Positions 1 to 64,000 of a DNA stretch of 64,000 nucleotides are shown in pieces. The stretch is taken from the NCBI RefSeq assembly GCF_020165855.1, contig NZ_JAIUFY010000015.1:1-64000 (forward strand), given 5' to 3'. The notes below the pieces were generated by a model. The model was given only the letters and a program-made list of their open reading frames with translations, was not told the DNA's origin and ran no database searches. Source of the DNA: Celeribacter litoreus. GTDB taxonomy: Bacteria; Pseudomonadota; Alphaproteobacteria; Rhodobacterales; Rhodobacteraceae. Position numbers and translations under genes: made by a program. Position 1 is the first letter of the stretch; the number at the start of each line of letters is the position of its first letter.

Positions 1-63
<63 letters not shown>

Positions 64-258
64 AAAATATTAGAAATGGTGACTTTTGCCTCTACTTACC
101 TGGAGGCTTTCGTCGTTTTTGAATGCCGTGACTTTCCTGGAGCCCGCGCTTAGATTTTTGAAAACGCTCCAACGGATTGCCTGATGAAACCCAGACGTTT
201 TGGATTTCTTTATTATTGCCTCATATAAGATTGATAGCTTTCAGTGAGAGGCGGGACT

Positions 259-2874
259 ATGGCGGGTGAACACAAGCTGGAGACGACGCAAGACCCCGGT
301 CTTATCGGTTTTGTGAAGCATCCAGTTGTTAAGGTCATTCTTTCCCTGTCTGTTTTTACCGTGGCAATATTTGTGCTTCACGATTTGGTCGCGGGAGTAA
401 GGGTCCATGATGTCATCGCAGATATTAGGTCTGTGGCTTCCCTGAGTTTGTTTGAAGCACTTCTTGCTACGACTGTGAGCTATCTCGCAATTGCGTTCTA
501 TGACGTTATTTCGCTTTCTTCAGCCGCGCCCGGTAGGGTGCCTAACAGGGCGGCGTATCTCATTGGTGCTGCTGGTTATGCGATTTCAAATCTGTTAGGC
601 ACTTCGTTTCTCTCGGCAAGCATTGTACGCCTCAGGGCTTATATGGCTGCGGGGGTGTCGCTTCCGAAGGTTGCGATTGTTCTCGGGACTTCTTGGCTCG
701 GGTTTTGGTCCGGGTTTGCGCTCTTATTCGGCGGATTGATGGTTTTCCATCCAAGCGGCCTCTCTAAAATTTTCGCTCTTCCGGACGCACTAGAGACGAT
801 TTTGGGTGTGTGTCTGGGGCTCTCGGTGGCTGCTTTCGCGATCTGGCTTGGCTCACGAGGCCGACAGGTGAGTTGGAAGAAATTTGTGTTTCCTTTGCCA
901 GATGCCAGGACCTTCCTGTTTCTCACTGTGGCAGGCGCCGTGGATATACTCTTTGCCGCACTTTGTCTTTGGGTCCTTATTCCCGCGGATGTGGCGGAAA
1001 ACTTTGTCTACTTTTTCGCTTTATTCACTTTCGCGATCGGTGTGGGAATTCTGAGCCATTCGCCTGGCGGTCTCGGTGTGTTCGAAGCAACAATGGTCGC
1101 AGGGCTCGGTGCCGGCGCGAGGTCTGATCTTCTGGCTGCGTTGGTGTTGTACCGGGTCGTTTACACGCTTTATCCGTTCGTTTTTGCTGCGCTTGGTTTG
1201 GCTGTCGGGTGGCTGCTTTCACAGCGCCGTCGTGTGGATGCGGCGACTGCACTTACGCAGGATTTGCTCGCCCCGATCATACCACCACTTGCAAGCGGCA
1301 TAGCCCTGATTTCTGGCGTTCTTCTTCTGGTGTCCGGTTCGCTGCCTTCGGAGGGTTCGCGATTAGACGTTTTACGCGATATTTTGCCCCTGCCTGTGAT
1401 TGAGGTGTCGCACCTCGCGGCGAGTGTCACCGGGATCATGTTGATTGTTCTGGCGCGTGGGCTCTATCGCCGGTTGACGCGCGCATGGCTCGTTGCGGTT
1501 GCATTGTTGTCTATCGGCATCATGACTTCGCTTGTCAGGGGATTGGAATGGGAGCAGGCACTCACCATCGGGTCGTCGATTGCGGCCCTCGTCATTTTTC
1601 GGAGTGCTTTTTACAGGGTCGAAGGTGGTTCGGTTTTCGACTTGAACCTAAACTGGTTCATTTCCGTGAGTGCGGTGATGGTTGCTGTCACGTGGGTGGG
1701 TTGGTTTGCGTTCCAGTATGTAGAGTATCAAGACGCGCTTTGGTGGCAATTCACATGGCAGGGGGACGCATCGCGCTTTCTGAGGGGGGAGTTGGCGGCC
1801 CTCGTTGCGTTCATCTTGATCGCAATCATCTCCCTAGTTCATTCTCACGCTGTCCGCCCCGCGCTGAAAGATATTCCGCCTCGCGTCCACGACATCCTCG
1901 AGCGTTCAGATGACGCGGAAGCCGCCTTGGTTTTGATGGGGGACAAGGAGGTGCTGCTCTCGCCGGAGGGGAATGCGTTCCTTGCGTATTCAGACACCGG
2001 GCGTGCGCTGATCGCGTTAGGGGATCCTGTCGGGGAGGCGAAGGAGGCGCGGCGCCTCATTTGGGATTTTCGTGAGAAAGCCGATCGTCTCGGGCGTTTG
2101 TGCGCATTCTATCGCGTGTCTGACCTCTATCTCCCGACCTTTTTGGATATGGGGTTGTCCCTTGTGAAGATTGGTGAGACGGCCCGCATCGACCTTACCT
2201 CCTTTACCCTCGATGGGCCGAAAAAGAAGAACTTTCGCTACGCGGTGAGCCGTGGTGCACGAGACGGATATCGTTTTGAAATTCTCCCAGCCGCAGATGT
2301 CGCGGCACATTTGCCTGAGTTGCGCGCCATCTCCGATGCCTGGCTGGATCAGAAGCAGGGGCGTGAGAAGAGCTTCGCACTTGGTGCATTTTCGGAGGGA
2401 TATATCCAAAACTTCGACTGCGCCGTGCTGCGCAACCCCGAGGGCGCCATCGTCGCATTCGCAAACCTTCTACCAGGGGGCTCACACGAAGTGTGTGTTG
2501 ATTTGATGCGCTATGATGACCGGTGTCCCGGGTATGGGATGGACCTTCTGTTTACACATATGATCCTCTGGGCGCAGTCTCGGAAGATCAAATGGTTTCG
2601 TCTCGGGAATGCCCCTTTCTCTGGCATCGAGGCCCATCGGCTGGCGTCTTTTTGGCATCGGGTGGCGCATCTCATTTATGCGCATGGGGGACGGTTGTAT
2701 CGTTTTGAAGGATTGCGGGCCTTTAAGGAAAAATGGGATCCGGTCTGGTCCCCACACTATCTCGCAAGTCCTCGCGGGCTCGGGGTGCCGCGCGTTCTAT
2801 ATGATGTAAACGTCTTGATTTCTGGCGGTGTCAGGGGGCTCGTTCGCAGTAGCCGGCAGAGGTTCCGAGGGTAA
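259..2874 (+). CDS. mprF: MprF-like phosphatidylglycerol lysyltransferase/flippase
   Basis: An 871-residue integral membrane protein of the bifunctional MprF family. These enzymes transfer lysine (or another amino acid) from aminoacyl-tRNA to phosphatidylglycerol and flip the product to the outer leaflet, lowering surface negative charge. Residues 1 to about 540 are a series of hydrophobic segments (flippase half). From about 560 a soluble C-terminal DUF2156 domain begins around VHDILERSDDAEAALVLMGD and carries the aminoacyl-transfer fold. Length matches the family (about 850). An in-frame GTG lies at 244, but I chose the ATG at 259, preceded by the purine-rich GAGAGGCGGG. It stands alone after tRNA-fMet. 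The substrate amino acid cannot be told from sequence. Confidence 0.85.
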   Translation: MAGEHKLETTQDPGLIGFVKHPVVKVILSLSVFTVAIFVLHDLVAGVRVHDVIADIRSVASLSLFEALLATTVSYLAIAFYDVISLSSAAPGRVPNRAAYLIGAAGYAISNLLGTSFLSASIVRLRAYMAAGVSLPKVAIVLGTSWLGFWSGFALLFGGLMVFHPSGLSKIFALPDALETILGVCLGLSVAAFAIWLGSRGRQVSWKKFVFPLPDARTFLFLTVAGAVDILFAALCLWVLIPADVAENFVYFFALFTFAIGVGILSHSPGGLGVFEATMVAGLGAGARSDLLAALVLYRVVYTLYPFVFAALGLAVGWLLSQRRRVDAATALTQDLLAPIIPPLASGIALISGVLLLVSGSLPSEGSRLDVLRDILPLPVIEVSHLAASVTGIMLIVLARGLYRRLTRAWLVAVALLSIGIMTSLVRGLEWEQALTIGSSIAALVIFRSAFYRVEGGSVFDLNLNWFISVSAVMVAVTWVGWFAFQYVEYQDALWWQFTWQGDASRFLRGELAALVAFILIAIISLVHSHAVRPALKDIPPRVHDILERSDDAEAALVLMGDKEVLLSPEGNAFLAYSDTGRALIALGDPVGEAKEARRLIWDFREKADRLGRLCAFYRVSDLYLPTFLDMGLSLVKIGETARIDLTSFTLDGPKKKNFRYAVSRGARDGYRFEILPAADVAAHLPELRAISDAWLDQKQGREKSFALGAFSEGYIQNFDCAVLRNPEGAIVAFANLLPGGSHEVCVDLMRYDDRCPGYGMDLLFTHMILWAQSRKIKWFRLGNAPFSGIEAHRLASFWHRVAHLIYAHGGRLYRFEGLRAFKEKWDPVWSPHYLASPRGLGVPRVLYDVNVLISGGVRGLVRSSRQRFRG

Positions 2875-3232
2875 GTTGACGTGCTCTTGGAGCAACACGG
2901 GTGTTGCGCCTAAAATTTACCCGATTGGCGCCGGTTTGAGGTCGGTGGATTTGAGCTTTTGCAAGCTATCTCAAAGCCTTCGTGCACTGAAAAGGGCTAT
3001 TCTACAGAGATATTTATAGGGAGCGGGCGAATTCTTGCGCGATTTTGAGGCATCCGACACTGTTGCTGCGCCTCTACATGGCTTCCTGCGTCTAGAAACT
3101 ACTTGGACATTTCGGACGCAACATGCCAAAAAAGTAGCAAGTTGAGATCGGCGTCAGACATGTTGTGTTTACAGCTTGCATGTTACGCTTCTGATATCAT
3201 CAGCCTGTAAAACGTCTTTTTTGGAGAAACCA
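2875..3232. other. Intergenic region before the sulfotransferase operon
   Basis: About 360 bases without a convincing gene. A small hairpin (GCAACA / TGTTGC, 2892-2907, loop CGGG) follows the mprF-like stop but has no T run, so it is at best a weak terminator. The rest is moderately AT-rich and probably contains the promoter of the downstream operon. I see no clear -35/-10 pair and no repeat. Confidence 0.5.
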
Positions 3233-4312
3233 GTGCCACGAACGTCCCAGACCGCTCCGTCAGGATCGGGAATTCAATCGAAGTTGAGTGAGCTGAAACA
3301 ACTGGAAAAACGAGAAGGTCCGGAGGCTGCCGAAGCCGCGCTGATTGCAGCGATCCGCGACTATCCGGACTCCCATCAGGCCTATTCCGCGCTGACACGG
3401 GTTTTGCTCAAGCAGAAGAAGATCGGCTATGCTGTGCGAGCTGCGGAGAAAGCGGCGTCTTTGGCGCCTCTGGAAGCAAAACTCCATACAATTCTCGGTG
3501 TCGCTCGGATGCGGAATGACGATCTTGAAGGAGCGTCTTCCGCGTTTGCACAGGCGCTCGAACTCGATAAGAATTTTGTTCAGGCAATCGTCGGGGCGGC
3601 GTCGGTTAAATTGGCGTCTGAAAACTATGACGATGCGATCGCACTGTGTGATCGTGCGCTTGATCTAGATCCTTCCATGCAGCGCGCACATGAGCTCGTC
3701 GCGCGCATCAACATGAAACAGGACAAGCCCGAGGAAGCAGGGGCCGAACTGCGCAAATTGCTCGAGCAGGACACGAGCCATGATCGCGCACTCCGCTCTT
3801 ACCTGCGTCTGATGAAGAAGGAAGGCAAACTGGATAACGTCGTGAGCCTCGCCGACGGGAGCCTCACGACGGACCCCGCGACGCCGCAGTCCGTCGCGCG
3901 TTACGCCCGCATGGTGACCTTCGCAGGGAAATCCGATCTCGCGGTCGACCAATACAAAAAGCTGGTTGAAAGCGGCTCTGCCCGTGAGGTCGACAAGATC
4001 CGCTTTGTCACAGTTCTGATCGGCGCTGGTGCACTTGACGAGGCACGTGACGTGATCGCGGGCTTGAAAGAACGCCGTGCGATGAAGCCGATCAAGGAAA
4101 AGCTCTCGGGCGATATCGAGCTGGCCTCCGGCAAGCCGGAAGAGGCGATTGCGCTCTACGCGGCGGCCTGTAAGGCGGCGCGCGTCGAAGGCTTTGAACC
4201 GGGGGACGATGCCCCCGCAACGCCGCAGGCTTTGGCTGAGGCATGGCAGTCCCACACGGCAAAAGCACTGAAAACGGCGCTCAAAGCCCACGCAAATAGC
4301 AAAGCCTCTTGA
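3233..4312 (+). CDS. TPR-repeat protein
   Basis: A 359-residue protein built of tandem tetratricopeptide repeats, seen as recurrent A-x-x-x-F/Y-x-x-A-L-x-L/x-P patterns (for example AFAQALELDKNF and ALCDRALDLDPSM). There are about seven repeats over residues 20-330 and no signal peptide, so it is probably a cytoplasmic scaffold. I chose GTG at 3233 because TTGGAGAAACCA precedes it; the in-frame ATG at 3176 lacks a ribosome-binding site. It is the first gene of the operon that continues with a sulfatase-fold protein and sulfotransferases. TPR modules are often coupled or fused to sulfotransferases, so a partner role is plausible but inferred. Confidence 0.8.
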   Translation: MPRTSQTAPSGSGIQSKLSELKQLEKREGPEAAEAALIAAIRDYPDSHQAYSALTRVLLKQKKIGYAVRAAEKAASLAPLEAKLHTILGVARMRNDDLEGASSAFAQALELDKNFVQAIVGAASVKLASENYDDAIALCDRALDLDPSMQRAHELVARINMKQDKPEEAGAELRKLLEQDTSHDRALRSYLRLMKKEGKLDNVVSLADGSLTTDPATPQSVARYARMVTFAGKSDLAVDQYKKLVESGSAREVDKIRFVTVLIGAGALDEARDVIAGLKERRAMKPIKEKLSGDIELASGKPEEAIALYAAACKAARVEGFEPGDDAPATPQALAEAWQSHTAKALKTALKAHANSKAS

Positions 4313-4350
4313 GGTCAACGAGCAGGAAAGGCTCCTTCGCGAGCCATTAA

Positions 4351-5202
4351 GTGAAAAAGACGATGCCCCGAAATTTTGTTTACATCATCATGGATAGCTG
4401 CCGCTTCGACAGCTATGCACGCGCCCGTACGTCGAACATGGACAAGATCGCAGAGGGTGAGCAGCGCTACAGCTACGCATCCTGGACGGCGCCAAGCCAC
4501 CACAGCATCTTTATGGGACAGGTCGCCCACAAAAGCCCGACCCGTATTCTTGCCTCAGAGGTCTACAAAAAAGAATTTGCGAAATGGGTGGACCGTCTTG
4601 ATGTTCCAGATCTGTCTTTCAAATCTTTCGTGCCAGAACTGAGCCTCGCGAAGGTTCTCGCAGGACATGGTTACAACACGACCGCGCGCGTCTCGATGCC
4701 GGTGCTGAACCCGTTTACCGGGATGAACCGGTATTGGGATAGTTATGAGCTCATGGCGGACCACAATGATTTTGCGGGGATGGTCGACAAGATCGAGTTT
4801 TCGATGTTCCAGCCGAGCTTCCACTTCATGAACCTCGGCGAAACGCACTATCCCTACATGCTCAAAGACGACAGTCTGCCGATCATTTCCGGCGTGCATG
4901 GTGTTGTTAAGGGCATGGATGCGGCGATTGCCCGGTCCGGCGAGAGCGTCACCGACGATGAAGAAGAGGACCAGTTCTTCTCTAAGGAAGATATGGTGTC
5001 GCTCCACGAGCAGCAGGTCCGCACCGTCGAATATGTTGACGAGGTTCTTGGTGCGTTGATGGAAAAGGCGCCCAAAGACACCCACTTCATCATTGCGGCG
5101 GACCACGGTGAATGCTTCGGTGAAGGCGACTACTTCGGCCACGGTCCGGTGATGCACGAGAAGGTGTTTGAAGTCCCATTCCTCGAGGGCCGCAAAGCAT
5201 GA
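4351..5202 (+). CDS. Small sulfatase/alkaline-phosphatase-fold protein
   Basis: A 283-residue member of the alkaline-phosphatase superfamily (sulfatase-like hydrolase/transferase). The N-terminal metal-binding segment is IIMDSCRFDS. The expected nucleophile region is ASWTAPSHHSIFMG, with Ser/Thr instead of the Cys-x-Pro-x-Arg of true formylglycine sulfatases. The second metal site is AADHGECFGEGDYFGHG near residue 255. It is shorter than typical sulfatases (over 400), lacking the usual C-terminal subdomain. The activity could be phospho- or sulfo-ester hydrolysis, or transfer. Start GTG 4351 is uncertain; ATG 4363 is an alternative. Its stop overlaps the next sulfotransferase gene by four bases, pointing to coupled translation. 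No membrane segments. Confidence 0.75.
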   Translation: MKKTMPRNFVYIIMDSCRFDSYARARTSNMDKIAEGEQRYSYASWTAPSHHSIFMGQVAHKSPTRILASEVYKKEFAKWVDRLDVPDLSFKSFVPELSLAKVLAGHGYNTTARVSMPVLNPFTGMNRYWDSYELMADHNDFAGMVDKIEFSMFQPSFHFMNLGETHYPYMLKDDSLPIISGVHGVVKGMDAAIARSGESVTDDEEEDQFFSKEDMVSLHEQQVRTVEYVDEVLGALMEKAPKDTHFIIAADHGECFGEGDYFGHGPVMHEKVFEVPFLEGRKA

Positions 5203-6137
5203 GCAAGGATAAAGGTTTTCCGGATCCGGTTTTCGTTCTTGCTGGACCGCGTTCCTACTCCTCTCTGGTTGTCGGCATGATCGGCCAGCACCCCGAGCTT
5301 TTTGGCTTGCCGGAACTCAACATTTTCCAGTGTGAGGACGCGGACGAATTCAACACCGGCGAGAACGCCGACGGGTCGAGCAAGTCTCCGTTCTGGAAGT
5401 CGATGCGTCACGGTCTTTTGCGGACGATCGCGCAGGTCTACAGCGGGGAGCAAACGCCCGAGTCCATTCGCATGGCGGAGCGCTGGCTGCGGACGCGTGA
5501 GACCCATACGTCAGCGCAGATTTTCCATGAGATTGCACGCGATGTCGCCCCGTTGCGCATCGTGGAAAAGAGTCCCGGTATCATCCGGAAGCAGGAATTT
5601 ATGCAGCGGATGTTGGAGGCCTGTCCGACGGCTCGCTTCATCCACCTCGTTCGGAGCCCGATCGATCAATGCAAATCGGCCTTGGCGGCGAAAGGCGGCG
5701 TTGGTGTTCTTCTCTCCATGAACTCCGTAGACCACCGCGGAGAGGAAGCCGCTCTCGAACCGCAAATCCTGTGGCATGATACGCAAATCCAGATTCTGCG
5801 CTTTTTGGATCAGCTCGATGATGAGCAATTCATCACCTTGCGTGGTGAAGATTTGCTGAGCGACACAGATGAGACACTCAAAGCTCTGTGCAACTGGCTC
5901 GGCGTGTCAGATGCGCCCGAGGCCATCGAGGCCATGAAACATCCTGAAGATAGCCCCTTTGCCTGCATGGGGCCGCCGAATGCGCCGCTCGGGAACGACG
6001 TTAACTTCCTCAACTCGCCAGCGCTCCGTCCAGGCAAGGTGAAATTCTCCTCGCTCGATGGGGATTTGCCGTGGCGTGCTGATGACGAAAAACTGCACCC
6101 GCGTGTCGTCGCGTTGGCAGAAGCTCTGGGATACTGA
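5199..6137 (+). CDS. Sulfotransferase 1 of three
   Basis: A 312-residue PAPS-dependent sulfotransferase. The 5'-phosphosulfate-binding loop is AGPRSYSSLVVGMIGQHP at about residues 13-30. The 3'-phosphate-binding segment is HLVRSPIDQCKS at about 147-158. It shares with the genes at 9064 and 9971 a C-terminal signature, P-E-x-SP(F/Y)-A-x-x-GP-x-x-AP-x-GN followed by a Phe, which marks the three as one subfamily. The acceptor is unknown; by context it may be the product of the polyketide/lipid synthase downstream. The ATGA overlap with the preceding sulfatase-fold gene suggests the two act together. Confidence 0.85.
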   Translation: MSKDKGFPDPVFVLAGPRSYSSLVVGMIGQHPELFGLPELNIFQCEDADEFNTGENADGSSKSPFWKSMRHGLLRTIAQVYSGEQTPESIRMAERWLRTRETHTSAQIFHEIARDVAPLRIVEKSPGIIRKQEFMQRMLEACPTARFIHLVRSPIDQCKSALAAKGGVGVLLSMNSVDHRGEEAALEPQILWHDTQIQILRFLDQLDDEQFITLRGEDLLSDTDETLKALCNWLGVSDAPEAIEAMKHPEDSPFACMGPPNAPLGNDVNFLNSPALRPGKVKFSSLDGDLPWRADDEKLHPRVVALAEALGY

Positions 6138-6141
6138 GATC

Positions 6142-6480
6142 ATGTTCGCACTGAAACCTTTGCGCGCAGAGGAACATCGTTCCTTCATCGGGCCGGAATT
6201 CGGGGCGGGCGCCGATGGCGTGGATCCGCAAACCGTCTCCTACGTGGAAATTACGAGCGACCCGAAGATGTCGGCGCTCGCTCGCAAGGTCTACGAAGAA
6301 CTTCGTGTTCAGTTTTCGCAGCCGGACGCCTTTAGCGCCCGTGCCGAGACCTCCGAAGAAGAAGCCTACCGTCGGAAACTGGAGGGCTGGGCAGATATGC
6401 TTGAAATCTTGCTTGAGGAAACGCTTGCAGAACTCGACGCGATCAACGCCCAGATGGCTGGCAACAAGCCTGAATTTTGA
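6142..6480 (+). CDS. Small unknown protein
   Basis: A 112-residue protein I do not recognise. The ATG at 6142 lies four bases after the sulfotransferase stop and the reading frame continues the operon without a gap, which supports it as a real gene. The C-terminal half (residues 50-105) is rich in Glu, Ala and Leu and likely helical, possibly a short coiled coil (EEEAYRRKLEGWADMLEIL). No signal peptide, Cys or metal motif is seen. It may be an accessory or carrier-interaction protein of the sulfotransferase system; this is inference from position only. Confidence 0.7.
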   Translation: MFALKPLRAEEHRSFIGPEFGAGADGVDPQTVSYVEITSDPKMSALARKVYEELRVQFSQPDAFSARAETSEEEAYRRKLEGWADMLEILLEETLAELDAINAQMAGNKPEF

Positions 6481-6497
6481 GGAAGAGCGGACCTGAG

Positions 6498-7988
6498 ATG
6501 AAAGACCGCCGTGAAGAAATCAGCCACAGGGGCCTCGCACACAAAGACTTTTTCTGCGCTGCGAACAATGGCTTTGGAGACCAGCTGAATGCCTATCCGC
6601 ATTCGATGTATTGGTTCAAAGACAAACTTTATGTCGGAACGACGCGCTCCAACCTCTGCTTGTTCAAGGTTTCGAAAATCCAGAAGAAGCTCGGCCGCTG
6701 GCCCGTTCAGTGCCCGGAGTATGTCTATGATCAGGATATGCGGGCGCAGATTTGGTCCTTTGATCCGGCTGAGGCCGTAGAAGGTGAGCCGAATAGCGGC
6801 TGGAGCTTGCGGGCTCAGTCTCCTTGGATTGATGTGGACGGAGAAAAGCTCCCGCGTGAAGTGGGCTATCGCGGGATGTGTGTTTTCAAGGGGGAGTCCG
6901 ACGACGAGGAACACCTCTATGTCGCAACCTTTACCCCTGCGCGCGGCTTTGGGACACGCATCTACCGGACATCCGACGGCGACAATTACGAAGAAATTCC
7001 GATGCCGGACGGGTTTGATCGGTCGATCATCACCCTACGACTCATCGTTCCGCATAAGGGGTGGTTGTTCACCAGCCCCACGGGCAAAGCGGGTGGCGAG
7101 GTGAATACCTCGGGCAATGCGATCATCTACGGGACGAAAGATCCTGCGAAGGGCGAGTGGAAGGAAATCAACACACCTGGATTCGGAAGGGCCAAGAACA
7201 TCGGCATCTTCGAGATGATCGGGTGTGGTGATTACCTTTATGCTGGCACAGGCAATCCGGACGGCTACGAGATTTGGCGTACGAAGGTTGAGGGCGAGCC
7301 GCCTTTCAACTGGGAGTGCGTGGTCGAGAAGGGGGCCTATCGTGGCCCTCTTAATCAGGGTGTGGCCTCGTTCACGACGCTTAACGGGATCGTCTATGCC
7401 GGTGGTGGCATCCAGCACGGCGGGATTGACCGTGCCAATGGCCTCGGGCCTGCCGGTCCCGAATTGATCCGGATTCATGAAGATGGTTCGTGGGACTTGC
7501 TCGTTGGTACGGAACGCCAAACTCCGGTTGGCTATAAAAAGCCCCTGTCCGGATATTCGCCCGGCTTCGACAATCTCTTTAACGGATATTTTTGGCAGAT
7601 GGAGACCCACGAGGGGTGGATCTATGTTGGGACCTTCGATTGGACCGTGATGATCCGTTACTCCGAGGACGACAACTGGCCGATGCCGTTCCGCAAGATG
7701 ATTGAACGCTACGGGATGGAAAACCTGATTAAATTGCGCGCGGGCGCCGAGCTCTACAGGAGCCGCGACGGCGAAAATTGGCTGCCGGTGACGACCCAAG
7801 GGTTTGGGAACGAATTCAATTATGGTATCCGGACATTCCAATCCACGCCGATCGGGCTCGCTGTTGGCTTCGTGAACCCGTTTGGCCCAAAGGTCGGGAT
7901 GGATGTCGATGACGATTTTACGTACGTCCCGAACCCGAAAGGCGGCCTCGAAGTTTGGATCGGCAATCAGAAGGACGATACCGAATGA
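6498..7988 (+). CDS. Propeller-like protein of unknown function (A)
   Basis: A 496-residue soluble protein with repeated beta-rich blocks of the type LYVGT/LYAGT/IYVGT followed by D-G-x-x-W/Y (for example RTSDGDNYEEIP and SRDGENWLPV), consistent with a beta-propeller. No catalytic motif is recognised. The segment with GPELIRIHEDGSWDLLVG and TPVGYKKPLSG is matched in the protein encoded at 10855 (GPEVISLDHEGNWDL, TPNGYKAPLSG), so the two are related and probably share a job in this pathway. I chose ATG 6498; an upstream TTG at 6477 overlapping the previous gene is less likely. No signal peptide, so presumably cytoplasmic. The next gene overlaps its stop. Confidence 0.75.
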   Translation: MKDRREEISHRGLAHKDFFCAANNGFGDQLNAYPHSMYWFKDKLYVGTTRSNLCLFKVSKIQKKLGRWPVQCPEYVYDQDMRAQIWSFDPAEAVEGEPNSGWSLRAQSPWIDVDGEKLPREVGYRGMCVFKGESDDEEHLYVATFTPARGFGTRIYRTSDGDNYEEIPMPDGFDRSIITLRLIVPHKGWLFTSPTGKAGGEVNTSGNAIIYGTKDPAKGEWKEINTPGFGRAKNIGIFEMIGCGDYLYAGTGNPDGYEIWRTKVEGEPPFNWECVVEKGAYRGPLNQGVASFTTLNGIVYAGGGIQHGGIDRANGLGPAGPELIRIHEDGSWDLLVGTERQTPVGYKKPLSGYSPGFDNLFNGYFWQMETHEGWIYVGTFDWTVMIRYSEDDNWPMPFRKMIERYGMENLIKLRAGAELYRSRDGENWLPVTTQGFGNEFNYGIRTFQSTPIGLAVGFVNPFGPKVGMDVDDDFTYVPNPKGGLEVWIGNQKDDTE

Positions 7989-9007
7989 CGCATAAAGTGG
8001 TTCTGTGTCTGGCGCTTGCGGCCGCAACCTCGCTTCTGGCCTGTCAGCGCATGGAGCAGGTGGAACAGGTTGTGGCAAATCGAATGGGGCTCACCCCCAC
8101 GACGATTTCGTCACCAGAGCCGATGATGGTCACACCGGTTGCGGCGGGGGGCTATACTGCGGGTCGTTTGGAAACGAAAACGATGACGGTCGGCGGCTTG
8201 CAGCGCACCTACCATGTTTACGTCCCGAGATCGCTGCAATCCGGAACGCTTGCGCCAATCATCTACGCTTTCCACGGCGGGGGCGGAAACGCCGAACAAT
8301 TCGAGAGCCGCATGGACTGGCGCGGTGCAGCGGAGAAATATGGTGCGATCCTTGTTCTCCCTCAGGCCTATGGGCGGGGTGGAGATGACAACGGCAACTG
8401 GAATGCCGAAAGCACTATTCCGCTGGGGTTTGCTGAGAGAAACCACCTCGACGACCTCGGTTTCCTCCAGGCGATGTTTAGCGTGATGCAGGCAAATTAT
8501 CCTGTCGACAGATCGCGGACCTATCTCGCAGGTTTCTCCAACGGCGGGATGTTCTCCTATCGCGCGGCTTGTGAGTTGGGGGTTCAGAAAATCTCTGCGG
8601 TTGCCGTCGTCGCGACAACCATGTCCTTCTCATCATGTGCCAAACCGCAGGGCATCAGCCTTTTGCATATTCATGGCACGGATGACGAGAACATCCCTCT
8701 TGAAGGTGGTCGCGGAACGAATTCAGCGCGGCGCGCCAACTGGCCTGCAGTGGCGCGTGGCGTGGACGTGTTCAAGTCCGGCAATCAATGTTCGAGCGGT
8801 CAGCAGTTGGTAAGACCAGCGAGTGATACAAGTTGTTCAGTTTATAGTTGTGGCGGTAACGATGAAGTGGAACTTTGTATTGTTCAAAACGGAGGACACG
8901 CCTGGCCGGGCGGGGATCCCGCAAATTGGCAAATTAAAGAGAATATCTACGTGTCTCGGGCATTCAATGCGACAGATTACGTAGCCAAGTTTTTGCTGCA
9001 GCACTAA
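7985..9007 (+). CDS. Lipoprotein esterase, PHB-depolymerase/LpqC type
   Basis: A 340-residue alpha/beta-hydrolase of the extracellular PHB depolymerase/feruloyl esterase-like family. The N-terminus is a lipoprotein signal with lipobox LLAC (Cys at about residue 20), so the enzyme should be anchored in the periplasm or outer membrane. The nucleophile elbow is GFSNGG, the acid is in HIHGTDDENIP and the His in NGGHAWPGG. The ATG at 7985 overlaps the previous stop (ATGA). Placed among sulfotransferases, it could hydrolyse an ester of the exported lipid or polyketide rather than PHB. The last 200 bases are lower in GC than the rest. Confidence 0.82.
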   Translation: MTHKVVLCLALAAATSLLACQRMEQVEQVVANRMGLTPTTISSPEPMMVTPVAAGGYTAGRLETKTMTVGGLQRTYHVYVPRSLQSGTLAPIIYAFHGGGGNAEQFESRMDWRGAAEKYGAILVLPQAYGRGGDDNGNWNAESTIPLGFAERNHLDDLGFLQAMFSVMQANYPVDRSRTYLAGFSNGGMFSYRAACELGVQKISAVAVVATTMSFSSCAKPQGISLLHIHGTDDENIPLEGGRGTNSARRANWPAVARGVDVFKSGNQCSSGQQLVRPASDTSCSVYSCGGNDEVELCIVQNGGHAWPGGDPANWQIKENIYVSRAFNATDYVAKFLLQH

Positions 9008-9015
9008 TAAAGACT

Positions 9016-9040
9016 GGTTCGCCGATCAATGAGGCGAACC
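9016..9040 (+). other. Intercistronic hairpin
   Basis: An 8-bp perfect stem, GGTTCGCC (9016-9023) and GGCGAACC (9033-9040), with a 9-base loop sits between the esterase gene and the second sulfotransferase gene. No T run follows, so it looks more like an mRNA processing or stability element than a terminator. Confidence 0.45.
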
Positions 9041-9063
9041 TCGGAATACAAAACGGAGTTCAA

Positions 9064-9945
9064 ATGAAGGACCGTAAACCGCTGATTATCCTGACGTGTA
9101 TGCGTTCCTATTCGTCTTTGGTTTCCAGTATGCTCGGACAGCACTCCGGGCTTTATACATTGCCTGAAATTAACCCGTTCGTAGAGACAACGCTCGGTCG
9201 CTTTGAGCGACGCGCAAATATGGTGCGCCCGCGGACCTTGGATGGCCTTTACCGCGCTGTTGCCGAGATCGAGTACGGCAATCAGACCGAAAAATCCGTG
9301 AAAAAGGCGATAGAATGGACGCGGGAGCGGGCCGGTTGGACCATCGTCGACGCAATGAATCATCTGGCAGATCAGGTCGCTCCCCGTCGTGTCATTGACA
9401 AAAGCCCGAGCACAGTTCTCTCGGATGACGCAATCAATCGGGCGATCACGACTTGCCCCGATGCATATTTTCTCCATCTGTATCGCCACCCCTGCGCGAC
9501 CACGAAGTCGATTGCAAAGATCACCAAATTCGGGAGCGCCGCGAGCACGGGCGGAAAGGATCCTGAGGATGCTTGGTATAGTTCGAACTTGCGCATCATG
9601 AAGGCAGCGAGCCGGATTCCGCAGGGGCAGTTTATGTCGCTCCGCGGGGAAGACGTGCTACGTGATCCGGACAATTATCTGACGCAAATCTGTACTTGGA
9701 TGGGGCTGGAGACGACGAAAGACGATCTCGCGGCAATGCGACATCCCGAGAAATCCCCGTATGCCTGTCTGGGGCCCCGGAGCGCTCCGTTCGGAAATGA
9801 CCCGAACTTCCTACGCAATCCGGCTTACTCCCAGCGTGAAATTCCTGAGCGCCCTCTGAGCGATCCGCTCGATTGGGATCGCGAAGACCGATACCTAAAT
9901 GCCGAAACCGTCGCCATTTCCCACCAATTGGGCTATGGTCCATGA
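9064..9945 (+). CDS. Sulfotransferase 2 of three
   Basis: A 293-residue PAPS-dependent sulfotransferase of the same subfamily as the flanking copies. The 5'-PSB loop is TCMRSYSSLVSSMLGQHSG near residue 10 and the 3'-PB segment is HLYRHPCATTKS near residue 139. The C-terminal signature HPEKSPYACLGPRSAPFGND is present. The start ATG is preceded by CGGAG. The second Arg-His pair in the 3'-PB segment differs from copy 1 (RSP), so acceptor preference may differ. It lies 56 bases after the esterase gene and 25 before copy 3, within one operon. Confidence 0.85.
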   Translation: MKDRKPLIILTCMRSYSSLVSSMLGQHSGLYTLPEINPFVETTLGRFERRANMVRPRTLDGLYRAVAEIEYGNQTEKSVKKAIEWTRERAGWTIVDAMNHLADQVAPRRVIDKSPSTVLSDDAINRAITTCPDAYFLHLYRHPCATTKSIAKITKFGSAASTGGKDPEDAWYSSNLRIMKAASRIPQGQFMSLRGEDVLRDPDNYLTQICTWMGLETTKDDLAAMRHPEKSPYACLGPRSAPFGNDPNFLRNPAYSQREIPERPLSDPLDWDREDRYLNAETVAISHQLGYGP

Positions 9946-9970
9946 TCACACGATACTAAGCGAATAGCCC

Positions 9971-10858
9971 ATGCCTGAACCTCTTTTTATCCTCTGCCCT
10001 GGTCGATCATTTTCCTCTGTGCTGTCGGCCGTGATCGGTCAGCATCCTGATGCTTTCGGGTTGCCGGAGGTTCACCTCTTTGTCACACCCACGGTCGGCG
10101 AGTTTCTCGATATGGACGCGCCCTTGCTCGGGCGACGTGGCGCGACGACCGGTCTGCGCAGAGCCGTGGCCGAATTGGTGTTCAAAAAGCAGACGAAAGA
10201 GACCGTCGACCAGGCGCGTGACTGGTTGATGGAGCGGCGTGAGAAAACGGGTGCCGAGGTGTTTCGGGAGCTTTGCGAAATTGCAGGCAACCGCGTGATG
10301 GTGGACAAAAGCCCGACAAATTCCGAAGAGAGCCGTCTGGAAGAGGTTTACCGCGCGTTTCCGAACGCAAAGTATCTCCATTTGTCTCGCCACCCGCGTG
10401 CGACCTGTCGCTCCCAATACAAAGCCTACGCGGGGCGGTCCAAATACAGTCAGCGCGCGAAAAAATTCGATCACGAGGTTTATTGGTACGAACGCCATCA
10501 CAGCATTCTGAACTTCAGTCAGCGGCTGAACCCGGATCAGTATATGTTCCTGCATGGGGAGTGGTTCTTCGAACATCCGGAGACGTTCCTTGAGCAGATT
10601 TGCGAGTGGTTGGGGCTTTCTACGGACAAGAAGGCCATCAGGATGATGATGAAACCGGAGGAGTCACCATTTGCGGTGATGGGACCGGAAAATGCGCCTT
10701 ACGGCAACAACGTCGGCTTTATTGAAAAACCGCATTTGCGGGTCGGCCGACCGAAGCAAGAAACCCTGGAGGGGCCTTTGGAGTGGGTGACGGATCACGA
10801 AACCTACTTTACCGAACAAACCCGCTCTCTGGCGTATCAACTGGGATATGACACATGA
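9971..10858 (+). CDS. Sulfotransferase 3 of three
   Basis: A 295-residue sulfotransferase. The 5'-PSB loop is CPGRSFSSVLSAVIGQHPD near residue 8 and the 3'-PB segment is HLSRHPRATCRS near residue 138. The C-terminal signature KPEESPFAVMGPENAPYGNN is present. It is closest in motif order to copy 2 and probably arose by tandem duplication. The stop overlaps the following gene by four bases. Three diverged copies in one operon suggest sulfation at several positions or on several acceptors; the acceptors cannot be read from sequence. Confidence 0.85.
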   Translation: MPEPLFILCPGRSFSSVLSAVIGQHPDAFGLPEVHLFVTPTVGEFLDMDAPLLGRRGATTGLRRAVAELVFKKQTKETVDQARDWLMERREKTGAEVFRELCEIAGNRVMVDKSPTNSEESRLEEVYRAFPNAKYLHLSRHPRATCRSQYKAYAGRSKYSQRAKKFDHEVYWYERHHSILNFSQRLNPDQYMFLHGEWFFEHPETFLEQICEWLGLSTDKKAIRMMMKPEESPFAVMGPENAPYGNNVGFIEKPHLRVGRPKQETLEGPLEWVTDHETYFTEQTRSLAYQLGYDT

Positions 10859-12138
10859 AATCGATGCTCACCTTGGACAGTATTTTGCCCGAAGTCACTC
10901 GGCGACCTAAAAGACGGCGTCGCGCTCTCGATGCAATGGCGGATGAGCAACTCGCACCGGCGCAGCCGTCTGAGCCGGTCAAGGAAGAGGCCCCTGCGCC
11001 CAAAGCGGTCGCGGCCAAGCCGGAGGCAGCCGAAGATATCATTTCGCTCGTTGTCGATCTTTTCGCAGATGAGGAGAGCGTGCTGGCAGATGTGCGGCGC
11101 CTCGACGTCTCGACCGGTGACCGGAAAGCGGAGCTTGTCCGGTTCCGCCTTGATGGCGCACAGAGCTTTGCTCTTCCACTTGGACCGTCTCTGGATGCTG
11201 GTGAGCGTCGCGTTGTTGAGGCGATGAGTGACAGCGACGCAGCGAAGCTCATGCTCGTCTCCGGTAATGCGATCTCGCTTAAGAACGGGTACAAAAAGCT
11301 TGCAGAGGCCATCACGGCACTGTCGCCCGCGCGGGGCACTATGTTTGCCGCATCGGACACCCTCGCCGCGATCTATGCGCCCGGCAATCCGGCCATCCAT
11401 GTTTTGCGCGTCAAAAGCTCGGGTTCTGTGCGAACTTTGACGCTTGAGGACCTGAAGCTCGGCGGATGGCGGAGCATTTCCTGCATCCAAGTCGTAGAGA
11501 GCATGCTCTATGTCGCCGTGACGGATCCTGTTGGCGGTTTTGATCTCTTTGTATGTGATCTGAAAAAGAAAACGCTCAAATTCGAGCCCGTGATTGTCCG
11601 CGGCGGCCATCGTTTCGCCAGCAACGCCATGATCACCACGATGGTGCCTACAGAAACGGGACTGATCCTCGGGACGGCAGCATTGGCCAGCCCGGCTGAA
11701 CGCGTGGGCAACTGGGGGCCTGAGGTTATCTCGCTCGATCATGAAGGAAACTGGGATCTGTCCTTCGGTGTCGCGCGCTTTACGCCGAACGGCTACAAGG
11801 CGCCGTTGTCTGGTGAGACTGCCGGGGTGGGCGAGCTGGAGAACGCCGCAGTGCAAGCGATCGCGCATGATGGCACCAATACGATCGTCGCGATCCAGAG
11901 CTTTATCGGCCTGCCGGAAGAAGATCGTCGCGATGTCGTGAGTGACCTGCTCGATTATGGCGGGGCTGTGCGTCTCTATGTGACGAAAGATATGAAGTCC
12001 TGGCGTCAGATTTCAGTGACTTTGCCCGACGACTTCGGGCCGATTACATCGCTGTGCATGACGAAGGAAGGTGCCTTCCTCGGATACGAAAGCATCGTCG
12101 CAGACAAGGTGCCGTTGCATTTTGTGCCGATCGCGTAA
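10855..12138 (+). CDS. Propeller-like protein of unknown function (B)
   Basis: A 427-residue protein with an N-terminal Ala/Pro/Glu-rich linker (residues 20-60) and a beta-rich C-terminal part. Residues about 280-330 match protein A of this operon: GPEVISLDHEGNWDL and TPNGYKAPLSG against the corresponding segment there. Short DMKSWRQI-type blades also occur. No catalytic residues are recognised and no signal peptide is seen. ATGA overlap with sulfotransferase 3 and the terminator 27 bases after its stop make it the last gene of the operon. Function unknown; a binding or scaffold role for the shared substrate is a guess. Confidence 0.75.
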   Translation: MKSMLTLDSILPEVTRRPKRRRRALDAMADEQLAPAQPSEPVKEEAPAPKAVAAKPEAAEDIISLVVDLFADEESVLADVRRLDVSTGDRKAELVRFRLDGAQSFALPLGPSLDAGERRVVEAMSDSDAAKLMLVSGNAISLKNGYKKLAEAITALSPARGTMFAASDTLAAIYAPGNPAIHVLRVKSSGSVRTLTLEDLKLGGWRSISCIQVVESMLYVAVTDPVGGFDLFVCDLKKKTLKFEPVIVRGGHRFASNAMITTMVPTETGLILGTAALASPAERVGNWGPEVISLDHEGNWDLSFGVARFTPNGYKAPLSGETAGVGELENAAVQAIAHDGTNTIVAIQSFIGLPEEDRRDVVSDLLDYGGAVRLYVTKDMKSWRQISVTLPDDFGPITSLCMTKEGAFLGYESIVADKVPLHFVPIA

Positions 12139-12165
12139 CCGCGCACGCTCTTTCCAAAACGAAAC

Positions 12166-12198
12166 CGCCCGCCTCTGATCTGAGGCGGGCGCTTTGTT
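12166..12198. terminator. Terminator between convergent genes
   Basis: A 10-bp perfect stem, CGCCCGCCTC (12166-12175) and GAGGCGGGCG (12182-12191), with a 6-base loop is followed by CTTTGTT. It closes the plus-strand sulfotransferase operon and lies between it and the stop of the minus-strand gene at 12225, so it could serve both strands. Confidence 0.85.
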
Positions 12199-12224
12199 AT
12201 ATGGAGCTCTCGCGTCTTGTAATT

Positions 12225-14669
12225 TTACGGCAACCAGGACCAGAGCTCGACTTGGAAGAAGCGGATGATGACGCGAGTGAACACTTCCCAAACGGGCCGC
12301 TCGTCCACGATCACCTTGCCATACCCAGTCATGTTCTGAACAAGCCGTCCGTCCGGATTTGGAACTTCCAGGACGACGCGGACAACGCGGCCGAATTCAC
12401 GCTCCTCGGCAACCGGCGCGACGCGCTTGACGGTGCCGAAGATCTCCTCGTCCGGTGCGCTCCAAAGCTTGAGAGTGACCTGCGCGCCGATGACGGCCTC
12501 GTCGATATCGGTTTCTGGCACCTCGATTTCGGCGAGAACCACGCGGTCGTCGGCGAGTTCTGCGAATAGATCGCCTTCGCGCATAAATGTCCCGACCGCA
12601 ATCTCGTCCATGGTCGAGACCACCCGACCGCTCAACGTCGCGCGGATGTTCGTGTGTTCAAGCTGCAGGCGACTGAAGGCCAGTTCCTGTTCCTGTCGCG
12701 CAATGCTTGCTTTCGCGGAATTGATTTCGCTGTCGAGTGTTGGTGCTTTCAGAAGCGCGAGTTGGGTCTGCGCCTGATCGCGCTCTGACACTGCGAGAAT
12801 GTGGGCGCTGATCGCGTCGTCGAGCGTTTTCCGGGAAATCGTGTTCGAAGCGAAGAGTTGTTCTTTGCGGTCTAGATCCTGCTTTGCCTGCGCCAGCCGG
12901 GTTTCCGCCGCAGAGACGAGCTGCTCTGCGAGCGCGATCTCCTCGGGCTTCGGGCCTGCGACAAGCGTTTCGAAATCGGCCTTCAGACGTGCGAGGTCCG
13001 CCTCCTGAATTGCGACGTCCCGCATTTCATCCCAGTTGGACAAAACCGCCATCACGCCATCGTCGTCGACCCAATCCCCTTCGGTCACATTGAGGGAAAT
13101 AATCTCTCCGTTCGTTCGCGCACGGACTTCGGTGCGCGCGGATGATTGAATGATGAAATCGCCGCCGACTGTGAAAGGATACGGCTGGATCGCGATCACG
13201 TAGCCGACGACCAACACAATTGCCCAGATCAGGAGCATACGCCCTCTGCTGCGGGGTTTGCGCGCGTGGGCTCCCATTTTGAGGACACGGTCGAGGTCAT
13301 TCGGCGGGGCAGGGGGCGGCGCGTTCTTTCTCTCGACGAGAGAGGACGGGCGCGGATCGACGACAAGCGAGTGATCGTGTGGAACACCCTCATCCTCTTT
13401 CGCGGTTTCCTCGCGGGATTTTTGGCGCTGGGCGGGCGTCACAGGACCGAGCGCAGCCTCTAGAATTTCGTCGAATTCATCTGCTGGCGGGGCCTTCACG
13501 CTAGCTGAAGGCGGCGGGCCCAAAAGATCGTCCAGCGCGGCATCGAGGTCTGGCTTCGAAGTCTCCGCAGGTTGATCGTCGCTGATCTCCTCGGAAAGCA
13601 GCGCGTCGAGATCTTCGACTTCCGCCGGAGCACTGGAGGGTTTCGGTTCGTCTGTTGGTTTTTGGGATGTGGTTCGCGCCATGTGCTCGATACGACCTGA
13701 ATTCGTAAGTTGATTGTCGTCTTGCGCGAGTCTGTAGCATGAAAGCTTTTCATCGGGCGAGAGTTTTGCGGGGGCGGGGGGCGTTGGTGATCTCTGCTTG
13801 CGCTTTTTGCGGCGAGATTTGTTTTTGCCTTTTCCTGATTTACTCAGCACGAAAGCGAAGCCCATGCTTAGGATCAAGGCGAAGATGACGACGCCGGTCC
13901 CGCGGAATTGTTGTTCAAGCGCAAAGGCGATCGATGACAATATCACCACAACAAGGAAAGCGGTGAAAACAATTGATGCGACAGCGTAGAACAGGAGCGC
14001 GTAAATCTCCCGGCGCGGCATCGATTCCGGGATCGGTTTCCGGCGTAGTATAAGACCAAGAAGGCGGTAGGACTGTTCTCTCAGATCCGGTCTGCGAAAG
14101 TAGGCAGCCATCCAGTGATAGCCGTCGGCCCGCCAAATTGGGTTGAGCGTAAAGAGAAATGAGCCAAGTCCGGTTGCCCCAAGAACGAGCAGTGCATCTG
14201 CAATCCCGGTCCCGCCGCGTCGCAGAATTGCCCACCCGAGGGTGCCGATTGCAAAGAGGGCGAGGCGGGTCAAAAGCGGCGTCGCGTAACAATGTCTCTG
14301 CTCTGGAAAGTCGAGGCGGCGGATCGGGCCGGTGCTCACGAAAAAACGCGGTAAAACGCCATAAATGAGGCGGATACCGAATTCCTGTGGGGGGATGCTG
14401 TGGCGTGCCATCGTGATCCCCATCGCCAACCGGCTCAACAAATTCGCCGTCAGCATCGAGATGATCAAGTTCTGAAAGAAACTGAAAGTGCGAAGGATTA
14501 AATCCAGATTTGCCCGAAGTTCGTAGAAATCCGCGTAGCCCGCGCCCCCCGCGATGAGGGCCAGCGGCCACACAAGAAGAGCGACGAAACGGATCGGTGA
14601 GAGGAATTCCGCCGCGAAAGAAAGCCCTGAAGATGGATTGGTTAGAGTCAGGCTAAAAGGCGAACTCAT
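12225..14669 (-). CDS. Degenerate M50-type membrane domain fused to HlyD-type adaptor
   Basis: An 814-residue fusion. Residues about 25-285 hold several transmembrane segments arranged as in M50/site-2-protease-like proteins, including the NPIWRADGYHW motif that corresponds to the family's NPxxxxDGY metal-ligand region. The HExxH site is not seen; the matching region reads GITMARHSIPPQEFG, so proteolysis looks lost. Residues about 290-480 are a basic then acidic, Pro-rich linker. A further membrane segment (about 492-510) leads into a periplasmic adaptor with a biotinyl-lipoyl-like part, a long coiled coil (about 565-690) and a beta-barrel. HlyD-type proteins bridge inner-membrane exporters to the outer membrane. 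No ABC or RND partner lies nearby. It sits between the two halves of the synthase locus. Confidence 0.78.
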   Translation of the reverse strand: MSSPFSLTLTNPSSGLSFAAEFLSPIRFVALLVWPLALIAGGAGYADFYELRANLDLILRTFSFFQNLIISMLTANLLSRLAMGITMARHSIPPQEFGIRLIYGVLPRFFVSTGPIRRLDFPEQRHCYATPLLTRLALFAIGTLGWAILRRGGTGIADALLVLGATGLGSFLFTLNPIWRADGYHWMAAYFRRPDLREQSYRLLGLILRRKPIPESMPRREIYALLFYAVASIVFTAFLVVVILSSIAFALEQQFRGTGVVIFALILSMGFAFVLSKSGKGKNKSRRKKRKQRSPTPPAPAKLSPDEKLSCYRLAQDDNQLTNSGRIEHMARTTSQKPTDEPKPSSAPAEVEDLDALLSEEISDDQPAETSKPDLDAALDDLLGPPPSASVKAPPADEFDEILEAALGPVTPAQRQKSREETAKEDEGVPHDHSLVVDPRPSSLVERKNAPPPAPPNDLDRVLKMGAHARKPRSRGRMLLIWAIVLVVGYVIAIQPYPFTVGGDFIIQSSARTEVRARTNGEIISLNVTEGDWVDDDGVMAVLSNWDEMRDVAIQEADLARLKADFETLVAGPKPEEIALAEQLVSAAETRLAQAKQDLDRKEQLFASNTISRKTLDDAISAHILAVSERDQAQTQLALLKAPTLDSEINSAKASIARQEQELAFSRLQLEHTNIRATLSGRVVSTMDEIAVGTFMREGDLFAELADDRVVLAEIEVPETDIDEAVIGAQVTLKLWSAPDEEIFGTVKRVAPVAEEREFGRVVRVVLEVPNPDGRLVQNMTGYGKVIVDERPVWEVFTRVIIRFFQVELWSWLP

Positions 14670-14839
14670 ACGATGAAACTTTCGGCATTAAGAGCGTCGT
14701 TTTGCATTTGTGTTGTAGATGTGCATGTTTTCCTAACTGTTATAAAGCTTTCTGAAAGAGAAGATATTATTCTTGTTGCAAGCGCGGCATATTGCTAGCG
14801 TGATGTCTGACGAACAACCAAGGAAACCGGGGGGTCTCC

Positions 14840-15322
14840 ATGCCGAGTGACGCAATCGAAACTGAACAAACTGAAGACGGACAAGAGCTTCGCAACCGCC
14901 GCGATCGCCTCGAGGCGTTGAAATCGCGACGTGCGTCTGGTGCGCCGAGTGCCGCAGCGCCAGCTCGACCGGCTTCTGGTGGAATCAGTTCCATGGTTGG
15001 CCAAGGCGAGTCAGCGAAGCGTCAGCGCAAACTGCTCGTGAAAATCTACAAAGTTATGACCCAGACCCCCGCAGACGGACGCGGTGGTGTGCCTGATACC
15101 CCATTCACCGAAGCTGGTGTCGAGCGTTTGATGAAGATGCTTTCGACCCGCGCGTCTGACGGTTCCCAGGCTGGTGCAAAGGTCGCTGGTGGTGTTTTGA
15201 ACTTTCTCACCCCTGCGGACGGAGAAGCGGCCACGGCGAGTGGCGCAAGCATTGCTAAGCTCCAGACGATTGCGCGGCGCATCGAGGCGTTCCGCAGCAA
15301 AGGTGCCGGTCGCCAACTGTAA
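14840..15322 (+). CDS. Small unknown protein at head of synthase operon
   Basis: A 160-residue protein I do not recognise. The first 60 residues are charged and Ala/Pro-rich, probably disordered. Residues about 65-155 look helical with a conserved-looking TPFTEAGVERLMKML segment and an Ala/Gly-rich stretch. No signal peptide or membrane segment. The ATG follows CCGGGGGGTCTCC, a usable ribosome-binding site. Lying 96 bases before the 2715-residue synthase gene and on the same strand, it may be an accessory or scaffold protein for it. The 170-base gap upstream separates it from the divergent membrane-fusion gene and must contain both promoters, which I cannot place with confidence. Confidence 0.7.
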   Translation: MPSDAIETEQTEDGQELRNRRDRLEALKSRRASGAPSAAAPARPASGGISSMVGQGESAKRQRKLLVKIYKVMTQTPADGRGGVPDTPFTEAGVERLMKMLSTRASDGSQAGAKVAGGVLNFLTPADGEAATASGASIAKLQTIARRIEAFRSKGAGRQL

Positions 15323-15418
15323 TTTGGCAATCTCCGGCCATACGAAAGAAAATCCTGCTTTGGGGCCATATAGTGCACAAGCGTGCACTGTTTGGTCCCA
15401 GCATTTTAGAGCGAGAGC

Positions 15419-18400
15419 ATGAGCAATCGAACTCAAGCAAAGCCCGTTGAAGACATCTGCTACGTTTTTGTTGCAAACGGGCTCGATACTACCGCCTGTA
15501 TCCGGGCAGCCGAAAAGTCTGGTGCTCTCGGTTTTTGGTCCGTCCCGTCCAGTTTTGATGCCGAGAAGATTGCGTCTGGCGTCGCAGGGTTCGCGAAGGC
15601 GGGCATCGGTTCTCTCGGTCTATATCTCCCTTCAAAAGATGCGCTGAAATCCGTTAAGAGCCTGCCATCCGGTCTCGTTGGCGCGGTTTGTGCTCCGGCG
15701 GATGTGTTGCGGGGGGCCGGAAATATTCTTCGCGGGCTTGCTGGCGACATCTCTGTTTGGGCGGAGGTCACGCGTTGGTCGGATGATCTCGAAAAGCTGC
15801 CGAATGCCGTCACCGGCTATGTGCTTAAGGGGCATGAATGTTCCGGTGCGGTGAGCGAGCAAACTACCTTCATCCTTCTGCAGGAATTCTCGCGCAAGAC
15901 TGAGAAGCCTTTGGTCGCGCGCGGCGGTATCTCGCCGGAAACGGCAGCGGCATCGTCGGTGGCTGGCGCGGCTGGCGTGATGCTCGACGACCAAATCGTG
16001 CTTCTCCCCGAAGCCGGTTTGAAAGATACCAAACTCCGCACGCGTATCGCCGGGCTCTCCGGTGGCGAAACGGCGCAGATCGAGGATCTGCGTGGCGGTG
16101 CCTATGTGCGTGGCTTCGCTCTGAATACCCGCGCTGAGGAACAGGTTTGGGCCGACAAGATGCTGGCCGATCCAGATGCGACGCTCGCCGCGGCGGGTGA
16201 TCTGAGCTGGGCCGAGGGCGACCTGATGCCAGGCGGTCAGGGCCTCGCGCTTGCTCAGGGTGTGCTGGAGAAATACGCCACTCTTGGCCGTTTCATCAAT
16301 GCGATCCGCAAAGCGCAGGTGGAGCTTCCGCTGGCGGCTGCTGATCGCGCTGTGCTTCGCGAAGGTTCCGACCTCGCGAAAACCAACGGCACACGCTTCC
16401 CGATTTTCCAAGGCCCCATGACCCGCGTGAGCGACGTCTCAGACTTCTTTGTCCGCGTCGCCGATGGTGGCGGTCTGCCCTTTGCCGCGCTTGCGCTGCT
16501 CCGTGGTGAGCAGGCGGAAAAGCTGCTCGCGCAGGCCGAAGCGCAGATGGAGGGCAAGCCGTGGGGCGTTGGCCTCCTCGGATTCGCGGGGACTAAAGTT
16601 CTCGCGCCGCAGTTCGAAGCGATTGCAAAGCATAAGCCCAATTTCGCCGTCGTGGCCGGTGCGCGTATCGACCAGTTGCAGAACCTCGAAGCGCAAGGCA
16701 TCCGCGCCTACGCGCACGTCGCGTCGGCCTCAATGCTTGCGCACTACCTCGAAGAGGGGATCACCCGCTTCATCATTGAGGGCCGTGAATGCGGGGGCCA
16801 CATTGGCCCTGTGTCGAGCTTTGTTCTCTGGAGTGCCATTCTCGCCGAACTCGGACGGAACCCGATTGCCCTCAAAAAGGCGCGCAAACTGCGTGTCATC
16901 TTTGCTGGCGGCATCCACGACGATCAATCCGCCGCGATGATTTCCACGCTGGCAGAGCCGCTCGCAGCGCGCGGTGCGCAGATCGGCGTTTTGATGGGCA
17001 CGGCCTACCTGTTCACGCCGGAGATCGTTGAATCCGGTGCGATTTTGAAAGATTTCCAAGAGGTGGCGATCTCCTGTGACGAGACGCAGGCCCTCTGGGA
17101 AGGGCCGGGGTTTGCGAGCCGGTGTGCCATCACGCCCATCACCGAAGAGTTCCGCGCGAAACGCTCTGAACTGCAGGCACGCCATGCGAGCCTGCCGGAA
17201 ATTCGCGAGACGCTCGAAACCTACACGCTCGGCCGTTTGCGGATGGCAACCAAGGGCCTTGCCCGTGTCGGTGACGAGGGCAAGCTGACGGAGATCGAAC
17301 CGGAGCAGCGCCGTCGCGAAGGCATGTATATGATCGGTCAGGTTGCGGCGATGCACGACAAAGTGCACACGATTGCCGAATTGCACGACACGGTCACAAA
17401 CGGGGCCTGCGCCTATCTCGAAGATTTTGTCGAAGATCACCCCAAAGCACCGTCCGTGATCAAAACGCCGCCCCCCGCCGACATTGCAATCGTCGGGATG
17501 TCAACGCTTTTGCCTGGTTCCGACACGCTTGAAGGCTACTGGCGTCGGATTCTGTCCGGTGAAAGCGCGATCCGCGAAATTCCGTCGGACCGTTGGTCTC
17601 TGGCCACCTATTTCTCCGAAGATCGCGATGCGCGCGACATGGTCTATTCCATGCGCGGCGGCTTCCTGCCGGACATCGTTTTCAACCCGCTCGACTACGG
17701 CATTCCGCCTGCCACCATTCCCTCGGTCGACCCGATGCAGCTTTTGGCGCTTGAGGTTGTGTCTGACGCGATGAAAGATGCCTCGATGGGCACGGACTCG
17801 CCGTTCGACCGCGAACGTATGTCTGTTGTGCTTGGCTTTAGCGGTGGTCTCGGCGAGGTCGGTTCGCAGTATGCGACCCGTTCTGAATTGAAACGTCTGT
17901 TCGGAGATGTGCCGGAAGAGGTCCTGGACCGTCTGCCTGAGTGGACCGAAGACAGCTTCTCTGGCCTTTTGCCGAACGTGGCTGCTGGCCGCGTCGCGAA
18001 CCGTTTCGATTTTGGCGGGAGTAACCAGACGGTCGACGCGGCCTGTGCCTCCTCACTCGCGGCGCTCTACGCAGCCGTTCAGGAACTTGAAACCGGTCGC
18101 GCAGACACGGTGGTCGCTGGGGGTGTCGATACGCTCCAAAACCCGTTCGGGTACCTCTGCTTTGCGAAGACCAAAGCTCTCTCTCCGCGTGGCGTGTGCA
18201 ACACGTTCGATGCGGCCTCCGACGGGATTGTGATTTCTGAGGGTCTTGCAGCCGTTGTGCTCAAGCGCCTCTCTGATGCGGAACGCGACGGCGACCGCGT
18301 TTATGCCGTGATCAAGGGTGTCGGCGCATCGAGTGACGGTCGCGCCAAGGGGCTCACCGCGCCGCTGCCGAAGGGGCAAAAACGCGCCTTCCGCCGCGCC

Positions 18401-21400
18401 TACGCGCAGGCAGGTTTCTCGCCCGCGTCGGTCCAGCTTTTCGAAGCGCACGGCACCGGTACTGTCGCTGGCGACAAAGCCGAACTTGAGACCGTGAGCA
18501 GTATTCTCGCGGAGAGCGAAGCTCCGACGCGGTCGGTTGCCATCGGCTCTGTAAAAACGCTGATCGGTCACACAAAGGCCTCCGCGGGCATCGCGGGCCT
18601 GATCAAAGTTGTGAAGGGCCTGCACCACCGCGTGCTCCCGCCGCACGCCTTGGTCAAAACACCGAACGCCGTATTCCGCGCCGATGATACGCCGCTCTTC
18701 CTGTCGCAAGAACCGCGCCCTTGGATCGTGCCGGAGAATACGCCGCGCCGTGCCGGTGTGAGTGCATTCGGCTTTGGTGGTACAAACTTCCACGTAGCGC
18801 TCGAAGAATATGTTGACGCGGCCCAGCCGCTGCCGCTCGCGGATCCGGGCTCCGATCTTGTGCCGTTCGCTTTTGCTGCAAACTCTCGCGAAGGTCTCGT
18901 CAAACTGCTCGGACGCGTTGAAGCCGAAATGAAGCGTTCGCCAGCCGCAACTCTGGCTGATCTTGCATCGCTCGCTTATGCGGATACGGGTGCGTTCCGT
19001 CTGGCATTTATTGCCAAGGGGCGTGACGAATTGAGCTGTCTCGTGGCGGCTGCGAAAGCCTTCCTGACCGGACCAGAGGGTGCGTCCGCGCCAGAAGGTA
19101 TCTCCTTTAGCGATGCTCCCGCGCTGTTGAATGGTGGCAAACTCGCCTTCCTATTCTCCGGCCAAGGGGCGCAATACCCGGACATGCATCGCCAGACGGC
19201 GCTCATCGGGTCGCCGCTGTTGACGAGCCTGTGTCAGGCCGAGACGATCCTGTCCGGCACCCCGACGTTCCAGAAACTCGGCCGCCCGCTTGCCCGCCTG
19301 ATCTACCCGGGGGACTCGTTCCTGCCCGAAGATCGCAAGGCACAAATGGCCGCGCTCACCGCAACCGAAGTGGCTCAGCCAGCGCTGGGCGCGATCGAGA
19401 TGGGTCTGGCAGCGATGCTCAAAGACCTCGGTGTGTCTGCTGACATGGCTGCGGGTCACAGCTACGGTGAATTTGCGGCGCTCGCTGCCGCGGGTGTTCT
19501 GAACTTCGACGACCTGATCCGCCTCTCCGAGGCGCGTGGCCGGTCAATGGTCGAAAACGCCGATCCGGATGCGCCGGGCGCGATGATCGCGGTGAAGACC
19601 GACGCCGAAACCACGCGCGCCGCTGTTGCGGCGCTTGAGGACGTGACGGTCGCGAACCTCAACAGCCCGAAACAGACGGTTATTGCGGGTAGCGTTGCTG
19701 CTATGGATCGCGCGGCGAAGGTGCTCGAAGAGGCGGGTCTCCCGCATGTCCGTGTGCCTGTGTCGCAGGCCTTCCATTCGCCGCTGATGGAGCCTGCTCA
19801 GAAACAGTTCGCCGAGGCGCTGGCGCAGGCGACGTGGAACGCGCCGGCATTCCCGGTTTATTCCAACGTGACCGCAGAGCCGCATGATCCGGCCCGCATT
19901 CCGGAGGCCATGGCCGAGCACCTGATCAGCTCTGTCGATTTTGTGTCCGAAGTGCGCAACATGGTGCGCGATGGCGCCCGTGTGTTTGTCGAAGTTGGCC
20001 CCAAAGCCATTCTCGCCGACCGCGTTGGCGAGATTGTCGAAGATGCAGGTATCACGTCGATCGCGCTGGACCGCGGCAAAGGCAACGCCGAAGCGTTTAT
20101 GGAAGGGCTCGCGAAACTCTTCGTTTCCGGTGCCTCTGTCGATTTGCCGCTTCTTTGGAGCGGTTTGGCCCGCCCGATGCCGCGCTCGACCGGTGACGTC
20201 GGAAGCAACGCGTGGCTTCTGAACGGTGCCTATGCCCGCCGCGCCGACGCGCCGCGCCGCAATGTGGAGCCGCCTGCGCAGCCGCTTCTGTCGCAAACTG
20301 TTATCTCTCAAAACGTGCTCGTCAGTGCACCCACCCACGATGATGAGGAGTTGGAATTTATGGACATGAAATCGGATCAATTCTTCCCGACCGCGCAAGC
20401 GGCAGACGGGGGAGGCGATATGATGGCAAGCTATCATCGCATGATGAGCGAGTTCCTGCGCGTGCAGGAAAGCGTGATGCGCGCCTATCTGCAAAATGGC
20501 GGTGCTGCTTCTGGTGCCGCAATGCCCGCGCTTCCGGCGATGGCTGCTCCGGCGCCGGCCGCAGCGACGCCTCCGCCTGCACCTGCGCCGGTACCGACGA
20601 TGCCTGTCGCGGCCCCGGCTCCGGTCGCTACCGCACCTGTCGCAGCGCCGGCCCCGACGCCAGCTCCTGCGCCTGCTGTAGCCCCCGCGCCCGCCGTCGC
20701 CGAGGCACCCGCTGATGCGCCTGCCGCAGATATGACACCGGAAGCGACGCTCGCGACATTCACACAAATTGTCGCGGACAAAACCGGGTATCCGGAAGAT
20801 GCGCTGGACCCCGATCAGGGTCTCGAAGCCGATCTCGGCGTCGACTCGATCAAGCGTATGGAAATCCTCTCCACCATGCAGAAGGCGCTGCCGGAGCATC
20901 TTGCTGCCGCGATGCGTGGTCAGATGGACGCCGTGTCCCAACTCGCAACCATGCGCGAGATCGTTGACTTCGTGTTTGAGAACGCAGGTAAAGGCGGAGC
21001 GTCGGAAGGCGCTGCTGAGGGTTCGAACCCTTTTGATTTTGCCGGGGAAGCCGAGACAACCGCGCCAGCGGTGCTTCCCCGGTATATTCAGGTGCCCTTT
21101 GAGGAAAATGCCGATCATGTTCCGGTAGATTTTCCGGAGGACGCCTATGTCGTCGTGACCGAAAGCGCAGACGGCTTTCATGAGGCTGTGATTGCCGAAC
21201 TCTCCGCGAAGGGCCTCGAGGCTGTGTCCGTTCCCGTCGCGGACGCGGATGCAGCGTGGTTCGAGGCTCTGAACCTGAACGGGCGCACTCTGGGTCTGAT
21301 CCACTGTGCCAGCCGTGCGTTGATGCCCGAGGACGCTTTTGCGGATCTCAAGCTATGGCACAGCATTCATGAAGGCGGAACGAAAGCCGCGTTCGAGTTG

Positions 21401-23566
21401 ATTCAGGCCGCGCAGCCCTACGTGCAAAACGGCGGACGCTTTGTTGCTGTGACCGAGACCGGTGGTCTCTTTGGCCGTGACCCGCATGCCCCCGTCAAGA
21501 TGTCCACAGAGGCCGGTGTGGTTGGCTTGGTGAAAGCACTCTCTCTCGAATGGCGTGAAACCAGTAGCCTGAAGGTGATCGACCTCGACCCCACGGAGAC
21601 GCAAGGGGTTCAGGCCGCCCATGTGGTCAAGGAGTTGACGATGCGCCCTGGCCGTCGTGAGGCGGGGTATCCGAGCGGCATCCGCACGATTTTCCGGACC
21701 GAGGCCGCCGCGACCGAACCGCCGATCGAACCGGGCCTTGAGCCGACGTCTGAGTGGGTCGTTCTGGCCTCCGGTGGCGCACGCGGGATCACGGCGGAAT
21801 GCCTGCGGACCGTCGCGCCTGCTGGCTGCAAACTGGTCCTACTTGGCCGTTCTGCGCGTCCCGATCCGGAACCCGAAGATATGCGCGCTCTCGACGTGCC
21901 TGGCCTGCGCGCCCACTTCCTCGCCGACGTGCGTGCAAAGGGCGAAAAACCGCGTCCGGCCGACATTGAGAAACAGGTTCAGCGCCATCTTGGCATCCGC
22001 GACATGGATCGCAACATGCGCGACTTTGAGGCCATGGGCGCAACGGTGGATTACCGCGCCGTCGATGTGAACGACGCGGATGCGGTGAAAGCGCTTTGTG
22101 ACAATCTCATCGAGAGCTACGGCCGGATTGATATGTTCGTGCACGGTGCCGGTCTGATTGAAGATACGCAGTTCGAAAAGAAAACGCGTCAAAGCTTTGA
22201 TCGCGTGTTTGACACAAAGGTCGACAGCGCCCTGAACTTTGTGAACGCAATTTCGAACCCCGAGTTGAAGGCTGTGTGCTTCTTTACCTCTGTGGCGGGC
22301 CGTTATGGGAACCCGGGGCAGTCGGACTACGCGGCGGCCAACGAAACCCTGAACTTCTTTGCACGCACCCTCCAGGCGAAAGACGCGTCGAGTGTGCGGT
22401 TCAAGGCTATCAATTGGGGCCCGTGGGATGCGACCACGACCGGTGCCGGTATGGTTACTGACAGCACCCGAGCGCAGTTCTTGTCCCGCGGCATTGGCAT
22501 GTGCGAAGCGGTGCCGGGACGCGAATATTTCTATCGTGAAATGTTTTGGGCCGAGCCCGAACAGGTCGAGTCTGTTGCGTGGGTCGCCGATGGCGAGACA
22601 ATGGAAGCGCAGATTTGTGATCTGCCGCCGAACCCTGCAGAGCCGCCGCGTATTCAGGGACCTCTCCTTCTGAATAATGCGCAACGTACCGGTGATCGTG
22701 AGTTGCTCTGGCGGTTTGACATGGTGAGCGCACCTTACACGGACGACCATCGCTTTGATCGTCAGGCCGTTATGCCGATGGCGGGAATGATGCAGTTCTT
22801 CAGCGAAATTCCTGCGGCACTCGGAATTGATGCGCCTGTGACGGAGTTGCGCAACCTGCGAATGTTGCAGGGTCTGACACTCAAAAACGGTCCGATGGAT
22901 GTGCGAGTCGTGCTTTCAGACGGTGAAGATGGCGTGTTCAACGCCCGCGTCTATTCGACGACCGGAAAGCCGCGTGTCCTTTATCAGGCGGATCTGGTGA
23001 TGGCCGAAGCCGTGCCAGCAGCGGGGATCGCTCCGGACGGGATTGACGGCATTGAGGCATACCACGGTCCGTCCGTCGGCTATATCTACCGAAGCTGGCT
23101 CAGCCACGGGCCTCGCTTCCAGACACTGGAAGAGATTACCGCGCTTGATCACAGCCGCATCCGGACGCGCGTTCACGCGACGGATCCACTTTCCTTCGTG
23201 CCGCACGGCACCGGTCGGAACTGGAACTATGATCCGGGACTGATTGACGGAATGTTGCAGGTGCTGTGGGTTTGGACCCGCATTGTTCACAACATTTCGT
23301 GTTTGCCTCTCGGGGCTGCGTCGGTTCAGCGCTTTGACGGTGATCCGTCGAAAGGCCCGCTCTGGGTCGAGACCGATGATGTCCTGTTGAGCGACACAAA
23401 CGAAATGACCGCCAATGTGCGTGCCTTTGATGCGGATGGACGTCTGGTCTATCGCGTCAACGGCTTCCGCGTGCAATGTTCCGGCACCCTTAACCGCCTT
23501 GGCGGCGGGTGGCCCGGCGGCGAACGAGAAGACGAAAAGACGCTGACGCAGAAGGTGGCGGAGTGA
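15419..23566 (+). CDS. PUFA/hgl-type polyketide synthase: NPD-NPD-KS-AT-ACP-KR-DH
   Basis: A 2715-residue iterative type I synthase resembling PfaA/HglE proteins. Residues 1-235 look like a degenerate nitropropane-dioxygenase-type barrel. Residues 320-640 are an intact-looking PfaD-like flavin enoyl reductase (FPIFQGPMTRVSD; GRECGGHIGP). KS spans about 683-1126 with Cys in DAACASS and His in EAHGTG and IGHTKA. AT spans about 1240-1560 with GHSYGE. A Pro/Ala linker (1695-1770) leads to one ACP with GVDSIKR (Ser near 1810). KR is about 2110-2330 (SGGARGIT; Ser, Tyr, Asn in TSVAGRYGNPGQSDYAAAN). The DH is about 2440-2700 (DHRFDRQAVMP; DPGLIDGMLQ). All steps for full reduction are in one chain. 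The next gene overlaps by GTGA. The chain product is unknown. Confidence 0.9.
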   Translation: MSNRTQAKPVEDICYVFVANGLDTTACIRAAEKSGALGFWSVPSSFDAEKIASGVAGFAKAGIGSLGLYLPSKDALKSVKSLPSGLVGAVCAPADVLRGAGNILRGLAGDISVWAEVTRWSDDLEKLPNAVTGYVLKGHECSGAVSEQTTFILLQEFSRKTEKPLVARGGISPETAAASSVAGAAGVMLDDQIVLLPEAGLKDTKLRTRIAGLSGGETAQIEDLRGGAYVRGFALNTRAEEQVWADKMLADPDATLAAAGDLSWAEGDLMPGGQGLALAQGVLEKYATLGRFINAIRKAQVELPLAAADRAVLREGSDLAKTNGTRFPIFQGPMTRVSDVSDFFVRVADGGGLPFAALALLRGEQAEKLLAQAEAQMEGKPWGVGLLGFAGTKVLAPQFEAIAKHKPNFAVVAGARIDQLQNLEAQGIRAYAHVASASMLAHYLEEGITRFIIEGRECGGHIGPVSSFVLWSAILAELGRNPIALKKARKLRVIFAGGIHDDQSAAMISTLAEPLAARGAQIGVLMGTAYLFTPEIVESGAILKDFQEVAISCDETQALWEGPGFASRCAITPITEEFRAKRSELQARHASLPEIRETLETYTLGRLRMATKGLARVGDEGKLTEIEPEQRRREGMYMIGQVAAMHDKVHTIAELHDTVTNGACAYLEDFVEDHPKAPSVIKTPPPADIAIVGMSTLLPGSDTLEGYWRRILSGESAIREIPSDRWSLATYFSEDRDARDMVYSMRGGFLPDIVFNPLDYGIPPATIPSVDPMQLLALEVVSDAMKDASMGTDSPFDRERMSVVLGFSGGLGEVGSQYATRSELKRLFGDVPEEVLDRLPEWTEDSFSGLLPNVAAGRVANRFDFGGSNQTVDAACASSLAALYAAVQELETGRADTVVAGGVDTLQNPFGYLCFAKTKALSPRGVCNTFDAASDGIVISEGLAAVVLKRLSDAERDGDRVYAVIKGVGASSDGRAKGLTAPLPKGQKRAFRRAYAQAGFSPASVQLFEAHGTGTVAGDKAELETVSSILAESEAPTRSVAIGSVKTLIGHTKASAGIAGLIKVVKGLHHRVLPPHALVKTPNAVFRADDTPLFLSQEPRPWIVPENTPRRAGVSAFGFGGTNFHVALEEYVDAAQPLPLADPGSDLVPFAFAANSREGLVKLLGRVEAEMKRSPAATLADLASLAYADTGAFRLAFIAKGRDELSCLVAAAKAFLTGPEGASAPEGISFSDAPALLNGGKLAFLFSGQGAQYPDMHRQTALIGSPLLTSLCQAETILSGTPTFQKLGRPLARLIYPGDSFLPEDRKAQMAALTATEVAQPALGAIEMGLAAMLKDLGVSADMAAGHSYGEFAALAAAGVLNFDDLIRLSEARGRSMVENADPDAPGAMIAVKTDAETTRAAVAALEDVTVANLNSPKQTVIAGSVAAMDRAAKVLEEAGLPHVRVPVSQAFHSPLMEPAQKQFAEALAQATWNAPAFPVYSNVTAEPHDPARIPEAMAEHLISSVDFVSEVRNMVRDGARVFVEVGPKAILADRVGEIVEDAGITSIALDRGKGNAEAFMEGLAKLFVSGASVDLPLLWSGLARPMPRSTGDVGSNAWLLNGAYARRADAPRRNVEPPAQPLLSQTVISQNVLVSAPTHDDEELEFMDMKSDQFFPTAQAADGGGDMMASYHRMMSEFLRVQESVMRAYLQNGGAASGAAMPALPAMAAPAPAAATPPPAPAPVPTMPVAAPAPVATAPVAAPAPTPAPAPAVAPAPAVAEAPADAPAADMTPEATLATFTQIVADKTGYPEDALDPDQGLEADLGVDSIKRMEILSTMQKALPEHLAAAMRGQMDAVSQLATMREIVDFVFENAGKGGASEGAAEGSNPFDFAGEAETTAPAVLPRYIQVPFEENADHVPVDFPEDAYVVVTESADGFHEAVIAELSAKGLEAVSVPVADADAAWFEALNLNGRTLGLIHCASRALMPEDAFADLKLWHSIHEGGTKAAFELIQAAQPYVQNGGRFVAVTETGGLFGRDPHAPVKMSTEAGVVGLVKALSLEWRETSSLKVIDLDPTETQGVQAAHVVKELTMRPGRREAGYPSGIRTIFRTEAAATEPPIEPGLEPTSEWVVLASGGARGITAECLRTVAPAGCKLVLLGRSARPDPEPEDMRALDVPGLRAHFLADVRAKGEKPRPADIEKQVQRHLGIRDMDRNMRDFEAMGATVDYRAVDVNDADAVKALCDNLIESYGRIDMFVHGAGLIEDTQFEKKTRQSFDRVFDTKVDSALNFVNAISNPELKAVCFFTSVAGRYGNPGQSDYAAANETLNFFARTLQAKDASSVRFKAINWGPWDATTTGAGMVTDSTRAQFLSRGIGMCEAVPGREYFYREMFWAEPEQVESVAWVADGETMEAQICDLPPNPAEPPRIQGPLLLNNAQRTGDRELLWRFDMVSAPYTDDHRFDRQAVMPMAGMMQFFSEIPAALGIDAPVTELRNLRMLQGLTLKNGPMDVRVVLSDGEDGVFNARVYSTTGKPRVLYQADLVMAEAVPAAGIAPDGIDGIEAYHGPSVGYIYRSWLSHGPRFQTLEEITALDHSRIRTRVHATDPLSFVPHGTGRNWNYDPGLIDGMLQVLWVWTRIVHNISCLPLGAASVQRFDGDPSKGPLWVETDDVLLSDTNEMTANVRAFDADGRLVYRVNGFRVQCSGTLNRLGGGWPGGEREDEKTLTQKVAE

Positions 23567-26500
23567 GCAACTATTCAGGCGACATCGCCATTGTAGGTAT
23601 GGCGGGCATCTATCCGGATGCGGAAGACATTGATGCGTTCTGGGGGAATATTCTTGCCAAACATGATGCAGTGACAGAGGCGCCGGCCGAATGGCTGGGC
23701 GCATCGGACCTGTATGATCCGACCTCCGATGAACTCATGGCCATCTATACGAAAAAAGGTGGTTTCCTCGGCGATCTGTCTCGGTTCAACTCTGCTGAGT
23801 TCGGGACGATGCCACGCTCTGTCATCGGTGCGCAGCCGGACCAGTTTATGGCCCTGCGCATTTGTAGTGATGCGTTGATTGATGCCGGCTATAAGGCGGG
23901 GCAAACCGATCACACGCGCACGGGTGTGATCCTCGGGCATGCGGTGCACGCACACCGGTCGAACACGAACGGAATTCAGCAGGCCTGGTTCAACAGTCAG
24001 CTGCGTTACTACCTTCAGGCGCTGTTCCCGGATGCGGACGAGGCGACGATCAAACTTGCCTCGGATAAAGTTCAGCAGAAGCTGCCGGTTATTGAGGCGG
24101 AGTCTATTCCCGGACTTGTGCCGAATATCATGACCGGGCGGGTGGCCAACCGTCTCGATCTGATGGGGCCGAACTATATCATTGATGCAGCCTGTTCCTC
24201 GTCCTTGATCACGGTCGAACTCGCGGCGAACGAACTTCGCGCCGGAAATGCCGACATGATGATCGCCGGTGGTGTGAACACCACCACATCGCCGCTCGTG
24301 TATTCCGTGTTCTGTAGCGTTGAGGCTCTGTCTCCGACCGGCAAGATCCGCCCGTTCTCGAATGAGGCCAACGGCACGATTTTGGGTGAAGGCGCCGGTG
24401 CAGTGGTACTCAAACGGCTCGAGGATGCTCTGGCGGCCGATGACCGGATTTATGCCGTTGTGAAAGCGGTCGGTCAGTCCTCAGACGGTAAAAGCTCCGG
24501 TCTGATGGCACCCCGCTTTGAAGGCGAAGTGCTCGCGATGCGTCGGGCCTATGAGCAGTGCGGACTTGATCCGCGGAGCGTGGGACTTGTCGAAGCGCAC
24601 GGCACAGGTATTCCGCTCGGGGATCGGACGGAGATTTCCGCTCTGCGCGAAATTTTCGGCACCCGCGATGGCGACATTCCGAGCATTCCGATTGGGTCTG
24701 TGAAGTCCATGATCGGCCACTGTATTCCTGCTGCGGGGTCTGCCGCGATCATCAAGAATGCGCTCGCGCTGACCAATCGCGTTATTCCGCCGACTCTCTG
24801 CGATGAGGTGAATGAAGACCTCGGGATTGCCGACACGCCGTTCTACGTCTCCACAGAAGCCCGTCCATGGGTCCACTCGGCGAAGACACCGCGCCGTGCC
24901 GCGATCAATGCATTCGGTTTTGGTGGCATCAATGCCCATATCGTCCTCGAGGAGTCTCCGGTCGGCCGGGAGATGGATGCAACCGCGACGTTTATGCCGC
25001 GTGCAGCGTCTGCGAAGCCAGCGGAACAGATTTTCGTTCTTGGTGCGGATTCGCCTGATGTCATGGCACAAGCGGTTTCCGGACTGCGCGATGCGGCGGA
25101 AGGGCTCGAAGAAGAGGCTTTTGCAGAGCTTGCTCGGAACAGTTGGAGTGTGGTTGGTGCGGCGCCCGCACGTCTGGCGGTTGTCGCGACCGATCCGGCA
25201 GACCTCGCAAAGAAGTTGGCGGCGGCAGAGAAACACCTCGCGAAAGACGCGACAAAGTCGCTCCAGACGCGCAACGGCCTCTATTATGAGCCGAGCCCGA
25301 TTGAGGGCAAAACCGCGTTCCTGTTCCCGGGCGAAATGGCGCAGTATCCGGATATGATGGCGGACGCCGTGATGACCTTCCCGCAGATGCGGGCGTGGTT
25401 CGATCAAATCTCAAGCCTGTTTGATGGTGAGCGAGATCTGCGGTTGCAGGATGTCATTTTCCCGCCGACCTCTGGTCTCACCGAAGAAGGGGCGAGCAAG
25501 CTCGAAGCGCGGATGCATAGCGTCGATTTCGGCTCCGAAATGGTGTTTGCTGCGGATCAGGCGATCTTTGGAATGTTGCAGGCGCTTGGGGTGCAGCCGG
25601 ATGGGCTGCTCGGACATTCGACTGGCGAGAACGCTGCGATTGTGGCGAGCGGCTGGTTCGGTATGGACAGCGAGCAGGTCGGTGACACGATCAAGAAAAT
25701 GAACGGCGTCTTCAACAGTGTGAACTCGTCCGGCGAGATTCCGGAAGGGCAGTTGCTGACCATTGCTGGGCTCGACCGCGAGGCGTTCACAGCAGCTTTT
25801 GAAAAGCAAAGTGGCCTGCACTTTACGATGGACAACTGCCCGAACCAGGCGATTGTCTTCGGTCCGGCCGACACCATCGACGCGCTGCAGAAAGACGTGG
25901 TTGAGCAGGGCGCGGTTTGTACGAAACTCCCGATTTCCTGGGGCTATCACACCGAATACGTTGCCCCGATGGCGAAAGGCTTTGGGGAACTGTTCTCTGA
26001 TCTTGAGATGAACCCGACGTCGCTCGAGCTATGGTCTTGCGCGACTGCGAAGCCGTTCGCGAAAAATCGTGAGGAATTCCTCGAAACGGCAATCGCCCAG
26101 TATGTGAGCCGCGTGGCTTTCCGCGAGGCGATTGAGAATATGCATGCGGCAGGCTACACGCGCTTTGTCGAATGTGGGCCGAACGCGACATTGACCGCGT
26201 TTGTGCGGGACATCCTGCCGAAGGAACGCATTCTCGCTGTGTCCGCCGACAACCGTCGGCGTGGGATGGTGTCGCAACTTCGCCACCTCGTTGCGCAAAT
26301 GTTCACTGCTGGGGGCGATCTCGGGTATCCGGAGCGCCTCGATCACAAATCTGACGCCGCAGAAGAGGCGCGCCAAGAGCTGCGCGCGAAGCGCCGCAAG
26401 GCGATGCCGCTCCCGTCGAACCTGCCGTTCCCGGAACTCGATGAGGCCGAGAAGACAGAATTGCGCGCACTGCTAGGTGCCGGTCAGGTCGCGTCTGCGC

Positions 26501-27339
26501 CATCTGCTCCAGTGACGATTGTGCAGCAGGCTCACAACGGCGATGCTGCTGTCGGTCAGCACTTGTCTATGATGAATTCCTTCCTCTCGGGGCAGGAACG
26601 TGTCGCCCATGAGGCGTTGGGCGCGCGCAAGGCACAGATCCGTGTTCTTGATATCTCGGATCAGTTTGCACTTCCGATGGCCTATCGTGGGATCCTGATG
26701 GAAGGTCTGCCGACGCCGCGCGGAATGGCAAACCATCTTCATCCGGCGGAGCAGGAAACTGCGAGCTATATGGCTGGTGAGGATGCGAGTTCGGACCGCT
26801 GGGCCCATTGGAGCCTCGGCCGTCTCGCCGTCAAACGCGCCGCACGGGACTATCTCGGTCTTGTGGGGGAAACGGCGTCTGATCGCGAGATTTGCATCGT
26901 AAAATCCGACCTCGGTGCACCGAAAGTCTTGCTCCCCGAAAGGGGCCTTGAGTTGCCCGGCACTACCATTGCCCATGCGGGCGGCATGGCCATTGGTGCC
27001 GTCGCGGCACCGCCCTATCGCATTGGCATCGACTATGATTTTCCGGAGCGCATCCGCGATGCAGAGAGCCTATTGGCGTCGATCCTATCTCCGCGCGAGC
27101 GTGAGGTCGTGCCGGTTGTCGCGAATGCGTGGAGTGCCACGCTCTATTGGACGATCAAGGAAGCCGCCGCGAAAACTTTGGGCACCGGGCTTCAAGGACG
27201 CCCAGAAACCTTCGAAATCGTGGAATTCGACCAGCATGCTGCAACTGCGAAGGTTGAATATCAGGGTCAAAAGGTTGATACCCAATCCCGTCAGATGGGC
27301 GCAGGTATCTGCACCATCGGCTACTGTGTGTCTCATTGA
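23563..27339 (+). CDS. KS-AT-phosphopantetheinyl transferase fusion
   Basis: A 1258-residue protein. KS spans about 5-460 with an intact triad: Cys in DAACSSS, His in EAHGTG and in IGHCIPAAG, so it is not a chain-length factor lacking Cys. AT spans about 584-900 with the elbow GHSTGE. Residues about 1025-1258 are a Sfp-type 4'-phosphopantetheinyl transferase: IAHAGG, GIDYD (Mg-binding acid) and WTIKEAAAKTLG. There is no ACP inside; it must work with the ACP of the preceding synthase and the free ACP that follows. Start GTG 23563 overlaps the previous stop and follows GGTGGCGGAG. In the Pfa systems PPTase is a separate gene (PfaE), so its fusion here is notable. It gives the cluster its own carrier-activating activity. 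Confidence 0.9.
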   Translation: MSNYSGDIAIVGMAGIYPDAEDIDAFWGNILAKHDAVTEAPAEWLGASDLYDPTSDELMAIYTKKGGFLGDLSRFNSAEFGTMPRSVIGAQPDQFMALRICSDALIDAGYKAGQTDHTRTGVILGHAVHAHRSNTNGIQQAWFNSQLRYYLQALFPDADEATIKLASDKVQQKLPVIEAESIPGLVPNIMTGRVANRLDLMGPNYIIDAACSSSLITVELAANELRAGNADMMIAGGVNTTTSPLVYSVFCSVEALSPTGKIRPFSNEANGTILGEGAGAVVLKRLEDALAADDRIYAVVKAVGQSSDGKSSGLMAPRFEGEVLAMRRAYEQCGLDPRSVGLVEAHGTGIPLGDRTEISALREIFGTRDGDIPSIPIGSVKSMIGHCIPAAGSAAIIKNALALTNRVIPPTLCDEVNEDLGIADTPFYVSTEARPWVHSAKTPRRAAINAFGFGGINAHIVLEESPVGREMDATATFMPRAASAKPAEQIFVLGADSPDVMAQAVSGLRDAAEGLEEEAFAELARNSWSVVGAAPARLAVVATDPADLAKKLAAAEKHLAKDATKSLQTRNGLYYEPSPIEGKTAFLFPGEMAQYPDMMADAVMTFPQMRAWFDQISSLFDGERDLRLQDVIFPPTSGLTEEGASKLEARMHSVDFGSEMVFAADQAIFGMLQALGVQPDGLLGHSTGENAAIVASGWFGMDSEQVGDTIKKMNGVFNSVNSSGEIPEGQLLTIAGLDREAFTAAFEKQSGLHFTMDNCPNQAIVFGPADTIDALQKDVVEQGAVCTKLPISWGYHTEYVAPMAKGFGELFSDLEMNPTSLELWSCATAKPFAKNREEFLETAIAQYVSRVAFREAIENMHAAGYTRFVECGPNATLTAFVRDILPKERILAVSADNRRRGMVSQLRHLVAQMFTAGGDLGYPERLDHKSDAAEEARQELRAKRRKAMPLPSNLPFPELDEAEKTELRALLGAGQVASAPSAPVTIVQQAHNGDAAVGQHLSMMNSFLSGQERVAHEALGARKAQIRVLDISDQFALPMAYRGILMEGLPTPRGMANHLHPAEQETASYMAGEDASSDRWAHWSLGRLAVKRAARDYLGLVGETASDREICIVKSDLGAPKVLLPERGLELPGTTIAHAGGMAIGAVAAPPYRIGIDYDFPERIRDAESLLASILSPREREVVPVVANAWSATLYWTIKEAAAKTLGTGLQGRPETFEIVEFDQHAATAKVEYQGQKVDTQSRQMGAGICTIGYCVSH

Positions 27340-27419
27340 CGGGCGAGGGGAGGCCCGTGACGTGACCACGAAATGTTAAAGAGGGCGCGAGCCCGTGCCT
27401 ATTACGTGCGAGAAAGAAA

Positions 27420-27698
27420 ATGAGTAAGGACACAGTCGATCAAACGGTCGTATCCACCCTGGAAGACTTCATCCAAGACTGGGGGCTGGATGCTGAGATC
27501 ACGCCAGAAACGACCATCGTGGCAGATTTGGAGTTCGACTCCATCGACGTGATCCAGTTCACCGTCGCGCTGGAGAGCGCCTTCGGGAACAAGAAACTCG
27601 GCTTTCAGGATCTGCTGATGCAGGAAGGTCGCTACGTGGACGACCTGTCCGTGGGTCAGTTCCAGACCTTCGTCGCGACACGTCTCGCAGCAGCCTAA
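27420..27698 (+). CDS. Free acyl carrier protein
   Basis: A 92-residue acidic acyl carrier protein. The phosphopantetheine attachment site is in LEFDSIDVIQF (Ser near residue 41), between the helices expected for the ACP fold. It lies 80 bases after the KS-AT-PPTase gene, whose C-terminal domain is the obvious enzyme for its activation. A short hairpin (ACGGGC/GCCCGT, 27339-27358) occupies the gap. The probable role is to hold a starter or finished chain that is passed between the two synthase proteins or to the downstream hydrolases; this is inference. Confidence 0.9.
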   Translation: MSKDTVDQTVVSTLEDFIQDWGLDAEITPETTIVADLEFDSIDVIQFTVALESAFGNKKLGFQDLLMQEGRYVDDLSVGQFQTFVATRLAAA

Positions 27699-27722
27699 TT
27701 TATACGTCCGGGAGGGCCAAAA

Positions 27723-29333
27723 ATGAGCAAAACACTTCTCGTTGGACTTGATGGTGCGACCTTTACGGTTCTGAAACCATTTATCGAGGGGACCTGCGAA
27801 GAGGGCGTCGTGATGCCGTTTCTCGCAGCTCTGGTCAAAGAGGGCTATTCGGCCACTTTGAAATCGACGGCTCACCCGCTGACCCCGCCGGCATGGACCT
27901 CGGTCGTGACGGGGCGCACGCCGGGCAATCACGGTATCTATGACTTCGTACGTTTTGAGGACATGGGGAACGAGATGTTCTTCACCCTTTATGACTCGCG
28001 CGATATCCGGACCGAGACCCTCTGGCAGGTCGCAGGCCGCGAAAACAAGTCCGTTGTGTCGCTGAACTTCCCGATGATGGCGCCGCCGGTTGAAATCCCC
28101 GGTTCGCTGGTTCCGGGGTTCGTGTCCTGGAAGCACCTGCGCCGTAACACCTATCCCTCCGAGCTCTATGATCGCATTGCGAAGATCGACGGGTTCGACC
28201 CGAAGGAATTGAGCTGGGACTTCGAACGTGAAAGCCAGATCGGCGAGATTATGCCCGATGACGAGCTCTACGAATGGGTGAAGAACCACCTGCCGCGCGA
28301 TGACCAGTGGTTCAACATCGCTGAGACGCTCATGAAAGAGGATCAGCCGGATCTTCTCGCGGTGATGCTCGACGGAACTGATAAAATCCAGCACCAAGCC
28401 TGGCACCTTCTGGATCCGGAAGAGTGGAAGGGCGAACAGCCGGAATCTCGCAAAAAATGCCGCGAAATCGTCGTGGAATACTTCCGGCGCGTCGATGGCT
28501 ATCTTCAGGCGCTCTATACGGCGGCGGGACCGGGTAGCCACATGGTCATCGTGTCAGACCACGGTTTTACAGGCTCCATCAAGCTCGTGCGCATCAACAA
28601 ATATCTCGAAGAAAAAGGCTACCTCAAGTATCGTCCGAGCGACGGGTCCGAGGCCGCAAAACGCCGCGATATGGCGAACTTCGCGAACCTCGACTGGAAC
28701 GAGACCAAGGCATTCTGTCCGACACCGTCTTCTAACGGCGTTGTGATCCGCATGAAGAGCGAGAAGAACCCGAACGGCGTTGAACCGGCAGAATACGAAA
28801 GCTTCCGCGCCCAGTTGATCGAAGATCTTCTTGCGATGACGGATCCGGAGACGGGCGAGCACGTGATCACCAACGTGATGACACGAGAGGATGCCTTCCC
28901 CGGTCCGGCGATGGAAAACGCACCGGACCTGACCGTCGTCCTCTGTGACCATGGCTTTGTCTCTGTTCGTGACCGGTCCCCGCGTGTTGTGTCGCGGCCT
29001 GTGCCGTTCGGCACGCACCACCCGGATGGCGTCTTTATCATGACGGGGCCGGGCGTGAGCCGCGGTAAAAAAGGTGCGGATATGTCGATCGTCGACACGA
29101 CCTCGGTTGTTGCACACGCGATGGGGATGCATGTTCCGGTGGAGTTCGAAGGCAAAGTGCCGGCTGACCTCTATACCGAAGCCTGGTTCGATACGCACCC
29201 GGTTGAAATCTCCGGTCACACGGATGCATCTGCGGCACCGATGGCACAATTGGACAAAGACGAAGACATCAGTGATGAACAGCGCGCGGAAATGTTGGCC
29301 CAGTTGCGTGCGCTCGGATATATCGAAGACTGA
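27723..29333 (+). CDS. Type I phosphodiesterase-like (alkaline-phosphatase superfamily) protein
   Basis: A 536-residue member of the type I phosphodiesterase/nucleotide pyrophosphatase branch of the alkaline-phosphatase superfamily. The first metal ligand is in LVGLDGATF, the nucleophile Thr in PPAWTSVVTGRTPGNHG, further ligands in DGTDKIQHQAWH and VSDHGFTGS, and a late His in FGTHHPDG. No signal peptide or membrane segment, so cytoplasmic. It follows the ACP gene by 24 bases with GGGAGG before its ATG. It could cleave or transfer a phospho- or sulfo-linked head group on the synthase product. Substrate unknown. Confidence 0.83.
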   Translation: MSKTLLVGLDGATFTVLKPFIEGTCEEGVVMPFLAALVKEGYSATLKSTAHPLTPPAWTSVVTGRTPGNHGIYDFVRFEDMGNEMFFTLYDSRDIRTETLWQVAGRENKSVVSLNFPMMAPPVEIPGSLVPGFVSWKHLRRNTYPSELYDRIAKIDGFDPKELSWDFERESQIGEIMPDDELYEWVKNHLPRDDQWFNIAETLMKEDQPDLLAVMLDGTDKIQHQAWHLLDPEEWKGEQPESRKKCREIVVEYFRRVDGYLQALYTAAGPGSHMVIVSDHGFTGSIKLVRINKYLEEKGYLKYRPSDGSEAAKRRDMANFANLDWNETKAFCPTPSSNGVVIRMKSEKNPNGVEPAEYESFRAQLIEDLLAMTDPETGEHVITNVMTREDAFPGPAMENAPDLTVVLCDHGFVSVRDRSPRVVSRPVPFGTHHPDGVFIMTGPGVSRGKKGADMSIVDTTSVVAHAMGMHVPVEFEGKVPADLYTEAWFDTHPVEISGHTDASAAPMAQLDKDEDISDEQRAEMLAQLRALGYIED

Positions 29334-29336
29334 TCC

Positions 29337-29357
29337 GGTGCGCAGTTTGTGCGCACC
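29337..29357 (+). other. Intercistronic hairpin
   Basis: An 8-bp stem, GGTGCGCA (29337-29344) and TGCGCACC (29350-29357), with a 5-base loop follows the phosphodiesterase-like stop. No T run is present, so it probably tunes mRNA stability within the operon rather than ending it. Confidence 0.4.
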
Positions 29358-29379
29358 CCGTCCAAAGTAGAGGCAGGCG

Positions 29380-30294
29380 ATGCCACGCATCACGGTCAAT
29401 GATGTCTCCCTGAATGTCACGCTGCTCCCGCAAAGCGGGCGTGGCGAGAACGGGGTGCCGATGATCTTCGTGCATGGCCTCGCAGCGTCTCAAGCATTTT
29501 GGTACATGGCGGGCGCGCCTCTGCTGGCGCGTCTCGGTCCTGCGACGCTCTATGATTTGCGCGGGCACGGGAAAAGCGCAATGCCGGAGCACGGGTTTGG
29601 CGTTACGTCGATGACGCGTGATCTTTTGGGTCTCATGGATCAGCTCGAAATCCCGCAGGCCAATATCGTTGCGCACAGCTACGGTGGGATGATCGCGCTT
29701 CTTGCAGCTCTGCGACATCCGGAGCGCGTCAAAAGCCTCTTGCTTGCGGACGTCCGTGTGAGACCGCTCCAACAAACACTCGAATTTCCTGCGCGGAACG
29801 TGCCTCCGAAACTCGCGAAACGGCTCGCGGAGATTGGTATCAACCTCCAAGCGATTGAGCGGCAGGATGACGGGATCGATTACCTCAAAACGGTCGCGAA
29901 TATTCAGCTGCATGCGGGTGAAGAAGCAGATGAATTGCTACGGGAACTCTATAGCCATCCGCAATTGTTCCGCACGCGCCGCAATGCGGAAAAGTGGATT
30001 GCGCTGACGGAACGTGCGTCGTTCATCGACGACATGCGCCATGGGACGAGTTTCAAAGCCGAGGATCTCACCGCCCTCAAGCAGCCGATCCTCGCAATCA
30101 CAGGGGCTAATTCGACCACGGGGCCGTCTGCGCAAGCGCTCAAACGCTATTGTCCGCAGGCGATCGTGAAGGAATTGCCTGGCGTCGGTCATTTTTTCCC
30201 GATGTCTCACCCCAAGCTATTCCTGCGGCCTGCCGCACGTTTCCTGCGTGCGGTGAATAGCGGCCGTTTGTCCGCGGAACAGCTTGCGGAATGA
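29380..30294 (+). CDS. Alpha/beta hydrolase, possible product-release thioesterase
   Basis: A 304-residue alpha/beta-hydrolase-1 protein. The oxyanion-hole segment is FVHGLAAS, the nucleophile elbow AHSYGGM (Ser near residue 104), and the catalytic His lies in GVGHFFPMSHP near residue 270. The start ATG follows AGAGGCAGGCG. It is the last gene of the synthase operon; 22 bases separate it from a convergent gene. As the two synthase proteins have no thioesterase domain, this enzyme may release the chain, but epoxide hydrolase or esterase activity cannot be excluded by sequence alone. Confidence 0.8.
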   Translation: MPRITVNDVSLNVTLLPQSGRGENGVPMIFVHGLAASQAFWYMAGAPLLARLGPATLYDLRGHGKSAMPEHGFGVTSMTRDLLGLMDQLEIPQANIVAHSYGGMIALLAALRHPERVKSLLLADVRVRPLQQTLEFPARNVPPKLAKRLAEIGINLQAIERQDDGIDYLKTVANIQLHAGEEADELLRELYSHPQLFRTRRNAEKWIALTERASFIDDMRHGTSFKAEDLTALKQPILAITGANSTTGPSAQALKRYCPQAIVKELPGVGHFFPMSHPKLFLRPAARFLRAVNSGRLSAEQLAE

Positions 30295-30316
30295 TCATCA
30301 CCTGAGGGTTTCTTGA

Positions 30317-31291
30317 TCAGTCTTTTATGACCCTGATACGTCGCCGGTCCGTGCGTGGCGCCCCTTCGTTTCTGAGAAGGTCGCGGGAGCGGTTGTCTTC
30401 GAGCAGGGTTCGGTTCGCCGCGATCAGATCGGCGAGCACACCAACCGCGAAAAAGATCATTGCCATCAACGCCCCGGCAAGCACAAGCGATTGAACGTGG
30501 CCCGCACCATCTCCATTTGCCACAAACCAGAGAAAGCGCGCGATGACGACAAGGGCGGGCAAGGCAGTGACACCGGCCAGCATCAAAAAGAACCGGAGCG
30601 GCGCATAGAGCACGAACACTCGCAGGATCGTGGCAATGGAGCGGCGGATGTAGCCGCCCATAGACCTGAAAAGCCGCGACGGACGCTCGACCTTGTTCAC
30701 GCGCACCGGGACGGACGTCATCGGGATGCGCTTACGGCCTGCCTGAATGATGGTCTCTAACGTGTAGGTGTAAGTCGTCAGCACACAGAGCCGCGCCGCC
30801 GCCTCCCGCGAATAGGCGCGGAAACCGCTCGGGGCGTCGGGAATGTCAGAGCCGGATGCCCGACGAACCACCCAACTGCCCAAGCTTTGAAGTTGCTTCT
30901 TGAGAGGGGAGAAACTCTCGTTTTCCTTTATCGGACGCGCACCAACAACGATCTGCGCCTCGTTGTCGACAATGGGGCGCACGAGGGCGGGAATGTCATC
31001 CGCGCAGTATTGATTGTCTGCGTCGGTATTGACGATGACATCCGCACCGAGGCGGATCGCCTCCTCCAAACCTGCAGCAAAGGCGCGCGCGAGGCCCATG
31101 TTCGTGCCCATGCTGAGTACATGATCAACACCGGCGGTTCGGGCGATGTCGACGGTGTCGTCGGTGGAGCCGTCATCAATCAGCAAGACCTCGATCACTT
31201 CGAAACCCGGCATGGATTTCGGCAGTGCGGCCAGCGTTTCCGCGATGGTGCCTTCTTCGTTGAGGGCGGGTATCTGAATGATGAGTTTCAT
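30317..31291 (-). CDS. Family 2 glycosyltransferase, polyprenyl-phosphate type
   Basis: A 324-residue GT2 enzyme like dolichyl-phosphate mannose synthase. Nucleotide-sugar motifs are IPALNEEGTIAETL, LLIDDGSTDDT and the DxD-type NTDADNQY. Two hydrophobic segments at about 232-255 and 265-290 anchor it in the inner membrane. Such enzymes load a sugar onto a polyprenyl or other lipid phosphate. It is convergent with the synthase operon and divergent from the glucosylglycerol operon. A link to the lipid system is possible but not shown; it could equally serve surface polysaccharide. No clear ribosome-binding site precedes the ATG. Confidence 0.85.
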   Translation of the reverse strand: MKLIIQIPALNEEGTIAETLAALPKSMPGFEVIEVLLIDDGSTDDTVDIARTAGVDHVLSMGTNMGLARAFAAGLEEAIRLGADVIVNTDADNQYCADDIPALVRPIVDNEAQIVVGARPIKENESFSPLKKQLQSLGSWVVRRASGSDIPDAPSGFRAYSREAAARLCVLTTYTYTLETIIQAGRKRIPMTSVPVRVNKVERPSRLFRSMGGYIRRSIATILRVFVLYAPLRFFLMLAGVTALPALVVIARFLWFVANGDGAGHVQSLVLAGALMAMIFFAVGVLADLIAANRTLLEDNRSRDLLRNEGAPRTDRRRIRVIKD

Positions 31292-31710
31292 GGAGAGGTC
31301 TCGGTGTTCTTTTCGTGTTTTCGCTAGCAGCCAATCCAGACCAAACTATGACACATGCGCGCTCCGAGCATCAGTCATTTGTCCCCAAGATGCGACAAAG
31401 TCACAGTTTTCACGCCCTCTTTTGCGGAAAATCCCGTTTTTTTTCAAAGGCTTTTTCTGCATCGCGGCATTTCTCCTTGACCCTCGGGGGGTGGGTCCTA
31501 TCCTTGTGATAGGGTCAATGTGACTGACCCGTTCGGCCGGGAAGGGGCATAAGTGCCTGATGTGCGAACCGCACGCCCGTGTGTCGACCCGCATGAGCGC
31601 GAGGGCTTTTTGCTCTCCTTGCCCCTTGTCACGCGAACCGTTTGGTCGGTGGGGCGCGCAGAACAAGAAGAACAGAATGAGACATAGAGCCCCCGAAAGG
31701 AGCTCCTGAT
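31292..31710. promoter_or_regulatory. Divergent intergenic region with candidate promoter
   Basis: About 420 bases without a credible gene, between the glycosyltransferase (minus) and the glucosylglycerol operon (plus). A plausible sigma-70 promoter for the operon is TTGACC at 31477-31482, a 16-base spacer, and TATCCT at 31499-31504. Overlapping the -10 is an inverted repeat CCTATC-cttgt-GATAGG (31497-31513), which could be an operator. The 3' 200 bases would then be a long 5' untranslated leader. Osmotic control of the operon is expected from its function but I see no known motif for it. Confidence 0.4.
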
Positions 31711-32841
31711 ATGAAGGATTCCGTCACGGATTCCAGGCCTCACCAGCCATCCATCCCCTATGGCCGCGTCGCTGTGATCGGCGCAGGTAGCTGGGGAACA
31801 GCGCTTGCCATGGTGCTCGCGCGGAATGGCCGCGCCGTAAATCTTTGGGCGCGCCGCCCTGACCTCGCCCAGCAAATCAATGAACAGTCTGAGAACGTAG
31901 ATTACCTGCCTGGTATTCAAATGCCCCGCGGCCTAGTCGCGACTGCCGATCTGGCCGAAGCGCTCAGTGGTGTTGAGGCCGTCCTGATGGTCACGCCGTC
32001 GTCGACGCTCCGGACACTATGCCAAGCAATGCGCCCGCACATGCCAGCGAGCATTCCTGTCGCGCTCGCCTGTAAAGGTGTGGAGCGTCGGACGGGATAT
32101 CTTTTGTCTGAAGTCGTTGGAGAGGAGCTGCCGGGCCATCCGGTCGGCGCAGTCTCTGGTCCGACCTTCGCACGCGAGACGGCTCTCGATCATCCGACCG
32201 CTGCAACCGTCGCGTTCCCGTTTAGCTATGCTGACCGCCTGAACCCGGAAACGAGCCCCGCAGTGCGGATGGCAATCTCGCTCTCCGGCGGCGGGTTTCG
32301 CGCCTATGTCTCTGACGATCTCGTCGGGGTCGAAGTCGGCGGAGCGGTCAAAAATGTGATCGCAATCGCCTGCGGGATGATGTCTGGCGCCGGGTTCGCG
32401 GAGAATACCCGCGCTGCGCTGATCACCCGCGGGACGGACGAGATGAAACAATTGGCTCAGACGCTCGGTGGCTCGCGTGAAACTGTGACCGGTCTTTCTG
32501 GTGCGGGCGATCTCACGCTGACTTGTAGCTCCACCACCTCTCGCAACATGTCGCTCGGCTATCAACTCGGTCAAGGCATCGACCGCCCCTCCTGTTTCGA
32601 GGGCCGTCCGGTCGTCGTCGAGGGCGAGGTTAACGCGGTCTCTGTCACCGACCTCGCGCACCGCATCGGTGTTCCCATGCCGATCTGCGAAACGGTCAAC
32701 GCGGTCCTTCACAAGGGGGCGGACCTGCAAGAGGCGTTCACCGCCCTTTGGGCACGCCCGATTGAGGCGGAGCCCAACGCTCTCGACCTGTCCCTGCCGC
32801 ATCCTGCCCCTGATCTGCCTCTGCAATTCGGAGAGATTTAA
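31711..32841 (+). CDS. gpsA: GpsA-like NAD(P)-dependent glycerol-3-phosphate dehydrogenase
   Basis: A 376-residue enzyme of the GpsA family, reducing dihydroxyacetone phosphate to sn-glycerol 3-phosphate. The Rossmann motif is VIGAGSWGTALA near residue 20; SGPTFARE and the catalytic Lys in GGAVKNVIAIACGM follow, and TCSSTTSRN lies further on. Slightly longer than usual (about 330), with a 15-residue N-terminal extension and an acidic C-terminal tail. It has a strong AAAGGAG site. Placed two bases before the phosphatase gene and upstream of ggpS, it most likely supplies glycerol 3-phosphate for glucosylglycerol. It may be a second, pathway-specific copy rather than the housekeeping phospholipid enzyme. 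Confidence 0.85.
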   Translation: MKDSVTDSRPHQPSIPYGRVAVIGAGSWGTALAMVLARNGRAVNLWARRPDLAQQINEQSENVDYLPGIQMPRGLVATADLAEALSGVEAVLMVTPSSTLRTLCQAMRPHMPASIPVALACKGVERRTGYLLSEVVGEELPGHPVGAVSGPTFARETALDHPTAATVAFPFSYADRLNPETSPAVRMAISLSGGGFRAYVSDDLVGVEVGGAVKNVIAIACGMMSGAGFAENTRAALITRGTDEMKQLAQTLGGSRETVTGLSGAGDLTLTCSSTTSRNMSLGYQLGQGIDRPSCFEGRPVVVEGEVNAVSVTDLAHRIGVPMPICETVNAVLHKGADLQEAFTALWARPIEAEPNALDLSLPHPAPDLPLQFGEI

Positions 32842-32843
32842 GA

Positions 32844-33626
32844 ATGAATGTTCATACGACCGCGCGTCCGGTGATCTCCGCACGCCGCTTTACACTTGCG
32901 ACCGATCTGGATGGCACCTTCCTCGGAGGCACCGCAGACGAGCGCAAATCGCTCTATGACTGGATCGAAGCCAATCGTGACACCGTGGGCCTCATCTTCG
33001 TCACCGGCCGCGATCCCGAATTCATCATGGAGATGTGCCGTGAGAAAGGGCTGCCGTGGCCGGAATACGTCGTCGGCGATGTTGGGACAACGATTGCCCA
33101 TGTGACCGAACGTGGTCACGTGGAGCCTATCCCTGCACTAGAAGAAGATATTGCCGCGCTTTGGAACGATGCGGGCCCGCGTGTGCGTGACGCACTTGAT
33201 GGGCACGCCGGACTGACGCTTCAGCCGACGAACTTCCGTTACCGCGTGAGTTATGATCTGACGCCGGCGTCCTATGACCCGAGCGCGGAGAAGCTCGTCG
33301 AAGAGATGGGGTTCGACTGGCTCATTTCCGACAACAAATATTTCGATGTCCTGCCGAAAGGCATCTCCAAAGGCCCGTCAATCAAACGTCTTGTCGACCA
33401 TCTCGGTATTCCCGAGTCCCGCGTCCTCTGCGCGGGTGACACGATGAACGACCTGTCCATGCTGATCTCCGGCCTCAAGGCCGTCGCGGTTGGTAACTCT
33501 GAAACAGCCCTCACGCAGCGACTGCACGGCTACGAGCGCGTGTATCACGCCGAGGCCCACGGTGCCGCCGGCATCCTCGAAGCCATCGCTGCCTTTGACC
33601 TTCACGACATCCCGAAAGGAGTCTGA
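32844..33626 (+). CDS. ggpP: HAD-family phosphatase, probable glucosylglycerol-3-phosphatase
   Basis: A 260-residue HAD-superfamily (type IIB, sucrose-phosphatase-like) enzyme. Motif I is TDLDGTFLGG with the nucleophile Asp. FVTGRD is motif II. The Lys of motif III is in PKGISKGPS and motif IV is CAGDTMNDLSML. It lies between gpsA and ggpS with spacers of 2 and 1 bases, so the role as the phosphatase that releases glucosylglycerol follows from context. It is not of the cyanobacterial StpA length, so the match is functional rather than by close family. The next gene's ribosome-binding site overlaps its 3' end. Confidence 0.82.
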   Translation: MNVHTTARPVISARRFTLATDLDGTFLGGTADERKSLYDWIEANRDTVGLIFVTGRDPEFIMEMCREKGLPWPEYVVGDVGTTIAHVTERGHVEPIPALEEDIAALWNDAGPRVRDALDGHAGLTLQPTNFRYRVSYDLTPASYDPSAEKLVEEMGFDWLISDNKYFDVLPKGISKGPSIKRLVDHLGIPESRVLCAGDTMNDLSMLISGLKAVAVGNSETALTQRLHGYERVYHAEAHGAAGILEAIAAFDLHDIPKGV

Positions 33627-33627
33627 T

Positions 33628-35127
33628 ATGCCGTCCGATCTAGTTATTGTTTACCACCGCCAGCCTTACGAAGAGGTCGAGGTAGACGGAAAAATCGAAT
33701 ACCGCGAAAACAAGAGCCCGAACGGGATCGTCCCGACGCTCAAGAGCTTTTTTGGTCGCGTCGATAAGGGCGCGTGGATTGCGTGGAAGCAGGCAGATGA
33801 CCCGTCCAACCCAGACTTTGAGCAGGTGATCGAGATCGAGGATCAGTATGGTGACTATACGGTCTCCCGTCTGCCGCTGACTGCTGAGCAGGTGACGAGC
33901 TTTTATCACGTCTCCTCGAAAGAAGCTTTCTGGCCGATCCTTCACGGGTTCAAGGAACGCTACAACTATGACCCTGTCGACTGGCCGACGTTCCGTGAAG
34001 TAAACTGGGCGTTTGCGGAGGCCGCAGCTGCCGAGGCGGCTGAGGGCGCTGTGGTGTGGGTGCATGACTACAACCTGTGGCTCGTGCCGGGCTATCTGCG
34101 CACCCTGCGTCCTGACCTGAAGATCAGCTTCTTCCACCATACTCCGTTCCCGAATGCGGACATTTTCAACGTGCTGCCGTGGCGCAAAGAGATTTTGGAG
34201 AGCTTGCTCGCCTGTGATGTCGTCGGCTTCCACATCCCGCGTTATGTGAACAACTTCGTGTCGGCGGCGCGCTCGCTTCTCGACGTGGAAACGCTTAAGC
34301 GTGAGAAGGTCAGCCCCGAGATGAGTGCTGAAACCTCCGCACTCTCTGAGCAGTCCGTCGTGACCGAGCTCGGCTATGAAGGCCGGAAAATCCGTCTTCA
34401 GGCGAGCCCCGTCGGTGTCGATACCTCGTACATTGAAGAGGTCGTCGCACGTGACGAGACCGCTGAAAAAGTGGCGCGCATTAAGGAAGAGTTGGGTGAC
34501 GCGAAACTCCTGCTCTCCGTAGGCCGCACCGACTATACCAAGGGTGGCATTGAGCAGTTGGAAAGCTTTGAACGCCTTCTGGAGACCCGTCCTGATCTGC
34601 GTGGCAAGGTGCGTCTCATGCATGTGTCCGTCGCGGCGAATGCGAACATGACGGCCTACGCCGAGATTCAGGAGCAACTCGAGTCTCTCGCGGGCAAGAT
34701 CAACGGTCGCTACGGGACGTTTGAGTGGCAGCCGATTGCCCTCATTTCGCGCCCGATCCCGTTCGAGACCCTTGTGGCCTACTATCGCGCGGCGGATGTC
34801 GCGTGGCTTACGCCGCTCGCGGATGGCATGAACCTCGTATGTAAGGAATTCTGCGCTGCGCGTGATGATGATGACGGTGTGCTGGTGCTGTCCGAATTTG
34901 CTGGCGCGGCGGTGGAATTGGCGGCGGCCGTTCCGACGAATCCGTTCTCGCACAAATCCATGGATGGTGCGATCCAGTTCGCCTTGGACCTTCCTGTTGA
35001 GGAACGCCGCGGCCGTATGAAGGCCAACCGTGCGATGGTTGCGAAACAGGACATCCGTTTCTGGGCAGAAGATCAGATGCGCGCCTTTGGTGACACCGTC
35101 ATCGCGGTGGATTTCGCCGCAGAGTAA
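33628..35127 (+). CDS. ggpS: Glucosylglycerol-phosphate synthase
   Basis: A 499-residue GT20 enzyme that joins ADP-glucose and glycerol 3-phosphate to make glucosylglycerol phosphate. The N-terminus [13 protein letters not shown] and [14 protein letters not shown], the segment [26 protein letters not shown], and [14 protein letters not shown] match GgpS of Synechocystis, as I recall it, much better than trehalose-phosphate synthase OtsA. Length agrees (about 499). I chose ATG 33628, preceded by AAAGGAG, not the in-frame start inside ggpP. Cytoplasmic. The terminator follows 24 bases after its stop. The operon provides a salt-stress osmolyte that is common in cyanobacteria and some marine bacteria. 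Confidence 0.92.
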
Positions 35128-35150
35128 TGCCTCAAAATCGGTACGAATAA

Positions 35151-35190
35151 GAGAAAGCCGCAGCATGGTCGCTGCGGCTTTCTCAATTTT
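35151..35190. terminator. Bidirectional terminator
   Basis: A 14-bp perfect stem, GAGAAAGCCGCAGC (35151-35164) and GCTGCGGCTTTCTC (35171-35184), with a 6-base loop, followed by AATTTTTAA on the plus strand. It closes the glucosylglycerol operon and probably the convergent minus-strand operon ending at 35190. Confidence 0.92.
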
Positions 35191-36074
35191 TAAGCGACGC
35201 TGCCCAGATGGCTGAGGATCGTCTTATGCCAGAGTTGCGCGCCGCGATGATGCTGTGCGGCAGGATCCGTGATGTTGAAGTCCCTGTATTCGCGGGCAAG
35301 TTTTTGCGCCATCCAGTCACGGAGAAACGCCTCCTTTGCTGGCGTTTTCAGAAATGCTGCTAGCGCTGTATTTGGCTGTTTCCGGTTCCTAGGCAGCTCG
35401 CTATTTGCCTGATCGCGCGCCCAGTCGTACAACGCTTGGTCGAGGGTCAGATAACCGTCAGGGATCACCAGAGGGGTCTCGGACGGTGCGGTCGTATTCT
35501 CACGGAGAACCGGCGCGTGTACGCCGCTAAGCTCGAGGAGGTGCGGTGCGGTCTCGGCAAAGTTTTCTGTGAAGCCAACGAAATCGAAAACGCGAAGGAC
35601 ATTCTGGGCGCGGTCTAACAAGCCGCCCGTTCCCGCAAATGTCGGAAAGCGGTCCACGATAAACTGGCAAATCGGGTTCTTCGGGGTTTTCTCGACCCAA
35701 ACGTGCCATGGATCGATGGATTGCCCGAGGTTGGCTTTGTGCCGGCTGAGAAAGCGATAGTTGCTTTTCAGGCGTTCCTCGGGATCGCGCAGATAGGTGA
35801 AGAGGAAGGGCTGCTCGACATATTTGAGCATCTCCTCGTGAACGAAATGCCCCCAGATGAACCGAAGCGCGGCGACGTTTCTAATTTCGAAAAACTCGGG
35901 CCGCCCTTGGGCAAAGTTCTTGTGGAACGAGGTGTTCTGATAGAGCTGCGTCGGCGGTAGGCCCCTTTCGGCCATGCGCAGCAGGCTCGATCCCGCACAT
36001 TTCGGGATGTGGAGGCCAACAAGGGTCGGCGATCTAGTGCCCGCTGCAGTCTCTTCGATGGTAGCATGTTTCAT
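35190..36074 (-). CDS. Sulfotransferase, Sulfotransfer_2 type
   Basis: A 294-residue enzyme of the heparan-sulfate-2-O-sulfotransferase-like branch. The diagnostic PAPS-binding start is LHIPKCAGSSLLRM near residue 20, and the 3'-phosphate site is YLRDPEERLKSNYRF near residue 90. It is not of the same subfamily as the three copies at 5-11 kb. The ATG at 36074 has GAGGG seven bases upstream, and its first 41 bases overlap the end of the large glycan enzyme gene, so translation is likely coupled. This suggests sulfation of the glycan made by that protein. Reading further upstream in frame gives only an Arg-rich stretch that I reject. Confidence 0.85.
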   Translation of the reverse strand: MKHATIEETAAGTRSPTLVGLHIPKCAGSSLLRMAERGLPPTQLYQNTSFHKNFAQGRPEFFEIRNVAALRFIWGHFVHEEMLKYVEQPFLFTYLRDPEERLKSNYRFLSRHKANLGQSIDPWHVWVEKTPKNPICQFIVDRFPTFAGTGGLLDRAQNVLRVFDFVGFTENFAETAPHLLELSGVHAPVLRENTTAPSETPLVIPDGYLTLDQALYDWARDQANSELPRNRKQPNTALAAFLKTPAKEAFLRDWMAQKLAREYRDFNITDPAAQHHRGAQLWHKTILSHLGSVA

Positions 36075-39000
36075 TGGTCGCCCTCTTTGGATTGCCCCAT
36101 CGTCTGCTGCCAGTGAACGAAGCTGCGCACGGCGGGCGTGTCGTCCTCTGCGCGAGAAACGCCGGGGAATTGTAGCTCGGCCCGGTCGCCGGAATTTGCG
36201 AAAGATCCTCGCCGCGCAGAACCGCTTCAATAGCGTTAACGTGGATGTCCGTCTCCCAGCGCAGCGTGCGCATTTTCGCGATCTCGATCGACTTTTCTCT
36301 CCTTGCGGCGCATTCGTCCGGATTGCGCAGAAGATGATCGAAGGCCGCAGCGAGTGAGGCGGGGGACTGATACGCCAGTAGCGCAGAGCCATCGGAATAG
36401 TCGAAGAGGTTGTTGTAACGGTAGACGTCGACGGGGATGCAGCCTGCGGCCATCATCTCGAACGGAATGCGTGACGGGTTCGTCAGGCTGATGCAAAGGC
36501 CGATCGGAGAACTGTTGTATAGGCCGTTCAGATGCGCGAGATCGTCAACGAGGCCGAGATGTTCAAACTCAAAGGGCAGATCAGGCCGCGGCGCCGACCC
36601 GTAGGTGACGATTTCGAGATCTGGATGAATCAGCTTAACACGGCGCAGCGCCTCAAGCGCGAGTTCCGGCATCCGGCGCGGTTTGTCAGGTTGATAAAGA
36701 ACCGCAATCCGCTTGCGTTTCTCGATGTCATCGAAGGGGCGGTAGATCGTTGTGTCGACCCCAAGGCCCGCGCCGATGGCGGGGCTGCCGAAACGGGTTT
36801 GGATCAGGTGGGGCAACCAGTGGCCGACGCACAGGTGCTGGAGGCCTTGCGCGAACGAATTTTCACCGCGCACGAAGCCATCCGACAGCATGTTGAACTC
36901 TGCTTCGTTGTCTTGCACGAGGTAGAATTTTTGCACATCGTCGCCATAGAGCGCGGCAACGGTCGAGGCGCTGTGCATGATTGTGGCAATGGCCACGTCC
37001 GGTGAGATTGGCGTCTGCCATGTGTCGTGTGTCGTGATGCCAGTGCCCGCGAGTTCTTGTTCGAGATATCCGTATTGCTCACCGCGCCCCTCGGAAAGCA
37101 CATGCACGTTGTGGCCTGCGTGGGTCAATGCCTTCGCGAGATTGTAGATCGTCCGATGCCCGCCTGAGCCCCAGATCGGATGGGGGGCGTAAATCGCAAT
37201 CTCCGCTGCCGTGCTTCGCAGATGCGATGGAATGGCTGGGGCTCGGTCCGGTCGCGCGAGGGAAAGACGCTGCGCGGGTGGCAGCTCTTCGAACGCGGTC
37301 TCGAACTCTTTTGAGGCGAGCGATGCATTTACCCAGCGCCGCTTCGCGAAATGTTCTGCGCTGGCGGCGTGGATCGCGTAGTCAGGGCTGTCGCTTGCGA
37401 AGGAGAGAGCCGTCTCCTCTCCCATATGGTCGGCGCTTCCTGTGCCAAATGTCTCATTGTGTTCGAGCGTGACAAATGCGTCGGCAACGCGCTGGTCGGG
37501 TGCCTTCATATAGGCGCGGGCAATCATATTCGCGAGATGGCGCAGGTCCTCTGACACAAGGCCATGACGACCGACATAGGCGAGGACGTCCTTTGCCGTG
37601 GCGAGGATTTCCCGCTGAAGCGGCAGAACTTGCTCCGTTATACAGCGCTCTTCACCTTCGATCACCTCGCGTAATGGCTCGCCGTCGTGATAGCCGATGA
37701 CGGACCCGCCAAGCGCGTTCGAGATGAATTCGAGCGCTGCGAATTCCGAGATCGGGCGTTGATCCCCACGGTTTTCATCGAAGAGATAGCCGCACTTCGT
37801 TGTTCGTGTGGCTTGCGGGTTGAGGAACTCTTCGAGCCCGAGATAGCAGCCGTGCAGCGTCCCGTTGGTGACGCGCGCGAGGTTGTCCTGAATGGTCCCG
37901 CGCCACCCGATGTCAACGATCATGCGGGAGAGGTTTTCCTTCGGCGCAAAGCCGATTTCGGTGAGGTATTGCAAGAGCGCGTCACGCTGCGCCCATAGGC
38001 ATTCACGCCCCGCGTCTCTGACCTCCGGATCTGCGAGGAAGGATAGGACGCGCGGGTCCTTCCATGGGAACTCAATAGGTGTTTCGAGATCGAGATCGTG
38101 ACGCAAGGCTGCGGCTTTCCAGCTCTCCACCGGGATGTTCAACGTCACAGCAAGGGCTGCGAGAGACTGCGTTGAGTATTGGCTCCACAGCCGCATCAGA
38201 TGTTCGGGGCTGAGGTCTGCGAGGGAGGCGGCGAAGCTTGCGCGACGACTGGTGTAGAGCATGTCCGCCTTTGGATAGGCGCCGGTATCGTAGACATCCT
38301 GAGACACCGCCTCCTCAAAGAGGGTCTTAAAGAATGCCCCTTCACGGGAGAAGAAATAGACTGTGTCTTGTCCCGTTCGATAGGCTTCTTCGATGATTTG
38401 GAGAGCGAAGCCGACGAAGAGAATGGTAAGCGCCTGCGCTGGGCACGTAGCGCCATTGGGATCGAAACCGGTGATTTTTGAAAGGTTTGCTGCGTGTTCC
38501 GTGAAGTCGCCGTTGAGGTGGCGGTGGTAGGCCTTTCCCGATGCGGTGTTCCGGCGCTCCTCAAAGGGTGAGGCATAAAGCTCCGCGGAGAAACCATGCC
38601 GCTGGGCATTTTCGACGTCGGTGCCGAACCGGTCGCCGATATGGAGAATGTCGCGCGGTTCATCAGGTTCGCGTGATGCTGCAACGTCGTAGAGACCGCC
38701 CTGTCGCTTCGTCTCCATATGGTCGCAGGAGACGTAGAACGCGTCGAAGGGGGAAACACCGTTCGAGTCGAGCAGCGTCCGAAGTGCATCTGCGCCGAGA
38801 TAGAAATCTGAAATCGCGATCTTTCGCCCCTCGAAGCCGCTGAGGAGGGCCGTGACCGTGGGGTCGGGAGAGGTGGTGCGTGTTTCAATGGTGAGTTCGG
38901 CTTGCGCAACGCTGCGAAGGGCGTCCGGGTCTGTGATCCGAAGGTAGGAGAGCCAGAGAGCGGACATCTCTTCGAACTGGAACTCAAATACGGCGTCTGA

Positions 39001-40386
39001 CGCCTTTGCCTCCGCGACGCGGCGCATTTGTAGAACATCGATAGGGTGAAGCGCACTCAAATGTGGATACGCGTGTCGTTGCGTGAGCCAAAGTGCACGG
39101 GCGGCGCGGAGTTTGGTCTCATCCGGATAGCAATCACGCCTGAGAACCGTGTCCCAGATGTCGCAAGAAAGTGTGCCGCCCTTTGCCTGTTGCGCGACAT
39201 GCCGGACGAATGCGTCGTCGATTTCCGGCGTGCCAAAGGTCTCCGTGGTATCAGGAATGTCGAAAGGCGTCAGATCGTTCTGGCCGCGATAGGAATAGGT
39301 CTTGTCGACATCAAAGCCATTGCGTGCCTTTACGGCTCCCCAGTCATCCACGGGCAGAAGCGCGGATAGAGGGATATTTGCGAAGCTTCCCGATGTGGGG
39401 TCGAGATCATCTGGCCGGTGGATCGGAAGTTCTTTGATGGCGCCCGTTGCGATGAGATGGCGTTCGAGGTGAGTGAGGGTGTCGGATTGGGACGGACTTT
39501 CGCGTTCTGCACGCGCCAGATCGAACCACGCGTTCGGACGGATGCCAGCCCGTTCTCCATAGAGGAGATAGTGCAGGCAGATGTCGATTGTCGTCACCGA
39601 TGCCGTCGGAAACTGCGCATTGTAGACCTTCGGGACGACATGGGCGCGGACAAGATGTGCCCGCACAAGCAACTCCCACGGCGGCAAGAGCCAGGTCTGA
39701 GATGGATGAGGGCTACGCCCTTCCATAAACCCGAATTCGAGATAGTGGAGCAACGGCACAATTCCGGCCTCGCGCACATCTTCGTTTGTGGTGAGGTAAT
39801 GTTCGGCATCAAACTTGTCAGTCAAACCGAAATCGGCGGCATGGCCGAAGGCGAAATAGTGCATCACAGGGTCGATGTCTGACTGCAGCGAGGCCTCCTG
39901 TTGACTTAGGTAGGCGGAACGATCTACCGCGCCGATGCAGCGCGAACGGAGAAGTCGTCCCGTCTCGGTCAAACGGGCAGAAGGATCAAAACCCTCGCTC
40001 GGGCGTCGACCTTCGAACTGGCCATAGACGAGGTAGTGGGCGAGGGGGCTTACATCTCCGATGTCTGGATTGTTGGCACGGTAAAAACGCGTGTCGAAGA
40101 ACGGGGATGGAGATAGGCCAGCGCGCCAGCCCTTGGAGGTATAATGCGCTGCTGCTGCGTCGAAACTCGCGGGCGGGCGACCTTTGACTTGGGCGCGGTA
40201 AAACTCGAAATCGAAGACATCCGAGAGTTTCAGGGCGGGTTTGAACAAGTGTGAACCGCCGGGAGCGATCTGTGCCGACGTGTTTTTTTCGGCTCGACCT
40301 GCCGCTGTTTCGCAGGTGCGAAGGGCTTTCCCTGACGCGATGGGATCAATCTTGGATTGTAGAATGTTCTTGTGAGAATGATGCAC
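36034..40386 (-). CDS. Giant glycan enzyme: FD-Y-HYL repeats, HAD-like domain, GT4
   Basis: A 1450-residue cytoplasmic protein. Residues about 48-290 contain repeats of the type FDxxxYxxxNPD...PLxHYLxxGxxEGRxP, often found on bacterial surface-glycan transferases. Residues about 405-620 are HAD-like: DIWDTVLRRD (nucleophile Asp) and HIGDRFGTDVENA (metal Asp). A segment with FFSREGAFFKTLF (near 678) follows, of a type seen next to such HAD domains. Residues about 1060-1400 are a family 4 glycosyltransferase (PHPIWGSGGHRTIYNLA; PFEMMAAGCIPVDVYRYNN). The last 30 residues are Arg/Thr-rich where the gene overlaps the sulfotransferase. Start GTG 40386 has no clear ribosome-binding site. It probably builds a modified surface glycan; substrate unknown. 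Confidence 0.82.
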   Translation of the reverse strand: MHHSHKNILQSKIDPIASGKALRTCETAAGRAEKNTSAQIAPGGSHLFKPALKLSDVFDFEFYRAQVKGRPPASFDAAAAHYTSKGWRAGLSPSPFFDTRFYRANNPDIGDVSPLAHYLVYGQFEGRRPSEGFDPSARLTETGRLLRSRCIGAVDRSAYLSQQEASLQSDIDPVMHYFAFGHAADFGLTDKFDAEHYLTTNEDVREAGIVPLLHYLEFGFMEGRSPHPSQTWLLPPWELLVRAHLVRAHVVPKVYNAQFPTASVTTIDICLHYLLYGERAGIRPNAWFDLARAERESPSQSDTLTHLERHLIATGAIKELPIHRPDDLDPTSGSFANIPLSALLPVDDWGAVKARNGFDVDKTYSYRGQNDLTPFDIPDTTETFGTPEIDDAFVRHVAQQAKGGTLSCDIWDTVLRRDCYPDETKLRAARALWLTQRHAYPHLSALHPIDVLQMRRVAEAKASDAVFEFQFEEMSALWLSYLRITDPDALRSVAQAELTIETRTTSPDPTVTALLSGFEGRKIAISDFYLGADALRTLLDSNGVSPFDAFYVSCDHMETKRQGGLYDVAASREPDEPRDILHIGDRFGTDVENAQRHGFSAELYASPFEERRNTASGKAYHRHLNGDFTEHAANLSKITGFDPNGATCPAQALTILFVGFALQIIEEAYRTGQDTVYFFSREGAFFKTLFEEAVSQDVYDTGAYPKADMLYTSRRASFAASLADLSPEHLMRLWSQYSTQSLAALAVTLNIPVESWKAAALRHDLDLETPIEFPWKDPRVLSFLADPEVRDAGRECLWAQRDALLQYLTEIGFAPKENLSRMIVDIGWRGTIQDNLARVTNGTLHGCYLGLEEFLNPQATRTTKCGYLFDENRGDQRPISEFAALEFISNALGGSVIGYHDGEPLREVIEGEERCITEQVLPLQREILATAKDVLAYVGRHGLVSEDLRHLANMIARAYMKAPDQRVADAFVTLEHNETFGTGSADHMGEETALSFASDSPDYAIHAASAEHFAKRRWVNASLASKEFETAFEELPPAQRLSLARPDRAPAIPSHLRSTAAEIAIYAPHPIWGSGGHRTIYNLAKALTHAGHNVHVLSEGRGEQYGYLEQELAGTGITTHDTWQTPISPDVAIATIMHSASTVAALYGDDVQKFYLVQDNEAEFNMLSDGFVRGENSFAQGLQHLCVGHWLPHLIQTRFGSPAIGAGLGVDTTIYRPFDDIEKRKRIAVLYQPDKPRRMPELALEALRRVKLIHPDLEIVTYGSAPRPDLPFEFEHLGLVDDLAHLNGLYNSSPIGLCISLTNPSRIPFEMMAAGCIPVDVYRYNNLFDYSDGSALLAYQSPASLAAAFDHLLRNPDECAARREKSIEIAKMRTLRWETDIHVNAIEAVLRGEDLSQIPATGPSYNSPAFLAQRTTRPPCAASFTGSRRWGNPKRATNETCYHRRDCSGH

Positions 40387-40686
40387 TGGGCCGCCGTCAC
40401 GTTTAAGGGTTGGAACAGGAAGAACGCGGTTTCTGGCTATCGGTTTAAGGTAAATAATCCTCTAATGCCTGATCTGGCGCTTTGAGTGTGATCGGCCCCA
40501 CGCAAGTTTAAATCGCGCTTTCCCCAACAGAAACGCGCCTCTTGGCGTGTCGTTTTCTTCGCCAAATGCATCCATGGGTTGCGCGGTATTTGCGTGCGCA
40601 GCAATCCGGCGCTGCTGCCGTTTACGGTAAATCAATGACATAAACCCGATTCCGCGCGATAATCGTCCCCATCATAGGAGGGGGAA
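40387..40686. promoter_or_regulatory. Divergent intergenic region with repeated 12-bp motif
   Basis: A 300-base gap between the giant glycan gene (minus) and the Sel1 gene (plus). The 12-mer TTTAAGGTAAAT at 40444-40455 recurs with one change, TTTACGGTAAAT, at 40621-40632, one copy near each divergent start. The second copy is partly palindromic (TTTAC/GTAAA). A shared regulator site is a reasonable reading. No other gene or strong hairpin is seen. Confidence 0.45.
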
Positions 40687-42036
40687 ATGCATGATCGTGC
40701 TTTATCCGTAAAAGGCCTGTCTCTTTCATTGTGCGCGGGGTTGGCGTTTTTTCAATTGCCGATGACGCCTGCGTGGGCACAGTCCACTGATTCACCTCAG
40801 GCAGTGTCTTCGACTGCTGAAATGCCGAATGACGCGCTCCGAAGTGAAGGGCTGACTTTGCTCTATGGTCTTGAGGGGCGGGAGATTGATGTCGCGAGGG
40901 GGCTCGCTCTCCTGAAGCAGGCCGCAGATAGGGGGGATGCCGAGGCTCAGAGGGAACTGGGCTCAGCACTCCTTTGGGGGCGGGTCGCCGCCGCTGATCC
41001 GGTTCAGGCGCGGGCTTGGCTCGAGAAAGCGATTGAGGGCGGAGATGCCTCCGCACAGCGCATTCTGGGGGAACAGTTGGTCGCCGGATGGGCGCTGCCA
41101 CGGGAAACTGAGACCGGACTTGCCTTGCTTGAAGCAGGTGTCGAGGCTGAGAATGTCGGCGCTATGACGTCGCTCTCGACGCTGTATCTCTACGGAACGG
41201 GCGTGCCGCGCAATGTCAATCGCGCTTTGGATCTCGCCGAACTGGCGGCAGAGGCGGGGGACGGAACCGCTCTGTGGAAAGTCGGTGAAATGTGGATGTG
41301 GAGCGAACGCGGTGCAACCACGGCCGAGGCGATGTTAAACCGTGCGGGCGAACTTGGTGAGGCGCGCGCCTACGCAACGCTCGCAGAGGGGGCAATGTAT
41401 GGCTACCTTGGCGGCGGAAAAGTTTCTCGCGCGAAATACAAAGGATATGCCGAGAAAGCCCGCGAGGCGGGTAACACCCGCGTTGCTGTGCTTGATGCCA
41501 ACCGTCAGATGTGGGGCATCAATATGCGCGCGAGCGGACCTGCGACGCTCGCAGGGCTCAGAGCCGCTGCCGAGAATGGTAATGGCGATGCTGCACAGTT
41601 CCTCATTCGCCTGCTACGAGACGGGAACAGGCTCAATGTCCGGCGGAACGTGTCTGGCGCCGAAGAAGCGCTCGAAGAGTTCGCGCCGCTCCTTGACGAA
41701 ATCGAGTATTGGCAGCTTGAGCGCACGATTCAGGCGCGGCGCGCCTATACGCCCTCTGGCTACAAAAAGCTTGCGGAAGCTGTGAATGCGTATCCCGCCC
41801 GCATGTCAAGCGCGTTTGCGCAAGACCTCTATAAGGCGAACCCGAATGCAATGATTTACCTGTTGCAGATGAAACTCTCGGAAGAAGGGTTCTTTGCGGC
41901 AAATCCGAACGGCTACGCGGACAAACGCACGATCCGCGCGCTTAACAAGGCGTGCCCGAGCTTGCCTGACAATCCGGCCTGTGACGATAGCGTCATGCGC
42001 CCGGACATTCTCGGAGCGCTTCTGGCAAGGAGCTAA
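40687..42036 (+). CDS. Exported Sel1-repeat protein
   Basis: A 449-residue protein with a signal peptide (hydrophobic core at about 10-25, likely cleavage after AWA). Residues about 45-250 are Sel1-type repeats (pattern A-x-x-x-L-x-x-A-A-x-x-G-D-x-x-A-Q-x-x-L-G), for example LLKQAADRGDAEAQRELG and WLEKAIEGGDASAQRILG. The C-terminal 200 residues are helical without a known domain. It should be periplasmic. Sel1 proteins such as AlgK act as scaffolds in polysaccharide export, and three bases separate it from the LtaS-like gene. GGAGGGGGAA before ATG is a strong ribosome-binding site. Confidence 0.82.
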   Translation: MHDRALSVKGLSLSLCAGLAFFQLPMTPAWAQSTDSPQAVSSTAEMPNDALRSEGLTLLYGLEGREIDVARGLALLKQAADRGDAEAQRELGSALLWGRVAAADPVQARAWLEKAIEGGDASAQRILGEQLVAGWALPRETETGLALLEAGVEAENVGAMTSLSTLYLYGTGVPRNVNRALDLAELAAEAGDGTALWKVGEMWMWSERGATTAEAMLNRAGELGEARAYATLAEGAMYGYLGGGKVSRAKYKGYAEKAREAGNTRVAVLDANRQMWGINMRASGPATLAGLRAAAENGNGDAAQFLIRLLRDGNRLNVRRNVSGAEEALEEFAPLLDEIEYWQLERTIQARRAYTPSGYKKLAEAVNAYPARMSSAFAQDLYKANPNAMIYLLQMKLSEEGFFAANPNGYADKRTIRALNKACPSLPDNPACDDSVMRPDILGALLARS

Positions 42037-42039
42037 AAT

Positions 42040-44412
42040 ATGCAGGCAAAAGAATTGGGGCGCCCGTTGCCTTCTGACGGACGTTCCGACCGTGTGCTGT
42101 GGACGGGTGCGCTTGCGGGGCTCGCGTTGTTCGTCCTGAGATTGATTGCACTGCGTCCGGATATGGATGGGCTTCGTGCCAGCCTTGTTGGACAACTATT
42201 TTTACAGGGTATCTGGCAGGATTGGTTGATCTTGTTGCTCCTCACCTACGGCGTCCTCACGTTTCTACGCGGGGCTGCGCGACCGGTTGCGCGTCGGATG
42301 CTCACTGGCATGTATGTCGTTTCTCTCTCCGTGATCTTGTTATGGGGGGCGGTGAACATTACCGCGCTTCGGATGCTTGGCGCGCCCGTGACGGCGGATT
42401 GGGTCGCCTATTCCGATGTGGCGCATACAGATGTGATATTCGATAGCCTTCCACACGTTCTGTCCATGAGCGGGGTTCTGATGACCCTTTCGCTGCTCGT
42501 GGTGGTCTTTGGTGGCGCGCGCGTGTTGGCGCGGGAGCGGTTCCCGGGGGCAGGGCCTCTTTTGGGCGTCTATGGTGTGAGTGTCGTGCTTGGTCTCGCC
42601 TTGATCTCGACGCCCGTGGCCGGTAGCGCGGAGCGACGAGTGAACCCGCTTGTCGCGTTTGCGCGGTCCTTTTCGCAGTCCGCAACGCCGGATGCGCTCA
42701 TTCTTTTGCAGAATGTCGGTGATGTGACGCAGGCGTTTGAAAGGGTGTCGGGTGCGCCAAGGCCCTCCGAACCAGCCATTCCGATCCGCAATGTGGTCTT
42801 CTTCGCGTATGAATCGACGCCCGCGCGGCAGACGCAGGGGTGGGAGGGAGCCTATCCTGTGACACCGAACCTCGCGGCTGCGCTCGATCACGGGATCGCT
42901 TTTGATCGCGCCTATGCCCATGTGCCGGCCTCGAACTATTTCCTCGTATCTGCCTTTGCGGGCATCGTGCCGGAGCTTTCGAGCGTCTCTATGACGGAAA
43001 CGCACACGGCGGATAATCTCCCTAACCTGCCGTCTGTGTTGGGCGCGGCTGGTATGCGGACCGCGTGGTTCAATTCAGCGGACAACCGGTTCCAGAATAC
43101 CGGAGGGTTCCTAACCGCGATTGGCTTCGATCATGTCGTCGACTATCGCGATTGGACCTGTGAGGAGGGTGTCTTCGAGGTCACGAACGTCACCGACCGG
43201 TTCCGCAATACGTCGTCTGATCTGTGCACAGCGGATCAAATGAAGATGTGGCTGGACGATGATCCCGACGCGCCCTTCTTTCTCGCCTTCCGGACAGGCA
43301 TGACCCACTATCCTTATTTCCCGGGGCAGGAACCGCAGACCTACGTTGAGGACGAGACCTACAACCGGTATCTCAACGCGCTCCGCGTCGGAGATGAGGC
43401 CTTTGGGGAACTCATGGCGCATCTTGAGGCACGTGGCCTGCTCGAAGAAACCCTGATCGTTGTCATGGGAGATCACGGCGAAGCGTTCGGAGAGCATGGA
43501 ACCTATGTGCACGCGGCGTCGATCTATGAGGAAAACGTGCATGTGCCGATGGCCTTCATCAATCCCCAACTGTTTTCAGGATCGCGCAGCGATGTGATTG
43601 TCTCCATCTCGGACGCAGCCGCCACGATCACCGATCTCCTCGGGATCGAAACCCCGCCTCAGTGGGAAGGCCAGTCGGTGTTTGCAGAGACGCGACCGCA
43701 TGGCGCGATCTTCTTTGCGCCGTGGAACGGGTTCCAGATCGGGTTCACAGACGGGGACCGCAAGTTCATCATCAACGCGAATTCGGGAGAGGCGGAGCTC
43801 TACGACCTCGCGACTGACCCGTATGAGAAGACCGATATTGCCTTGTCTGATCCAGGTGCGCTCGCCGATGCGCAGCGGGTGATGGCGGCTGCGGTTTCAG
43901 TGCACAAGGCGCGGATGGCAGCCATCCTGTCCGGCGAGCTTCCCACCCTGCCTAAGACCCGCGCGACGGAGATCGTTTTGACCGTCTCGGGAACCGCGTT
44001 CGGTGAGGCGCCGAAAGGGTGGGTGTTCCTGGATGGTGAAGATATCGGCGGGTTCGAGGTCGCATCCGCTCCCGATACGAGCAACCAAAGCGCGACACGC
44101 GATGAGATCAACGCCGCCTTCATGGACATCCGTCTGCCGGTTATTCTCGATCCCTGCTCAAGGGAATTGGAGATTTATTTCACGAACGACAAATGGGCTG
44201 GCGAGGGGCTGACGGGCGATATCGACCTGCTTCTGCGACGTGTCATGGTCGATGGCGTGAGCTATACCTCCGGACGCTTTACTGAGCTTAGTGGGGGAGG
44301 CGGAGGGATCGACGGCACAGACTACAGATTCTATCGCAAGGGGGGAATCACCATCGGTCTTGAGCTCTCACCAGCCTGCCTGACGACTGTTTTGGCGGTC
44401 GACTCGCCTTAG
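42040..44412 (+). CDS. LtaS-like membrane phosphoglycerol/sulfatase-fold transferase with CBM60-like tail
   Basis: A 790-residue inner-membrane protein. Four or five transmembrane segments lie in residues 20-200. A periplasmic alkaline-phosphatase-fold catalytic domain spans about 245-600: VVFFAYESTPA (metal Glu), HVPASNYFLVSAFAG (likely Ser nucleophile), GDHGEAFGEHG and HVPMAF. This arrangement is that of LtaS/OpgB-type transferases, which move phosphoglycerol or similar groups from lipids to glycans. Residues about 640-790 form an extra beta-rich domain with IYFTNDKWAGEGLTGDIDL resembling the Ca-dependent xylan-binding module CBM60. That pairing, next to a UDP-xylose synthase operon, suggests decoration of a xylose-containing glycan; this is inference. 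Confidence 0.8.
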   Translation: MQAKELGRPLPSDGRSDRVLWTGALAGLALFVLRLIALRPDMDGLRASLVGQLFLQGIWQDWLILLLLTYGVLTFLRGAARPVARRMLTGMYVVSLSVILLWGAVNITALRMLGAPVTADWVAYSDVAHTDVIFDSLPHVLSMSGVLMTLSLLVVVFGGARVLARERFPGAGPLLGVYGVSVVLGLALISTPVAGSAERRVNPLVAFARSFSQSATPDALILLQNVGDVTQAFERVSGAPRPSEPAIPIRNVVFFAYESTPARQTQGWEGAYPVTPNLAAALDHGIAFDRAYAHVPASNYFLVSAFAGIVPELSSVSMTETHTADNLPNLPSVLGAAGMRTAWFNSADNRFQNTGGFLTAIGFDHVVDYRDWTCEEGVFEVTNVTDRFRNTSSDLCTADQMKMWLDDDPDAPFFLAFRTGMTHYPYFPGQEPQTYVEDETYNRYLNALRVGDEAFGELMAHLEARGLLEETLIVVMGDHGEAFGEHGTYVHAASIYEENVHVPMAFINPQLFSGSRSDVIVSISDAAATITDLLGIETPPQWEGQSVFAETRPHGAIFFAPWNGFQIGFTDGDRKFIINANSGEAELYDLATDPYEKTDIALSDPGALADAQRVMAAAVSVHKARMAAILSGELPTLPKTRATEIVLTVSGTAFGEAPKGWVFLDGEDIGGFEVASAPDTSNQSATRDEINAAFMDIRLPVILDPCSRELEIYFTNDKWAGEGLTGDIDLLLRRVMVDGVSYTSGRFTELSGGGGGIDGTDYRFYRKGGITIGLELSPACLTTVLAVDSP

Positions 44413-44453
44413 ACGTGTTGCGATAGGTCAGTGAAGTTGTTGATTTGTTTGGG

Positions 44454-44459
44454 TATAAT
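44454..44459 (+). promoter_or_regulatory. Candidate -10 box of the exopolysaccharide operon
   Basis: A perfect TATAAT lies at 44454-44459 in a short AT-rich gap (44413-44535). No good -35 stands at the right distance (GTGAAG at 17 bases), so an activator may be needed. It would drive the four genes from 44536 to 49313. Confidence 0.4.
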
Positions 44460-44535
44460 TAAGTGTGGAATAAAAGTGGAGGAAATGTGTTAATATTGTG
44501 TCTTGGGCGCTGAGGGGCGTCCGAAAGGGGGGAGA

Positions 44536-45582
44536 ATGTTTGGTAAGAAAACATTCACGCTCAGATTTGACCAAGGTGATTCTAACGTGCGCCACACTGT
44601 TCTCGTGGCAGGGGGCGCTGGGTTCATAGGGTCCAATCTGATACGTGTACTATTGGAAGAAGGGGACCGGGTCATTTGCCTGGATGATTTGTCGACTGGG
44701 CGACACGGAAACATTTCGGATTTGATTGCGCATCCGCGGTTCAGGTTCATCCTGCACGACATTGTTGAGCCTTTCACGCTCTCGATGCCCGTAGATCAAA
44801 TCTACAATCTGGCCTGTCCGGCCTCACCGCCGAAGTATCAATATGATCCGTTGCAGACGTTCAAAACGTCCGTAATCGGCGCGTTGAATCTTTTGGAACT
44901 GGCGCGTGAGAAACGCGCGCGCATCCTTCAAAGCTCTACGTCCGAGGTCTATGGCGATCCTGATCATAGCCCGCAGGAGGAAAGTTATCGCGGCAATGTT
45001 GCCACGATCGGTCCGCGGGCCTGCTATGACGAAGGCAAGCGGGCAGCCGAAACGCTCTTTTACGAGATGCATCAAGTGCATGGAGTGGATGTGCGGATTG
45101 CACGCATCTTCAACACCTACGGTCCGTGGATGGATCCGAGCGACGGTCGTGTCGTGTCGAATTTCGTCGTTCAGGCGCTGTGTGAAGATCCGCTGACGGT
45201 CTACGGTGACGGGACGCAGACGCGCTCGTTCTGCTACGTCTCGGATATGGTCGCAGGGCTAATGGCCTTGATGAACGCACCGGAGGTGCTCGGCACGATC
45301 TCTGACCCTGTGAATCTCGGGAATGCGGACGAGTTTACTATGCTCGAACTCGCTGAGCTTGTTCTGGAGAAAACCGGATCGCGGTCTCCGCTGGTGCACA
45401 AACCACTGCCGAAACATGACCCATTGCAGCGCCGGCCAGATTTGACGCGGGCGCAGAACCTTCTCGGCTGGCGTCCCAAGGTCTCGTTGAGCGAAGGGCT
45501 TTCTATGACAATTGATTACTTCGCGGGAGAGCTGGTTGCCAGCCAGGAACGGAGGCGCGTAGAGGAGGGAGGCCGACTATGA
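44536..45582 (+). CDS. UDP-glucuronate decarboxylase (UDP-xylose synthase)
   Basis: A 348-residue short-chain dehydrogenase/reductase of the UXS family, converting UDP-glucuronate to UDP-xylose. The NAD site is [12 protein letters not shown]. The family-specific stretch [15 protein letters not shown], then STSEVYGDP, the YxxxK pair in CYDEGKR, and NTYGPWMDP are present. I took ATG 44536 after AAAGGGGGGAGA; an upstream TTG at 44503 is less likely. First gene of an operon with galE, a glycan synthase and a glycanase; it supplies activated xylose for that polymer. Cytoplasmic. Confidence 0.9.
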
Positions 45583-46577
45583 GCTTACCCAGAGCCGTGT
45601 TGGTGACTGGAGGTGCCGGTTACATCGGTTCGCATTTTTGTAAAGCGCTCGCGGAGGCGGGGAGCATTCCCGTCTCCTTCGACAATCTTTCCAGGGGGCA
45701 TGCCGATGCCGTCAAATGGGGTCCGCTCGTCGTTGGCGATTTGCGGGATCCCGGACTTCTTTTGGAACGCACATTGACCGAACACCGGATTGAGGCCGTC
45801 GTTCATTTTGCGGCGCTTGCCTATGTCGGGGAAAGCGTCGAGCGCCCTGAGCTTTACTATGACAACAATCTCGGATCGATGATCGGTCTGCTCACGGCCA
45901 TGAAACGCGTCGGCGTGCGCCATATGGTCTTTTCATCGAGTTGCGCCACCTATGGCGTGCCGGACCATCAGCCGATCACGGAAGACATGCCCCAGCGGCC
46001 AATCAATCCGTATGGGCGGACAAAGCTGATCTGCGAATGGATGCTTCAGGACGCACATGCGGCCTGGGGTCTCGACTATGCAGCGCTCAGGTATTTCAAC
46101 GCGGCTGGTGCAGACCCGAGTGGCGAACTCGGTGAACGGCATGAGCCTGAAACGCATTTGATACCGATCGCTCTGAGAGCGGCCTCTGGGGCTGGGGCCG
46201 CTCTCAACATCTTCGGCACGGATTATCCGACGCCGGATGGGACATGTATCCGTGATTACATCCACGTGAGTGATCTCGCGCGGGCACATGTTCTGGCGCT
46301 AGAGCATCTGTATTCCGGCGAAGGGTCGATGGCGCTTAATCTCGGGACGGGACGCGGCGCATCCATACGTGAGGTGCTGCAGACTATTGAACGGGTCACG
46401 GGGCGGCCCGTGCCGGTAATCGAGGCGCCGAGACGGGCGGGCGATCCTGCGGAGTTGACGGCTGACCCGCAGCGCGCGGCGGAGATTTTGGGATTCCGCA
46501 CGGCATACGACCTGAATCAGATCGTCGCCGATGCGGCGCCTTGGTTTGAACGTGATAGAACGGATTTGTCTGCATGA
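45579..46577 (+). CDS. galE: UDP-glucose 4-epimerase
   Basis: A 332-residue GalE-type epimerase interconverting UDP-glucose and UDP-galactose. The NAD site is [11 protein letters not shown]. The catalytic Ser and Tyr-Lys lie in FSSSCATYG and NPYGRTK, followed by [16 protein letters not shown], typical of GalE, and [16 protein letters not shown] overlap with the UDP-xylose synthase gene and with the following synthase gene shows one transcription unit. The chromosomal housekeeping galE could be elsewhere; this copy is probably dedicated to the polymer. A 4-epimerase acting on UDP-xylose/arabinose is an alternative. Confidence 0.9.
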
Positions 46578-48439
46578 AGAGACGCCATCCAGCTCTTGAA
46601 CCTCGTCCGATGCTCGCGCCAGTGTTCTCGCGGGGGCGTGCGATCTGGTATCGGGTTTGGGTTGCTGTCTGGCTCGTGTCGGCCGGATGGTTCTGGGTCT
46701 GGTGGTTGGAGCCTTCAAATGTCATCGGACCTTGGCGATATTGGATCGTCACCGTAGGGATCGCGTTTGTTTGGGCGATGCTCGCCTATTTCATTGTCGT
46801 GTTCCTGCAGGCTGTGCGGTCCGTTGCGCCTGATCCGGAGCCGGGTCAGTGGCGCGTTGCGATGATTACCACCAAGACGCCGAATGAACCCTTCGCGGTT
46901 GTGCGCAAGACGCTCGAAGCGATGCTGGCGCAAGACTATCCGCATGACACGTGGCTCGCTGACGAACAGCCTTCGGAAGAAACGCTTGCGTGGTGCGAGG
47001 CGCATGGCGTGAAGGTGTCGAGCCGTTTTGGTATCGAAGAGTATCATCGCGAGACCTGGCCGCGCCGAACACGGTGCAAGGAGGGCAACCTCACCTACTT
47101 CTACGATACCTTCGGCTATGAGGCCTACGATATCGTGAGCCAACTCGATGCGGATCATGTCCCGCAGGAGGGCTATCTGAAAGAGATGCTACGGCCCTTT
47201 GCAGATCCGCAGGTCGGCTATGTCAGTGCGCCGTCCGTATGCGCCGCGAATGCGAAAGAAAGCTGGGCTGCCCGCACGCGCCTCTATAAGGAAGCCGGTT
47301 TCCACGGCGTCTTTCAGGCCGGTTATACCGCCATCCTCGCGCCGATGTGCATCGGATCGCATTATGCCGTGCGGACCGAAGCGCTCAAACAGGCCGGTGG
47401 GCTCGGCCCCGAGTTGGCAGAGGACCATTCAACGTCGATGCTGATCTCGGCGGCCGGATGGCGCGGTGTGCACGCCATAGATGCTGATGCGATTGGCGAT
47501 GGGCCTGCGACGCTGCCGGATCTCGTGACGCAGGAATTCCAGTGGTCGCGGTCTCTGATGAGTCTGCTTCTCACCTACACGCCGAAATACCTGATGAAAC
47601 TGCCTCTGCGACTGAAGTTTCTCTTCGTCTTGTGCCAGAGTTGGTACCTGATGTTCGCTTTGTCGATGTTGATGATGTACCTGCTCCCGATCATCGCGGT
47701 TACATTCGATATCCGTTTTGCAGATGTCACCTATCCGGGCTTCATCGGCCATGTTGTGCCTCCGACTGTCATTATTTTGTACATCTACGCGAATGCACGC
47801 AACGACGGCCTCTTCCGGCCGCGTGATGCCAAGGTGATTGCGTGGGAAAAAGCCTTGTTCGAACTGGTCCAGTGGCCTTGGGTGCTCTGGGGCTGCCTCA
47901 TGGCAGTCTATGACCGGATCACAGGTCGTTTCGTGGATTTCCGGATTACGCCAAAAGGCGAGGCCACGTCTGTGTCCCTGCCTGTCCGCGTGGTCGGAGT
48001 GTATCTGCTATTGGCTGTTGGCGCGATTGCGCCTGTGGTTTTCGTCTCGCAGACAGTCGAAGCGAAGGGGTTCTACCTTCTCTCGATCGTTAATGCGGTA
48101 TTTTACATTATTCTCGTTGCGGTGATCCTCGTCCGCCACGTGAAGGAAGCGCATCTGAAGGGTCTCAGGCTCTCTCACCCCGTGCAATACGCGGCATACG
48201 GGCTGAGTTTGACGCTCGTCATGGCATTTTCTGCGCTTGGTGTTACACTACGAGGTGCGGAGAGCCTGCGATATCTTGCGATCGGGGTCGCGCCGATCCA
48301 ACTGACACGAGTCGAGTATGTCGTATCGGGCGCAGGCATGGGCCAGCGGGGCGACGTTCATATTCGCTTCTCACCGAATGTGTCCGACTGGTTCTCAAAC
48401 CAAAGGGAGGGGAACTATGATGATCTCATTTCGAAATAG
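46574..48439 (+). CDS. Cellulose-synthase-like processive glycosyltransferase
   Basis: A 621-residue membrane GT2 protein of the BcsA-like type. Two transmembrane segments lie at about 20-80, then the catalytic domain at about 90-350 with WLADEQPSEE, the DxD motif in SQLDADHVP, the acceptor Asp in AEDHSTSML, and QEFQWSRS as the Q-x-x-R-W-like motif. About six more membrane segments follow (360-590). No PilZ domain is seen, so direct c-di-GMP control is not evident. It likely makes and extrudes a beta-linked polymer from the sugars provided by the two preceding genes. Its end overlaps the GH26 gene by 23 bases. Confidence 0.87.
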   Translation: MKRRHPALEPRPMLAPVFSRGRAIWYRVWVAVWLVSAGWFWVWWLEPSNVIGPWRYWIVTVGIAFVWAMLAYFIVVFLQAVRSVAPDPEPGQWRVAMITTKTPNEPFAVVRKTLEAMLAQDYPHDTWLADEQPSEETLAWCEAHGVKVSSRFGIEEYHRETWPRRTRCKEGNLTYFYDTFGYEAYDIVSQLDADHVPQEGYLKEMLRPFADPQVGYVSAPSVCAANAKESWAARTRLYKEAGFHGVFQAGYTAILAPMCIGSHYAVRTEALKQAGGLGPELAEDHSTSMLISAAGWRGVHAIDADAIGDGPATLPDLVTQEFQWSRSLMSLLLTYTPKYLMKLPLRLKFLFVLCQSWYLMFALSMLMMYLLPIIAVTFDIRFADVTYPGFIGHVVPPTVIILYIYANARNDGLFRPRDAKVIAWEKALFELVQWPWVLWGCLMAVYDRITGRFVDFRITPKGEATSVSLPVRVVGVYLLLAVGAIAPVVFVSQTVEAKGFYLLSIVNAVFYIILVAVILVRHVKEAHLKGLRLSHPVQYAAYGLSLTLVMAFSALGVTLRGAESLRYLAIGVAPIQLTRVEYVVSGAGMGQRGDVHIRFSPNVSDWFSNQREGNYDDLISK

Positions 48440-49313
48440 CTTGATAGCAATGGGGACCGCTGTTGGTCTCGCAGGGGCGGCTTTTGCCGGACCGGTCGAC
48501 GTGCCGCCCGGTGATATCCCGTTCGGGGTCTATGATCCTGACGGCGATTTCATGGCGAAGAACCCGGTCGTTGTCGAACACCTGTTCCTGCCATGGGAGG
48601 ACGTCTTCCTGCCATCGCTAAACGACGCGGACGAGTATGCACGCGAACGCAATCGTGCGCTTCTGGTGACGTTGGAGCCATGGACGTGGTCGCGTGACGA
48701 ACGCAACACGGCTCAGTATCTGCGGCGCGGAATTGAGCGCGGTGAATATGATCCGAACATGACAGCCGTGTGCCAGGTGCTTGGGACTCTGAAGAGCCCG
48801 GTCACACTCCGGTTCGCGCATGAGATGGATGACGAATCCGGTCAGTTCATCTGGTCTGGCTGGAATCCGGATACCTATATCTCGGCCTATCGTCATATGA
48901 TTGATCTGTGCCGCGAAAGCGCGCCGAACATCACCGTGATGTGGTCGCCACTCGGAAACGAAGACATGGGCGACTACTACCCAGGCGATGACTATGCCGA
49001 TCTGATCGGTCTCACGGTCTTCGGGCTGCAGACATGGGATCAGGCAAAGTACGGCGGTGACCGGACTTTCGACGACATCTTTGCACCTCGCTACGAGCGC
49101 GCTGCCATTTATGGCAAGCCGGTCGTTGTCGCCGAACTGGGATATGTCGGGAAAGAAGACTACGTGGAGATGTGGAAGCAGAGCGTCCGCGCCGAGAAAA
49201 CCCAGTATCCGAATCTCGTTGGTGTGTTCTATTTCAACCAGCGAGAAGTCTATCCGTGGCCCGAAAATTTCGGCGCTCCGGATTGGAGGATCAAAAACCA
49301 AGTGCTTAATTGA
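48417..49313 (+). CDS. Secreted GH26-type glycanase (beta-mannanase-like)
   Basis: A 298-residue protein with a signal peptide (cleavage after AAFA). The body is a glycoside hydrolase family 26-like barrel: the acid/base Glu in RFAHEMDDESGQFIW, the WSPLGNED strand, and the nucleophile Glu in VVAELGYVG. The start ATG follows AAGGGAGGGGAACT and lies inside the end of the synthase gene. As with glycanases paired to cellulose synthase (BcsZ), it probably trims or releases the polymer in the periplasm. Substrate might be a mannan or a mixed xylose-containing glycan. Confidence 0.85.
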   Translation: MMISFRNSLIAMGTAVGLAGAAFAGPVDVPPGDIPFGVYDPDGDFMAKNPVVVEHLFLPWEDVFLPSLNDADEYARERNRALLVTLEPWTWSRDERNTAQYLRRGIERGEYDPNMTAVCQVLGTLKSPVTLRFAHEMDDESGQFIWSGWNPDTYISAYRHMIDLCRESAPNITVMWSPLGNEDMGDYYPGDDYADLIGLTVFGLQTWDQAKYGGDRTFDDIFAPRYERAAIYGKPVVVAELGYVGKEDYVEMWKQSVRAEKTQYPNLVGVFYFNQREVYPWPENFGAPDWRIKNQVLN

Positions 49314-49373
49314 TAGGCATTGGCAAGGTTTCGCCAATCGTGGCGTAGCCCAGTAAAGCAGACTAAAACTTTG

Positions 49374-49405
49374 ACGGCGCTCGGGAAACTCCCGGGCGCC
49401 GTTTT
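49374..49405 (+). terminator. Terminator of the exopolysaccharide operon
   Basis: A 12-bp stem with one G-T pair, starting ACGGCGCTCGGG (49374-49385) and closing CCCGGGCGCCGT (49391-49402), with a 5-base loop and a TTTT tract. It lies 60 bases after the GH26 stop and before the small secreted protein gene. Confidence 0.9.
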
Positions 49406-49553
49406 GTCGCAGGGCGCGACACATTTCAGACACATTCTTGCCACGGGGATGCGCGGGTTGACCGATACACCAAAGTTCTGCGAGTTCACGTCGTAGAGAG
49501 CGCAGGTCCTGACTTCGATACGGACCAAGGCGTCAAATCGAGAGGCAGGAAAG

Positions 49554-49826
49554 ATGACTTCTTCTAAACGTGTGAGCGTGGCATTTGCCATGGTAGTGGG
49601 GCTGTCGACTGTTGGTGCAGTCGCTGAGGTTACTCCGGGATTTGATGAGCAAAGCCCGACCGTCGTGAAAACGTCTGCGGGCAAAGGCTCCGCACGGTTC
49701 GACTGGCTGAACCAAGGCAAAAGCGCACCTGTGCAGCAGGCATCCGTATCCCCGTCTCTTGGCGTTGGAAGCTGGATTTGCTCCCCCTCCGGTTTTGGCT
49801 CCAAATCGAAATGTTTCCGCCGCTGA
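49554..49826 (+). CDS. Small secreted protein, unknown
   Basis: A 90-residue protein with a clear signal peptide (KRVSVAFAMVVGLSTVGAVAE, cleavage near residue 25). The mature part is about 65 residues, Ser/Gly-rich with two Cys (CSPSGFGSKSKC) nine residues apart near the end, able to form a disulfide. GAGGCAGGAAAG precedes the ATG. It is a monocistron between a terminator and a convergent gene. I do not recognise the family. The two-Cys basic tail could suit a small exported effector or a surface peptide, which is speculation. Confidence 0.7.
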   Translation: MTSSKRVSVAFAMVVGLSTVGAVAEVTPGFDEQSPTVVKTSAGKGSARFDWLNQGKSAPVQQASVSPSLGVGSWICSPSGFGSKSKCFRR

Positions 49827-49919
49827 TCCGGTCTTCGATCTTTTGAACAATCGTTGAATGAAATGGCCCTGATTGCGCATCGTACGAGGTTGCAGGGGCC
49901 ACTTTTCAGAGGTTGATTT

Positions 49920-51299
49920 CTAGAGCGAGTACACCTGATGCGGTTCCGGAATTTCGACGCTCATGCCGTCGAGCGTTTCGGCAAACGCAGTCATCGCCCG
50001 CATTTCCCCGTGAACGAGGAATACGCGTCCGACCCCTTCAATTTGCCGAAGCCAGCCACGGAGATCATCTGCATCCGCATGAGCGGAGAACCCGTTGATC
50101 GTGTGAATCTTGGCGCGCACCGGAATTTCGTCTCCGAAAAGCTTCACCTGTTTGGCGCCGTCGATGATGATCCGCGCGAGGGTGCCTTCGGCGGCATAGC
50201 CGACAAAAATCACGCTGCAATCTTTGTGCGGGAGGTTGTGACGAAGGTGGTGGCGGACGCGACCACCGGTGCACATGCCGGAACCTGCCATAATCACTGC
50301 GCCGGACCGGATGCGGTTCAGAGCCATAGAGTCTTGCGCCTCACGCGTGAAGTGAAGCTGCGAGAGGGCAAACGGATCTCCACCCCCCTTGATCGTGAGG
50401 CAAAGCTCGGGACGTAGCGCGTCTTCGTGCCGTTTGAAAATCCGTGTTGCTGAAATCGCCATGGGCGAGTCGAGAAAGACTTGCATCGACTTGCGCAGCC
50501 GCCCCGTGTTCATCCCACTTCTGAGATACCAAAGCAGTTCCTGTGTCCGTTCGAGCGCGAAAGTCGGGATGATCACGTTCCCGCCGCGCGCGTCTGCATC
50601 ATTCACAGCGTCAAAAAACTCTTCGATGGAGGCCGCAAGGCTTCGGTGGTTCCGGTCACCATAGGTGGTCTCCATGACGACAATGTCGGCGGCTGGTGGC
50701 GGCTTTGCGTCGGTTAGGAGAGGCCGGCCTACCGGTCCGAGGTCGCCGGAGAACAGAATGCGCTTTTCCTCACCGTGTTCGGAGAGTGTCAGGAGGATGG
50801 AGGCCGATCCGAGGATATGTCCTGCATTGTAGAAGCATGCCGTGATGCCGGGGAACAGCTCTATGGGGGTCTCGTAATCGGCAATCCGCCCGAACCGGTC
50901 CACGGCGTCGAGCGCATCCATCGTGTCATAGAGCGCCTCAAACCGGTCCCCGCGTTCGCCGTGCCGGTGGTGCCTCCGTTCGGCCTCTTCATGCAGGTGC
51001 GCCGAGTCCATCATCACGAGCCGCGCGAGATCGCGTGTTGCCGCCGTCGAGATGATCTCCCCCCGAAACCCGCGTTTAACCAACAAAGGCAACCGCCCAC
51101 AGTGATCGAGATGAGCGTGCGTGAGCAGGACCAAATCAATCTCTGACGCCGCAAATCCGAACGGAGCTGAGTTGTCTTCATGCAGGCCTCTGCCGCCTTG
51201 GTGCATGCCGCAGTCGATCAGGATTTTGCGACCCTGACATTCAATCAGATGACAGGACCCCGTGACCTCTTGGGCCGCACCGTGAAAGGTGACTTTCAT
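49920..51299 (-). CDS. MBL-fold/beta-CASP RNA-processing enzyme (RMMBL)
   Basis: A 459-residue metallo-beta-lactamase of the CPSF/RNA-specificity type. The zinc motif is LLTHAHLDHCGRLP, preceded by GSCHLIECQGRKILIDCGMHQG. The beta-CASP region and the C-terminal RMMBL motif NGFSAHADADDLRGWL are present. Length is typical. I chose ATG 51299, preceded by AGGAGGAGGATCGTC; longer in-frame reading gives an Arg-rich unrelated stretch. Such proteins are exo/endo-ribonucleases; the physiological RNA is unknown. It is divergent from the PHA synthase gene 190 bases away and is often found beside PHA genes or alone in alphaproteobacteria. Confidence 0.88.
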   Translation of the reverse strand: MKVTFHGAAQEVTGSCHLIECQGRKILIDCGMHQGGRGLHEDNSAPFGFAASEIDLVLLTHAHLDHCGRLPLLVKRGFRGEIISTAATRDLARLVMMDSAHLHEEAERRHHRHGERGDRFEALYDTMDALDAVDRFGRIADYETPIELFPGITACFYNAGHILGSASILLTLSEHGEEKRILFSGDLGPVGRPLLTDAKPPPAADIVVMETTYGDRNHRSLAASIEEFFDAVNDADARGGNVIIPTFALERTQELLWYLRSGMNTGRLRKSMQVFLDSPMAISATRIFKRHEDALRPELCLTIKGGGDPFALSQLHFTREAQDSMALNRIRSGAVIMAGSGMCTGGRVRHHLRHNLPHKDCSVIFVGYAAEGTLARIIIDGAKQVKLFGDEIPVRAKIHTINGFSAHADADDLRGWLRQIEGVGRVFLVHGEMRAMTAFAETLDGMSVEIPEPHQVYSL

Positions 51300-51489
51300 G
51301 ACGATCCTCCTCCTCTTGGGGCGCCAATGTGTGCGAAGACTCAGCGTGGCCAGCCTCCGCATACTCAGTCTACGCCGTTTTCGGAACAAAAGCGAAATTC
51401 CGCCTCGATGCGCTTCTCTGAGGCACATCATACGCGGCGCGGCCGTTCCCGTGTATACTCACGGCAGTTTCCGCGGGGGAGGAGGCGCC

Positions 51490-53280
51490 ATGAAACGTGA
51501 GTTGCCGAAAAATGACGCCGTGCCAGAGGTCGAGGAGCCTTTGGAAAATGAGGGCCAAGGCGCCGAGCATTACAATCTGCTCGACCGTTATGCGCAGGCG
51601 ACGCTTGCCCAAATGACTGCGGGCATATCGCCGTATTCCTACAATCAGGCCTTCATGGACTGGCTCGTCCACCTCAGCCGCGCACCGGGGCGACAGGCGG
51701 ATTTGGTCAACCATGCGCAGGAAAATGCGTTAGGCCTCGTCCGGCACGGCTTTAACGCGATGACCGGCGGGGATGAGCCGCCGCCGTTCAAGACGGGCGT
51801 GAACGATCACAGGTTCGTGGACGAGGGATGGCAGCGTGCGCCTTTCACGTTCTGGCAACAGGCCTTTCTCGCCACTCAGGACTGGTTCGATTATGCCGCA
51901 CGTGACTTTCGAGGCTTGCGCACGCAGGATGCGGATCGGGTCCAGTTTATGTATCGCCAATGGCTCGATCTGATCTCTCCGTCGAACTTTCCTTGGATGA
52001 ACCCAGAAATCATCCAAACAACGATGGAGCAGGGCGGACGGAACCTCGTCGAGGGTGCCGCGCATTTCTACGATGACTTCATGCATGTCATCACCGAAGA
52101 GCGCCGCCCGCCGCCTGAAGGATATCGTCTCGGAGAAGACCTCGCCTGCACGCCGGGGTCTGTGGTCTTCCGCAACGATCTGTTCGAACTCATCCAGTAC
52201 CCACCGCAGACCGAGAGCGTTCACAAGGAGCCGATACTTTTCGTGCCCGCGTGGATTATGAAATACTATGTGCTCGACCTGTCGCCGAAAAATTCGATGA
52301 TCCGGTATCTGGTCGAGAACGGTTTTACGGTCTTCGTCATATCGTGGTGCAATCCCACCAAGGCGCAGGCGGATCTGTCTTTGGAAGATTACCGAAAGCG
52401 GGGCGTCATGGCGGCGCTGGATGTGATCAGTGCAATCGCTCCAGGGGAGAAAATCCACACGAACGGATATTGCCTCGGTGGAACCATCCTCGCGATCACG
52501 GCTGCGACCATGGCGCGGGACGGAGATGACCGCCTCGCAAGCGTGACCCTGATGGCAACGCAGGTCGATTTCAGCGAGGCCGGTGAGTTGCTTCTGTTCC
52601 TCGACGAAAGCCAGGTTGCGCTGCTCGAGGACATGATGTGGGAGCAGGGGTATCTCGACCGGCCGCAGATGTCGCGCATCTTTGCCGTGATGCGGAGCGA
52701 AGACCTGATCTACACGCGCGCGGTGCGTCGCTATTTTCTCGGAAAGGATGATCTGCCAACGGATCTCGGTGTCTGGGCGTCCGATACAACGCGGATGCCT
52801 GCACGAATGCACGGTGAATACCTCCGCGGACTGTTCCTCGAAAACCGGCTTACGGCAGGACGCTTCGCGGTCGAGGGGCAGGTGATCGCGCTCAAGGACA
52901 TCCGCGCTCCCATGTTCATTGTCGGCACTGAAAGCGATCACATCGCTCCGTGGCAGTCGGTCTATAAGACGAGCCTCTTCACCGATAACGACATGACACT
53001 TGTTGTGACAAACGGTGGGCACAACACCGGCATCCTGAGCGAGCCGGGGCACCCGTCACGTCACTACCGGATCGCCCGCCGCAAACCGGGGGCGGCGTAT
53101 ATCGCGCCAGATGACTGGTTTGCAGAGCAGGAACCGAAGGAGGGGTCGTGGTGGTCCGCGTGGTTGAAGTGGTTGCGTGCGCGAAATGGCGATGAGGCCG
53201 CGCCGCCGTCGCTTGGCGCAGCCGAGCAGGGCTATCCGATCATCGAGCCTGCGCCCGGCAGCTACATTCACCAAGGCTAA
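51490..53280 (+). CDS. phaC: Class I poly(3-hydroxyalkanoate) synthase
   Basis: A 596-residue PhaC. The N-terminal PhaC domain (FTFWQQAFLATQDWF; WMNPEIIQTTMEQGG) is followed by the alpha/beta-hydrolase domain with the lipase-like box GYCLGG carrying the nucleophile Cys near residue 329, the Asp in GTESDHIAPW, and the His in NGGHNTG. Length and motifs are of class I, which works without PhaE. It polymerises hydroxyacyl-CoA on granules in the cytoplasm. ATG 51490 follows GGGGAGGAGGCGCC. No phaA, phaB, phasin or phaR is seen beside it. Confidence 0.93.
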   Translation: MKRELPKNDAVPEVEEPLENEGQGAEHYNLLDRYAQATLAQMTAGISPYSYNQAFMDWLVHLSRAPGRQADLVNHAQENALGLVRHGFNAMTGGDEPPPFKTGVNDHRFVDEGWQRAPFTFWQQAFLATQDWFDYAARDFRGLRTQDADRVQFMYRQWLDLISPSNFPWMNPEIIQTTMEQGGRNLVEGAAHFYDDFMHVITEERRPPPEGYRLGEDLACTPGSVVFRNDLFELIQYPPQTESVHKEPILFVPAWIMKYYVLDLSPKNSMIRYLVENGFTVFVISWCNPTKAQADLSLEDYRKRGVMAALDVISAIAPGEKIHTNGYCLGGTILAITAATMARDGDDRLASVTLMATQVDFSEAGELLLFLDESQVALLEDMMWEQGYLDRPQMSRIFAVMRSEDLIYTRAVRRYFLGKDDLPTDLGVWASDTTRMPARMHGEYLRGLFLENRLTAGRFAVEGQVIALKDIRAPMFIVGTESDHIAPWQSVYKTSLFTDNDMTLVVTNGGHNTGILSEPGHPSRHYRIARRKPGAAYIAPDDWFAEQEPKEGSWWSAWLKWLRARNGDEAAPPSLGAAEQGYPIIEPAPGSYIHQG

Positions 53281-53371
53281 AACGACGGACAGGTCTCTGT
53301 TCCTGCTGGTCATGGCTGGTGCTATGATCAGCGGCAAGTTGGATCAGTCGATATTCTAATTGCGGGAAAAG

Positions 53372-53680
53372 ATGGCAAACAAACATAAGGTGAAGCGCGC
53401 ATTTCGGTTTTCGATTTATACCGGAACAGCAGCTGGCCCCCTGACGCTTATATTTTACTTCGGTGCGACATGGGAAATCATCCCGATGAATATCGCAATG
53501 TTTCTGGGATGGGTTTCAACTGGTTTGTTTGCTGTCTCGTTTTACGCCCTGTTAAATGGCGTGTTTATGCCGATCATCGGTGGATATCTTTTCGAGAACG
53601 TTTTTAGTGAAAGCCAGCGAGACCATCTCCGTCGATCAAAGCTTCAAAGAATGTTGCTGCATCTCGACGAATATGAATGA
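53372..53680 (+). CDS. Small membrane protein, unknown
   Basis: A 102-residue protein with a basic N-terminus and two hydrophobic segments (about 15-35 and 43-75), then a basic-acidic tail. No domain recognised. ATG 53372 follows GCGGGAAAAG. It stands 91 bases after phaC and is the last chromosomal gene before the island on this side. Confidence 0.65.
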   Translation: MANKHKVKRAFRFSIYTGTAAGPLTLIFYFGATWEIIPMNIAMFLGWVSTGLFAVSFYALLNGVFMPIIGGYLFENVFSESQRDHLRRSKLQRMLLHLDEYE

Positions 53681-53875
53681 GTTTTGAACCGGCACAGGTT
53701 CGTAAAGCGCGCTTTTGCTATTTCCCTCTGCGACTGTCAAAGCCCGAAACGCGGGATCCATCGTCCGCATTCGCCTCTTTTCGTGCAATGCCCGCGTGGT
53801 CCGGTCAGCATAATGAAACAGCCACATCCGCTGTGTTGGGGCGGTGGCACAATATTCATTTGCTGTTTGGGAAAT

Positions 53876-53920
53876 TTGGAGGCGAGTACCGGAATCGAAC
53901 CGGTGTACACGGATTTGCAA
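53876..53920. repeat. Left attachment site: 45-bp direct repeat of tRNA-Cys 3' half
   Basis: This stretch, starting TTGGAGGCGAGTACC and ending GGATTTGCAA, is identical over 45 bases to 62863-62907, which lies inside the intact tRNA-Cys gene. It covers the 3' end of the tRNA (CCA, acceptor, T arm, variable region and anticodon stem up to the GCA anticodon), and is the displaced original 3' half. Confidence 0.95.
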
Positions 53921-53953
53921 AAGGTATGCACATGAATATACTTATGAAAAATA

Positions 53954-53998
53954 ATTAGTTACAATGTATTGTAACTAATGTGCACTAAATAGTGCACA
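53954..53998. repeat. Two adjacent perfect palindromes
   Basis: ATTAGTTACAAT-GT-ATTGTAACTAAT occupies 53954-53979 (12-bp arms), and TGTGCACTA-AA-TAGTGCACA occupies 53979-53998 (9-bp arms). They share one base and lie 130-175 bases before the methyltransferase gene and 34 bases inside the left island end. They may be operator sites controlling the restriction-modification genes, or binding sites of the recombination proteins. Confidence 0.8.
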
Positions 53999-54129
53999 AA
54001 AATGTGCGCCAGATGCTGTTTGGCTTTTGAAGCGTTAGTTTGCACAAAGCTCTGCAAAAGCATCACTCGAAAATTGCGTTCGAATAATGCAACATGTAAC
54101 ACATCCGTTGAGCAGTAGGGAGACAACAG

Positions 54130-55065
54130 TTGCAGAAAAATGTAATCCAACACGGTGACGCACGGAATTTGCTCGCAGGAGTTCAAGAGGCGAGCGTAGC
54201 ACTTAGTTTTTGGTCACCGCCATATTTTGTTGGAAAGGAATACGAGCGCGACGCAACGTATGAGAGTTGGCAGGAATTGTTGAAATCAGTAATCGCGGGT
54301 CATGGTCGCGCGTTAAAGCCTGGTGGCTTTATGGTTATTAACATCGCGGACATCCTTTGTTTTGAAGACCCAAACATTCCGAGATTTCAGTCAATGAACA
54401 TTGCACGGCAAAGGTCGCCAATTACGCGAGATATGGTCCTCGATGCAAAAGCAGCACATCCGAATTTCAATAGAAACCAGCTTGCAGAATTGTTGGGGTG
54501 TTCCGAGCAAACAATCGACCGCAGACTGAACGGCAACAATATCAGGGGCGGCAAGTACGCTACACAAACAAAAGTAAAGCTTGTGGGCGGCAACTTAGAA
54601 AAATATGCGGAAGAAGTAGGGCTATACTTATACGATAAAAGGGTTTGGGTGAAAGACGCTGCATGGGCGAACTCCAAGTGGGTATCAAACTCGTTGAAGG
54701 CAGTGTCAGAAACAGAGGACATTTACGTTTTTTGGAAGCCTGGCGAAACAGTAATCGACCGAAGTAAAATTCCGCAGAAAGAGTGGAAAGAATGGGCTAA
54801 TCGGCAGGTTTGGTATATCGACTCTGTCCGTAAAAACGACGACCACGAAGCCAAATTCCCTCTTGAATTGGCAAGCCGAGTAATTCGGCTTTATTCAAGT
54901 GAGGGGGATTTGGTTTTGGACCCGTTTATGGGGTCAGGAACAACTGCGGTCGCTGCACTAAACTGGGGTAGAGACTTTCTCGGTTTTGAAAAGGAACGAA
55001 AGTATGTCGAACTCGCAGAGCGTAACATCAAGTCTTTTCTCGCGGAGCCTAGGCTAGCGTTGTAG
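54130..55065 (+). CDS. BglI-type DNA N4-cytosine methyltransferase
   Basis: A 311-residue amino-methyltransferase with the catalytic motif SPPY at residues 29-32 and the AdoMet-binding motif DPFMGSGTT at about 263-271. This order (IV before I) is the beta class, and SPPY is typical of N4-cytosine enzymes. Between them lies a helix-turn-helix-like segment (NRNQLAELLGCSEQTIDRRLNG) and the target-recognition region. The start is TTG 54130, supported by AGGGAG at 7 bases; no good ATG fits. Its 3' end overlaps the convergent restriction gene by 17 bases. By partnership it should protect GCCNNNNNGGC sites. Confidence 0.88.
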   Translation: MQKNVIQHGDARNLLAGVQEASVALSFWSPPYFVGKEYERDATYESWQELLKSVIAGHGRALKPGGFMVINIADILCFEDPNIPRFQSMNIARQRSPITRDMVLDAKAAHPNFNRNQLAELLGCSEQTIDRRLNGNNIRGGKYATQTKVKLVGGNLEKYAEEVGLYLYDKRVWVKDAAWANSKWVSNSLKAVSETEDIYVFWKPGETVIDRSKIPQKEWKEWANRQVWYIDSVRKNDDHEAKFPLELASRVIRLYSSEGDLVLDPFMGSGTTAVAALNWGRDFLGFEKERKYVELAERNIKSFLAEPRLAL

Positions 55066-55939
55066 TTCTGACACGCCAATCTGCGATTTTCGACAGCAAC
55101 TCAAAACTAATTCTTGCGCGAACTTTTAACGGGTCTTTCCCTTTGTCGTCTTTGCCTGGAAACAGCAGGCTGGGATGTTGTTTTAAATAGTTAGGTGACA
55201 CAGTAAGAGGGATCCCGTTTGGAATGGTGATTAAAGATACTTTCGACAAGGGTTGTCCGCTTTCACCAATTCCTTCCTGCAAGGACAGCATTTTATACAC
55301 TGGTTTTATAGCCATCATGATAACGGGCGCCACCGTTCCGTCACTCAAAACATACAGTGGAGGGATAGAACAGTGAAAAGGATGTGAAGTACGCTTGCCC
55401 GTCGCAGTTAGAATTGAGTTTGAGATTCCTTCCGCGGGTGAATTCCAAATACCGTCACCAGAAATCTGATTGTGGCTCATAACCGTGTGTGAGAAGTCAT
55501 CTCTTGGACCGACTGACTTAATGTCAATGAACAGCCAAGCAGAGGCAGTTATGCCGTTTGTGATTCCTAAAATATCATTTGAAGAGACAACGTAACGTTG
55601 GTCTGGACCTGTAGGCAATCCTACATCTCGCGGTTGATACCCTTCTAAAAAGTCTATCACTTTACTTCCGAGCGCGTGTTCGCCAACCTCAATCCACGGA
55701 AACTGGTCTCCTACTGGTGCTCGACCACGCTTTTCTGGTGGATAGTTTTTCCAAAATGCATGTAGGTAGCTCGCCTCATCGTAGTCTCGGCGGATTGCAA
55801 CCATATGTTCCTGAAGTTTGTTGAAAATTAAGTCAGAGAAATATTTTTCTAGTTCGATAAGAGTCGATGGGTCCGCTACAAATTGGTTCCGTGCTTCGTT
55901 ATATATTTTATGTTGGAATTCTTGGTATTTCTCAAACAT
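55049..55939 (-). CDS. BglI-like type II restriction endonuclease
   Basis: A 296-residue protein that matches my recollection of R.BglI over its length: NYPPEKRGRAPVGDQFPWIEVGE, GLPTGPD, FIDIKSVGPRD, IPPLYVLSDGTVAPV and FPGKDD. The active-site residues fall at Asp113, Asp139 and Lys141, with the same spacing as Asp116, Asp142 and Lys144 of BglI, so it should be active. BglI cuts GCCNNNNNGGC. I chose ATG 55939 (preceded by GGGGAACAA, giving BglI-like length) over ATG 55978, which lacks a ribosome-binding site. Convergent with its methyltransferase. Specificity of this homologue is inferred. Confidence 0.9.
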   Translation of the reverse strand: MFEKYQEFQHKIYNEARNQFVADPSTLIELEKYFSDLIFNKLQEHMVAIRRDYDEASYLHAFWKNYPPEKRGRAPVGDQFPWIEVGEHALGSKVIDFLEGYQPRDVGLPTGPDQRYVVSSNDILGITNGITASAWLFIDIKSVGPRDDFSHTVMSHNQISGDGIWNSPAEGISNSILTATGKRTSHPFHCSIPPLYVLSDGTVAPVIMMAIKPVYKMLSLQEGIGESGQPLSKVSLITIPNGIPLTVSPNYLKQHPSLLFPGKDDKGKDPLKVRARISFELLSKIADWRVRTTTLA

Positions 55940-56065
55940 TTGTTCCCCACACTTTTTTGCAGGGATGCCATGTTTCAAATATTAAGGCAACTCTCTAGAC
56001 GGCTAACTTCGTCGCATTGAGTAACCATAGGCAAGCGATAGTGCATTCACTTTAATCACACGAAA

Positions 56066-56638
56066 TCAAATTAATTCAATCGCGTTGCGCAGCTTGCTTT
56101 CGTTGTAATCAATGTAACGCTGCGTCGTGCTGATGTCCTTGTGCCGCGCCAGCGCCTGTATCACCCGCACGTTCACGCCCTTGTCCGCTAGCTCCGTCAA
56201 AAACTGCCGTCTACCGCTGTGCGAGCTGGCACCTTTAATGCCAGCAAGTGCGTAGAAGCGAGCGAACAAGTTGACGATGGTTTGCGCACTAAAGCCACCA
56301 TGTTTTGCGCTGAAGAACAACGGCGCGTTTTGTTTACTGATATGGCGAGGGTAGGTGGCGGCATATGAGGCAAGTGCTTTGTGCAGTCGCTTGCTTACAA
56401 GCACAGTGCAAGCTTCATCACCCTTTGTCTGCGTAGCTGCCAAATACACCGTGTCACGGGCATTGCCGTCCGCATCAAACACGTCTCCAACTTTCAGTGC
56501 TGCAATCTCACATGCGCGTAACCCAGCAAAATAACTGAAGGCGAAAATTGCACGGTTTCTTGCGCTGTAACGATGGGCATCTAAAAGCGCGTTAACACGT
56601 TTTTGCTCTTCGGGCGTCAGTAGCTTTGCTTGTTTCAT
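56066..56638 (-). CDS. Minimal tyrosine recombinase (FimB/FimE-sized)
   Basis: A 190-residue tyrosine recombinase consisting only of the catalytic domain, without the usual N-terminal core-binding or arm-binding domains. Catalytic residues seen: Arg in GLRACE, Lys in TQTKGD, His-x-x-Arg in SSHSGRRQF, His in ARHKD and Tyr in TTQRYIDY. The size equals FimB/FimE-type DNA invertases. AGGTGAG lies just before ATG. An 18-bp perfect inverted repeat starts seven bases upstream of the start codon. It is the second recombinase of the island and may act on that repeat; this is inference. A truncated integrase is the alternative, but all catalytic residues remain. Confidence 0.87.
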   Translation of the reverse strand: MKQAKLLTPEEQKRVNALLDAHRYSARNRAIFAFSYFAGLRACEIAALKVGDVFDADGNARDTVYLAATQTKGDEACTVLVSKRLHKALASYAATYPRHISKQNAPLFFSAKHGGFSAQTIVNLFARFYALAGIKGASSHSGRRQFLTELADKGVNVRVIQALARHKDISTTQRYIDYNESKLRNAIELI

Positions 56639-56644
56639 GTCTCA

Positions 56645-56695
56645 CCTAAAATGTGTGGTTTTGTCATAATCCATTGTAAAACCACACATTTTAGG
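56645..56695. repeat. 18-bp perfect inverted repeat at recombinase start
   Basis: CCTAAAATGTGTGGTTTT (56645-56662) and AAAACCACACATTTTAGG (56678-56695) are exact reverse complements around a 15-base AT-rich spacer. The left arm runs into the ribosome-binding site of the 190-residue recombinase gene. It can be read as a recombination core site, an operator, or an mRNA hairpin masking the start of translation. Confidence 0.93.
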
Positions 56696-56774
56696 AAGCG
56701 ACCGAAAAAGGCAATGAAGTTAAGTCTTTGTAATTAAATGCCGTTCTGTGAAGATGTTGGATATTATTGAAAGT

Positions 56775-57113
56775 CTAACATTTTTTATTTGGCGTCTCCT
56801 CGTCCGCAACTGCAGCGATCCTGTGCTTCACAAGTAGGTAGACTTCCAATTGATCTTTGATGAAGCCAAGTGTTTTGATGTCGCCGTCGATAATGCTGCC
56901 AAGTTTCTTGCGTTTGAGATGAGCGAGAGCAATTTTGACTTTTACATTATTCAAGCATGTAATCGCTGTTGCAACTGTCAGGTCGTTTTCTTTGTTCTTC
57001 TGAACTGCATACCAACTTCGGCTGCGCCAGCACCAATCTGTGCTGAACTGTTCGGCTGTATCCACAAGGTCTTGCTTGCGTAGTTGTAAGTAAATTTCTT
57101 CCATCAAAAGCAT
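56775..57113 (-). CDS. Small unknown island protein (possibly DUF6626-like)
   Basis: A 112-residue protein with an ideal ribosome-binding site (AAGGAGTGAACC before ATG), so it is very likely expressed. The N-terminal part EEIYLQLRKQDLVDTAEQFSTDW and CWRSRSWYAVQKNK resemble small phage/plasmid proteins of the DUF6626 type, by memory only and with low certainty. Helical throughout, basic, without membrane segments. Function unknown. Confidence 0.6.
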   Translation of the reverse strand: MLLMEEIYLQLRKQDLVDTAEQFSTDWCWRSRSWYAVQKNKENDLTVATAITCLNNVKVKIALAHLKRKKLGSIIDGDIKTLGFIKDQLEVYLLVKHRIAAVADEETPNKKC

Positions 57114-57352
57114 GGTTCACTCCTTAAATATTCGTTGTTTTGCTTTCTGCATTGGCATCTTGTTTGGCTGATGCTTCGCATCAGCCGCTGACGTAGCTAA
57201 TTGCAACGCTGTCGCTCCGCATACGCCGCGCAGCACATTCTTCTGCTTAAATCTTTCACAAGATAATTTGAGTTATTTGGGTGGCTTTATTCAGAGCCAA
57301 TAGATCACGCCTGACTTTGGCGTGATCTATCAGCACGACTTTATTCGTCGCG
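57114..57352. other. Non-coding island stretch with two hairpins
   Basis: No gene is supported here. A 9-bp stem GGCTGATGC/GCATCAGCC with a 3-base loop lies at 57166-57186. A 12-bp stem, ATAGATCACGCC (57300-57311 region from base A57300) and GGCGTGATCTAT (57319-57330), with a 7-base loop, stands 22 bases after the 57353 stop and could end that transcript. A small RNA in this stretch is possible. Confidence 0.55.
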
Positions 57353-57583
57353 TTATAGGCTACACTCACCAAACCGCATGGGAAGAGCAGGTTTTGCTAT
57401 CGTCTCTATTACTGGGGCATCATACGCACGCACTGGAGCTGGTGTAGCAAAGCTGTTTCCAGCGCGATGACGGGAACTGCAGTGCAGCGTGTCATTCCGT
57501 CTCACTAAATTCACGCATTTCTGCGCTACAACCATTCCGACAACAGTAAGTGCAGTTCCGCATAGGCGGCGCACTTTGGGCAT
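57353..57583 (-). CDS. Doubtful small protein
   Basis: A 76-residue frame with a hydrophobic N-terminal stretch (GTALTVVGMVVAQ) that could be a signal or anchor, then a mixed tail with no domain. No good ribosome-binding site precedes ATG. The stem-loop shortly after its stop gives some support for transcription. It may be spurious. Confidence 0.3.
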   Translation of the reverse strand: MPKVRRLCGTALTVVGMVVAQKCVNLVRRNDTLHCSSRHRAGNSFATPAPVRAYDAPVIETIAKPALPMRFGECSL

Positions 57584-57747
57584 CCTGCGCGCGATGGCAG
57601 GGTAGACTGTTGAAGCGCATAACTGACAATGCGCTTGTGCTCCGTCTCACATCAGAACGGCTACACAGCACGATTATAACTGGCGTGCTAACCTTGTGGT
57701 CAGTTTGTGGTGCAAGCAGCGGGTGCCTTAACTTGCTAAGTTATTTA

Positions 57748-58044
57748 TCATCTACGCGCAGATGGCGCGTGATTGCCCGAATATTTGGGCTTTTTGGGTT
57801 TCGATGGCTCTGCAACACGGACAGGCTTTGTCGGCGGTTTTGGATCGACCTCAGTCTCTCTCCTCTTCGCCTTCTGTCTGTTCTGTGCCGCATCACCCTC
57901 TCGCACCTCACTGCGTAGCTGCATGGCAAACTCAGCGGCGGTGTCGAGCAGCACTCGTGCTGTCTCTAACCTTTGCCGCCTGTTCATTCGGTTGTAGCTC
58001 GCTCGCAGCTGGCGCATGGTCACTTTCAAATCATTTGGATGCAT
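57748..58044 (-). CDS. Small basic island protein, unknown
   Basis: A 98-residue protein. Residues 1-50 are helical and basic (MRQLRASYNRMNRRQRLETARVL-type, here given only by its key R/L pattern), and residues 55-98 are a Lys/Pro-rich disordered tail. GAGGACGAAACG before ATG supports the start. A nucleic-acid-binding role is conceivable from the charge. It follows the 296-residue unknown gene on the same strand with a 89-base gap. Confidence 0.55.
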   Translation of the reverse strand: MHPNDLKVTMRQLRASYNRMNRRQRLETARVLLDTAAEFAMQLRSEVREGDAAQNRQKAKRRETEVDPKPPTKPVRVAEPSKPKKPKYSGNHAPSARR

Positions 58045-58133
58045 CGTTTCGTCCTCACGTCAGTATTTAGCTTTAGCGGGCTAAGGAGTTTGGAAACGCG
58101 GGCAAAAGCGGGCAGTATGCGTGAGCATTGAAG

Positions 58134-59024
58134 TCAGCGCGCTCGTTCTCCGCGTGTCTTATAGCGTTTCGGCGCTTTGGTTCCCTCATTGCGAAGCGGA
58201 AACTGTCCCTTGCCAACATTGTCGATGTAGTCTTGTGCTGCGGTCAGGTAGCGATTGACCGCCATCACTTGGCGCCGTCGAACCTCGTTCTGAACGTCTT
58301 TGTAGGGCAGATCACGCCGCTTGAGCGTTTCGACAGTTTCACCGTTGACGACACGGTTCACATACACCCCTGCCAAGTCGGCAATCTCATACTTCTTCTT
58401 TGTTCGACCATGTTCGATCCATGCGTCCCAAACGCGAAGAGTTTGATAGAGCGAGACGAGGCGAACGGTTGCCGTAACCGGATATCGTGCGCGGCTGACC
58501 CGTCGAGCCGCTGCAACGGCACCTTTGTGCTCTTCGAGTAAGCGCCGGAAAGAACGCACGAGGTAAGCAGTGCGAACTTCAAGCGGAATTTCGACAAGGA
58601 GAGTATCTGAAGGTTGGGTGTTTAACACCCTATCTGCGACTTGAAGTGGACGCGCTTTTGGCTCTGCGAACAGATACTCACCGCGCGTTTCCTGGTCGTT
58701 CATTTTCGCCGTCCACCAAGCCCAAAATTCACTCTCAGTGTAGCTGTGGACGTCTCCAAAATCGGCGTAGAGCTTCTTGTAGCGCCCTTCGCCGCCGCGC
58801 TCACAGCAATCCCTATATCCATCGTGTCGACGCAGGAACTCCCACCAAAAATAATAGACCGAGCACTGCCATGGCTCAGCCCCATCAAAAGGCGGTTGGA
58901 TTCGCGCGAGTCGTTTTGACAGGAACTCTCCAGTCTTTTTTGAGCGCCGACCTTTAAACGGTGGCGCATGCATAAAGAATTTGCGCCCAGATGAAGGTCT
59001 ATATTCTGATGAAATATCATTCAT
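58134..59024 (-). CDS. Unknown island protein, 296 residues
   Basis: I do not recognise this protein. Its N-terminal third is rich in aromatic residues (SVYYFWWEFLRRHDGYRDCC; SEFWAWW), a pattern resembling the WEFLRRN-type segment of some plasmid/ICE regulatory proteins (DUF6499-like), but the similarity is limited. The C-terminal half is basic and helical. No signal or membrane segment. AGGTAA stands ten bases before ATG. It is divergent from the 59187 gene, and the 160-base gap between them holds the promoters. Possible roles in replication or regulation are guesses. Confidence 0.7.
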   Translation of the reverse strand: MNDISSEYRPSSGRKFFMHAPPFKGRRSKKTGEFLSKRLARIQPPFDGAEPWQCSVYYFWWEFLRRHDGYRDCCERGGEGRYKKLYADFGDVHSYTESEFWAWWTAKMNDQETRGEYLFAEPKARPLQVADRVLNTQPSDTLLVEIPLEVRTAYLVRSFRRLLEEHKGAVAAARRVSRARYPVTATVRLVSLYQTLRVWDAWIEHGRTKKKYEIADLAGVYVNRVVNGETVETLKRRDLPYKDVQNEVRRRQVMAVNRYLTAAQDYIDNVGKGQFPLRNEGTKAPKRYKTRGERAR

Positions 59025-59186
59025 ATTAGTATGTTACCTGTAAAACTATCTCATCATATGTTGCCAATATCACTTCACGGCACTGAGTAGTCAAGGAGGG
59101 TATCTTGTAGATGTTGCTGGTGATTAAGCCGCAACAAACGGGGATCAGCCCTACAAACCCAAAGTTCTTTAAGAAAGGAACACACA

Positions 59187-59987
59187 ATGACTACGAAGAT
59201 TGAAAACACTGAGATCAACATTCAGATCGCAACCAAAGCTGTCACTGATCTCAAGAAACTGCGTAAGCAGTTCGCCTCTGCTGACCAACTGCTGAGCCGT
59301 GCAAATAAGGCTGTATACGCCGTTCTGAGTTCAGCGTTTGACGTGCTTGTCGCCTTGAAAACAGCTGAAGAGCCTAAGCGTGTCCTCCAGACCTTTGAGC
59401 AGCAGCTTGAAGCTATGACGCGTGATAAGAAAGCGAAGCATGCAATTGCGTCCACTAGCCTTGAGCTCAAAGTTATCCGCTTTGTGTGCGGGGAACTGAA
59501 GCAGAAGCGTGAGAGCACCTACGCCCGCGTGCTGCGCGTCGCCTTTGCAGAAGAAATCCACAACAAAGACTATTGCTTCAAAGATTGGATTGTCGCTGCG
59601 GGCGGTGTCGACGAAGTGCGCCGTAGCGGCAATGGAGAGCCGCGCAAAGACTATGCAGCAATCGCCCGCGATGCCTTCAAGTCTATTGCTCCACTCGCGC
59701 CAGTTGCAGCTGCGCACATTAAGCGTGCTGCTGAGAAAGAAGTAGCTGATACTGAATTTTGCGTCGCAATCCTCCGCAAGAATGCTGACGGCAGTTTCGG
59801 CATCATCTCGACCGTCGACAACGCAGCGCTGACTAAGCAGGCACTTGCGCGAGCTGGCAAGGGACTGGCTGACGCAGAGGAGCTGGCTAGCGCAGCGGAA
59901 AAGCAGCGTGAACAAGAGCGGGCTGCAAGCGAAGCGACGCAACAGCTCGCGAGCAGCTCTACGACTGAGCAGAAGGAGGCTGCGTAA
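59187..59987 (+). CDS. Unknown protein paired with AAA+ ATPase
   Basis: A 266-residue mostly helical protein with a Glu/Ala/Gln-rich C-terminal tail (about 225-266) that is probably disordered. No known domain. AAGAAAGGAACACACA before ATG is a good ribosome-binding site. Its stop overlaps the start of the ATPase gene by one base (TAATG), so the two are coupled and may act together in island DNA replication or maintenance. Confidence 0.75.
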   Translation: MTTKIENTEINIQIATKAVTDLKKLRKQFASADQLLSRANKAVYAVLSSAFDVLVALKTAEEPKRVLQTFEQQLEAMTRDKKAKHAIASTSLELKVIRFVCGELKQKRESTYARVLRVAFAEEIHNKDYCFKDWIVAAGGVDEVRRSGNGEPRKDYAAIARDAFKSIAPLAPVAAAHIKRAAEKEVADTEFCVAILRKNADGSFGIISTVDNAALTKQALARAGKGLADAEELASAAEKQREQERAASEATQQLASSSTTEQKEAA

Positions 59988-60724
59988 TGACGAAGCAATG
60001 GGAATGCGACGAGCAAGTTCTTTTTGATGAGTGTGTCTTTGCAGATAATTACGTCGAACAAGAGGTGCGGGACTTTTTAAGTCCCGATACCACCGACAAT
60101 CTTCTGCTCTGGGGACTCCCTGGCACCGGTAAAAGTACTGTGGTGAAAGCAATAGCTTTCGAGAGATACGGGACAACTGACTTGCAAGAACACGGTGTGA
60201 CTGTCTTCAATTGTAAGGACAAGGAGCAGGCAAAACGCTTCAACAGCAAGTTTCTCAGAAACAGTTTAGATTTTGCGTGCCTTCACTCAGATTGTCCACT
60301 GTATATCATTGATGAGCTTGATGAGTTGAGCGATGCGCAGCAACGAGAACTGACCGCGTTCATCGACTTCAGCAATTCAGGGCAACTGCGTAGCATGGTG
60401 CTTGCTACAACGAATGTTGATTTGCATGACCAGACGGCGAGGGAAAAAGCCTTTTCGTCAGCATTGCTTAGTCGCTTCAACACCAAGCTCGAAATGCGCC
60501 AGCAACCACCCAACCGATTGTTGGCACTCGCTCAGAAAATGCTCCACCGCGCGGGTGTTGCATACGAGGATGAAGCACTTCTGGAAGTGCTGAATATGCA
60601 CTGCGACCTAACTTCGAAAACTCTCGACATTCGAACCGTGCAAACAGTCGTAAACAAGCTGATCCGACGCCGAAAAGTTCCGAGCGAAAACCCACCGCCA
60701 AAGCCAAGCTTGCGGCTTGTGTGA
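59987..60724 (+). CDS. AAA+ ATPase, clamp-loader-like
   Basis: A 245-residue AAA+ protein. Walker A is WGLPGTGKST near residue 42, Walker B IIDELDEL near 106, sensor 1 in LATTNVDL near 141, and the Arg finger in LLSRFNTKLE near 160. A C-terminal helical lid follows. Size and order resemble phage clamp-loader large subunits (T4 gp44 type) and small replication ATPases. It probably works with the protein of the preceding gene. A role in island replication is inferred; a defence function of an ATPase in an island with restriction genes cannot be excluded. Confidence 0.85.
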   Translation: MTKQWECDEQVLFDECVFADNYVEQEVRDFLSPDTTDNLLLWGLPGTGKSTVVKAIAFERYGTTDLQEHGVTVFNCKDKEQAKRFNSKFLRNSLDFACLHSDCPLYIIDELDELSDAQQRELTAFIDFSNSGQLRSMVLATTNVDLHDQTAREKAFSSALLSRFNTKLEMRQQPPNRLLALAQKMLHRAGVAYEDEALLEVLNMHCDLTSKTLDIRTVQTVVNKLIRRRKVPSENPPPKPSLRLV

Positions 60725-60734
60725 TCAAAGCTAC

Positions 60735-60758
60735 AGACCCGCGCCGGTGCGCGGGTCT
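60735..60758 (+). terminator. Terminator after the ATPase gene
   Basis: A 10-bp stem AGACCCGCGC (60735-60744) and GCGCGGGTCT (60749-60758) with a 4-base loop lies ten bases after the ATPase stop, followed by CTTCGTATTTGT. It separates the ATPase unit from the DUF6641-like gene. Confidence 0.8.
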
Positions 60759-60807
60759 CTTCGTATTTGTCTGAATTAGATCGCATTTTTTAATAGAGGA
60801 CGCAGGA

Positions 60808-60824
60808 TTGAGTGAGAAACTCAA
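60808..60824 (+). promoter_or_regulatory. Hairpin overlapping a ribosome-binding site
   Basis: TTGAGT-GAGAA-ACTCAA (60808-60824) forms a 6-bp stem whose 3' arm runs into AAGGAG (60823-60828), eight bases before the ATG at 60837. It could restrict ribosome access or act as a small operator. Confidence 0.4.
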
Positions 60825-60836
60825 GGAGCAAGAAAT

Positions 60837-61256
60837 ATGACCAATTTGTCTAAACTCACCGTCAAATCCGTTGTCCGTGCTTGCAAACAAGACCCTATTC
60901 AGCAGCGCAGGCAGAAGCTTGTTGCTGGTATTGAAGAGCAGATGAAAGTTGTGGAGGCTGCGTTGAGGGGCGAAAGCTTTGAAACGGCGCGCAAGACTTG
61001 GGGAAAGAACGAGCACGGTGAGAAGGTGTTGGTTGAAAAGTTGCGCAAAGTTCGACCGTGGTTTTTTGAACAAGACGGCGGTTGGTATGTGCAGTGCAAA
61101 TACGGAAACAAGGCTCTTGTGCTTGGCAAGGGTAATGCGGTGTTTGTGAAGGCGCTGAAAGACGCGGGCGCTGCATTGGAAACGTTGAGAGCAGCTGTTC
61201 TGGCTGGTGAGCTGGATGCCGTGATTGCAGAAGCAGTAAAACGCAAGGCAGCTTGA
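60837..61256 (+). CDS. DUF6641-like small phage/island protein
   Basis: A 139-residue protein. The pattern DPIQQRRQKLVAGIEEQ, KVRPWFFEQDGGWYVQ, YGNKALVLGKGNA and a Glu/Ala-rich C-terminal helix resembles the DUF6641 family found in phages, by recollection. Function unknown. A strong AAGGAG site is present. It converges on the integrase gene, and a stem-loop (CGGCTAG/CTAGCCG, 61265-61292) lies between the two stops. Confidence 0.72.
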   Translation: MTNLSKLTVKSVVRACKQDPIQQRRQKLVAGIEEQMKVVEAALRGESFETARKTWGKNEHGEKVLVEKLRKVRPWFFEQDGGWYVQCKYGNKALVLGKGNAVFVKALKDAGAALETLRAAVLAGELDAVIAEAVKRKAA

Positions 61257-61264
61257 AGCTGATG

Positions 61265-61292
61265 CGGCTAGGGTAGCAATTCGCTCTAGCCG
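61265..61292. terminator. Stem-loop between convergent genes
   Basis: CGGCTAG (61265-61271) pairs with CTAGCCG (61286-61292), with a possible inner AGC/GCT pair. It lies between the stops of the DUF6641-like and integrase genes and could end both transcripts. No clear T run on the plus strand, so moderate support. Confidence 0.5.
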
Positions 61293-62701
61293 TTCAATAT
61301 TCGCATCAACGTTTCAGTGTTAATCAGTTCACCGTTCTTTGCTGCAAGCGCCTTCAACGCAATCTGTTCCGTTACAATATAGTTTTGTCGTTCAACGCCC
61401 AGAGCAGCCAACAACCCTGCCTCGTCCAGTTTGCCAGTAGCCAACATCTCAAAAGCAATTCCTACAACATTGCCGGCGCCTGCATCTGTCGCTGCGTCAA
61501 TTTTTTTCCGTCTGTTGCGCCCGCTGTGCAAATCAGCATTTAGAAGGGGGCTTACTTTGCTGTAGTACTTGTCCAACATCGCTGTGCTGTTGCCTAATTG
61601 CTTGCTCAGCACGTGTGTGCTGACGCCGCGCTTTAAATCTTGCGTCGCGTAGTAATGCCGCCAGCTGTAAAGCGTTCTCTCTTTTCCGTCCGCACCAACT
61701 TTCAAGTTCAAATCGTCTAGCAGCGCATTAAATGCGCGGTTTAAGCTGGCGATGTTGGCAACTTGTCCCAAGCGCGTTGTGAACACGTATTCGTCGCTTT
61801 TGGCTGCGAGCAAGTCTGAGAAGGTGTCGTGGCTTAGTGCTGGGTTCAGCTTGCTTTGTCTATCCAAGTAGCTTTCGACGCGGTCTCGTGCCACTGCGCC
61901 TCTCTTGCGCGTTTTTCCGTCAACATTCACCACCAAGTATTGCTCGCCAGCGCTTTTCTGCCATTCAATGTTTCGCCACCGTAGCCCAAGCGCTTCTGTT
62001 CCATGTCGGACGCCGGTGTTTGCGAGAAACAAGACGTAGTTCCGCAGTACCTCTCGGGTTGCTGCTGCCTTCTTGTTGTCTGTCTCTTTGTGCCAGCTGC
62101 GCAGAGCTGTGTAAATTTTCGTATACTCTTCGTTTGAAAAGCTTCCCCTGCTTTGGCTTTTGATGCCTTTGTTGAGCAGGGTGGGACGCATTGACTTGAC
62201 CAGCCAGCCTTGCAGCTCCGCTTCGTCGAATACTCTGTTAAGTGCTGCGTTGTGATTGTTGATGCCGCTCTGTGAAAACGGCTTTTTGTTGTGCTGTGTA
62301 CGCCAAGCATCAAATGCCGTCAGTGCAGCCAAATCTATCTTGTCTACATCCGTGCTGCCAAAATGCGGAATGAGCCAAATGCGAAGTGCCGAAATGTAGT
62401 CTCGATATGCTTGCTTGCCCGTGCCGTTTTCTAATGTCTCTTGCATGCGTTTGATGGCATACTCGGCGACGTGTTTAAATTTGCGGGTTTGTGCGGGAAG
62501 GTTGTTTTTGATGCGGGCTTCGGTTTCGTAATAAAGCGCAATTGCCCTTTCTTTTGCTTCCTCCAAGTCGTCTGTCTTGGTGCTCTTTACGATGCGCTTT
62601 CCATTGTCCAACGTCAAACGTGCATACCAATTGTCACTGCCGCGTCGCTTATCCAGCCTGAGTTTTTTGTGCACAGGTATCGTGCTTACGCCATAGCTCA
62701 T
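61286..62701 (-). CDS. int: Tyrosine integrase of the island
   Basis: A 471-residue phage-type integrase. An N-terminal arm-binding region (residues 1-70, KRRGSDNWYARLTLDNGK) and a SAM-like core-binding domain (about 80-190) precede the catalytic domain: Arg in NTGVRHGTEAL, His-x-x-Arg in YSWRHYYAT, and Tyr in DKYYSKV near residue 388. About 75 residues follow the catalytic Tyr, longer than usual. It sits 162 bases from the tRNA-Cys attachment site and is certainly the enzyme that placed the island there. Promoter region holds a CTGCGA-AA-TCGCAG palindrome at 62752-62765. Confidence 0.93.
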   Translation of the reverse strand: MSYGVSTIPVHKKLRLDKRRGSDNWYARLTLDNGKRIVKSTKTDDLEEAKERAIALYYETEARIKNNLPAQTRKFKHVAEYAIKRMQETLENGTGKQAYRDYISALRIWLIPHFGSTDVDKIDLAALTAFDAWRTQHNKKPFSQSGINNHNAALNRVFDEAELQGWLVKSMRPTLLNKGIKSQSRGSFSNEEYTKIYTALRSWHKETDNKKAAATREVLRNYVLFLANTGVRHGTEALGLRWRNIEWQKSAGEQYLVVNVDGKTRKRGAVARDRVESYLDRQSKLNPALSHDTFSDLLAAKSDEYVFTTRLGQVANIASLNRAFNALLDDLNLKVGADGKERTLYSWRHYYATQDLKRGVSTHVLSKQLGNSTAMLDKYYSKVSPLLNADLHSGRNRRKKIDAATDAGAGNVVGIAFEMLATGKLDEAGLLAALGVERQNYIVTEQIALKALAAKNGELINTETLMRILNG

Positions 62702-62863
62702 CGAAAAACGTCTCGTTAAGTGCCTGTCCAGTATGCACTATACGGATTTTCCTGCGAAATCGCAGCATAAACTGCACGCGGATTGTGTGCGATTTGTGCA
62801 CGAGATGAATCAGGCTAAATCTTGTGGGATTTTGGGGATTTGTGCGGTGGGGGCACAAGATAT
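62702..62863. promoter_or_regulatory. Integrase promoter and right arm-site region
   Basis: This 162-base stretch between the integrase gene and the tRNA contains GTATGCAC at 62731-62738, which also occurs at 53923-53930 just inside the left end, and a TTGTGCAC near 62793. Such short repeats on both sides of the crossover suit integrase arm-binding sites. The palindrome at 62752-62765 may be an excisionase or repressor site. Confidence 0.45.
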
Positions 62864-62907
62864 TGGAGGCGAGTACCGGAATCGAACCGGTGTACACGGA
62901 TTTGCAA
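62863..62907. repeat. Right attachment site: 45-bp direct repeat inside tRNA-Cys
   Basis: Identical over 45 bases to 53876-53920. This copy completes the tRNA-Cys gene, so the island restored the tRNA 3' half on integration. The crossover lies within this segment, which ends at the anticodon. Confidence 0.95.
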
Positions 62908-62937
62908 TCCGCTGCGTCACCACTCCGCCAACTCGCC
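62864..62937 (-). tRNA. tRNA-Cys (GCA)
   Basis: A complete 74-base cloverleaf read on the minus strand: acceptor arms GGCGAGT/ACTCGCC, anticodon loop ATTGCAAAT with GCA, T arm CCGGTTCGAATCCGG, and encoded CCA. It is the integration target; its 3' half is island-borne. Confidence 0.96.
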
Positions 62938-63084
62938 GAAATGGTGAGGCGGTGTCTATACCAAGCGGATGACCTGCGCAAGCCGCCTTTTGACGCTTTA
63001 TTGCACGTGCAAAGTGATGTTGCTCCTTGCGAACGCTTGTGGCAAAACAGGGCGCGAAAGCCCTTGAACGAAAGAGTTCAGCCG

Positions 63085-63738
63085 ATGCCTGATTTCGCAC
63101 AGCTCCGCACCACTATGGTCGACACCCAGGTCCGTCCCTCTGATGTGACCAAATATCCCATCATTGAAGCCATGCTGACTGTTCCCCGCGAGCAGTTTGT
63201 TCCTGACGCGAAACGCGCGGGCGCTTACGTCGGTGAGCATGTCGATCTCGGCAATGGTCGTGTCGTCTTGGATGCGCGTGTTCTCGCGAAAATGCTCGAC
63301 TCGCTCGACATTCAGAAAGACGAGCTGGTTCTCGATCTCGGTTGTGGCCTCGGTTACTCCTCCGCCGTCATCGCGCGGATGGCCGAAGCGGTGATCGCGG
63401 TGGAAGAGGATGAAGAGCTCGCTAAGGAAGCTGCGGCTGCTCTGACGGCCAACGGATCCGACAATGTTGTTGTGGAAACTGGCGCGATTGCAGCCGGCGC
63501 TGCAGCGCATGGTCCATACGACGTCGTAATTCTGCAAGGTGGCGTTGAGGAATTGCCGGATGGCATTCTGTCGCAGGTTAAGGAAAATGGCCGTATCTGT
63601 GTTATTTTCCTCGACGGAGCCCTTGGCACTGTGCGTATGGGGTACAAGATAGACGGTAAGATCACTTGGCGTATGGTGTTCAACGCAACCGCGCCTGTGC
63701 TTCCCGGATTTGAAAAACGCGCGGAATTCGCGCTCTAA
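63085..63738 (+). CDS. Protein-L-isoaspartate O-methyltransferase family protein
   Basis: A 217-residue AdoMet-dependent methyltransferase of the PCMT family. AdoMet motif LDLGCGLGYSSAVIA lies at about residue 80, with ARVLAKMLDSLDIQ before it, as in PCMT. It might repair isoaspartyl residues, although many alphaproteobacterial members of this family have unproven substrates. I chose ATG 63085; in-frame sequence upstream reads through the tRNA complement. Followed 60 bases on by tolC, an arrangement common in Rhodobacteraceae. Confidence 0.87.
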   Translation: MPDFAQLRTTMVDTQVRPSDVTKYPIIEAMLTVPREQFVPDAKRAGAYVGEHVDLGNGRVVLDARVLAKMLDSLDIQKDELVLDLGCGLGYSSAVIARMAEAVIAVEEDEELAKEAAAALTANGSDNVVVETGAIAAGAAAHGPYDVVILQGGVEELPDGILSQVKENGRICVIFLDGALGTVRMGYKIDGKITWRMVFNATAPVLPGFEKRAEFAL

Positions 63739-63798
63739 AAAGAACGTCTGAGCGGCCGGGAAGGCCCCGGCGTGACAGCAGAGGGGCAATTGAGGCCG

Positions 63799-64000
63799 AT
63801 GAGCATGAAAACAAAAATCCGTGGCTACCTTTTCGCAGGGGTGGCTTCCACGGGGTTGGGTCTGGTTCCGCTGGCGGCGGTTGCGGAAACACTCGGGGAT
63901 GCACTGGCATCTGCATATAAGAACTCTGGCTTGCTAGAGCAAAACCGCGCCACGCTGCGTGCGACTGACGAAGGTGTCGCCCAGGCGCTCGCCGCCATGC
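63799..64000 (+). CDS. tolC: TolC-family outer membrane protein, 3' end outside window
   Basis: The first 67 codons of a TolC-type outer-membrane channel. A signal peptide (about residues 1-29, ending LAAVAE) is followed by TLGDALASAYKNSGLLEQNRA, the typical first helix of TolC proteins. TGAGG precedes ATG closely; ATG 63805 is an alternative start. The frame is open to the end of the window. Confidence 0.85.
   Translation, partial: MSMKTKIRGYLFAGVASTGLGLVPLAAVAETLGDALASAYKNSGLLEQNRATLRATDEGVAQALAAM

What the first reader, a model, noticed from the sequence alone, without database searches (positions are those of the whole stretch)
3233..30294. Undescribed sulfated secondary-lipid/polyketide system
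A complete PUFA/hgl-type synthase set (two synthases, own PPTase, free ACP), two alkaline-phosphatase-fold enzymes, two esterases, three sulfotransferases, two related propeller-like proteins and an adaptor-type membrane fusion lie together. Gene overlaps (ATGA/GTGA) show coupling. I know of no characterised pathway with this set. The chemical logic suggests a long acyl or polyketide chain that is sulfated and moved across the membrane.
Basis: partly seen in the sequence, partly recalled or inferred. Interest (0 to 1): 0.85.

Follow-up and report, generated by a model that had tools for sequence, protein, structure and literature searches.

The report
Widespread sulfated secondary-lipid assembly and export pathway
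This bacterial gene set looks like an uncharacterised assembly line that builds a long lipid chain, decorates it with sulfate and sends it out of the cell, and because close to the same set travels together in very different bacteria it probably makes a real but still unknown natural product.

Summary
Propeller orf503 marks a module seen in 7 phyla. In 149 genomes of the order, orf503 and this synthase occur in the same three genomes only. Of 51 well-covered orf503 loci, the synthase is verified in 50, nearby or elsewhere in the genome. Of 20 genomes without a nearby sulfotransferase, 17 encode the same family elsewhere. Twenty sampled windows of the same genome held no module gene. New here: in 8 genomes the ACP is fused to a CurM/olefin-synthase-type sulfotransferase. 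These 8 lack the phosphodiesterase-fold gene AP2, and 21 AP2 genomes lack the fusion, so AP2 probably acts on the ACP-bound chain. Best reading: a Pfa-like secondary-lipid pathway whose product is modified on an ACP, sulfated and exported through a HlyD/TolC-type conduit. The synthase class was catalogued in 2011 with unknown products; my eight paper searches found no description of the whole system. Product, order of steps and the propellers' role are inferred.

The parts
3233..4312 (+). TPR protein (tpr); local part of the operon, matched in 8 of 80 relative loci
   Evidence: Pfam TPR
4351..5202 (+). AP1: alkaline-phosphatase-superfamily enzyme (PF00884) with Thr46 at the nucleophile position, not the Cys/Ser of a formylglycine sulfatase; found only in loci that also hold a sulfotransferase (20 of 20)
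5199..6137 (+). ST1: Sulfotransfer_3 sulfotransferase, ATGA-coupled to AP1
6498..7988 (+). orf503: cytoplasmic-looking beta-propeller, marker protein of the module
7985..9007 (+). EST1: PHA-depolymerase-like esterase with lipoprotein-type signal (LLAC) and conserved Ser195/Asp244/His315; ATGA-coupled to orf503
   Evidence: lipobox read by eye
9064..9945 (+). ST2: Sulfotransfer_3 sulfotransferase
9971..10858 (+). ST3: Sulfotransfer_3 sulfotransferase; best PDB relatives are the olefin synthase and CurM sulfotransferase domains
10855..12138 (+). orf427: diverged relative of orf503, ATGA-coupled to ST3
12225..14669 (-). HlyD-type periplasmic adaptor fused to an N-terminal multi-helix membrane domain; no HExxH in any of 50 family members
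14840..15322 (+). orf160: small protein found in 5 of 81 loci incl. the window
15419..23566 (+). PKS1: NMO/FabK-like ER, KS, AT, ACP, KR, DH; passes the NCBIfam PfaA cut-off (1046.5 vs 1010.1)
23563..27339 (+). PKS2: KS, AT, PPTase; GTGA-coupled to PKS1
27420..27698 (+). free ACP; in 8 relatives its homologue is fused to a CurM/olefin-synthase-type sulfotransferase
27723..29333 (+). AP2: NPP/phosphodiesterase-type AP-superfamily enzyme with Asp10, Thr54, Asp220, His224, Asp279, His280, His432 conserved; mutually exclusive with the ACP-sulfotransferase fusion in the genomes tested
29380..30294 (+). ABH: alpha/beta hydrolase with Ser100 and His271 conserved; directly upstream of the propeller gene in relatives and fused to it in some Pseudomonas

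Best explanation
A horizontally spread secondary-lipid pathway. PKS1 (KS-AT-ACP-KR-DH plus a FabK-like ER) and PKS2 (KS-AT), primed by the PKS2 PPTase, iteratively build a long, wholly or partly reduced acyl chain. The chain is moved to the free ACP. There AP2, or in a variant lineage a CurM/olefin-synthase-type sulfotransferase fused to that ACP, modifies a hydroxyl of the bound chain, most likely the 3-OH, and ABH releases it. One or more stand-alone sulfotransferases (three here) sulfate hydroxyls. The cytosolic propeller orf503 works next to ABH as scaffold, substrate chaperone or isomerase. The HlyD adaptor with its own membrane domain, together with a TolC-type outer-membrane protein, exports the product, and the lipoprotein esterase EST1 finishes or attaches it outside. 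Shown here: the gene content, its co-inheritance, conserved catalytic residues, the ACP-sulfotransferase fusions and the AP2/fusion exclusivity. Inferred: chain length, site of sulfation, order of steps, AP2's reaction, role of the propellers, direction and endpoint of export.
For: Module: of 80 loci found by orf503 (best 80 of 129), 48 hold a synthase, 48 AP2, 48 a sulfotransferase, 53 ABH, 49 HlyD, 43 the ACP. Unbiased clustering finds no other family in more than 11 of 81 loci. Of the 51 loci with at least 9 kb on both sides, 38 hold a synthase and 32 a sulfotransferase, and each holds one or both. 16 of 16 tested genomes encode the synthase at E<=1e-225, including 11 of the 13 of those loci without it nearby; a twelfth (L071 = G014) has it. 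Order set: orf503 and the synthase in the same 3 of 149, next synthase match 282 bits against 792 or more. 17 of 20 tested genomes without a nearby sulfotransferase encode it (E 1e-86 to 1e-143), HlyD matched in 20 of 20. Co-variation of distances r 0.72-0.86 between orf503 and seven synthase, tailoring and export families, 0.73 for AP1. Chemistry: stand-alone STs are nearest in the PDB to the OLS and CurM sulfotransferases (E 1.5e-14 to 3e-21 for the best), while two other sulfotransferases of the same genome are nearest to other enzymes. ACP-ST fusions in 7 loci plus one genome, fused ST at E 2e-59 to 4GOX. AP2 orthologue absent in 8 of 8 fusion genomes; fusion-type ST absent in 21 of 21 AP2 genomes. 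In L061 the order is PKS2, ACP-ST, ABH, propeller where others have PKS2, ACP, AP2, ABH, propeller. Export: adaptor resembles MacA/EmrA; OEP genes in 14 loci.
Against: No product is known. Two class-level genomes have related synthases (34-36%) without orf503, so the synthase family is wider than the module. 3 of 20 tested genomes lacked a sulfotransferase match, and 12 further loci without one were not followed. Co-variation partly reflects shared phylogeny. Loci were picked by orf503, so counts are conditional on it. No inner-membrane pump is conserved in the operon. Several genomes are incomplete MAGs. ABH is nearest to ordinary esterases.
Confidence: 0.62

Rival explanations
1. Olefin-synthase-like hydrocarbon pathway: sulfate (or, with AP2, a phosphoryl group) only activates the 3-OH; ABH acts as the decarboxylating thioesterase, sulfate is eliminated and a terminal alkene or polyene is the product, so the end product is not sulfated.
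For: ACP-ST fusions of true CurM/OLS type (E 2e-59), and in L061 the gene order ACP-ST then ABH mirrors the ACP-ST-TE order of CurM (the CurM order is recalled). The OLS mechanism is stated in PMC3903477 (passages).
Against: In the window the STs are stand-alone and of a more distant type. CurM TE does not appear among the 60 shown of 285 matches of ABH nor among the 23 of L061 ABH at E<=1e-9. Fusion genomes still keep a separate stand-alone ST, which an olefin step alone does not need. No FAAL domain was found in PKS1 or PKS2 at E<=0.001.
Confidence: 0.2
2. Sulfated glycolipid or surface polysaccharide: the synthase makes a lipid anchor and the STs sulfate a sugar rather than the acyl chain.
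For: Glycosyltransferase gt2 adjoins the cluster and glycosyltransferase genes lie at 36-48 kb of the window.
Against: gt2 and that region are not part of the conserved set; glycosyltransferase is not among the families in more than 11 loci; ACP-ST fusion argues for an ACP-bound substrate.
Confidence: 0.1
3. The heterocyst-glycolipid (hgl) or EPA/DHA (pfa) pathway in unfamiliar dress.
For: PKS1 passes the PfaA model cut-off.
Against: Cyanobacterial genomes hold HetI-linked synthase genes at 33-35% besides the window type at 45-46%. One ACP in PKS1, no FNxSH-type PPTase motif, and extra STs, APs and propellers.
Confidence: 0.05

Closest known systems
Secondary-lipid (Pfa-like) synthases, Shulse and Allen 2011 (PMC3098273), most likely the group of Types M-T and perhaps Type O
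   Same: Multidomain KS-AT-ACP-KR-DH-ER synthase pair with own PPTase; P1a-like GAP and P1b'-like motif (VSLSH in most members, TTIAH in the window, read by eye); scattered over phyla. Type O was listed for Dinoroseobacter, Parvularcula and Gloeobacter, whose kin (Roseobacteraceae, Parvularculaceae, a Gloeobacter-like cyanobacterium) carry this module.
   Different: The parts of the paper seen (abstract, sections 6-8, passages) mention no sulfotransferase, phosphodiesterase or hydrolase partner (for the last two). The Type O sequences themselves were not available, so identity is not tested.
CurM and olefin synthase (OLS) ACP-ST-TE chain termination
   Same: PAPS-type sulfotransferase family; in 8 relatives an ACP fused to a CurM/OLS-type ST, followed in L061 by an alpha/beta hydrolase.
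   Different: In the window the ACP is free, AP2 takes that place in the operon, STs are separate and multiple, and ABH is not CurM-TE-like by sequence.
swf cluster of sponge symbionts (PMC3908369, abstract and passages seen)
   Same: Mono-modular iterative PKS/FAS with a sulfotransferase; alkyl sulfate product suggested, none detected.
   Different: KS-AT-DH-ER-KR-ACP in one protein, ST fused to a thioester reductase, radical SAM partner; no AP, propeller or HlyD genes are named in the passages seen.
Heterocyst glycolipid island (hgl)
   Same: Pfa-like synthase making a long chain; HlyD-type exporter part in HGL export (recalled).
   Different: Separate locus in the same cyanobacteria.

Membership tests
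Pfa-like secondary-lipid synthase | KS, AT, ACP, KR plus DH, ER and PPTase in the synthase genes | tested here: met
   Pfam and NCBIfam, PKS1 over the PfaA cut-off
Pfa-like secondary-lipid synthase | tandem ACP domains (usual, not obligatory according to PMC3098273) | tested here: not met
   one ACP stretch in PKS1 and one free ACP
Pfa-like secondary-lipid synthase | PPTase P1a x(G/D)xP and P1b or P1b' motifs | tested here: met
   LGAP in the window; P1b' type VSLSH or close in most of 27 PKS2 rows, window TTIAH with Ser to Thr; no FNxSH (motifs from PMC3098273 section 8)
Type O of Shulse and Allen | KS in the Type O clade | not testable with these tools
   Type O sequences not identifiable; kin of Type O hosts carry the module
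Heterocyst glycolipid (hgl) synthase | HetI-linked hgl island | tested here: not met
   HetI 15-17 kb from 33-35% matches, window-type synthase on other contigs or about 0.4 Mb away in heterocystous genomes
Olefin synthase / CurM | ACP-ST fusion with CurM-type ST | tested here: not met
   not in the window; met in 8 relatives
Olefin synthase / CurM | decarboxylating TE | tested here: inconclusive
   ABH nearest to esterases; CurM TE not among shown matches
Olefin synthase | FAAL loading domain | tested here: not met
   not among Pfam domains of PKS1 or PKS2
Type I sulfatase (formylglycine) | Cys or Ser at the nucleophile position | tested here: not met
   Thr46 in AP1 (17 of 17), Thr54 in AP2 (40 of 40)
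NPP-type two-metal phosphodiesterase (AP2) | Asp/Thr nucleophile/Asp/His/Asp/His/His ligand set | tested here: met
   D10, T54, D220, H224, D279, H280, H432 each 100% in 40 sequences; ligand roles recalled
Tripartite exporter | periplasmic adaptor plus outer-membrane channel plus pump | tested here: inconclusive
   adaptor met; OEP partner in 14 of 80 relative loci, not in the conserved set of the window; no pump family conserved

The most novel reading that the evidence does not exclude
An AP-superfamily phosphodiesterase-type enzyme (AP2) and an ACP-fused CurM/olefin-synthase-type sulfotransferase are interchangeable solutions to one step on an ACP-bound polyketide-lipid chain, i.e. AP2 is a previously unrecognised phosphoryl- or sulfuryl-transferring chain-tailoring or chain-terminating enzyme, in a pathway found in at least seven phyla that exports an unknown sulfated secondary lipid with the help of a new beta-propeller family.
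Probability: 0.3. Interest if true: 0.87.

Novelty: new variant of a known kind. Interest (0 to 1): 0.72.

Why it matters
Pfa-like synthases with unknown products are a long-standing gap. This work ties one such synthase to a defined partner set across 7 phyla, including anammox bacteria, Nitrospira, Pseudomonas, Rhodobacterales and cyanobacteria. The natural ACP-sulfotransferase fusions and the AP2 swap make specific, testable chemistry out of a list of annotations. Alkyl sulfates can be missed by standard lipid work-up (argued in PMC3908369), so a widespread sulfated lipid could have escaped notice.

Tried and rejected
Foldseek of orf503 against the PDB and against viral models gave only generic propellers, best TM-score by query length 0.46 (PDB) and 0.47 (viral), so no function was read from it. 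ABH was tested as a CurM-like thioesterase: not supported. Membership in the hgl pathway: rejected. The HlyD membrane domain matched a daptide HExxH metalloprotease model, but no HExxH was found in 50 family members, so an active protease is rejected. AP1 and AP2 as formylglycine sulfatases: rejected. The long propeller frames in several high-GC loci were judged upstream frame extensions by eye; only L049 (ABH fusion) and L090 (methyltransferase-like extension) were examined by Pfam. Eight paper searches found no description of this gene set; the library holds open-licence papers only.

Control added after the first check of this report: two other sulfotransferases of the same genome have other best PDB relatives; one of them reaches CurM only at E 3.5e-4.
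Full report
Observation. The window lies in a 3.66-Mb genome whose family (f1) also holds G014; G014's contig has the same length and coordinates as Frigidibacter albus contig NZ_JAAAUC010000008.1, so the family is that of Frigidibacter. The nearest named orf503 is from a Roseovarius MAG (about 80%). PKS1 reads NMO/ER (400-655), KS (688-1077), AT (1244-1572), ACP (1781-1826), KR (2116-2337), DH (2415-2688); PKS2 reads KS, AT, PPTase. The four 4-base gene overlaps are real. A 112-aa gene at 6142-6480 was missed.

Catalytic state. In aligned relatives the residues expected at the active sites are conserved: AP1 Thr46 and Asp251/His252 (17 sequences), AP2 D10, T54, D220, H224, D279, H280, H432 (40), ABH S100 and H271 (32), EST S195, D244, H315 (33), ACP S41 (29). 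The set looks functional. AP1 and AP2 have Thr where formylglycine sulfatases have Cys or Ser. The roles of these residues are from general knowledge.

Co-occurrence in close relatives. In a sample of 149 genomes of the order, orf503 is found in 3 (own, G074, G014) and the PKS2-type synthase at 792 bits or more in the same 3, the next best match being 282 bits. G074 keeps the whole cluster (35-83% identity). G014 has the set rearranged within about 31 kb with two propellers and two STs; no tpr or orf160 match was found there. In a class sample of 289, orf503 occurs only in the window's own genome, and two other genomes have 34-36% synthases without it.

Wide survey. One scan with orf503 found 129 relatives; the best 80 loci were kept. 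They lie in Pseudomonadota, Cyanobacteriota, Planctomycetota (Brocadia, Scalindua), Nitrospirota, Thermodesulfobacteriota, Myxococcota and Verrucomicrobiota. Clustering all frames without the window's labels gave, of 81 loci with the window: HlyD 49, AP2 49, PKS2 46, ST 45, ABH 40, ACP 38, PKS1 37, EST 27, AP1 19; no further family in more than 11. The usual order is PKS1, PKS2, ACP, AP2, ABH, propeller, HlyD. ABH lies directly upstream of the propeller in 25 cases and is fused to it in Pseudomonas (L049 by Pfam; four more Pseudomonas loci have the same 860-codon frame). Among 51 loci with 9 kb or more on both sides, 38 hold a synthase and 32 an ST; 19 hold both, 19 synthase only, 13 ST only.

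Missing partners. 16 genomes chosen because the locus held no synthase, or only an incomplete or weak match, all encode it (E 2e-225 or better, 41-54%); they include 11 of the 13 ST-only loci, a twelfth is G014, and L070 was not tested. So the synthase is verified for 50 of 51. Of the 32 loci without a nearby ST, 20 genomes were searched: 17 encode the same ST family (E 1e-86 to 1e-143), 3 do not; HlyD matches (E<=1e-20, some only moderate) were found in 20 of 20.

Controls. Twenty 20-kb stretches of the own genome gave no cluster-protein match; only the neighbouring gt2 query matched once. They were taken at regular steps from three contigs, not drawn at random. Distance matrices of orf503 and its partners correlate (r 0.72 to 0.86 for seven families, AP1 0.73; 999 permutations each, p 0.001), but shared ancestry contributes. 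The orf503 tree mixes phyla: at least 2 changes forced for Cyanobacteriota and 2 for Planctomycetota, Nitrospira beside Brocadia. This suggests transfer but does not prove it.

Sulfotransferases. ST3, ST1 and a relative are nearest in the PDB to the olefin synthase (4GOX) and CurM (4GBM) sulfotransferases. Two other sulfotransferases of the same genome are nearest to other enzymes, so this is not only because the PDB holds few of them. In seven loci (L032, L036, L038, L061, L067, L068, L096) and in the genome of L044 (L117), an ACP homologous to the window's free ACP is fused to an ST; the L096 one matches 4GOX and 4GBM at E 2e-59 and 6e-59. By the OLS mechanism (PMC3903477, passages) such STs sulfate the 3-hydroxyl of an ACP-bound chain.

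The AP2 swap. AP2 was not found in any of the 7 fusion loci, while 48 of the 73 other loci have it. Genome-wide, no AP2 orthologue exists in the 8 fusion genomes (one distant match of 125 bits in L061's), against 585-613 bits in 3 controls. The fused-type ST is absent (80 bits or less) from 22 other genomes, 21 of them with AP2 in the locus. By my arithmetic a perfect split of 29 genomes into 8 and 21 has p about 2e-7 if independent, but four of the 8 are Neptuniibacter; about five lineages remain. In L061 the fusion sits in the place of ACP and AP2; in Neptuniibacter it lies a few genes downstream. Fusion genomes keep a stand-alone ST too, so the swap concerns a separate step. I read AP2 as acting on the ACP-bound chain; its donor and reaction are unknown.

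Export and outside steps. The HlyD protein has an N-terminal helical membrane domain and a MacA/EmrA-like adaptor. OEP-type outer-membrane proteins adjoin it in 14 loci (families f11 in 9, f25 in 5; Pfam on one representative each). No pump is conserved; the fused membrane domain may stand in for one (inference). EST1 has a lipoprotein-type N terminus in the window and L018, and signal-like N termini in some others (by eye). TauD-like dioxygenases (8 loci) and a BD-FAE esterase (11 loci) are optional.

Known or new. Shulse and Allen 2011 (PMC3098273: abstract, sections 6-8 and passages) catalogued 20 types of Pfa-like synthases, 14 with unknown products; the PPTase motifs place this synthase in their M-T group, and the hosts of their Type O have kin carrying this module. 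Eight searches of open-licence papers found no account of the whole set. I therefore call it a new variant of a known kind.

Noticed in passing
window 6142-6480: Small gene (112 aa) between ST1 and orf503, conserved in Rhodobacterales relatives; other lineages have an unrelated-looking small protein (f16) between ST and esterase.
   Followed up: partly
L096:17870-19180, L032, L036, L038, L061, L067, L068, L117: Natural fusion of the free ACP with a CurM/olefin-synthase-type sulfotransferase.
   Followed up: yes
L090:9935-12352: Propeller homologue (Scalindua) with a C-terminal methyltransferase-like extension.
   Followed up: no
window 12225-14669: HlyD adaptor fused to a membrane domain that resembles a daptide metalloprotease model but lacks HExxH.
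   Followed up: partly
window 15419-16378: N-terminal 320 residues of PKS1 look like a second, degenerate NMO/TIM-barrel (NMO E 0.08 only).
   Followed up: no
G175 and G329 (class sample): Related KS-AT synthases (34-36%) in genomes without orf503, so the synthase family is wider than the module.
   Followed up: no
window 31711-48439: G3P dehydrogenase, sucrose-phosphatase-like, glycosyltransferase, epimerase and a second, larger sulfatase-family gene (42040-44412); not part of the conserved set.
   Followed up: no
window 244-2874: Lysylphosphatidylglycerol-synthase-like gene (PF09924) upstream; no match in the G074 or G014 stretches or in the 80 loci.
   Followed up: partly
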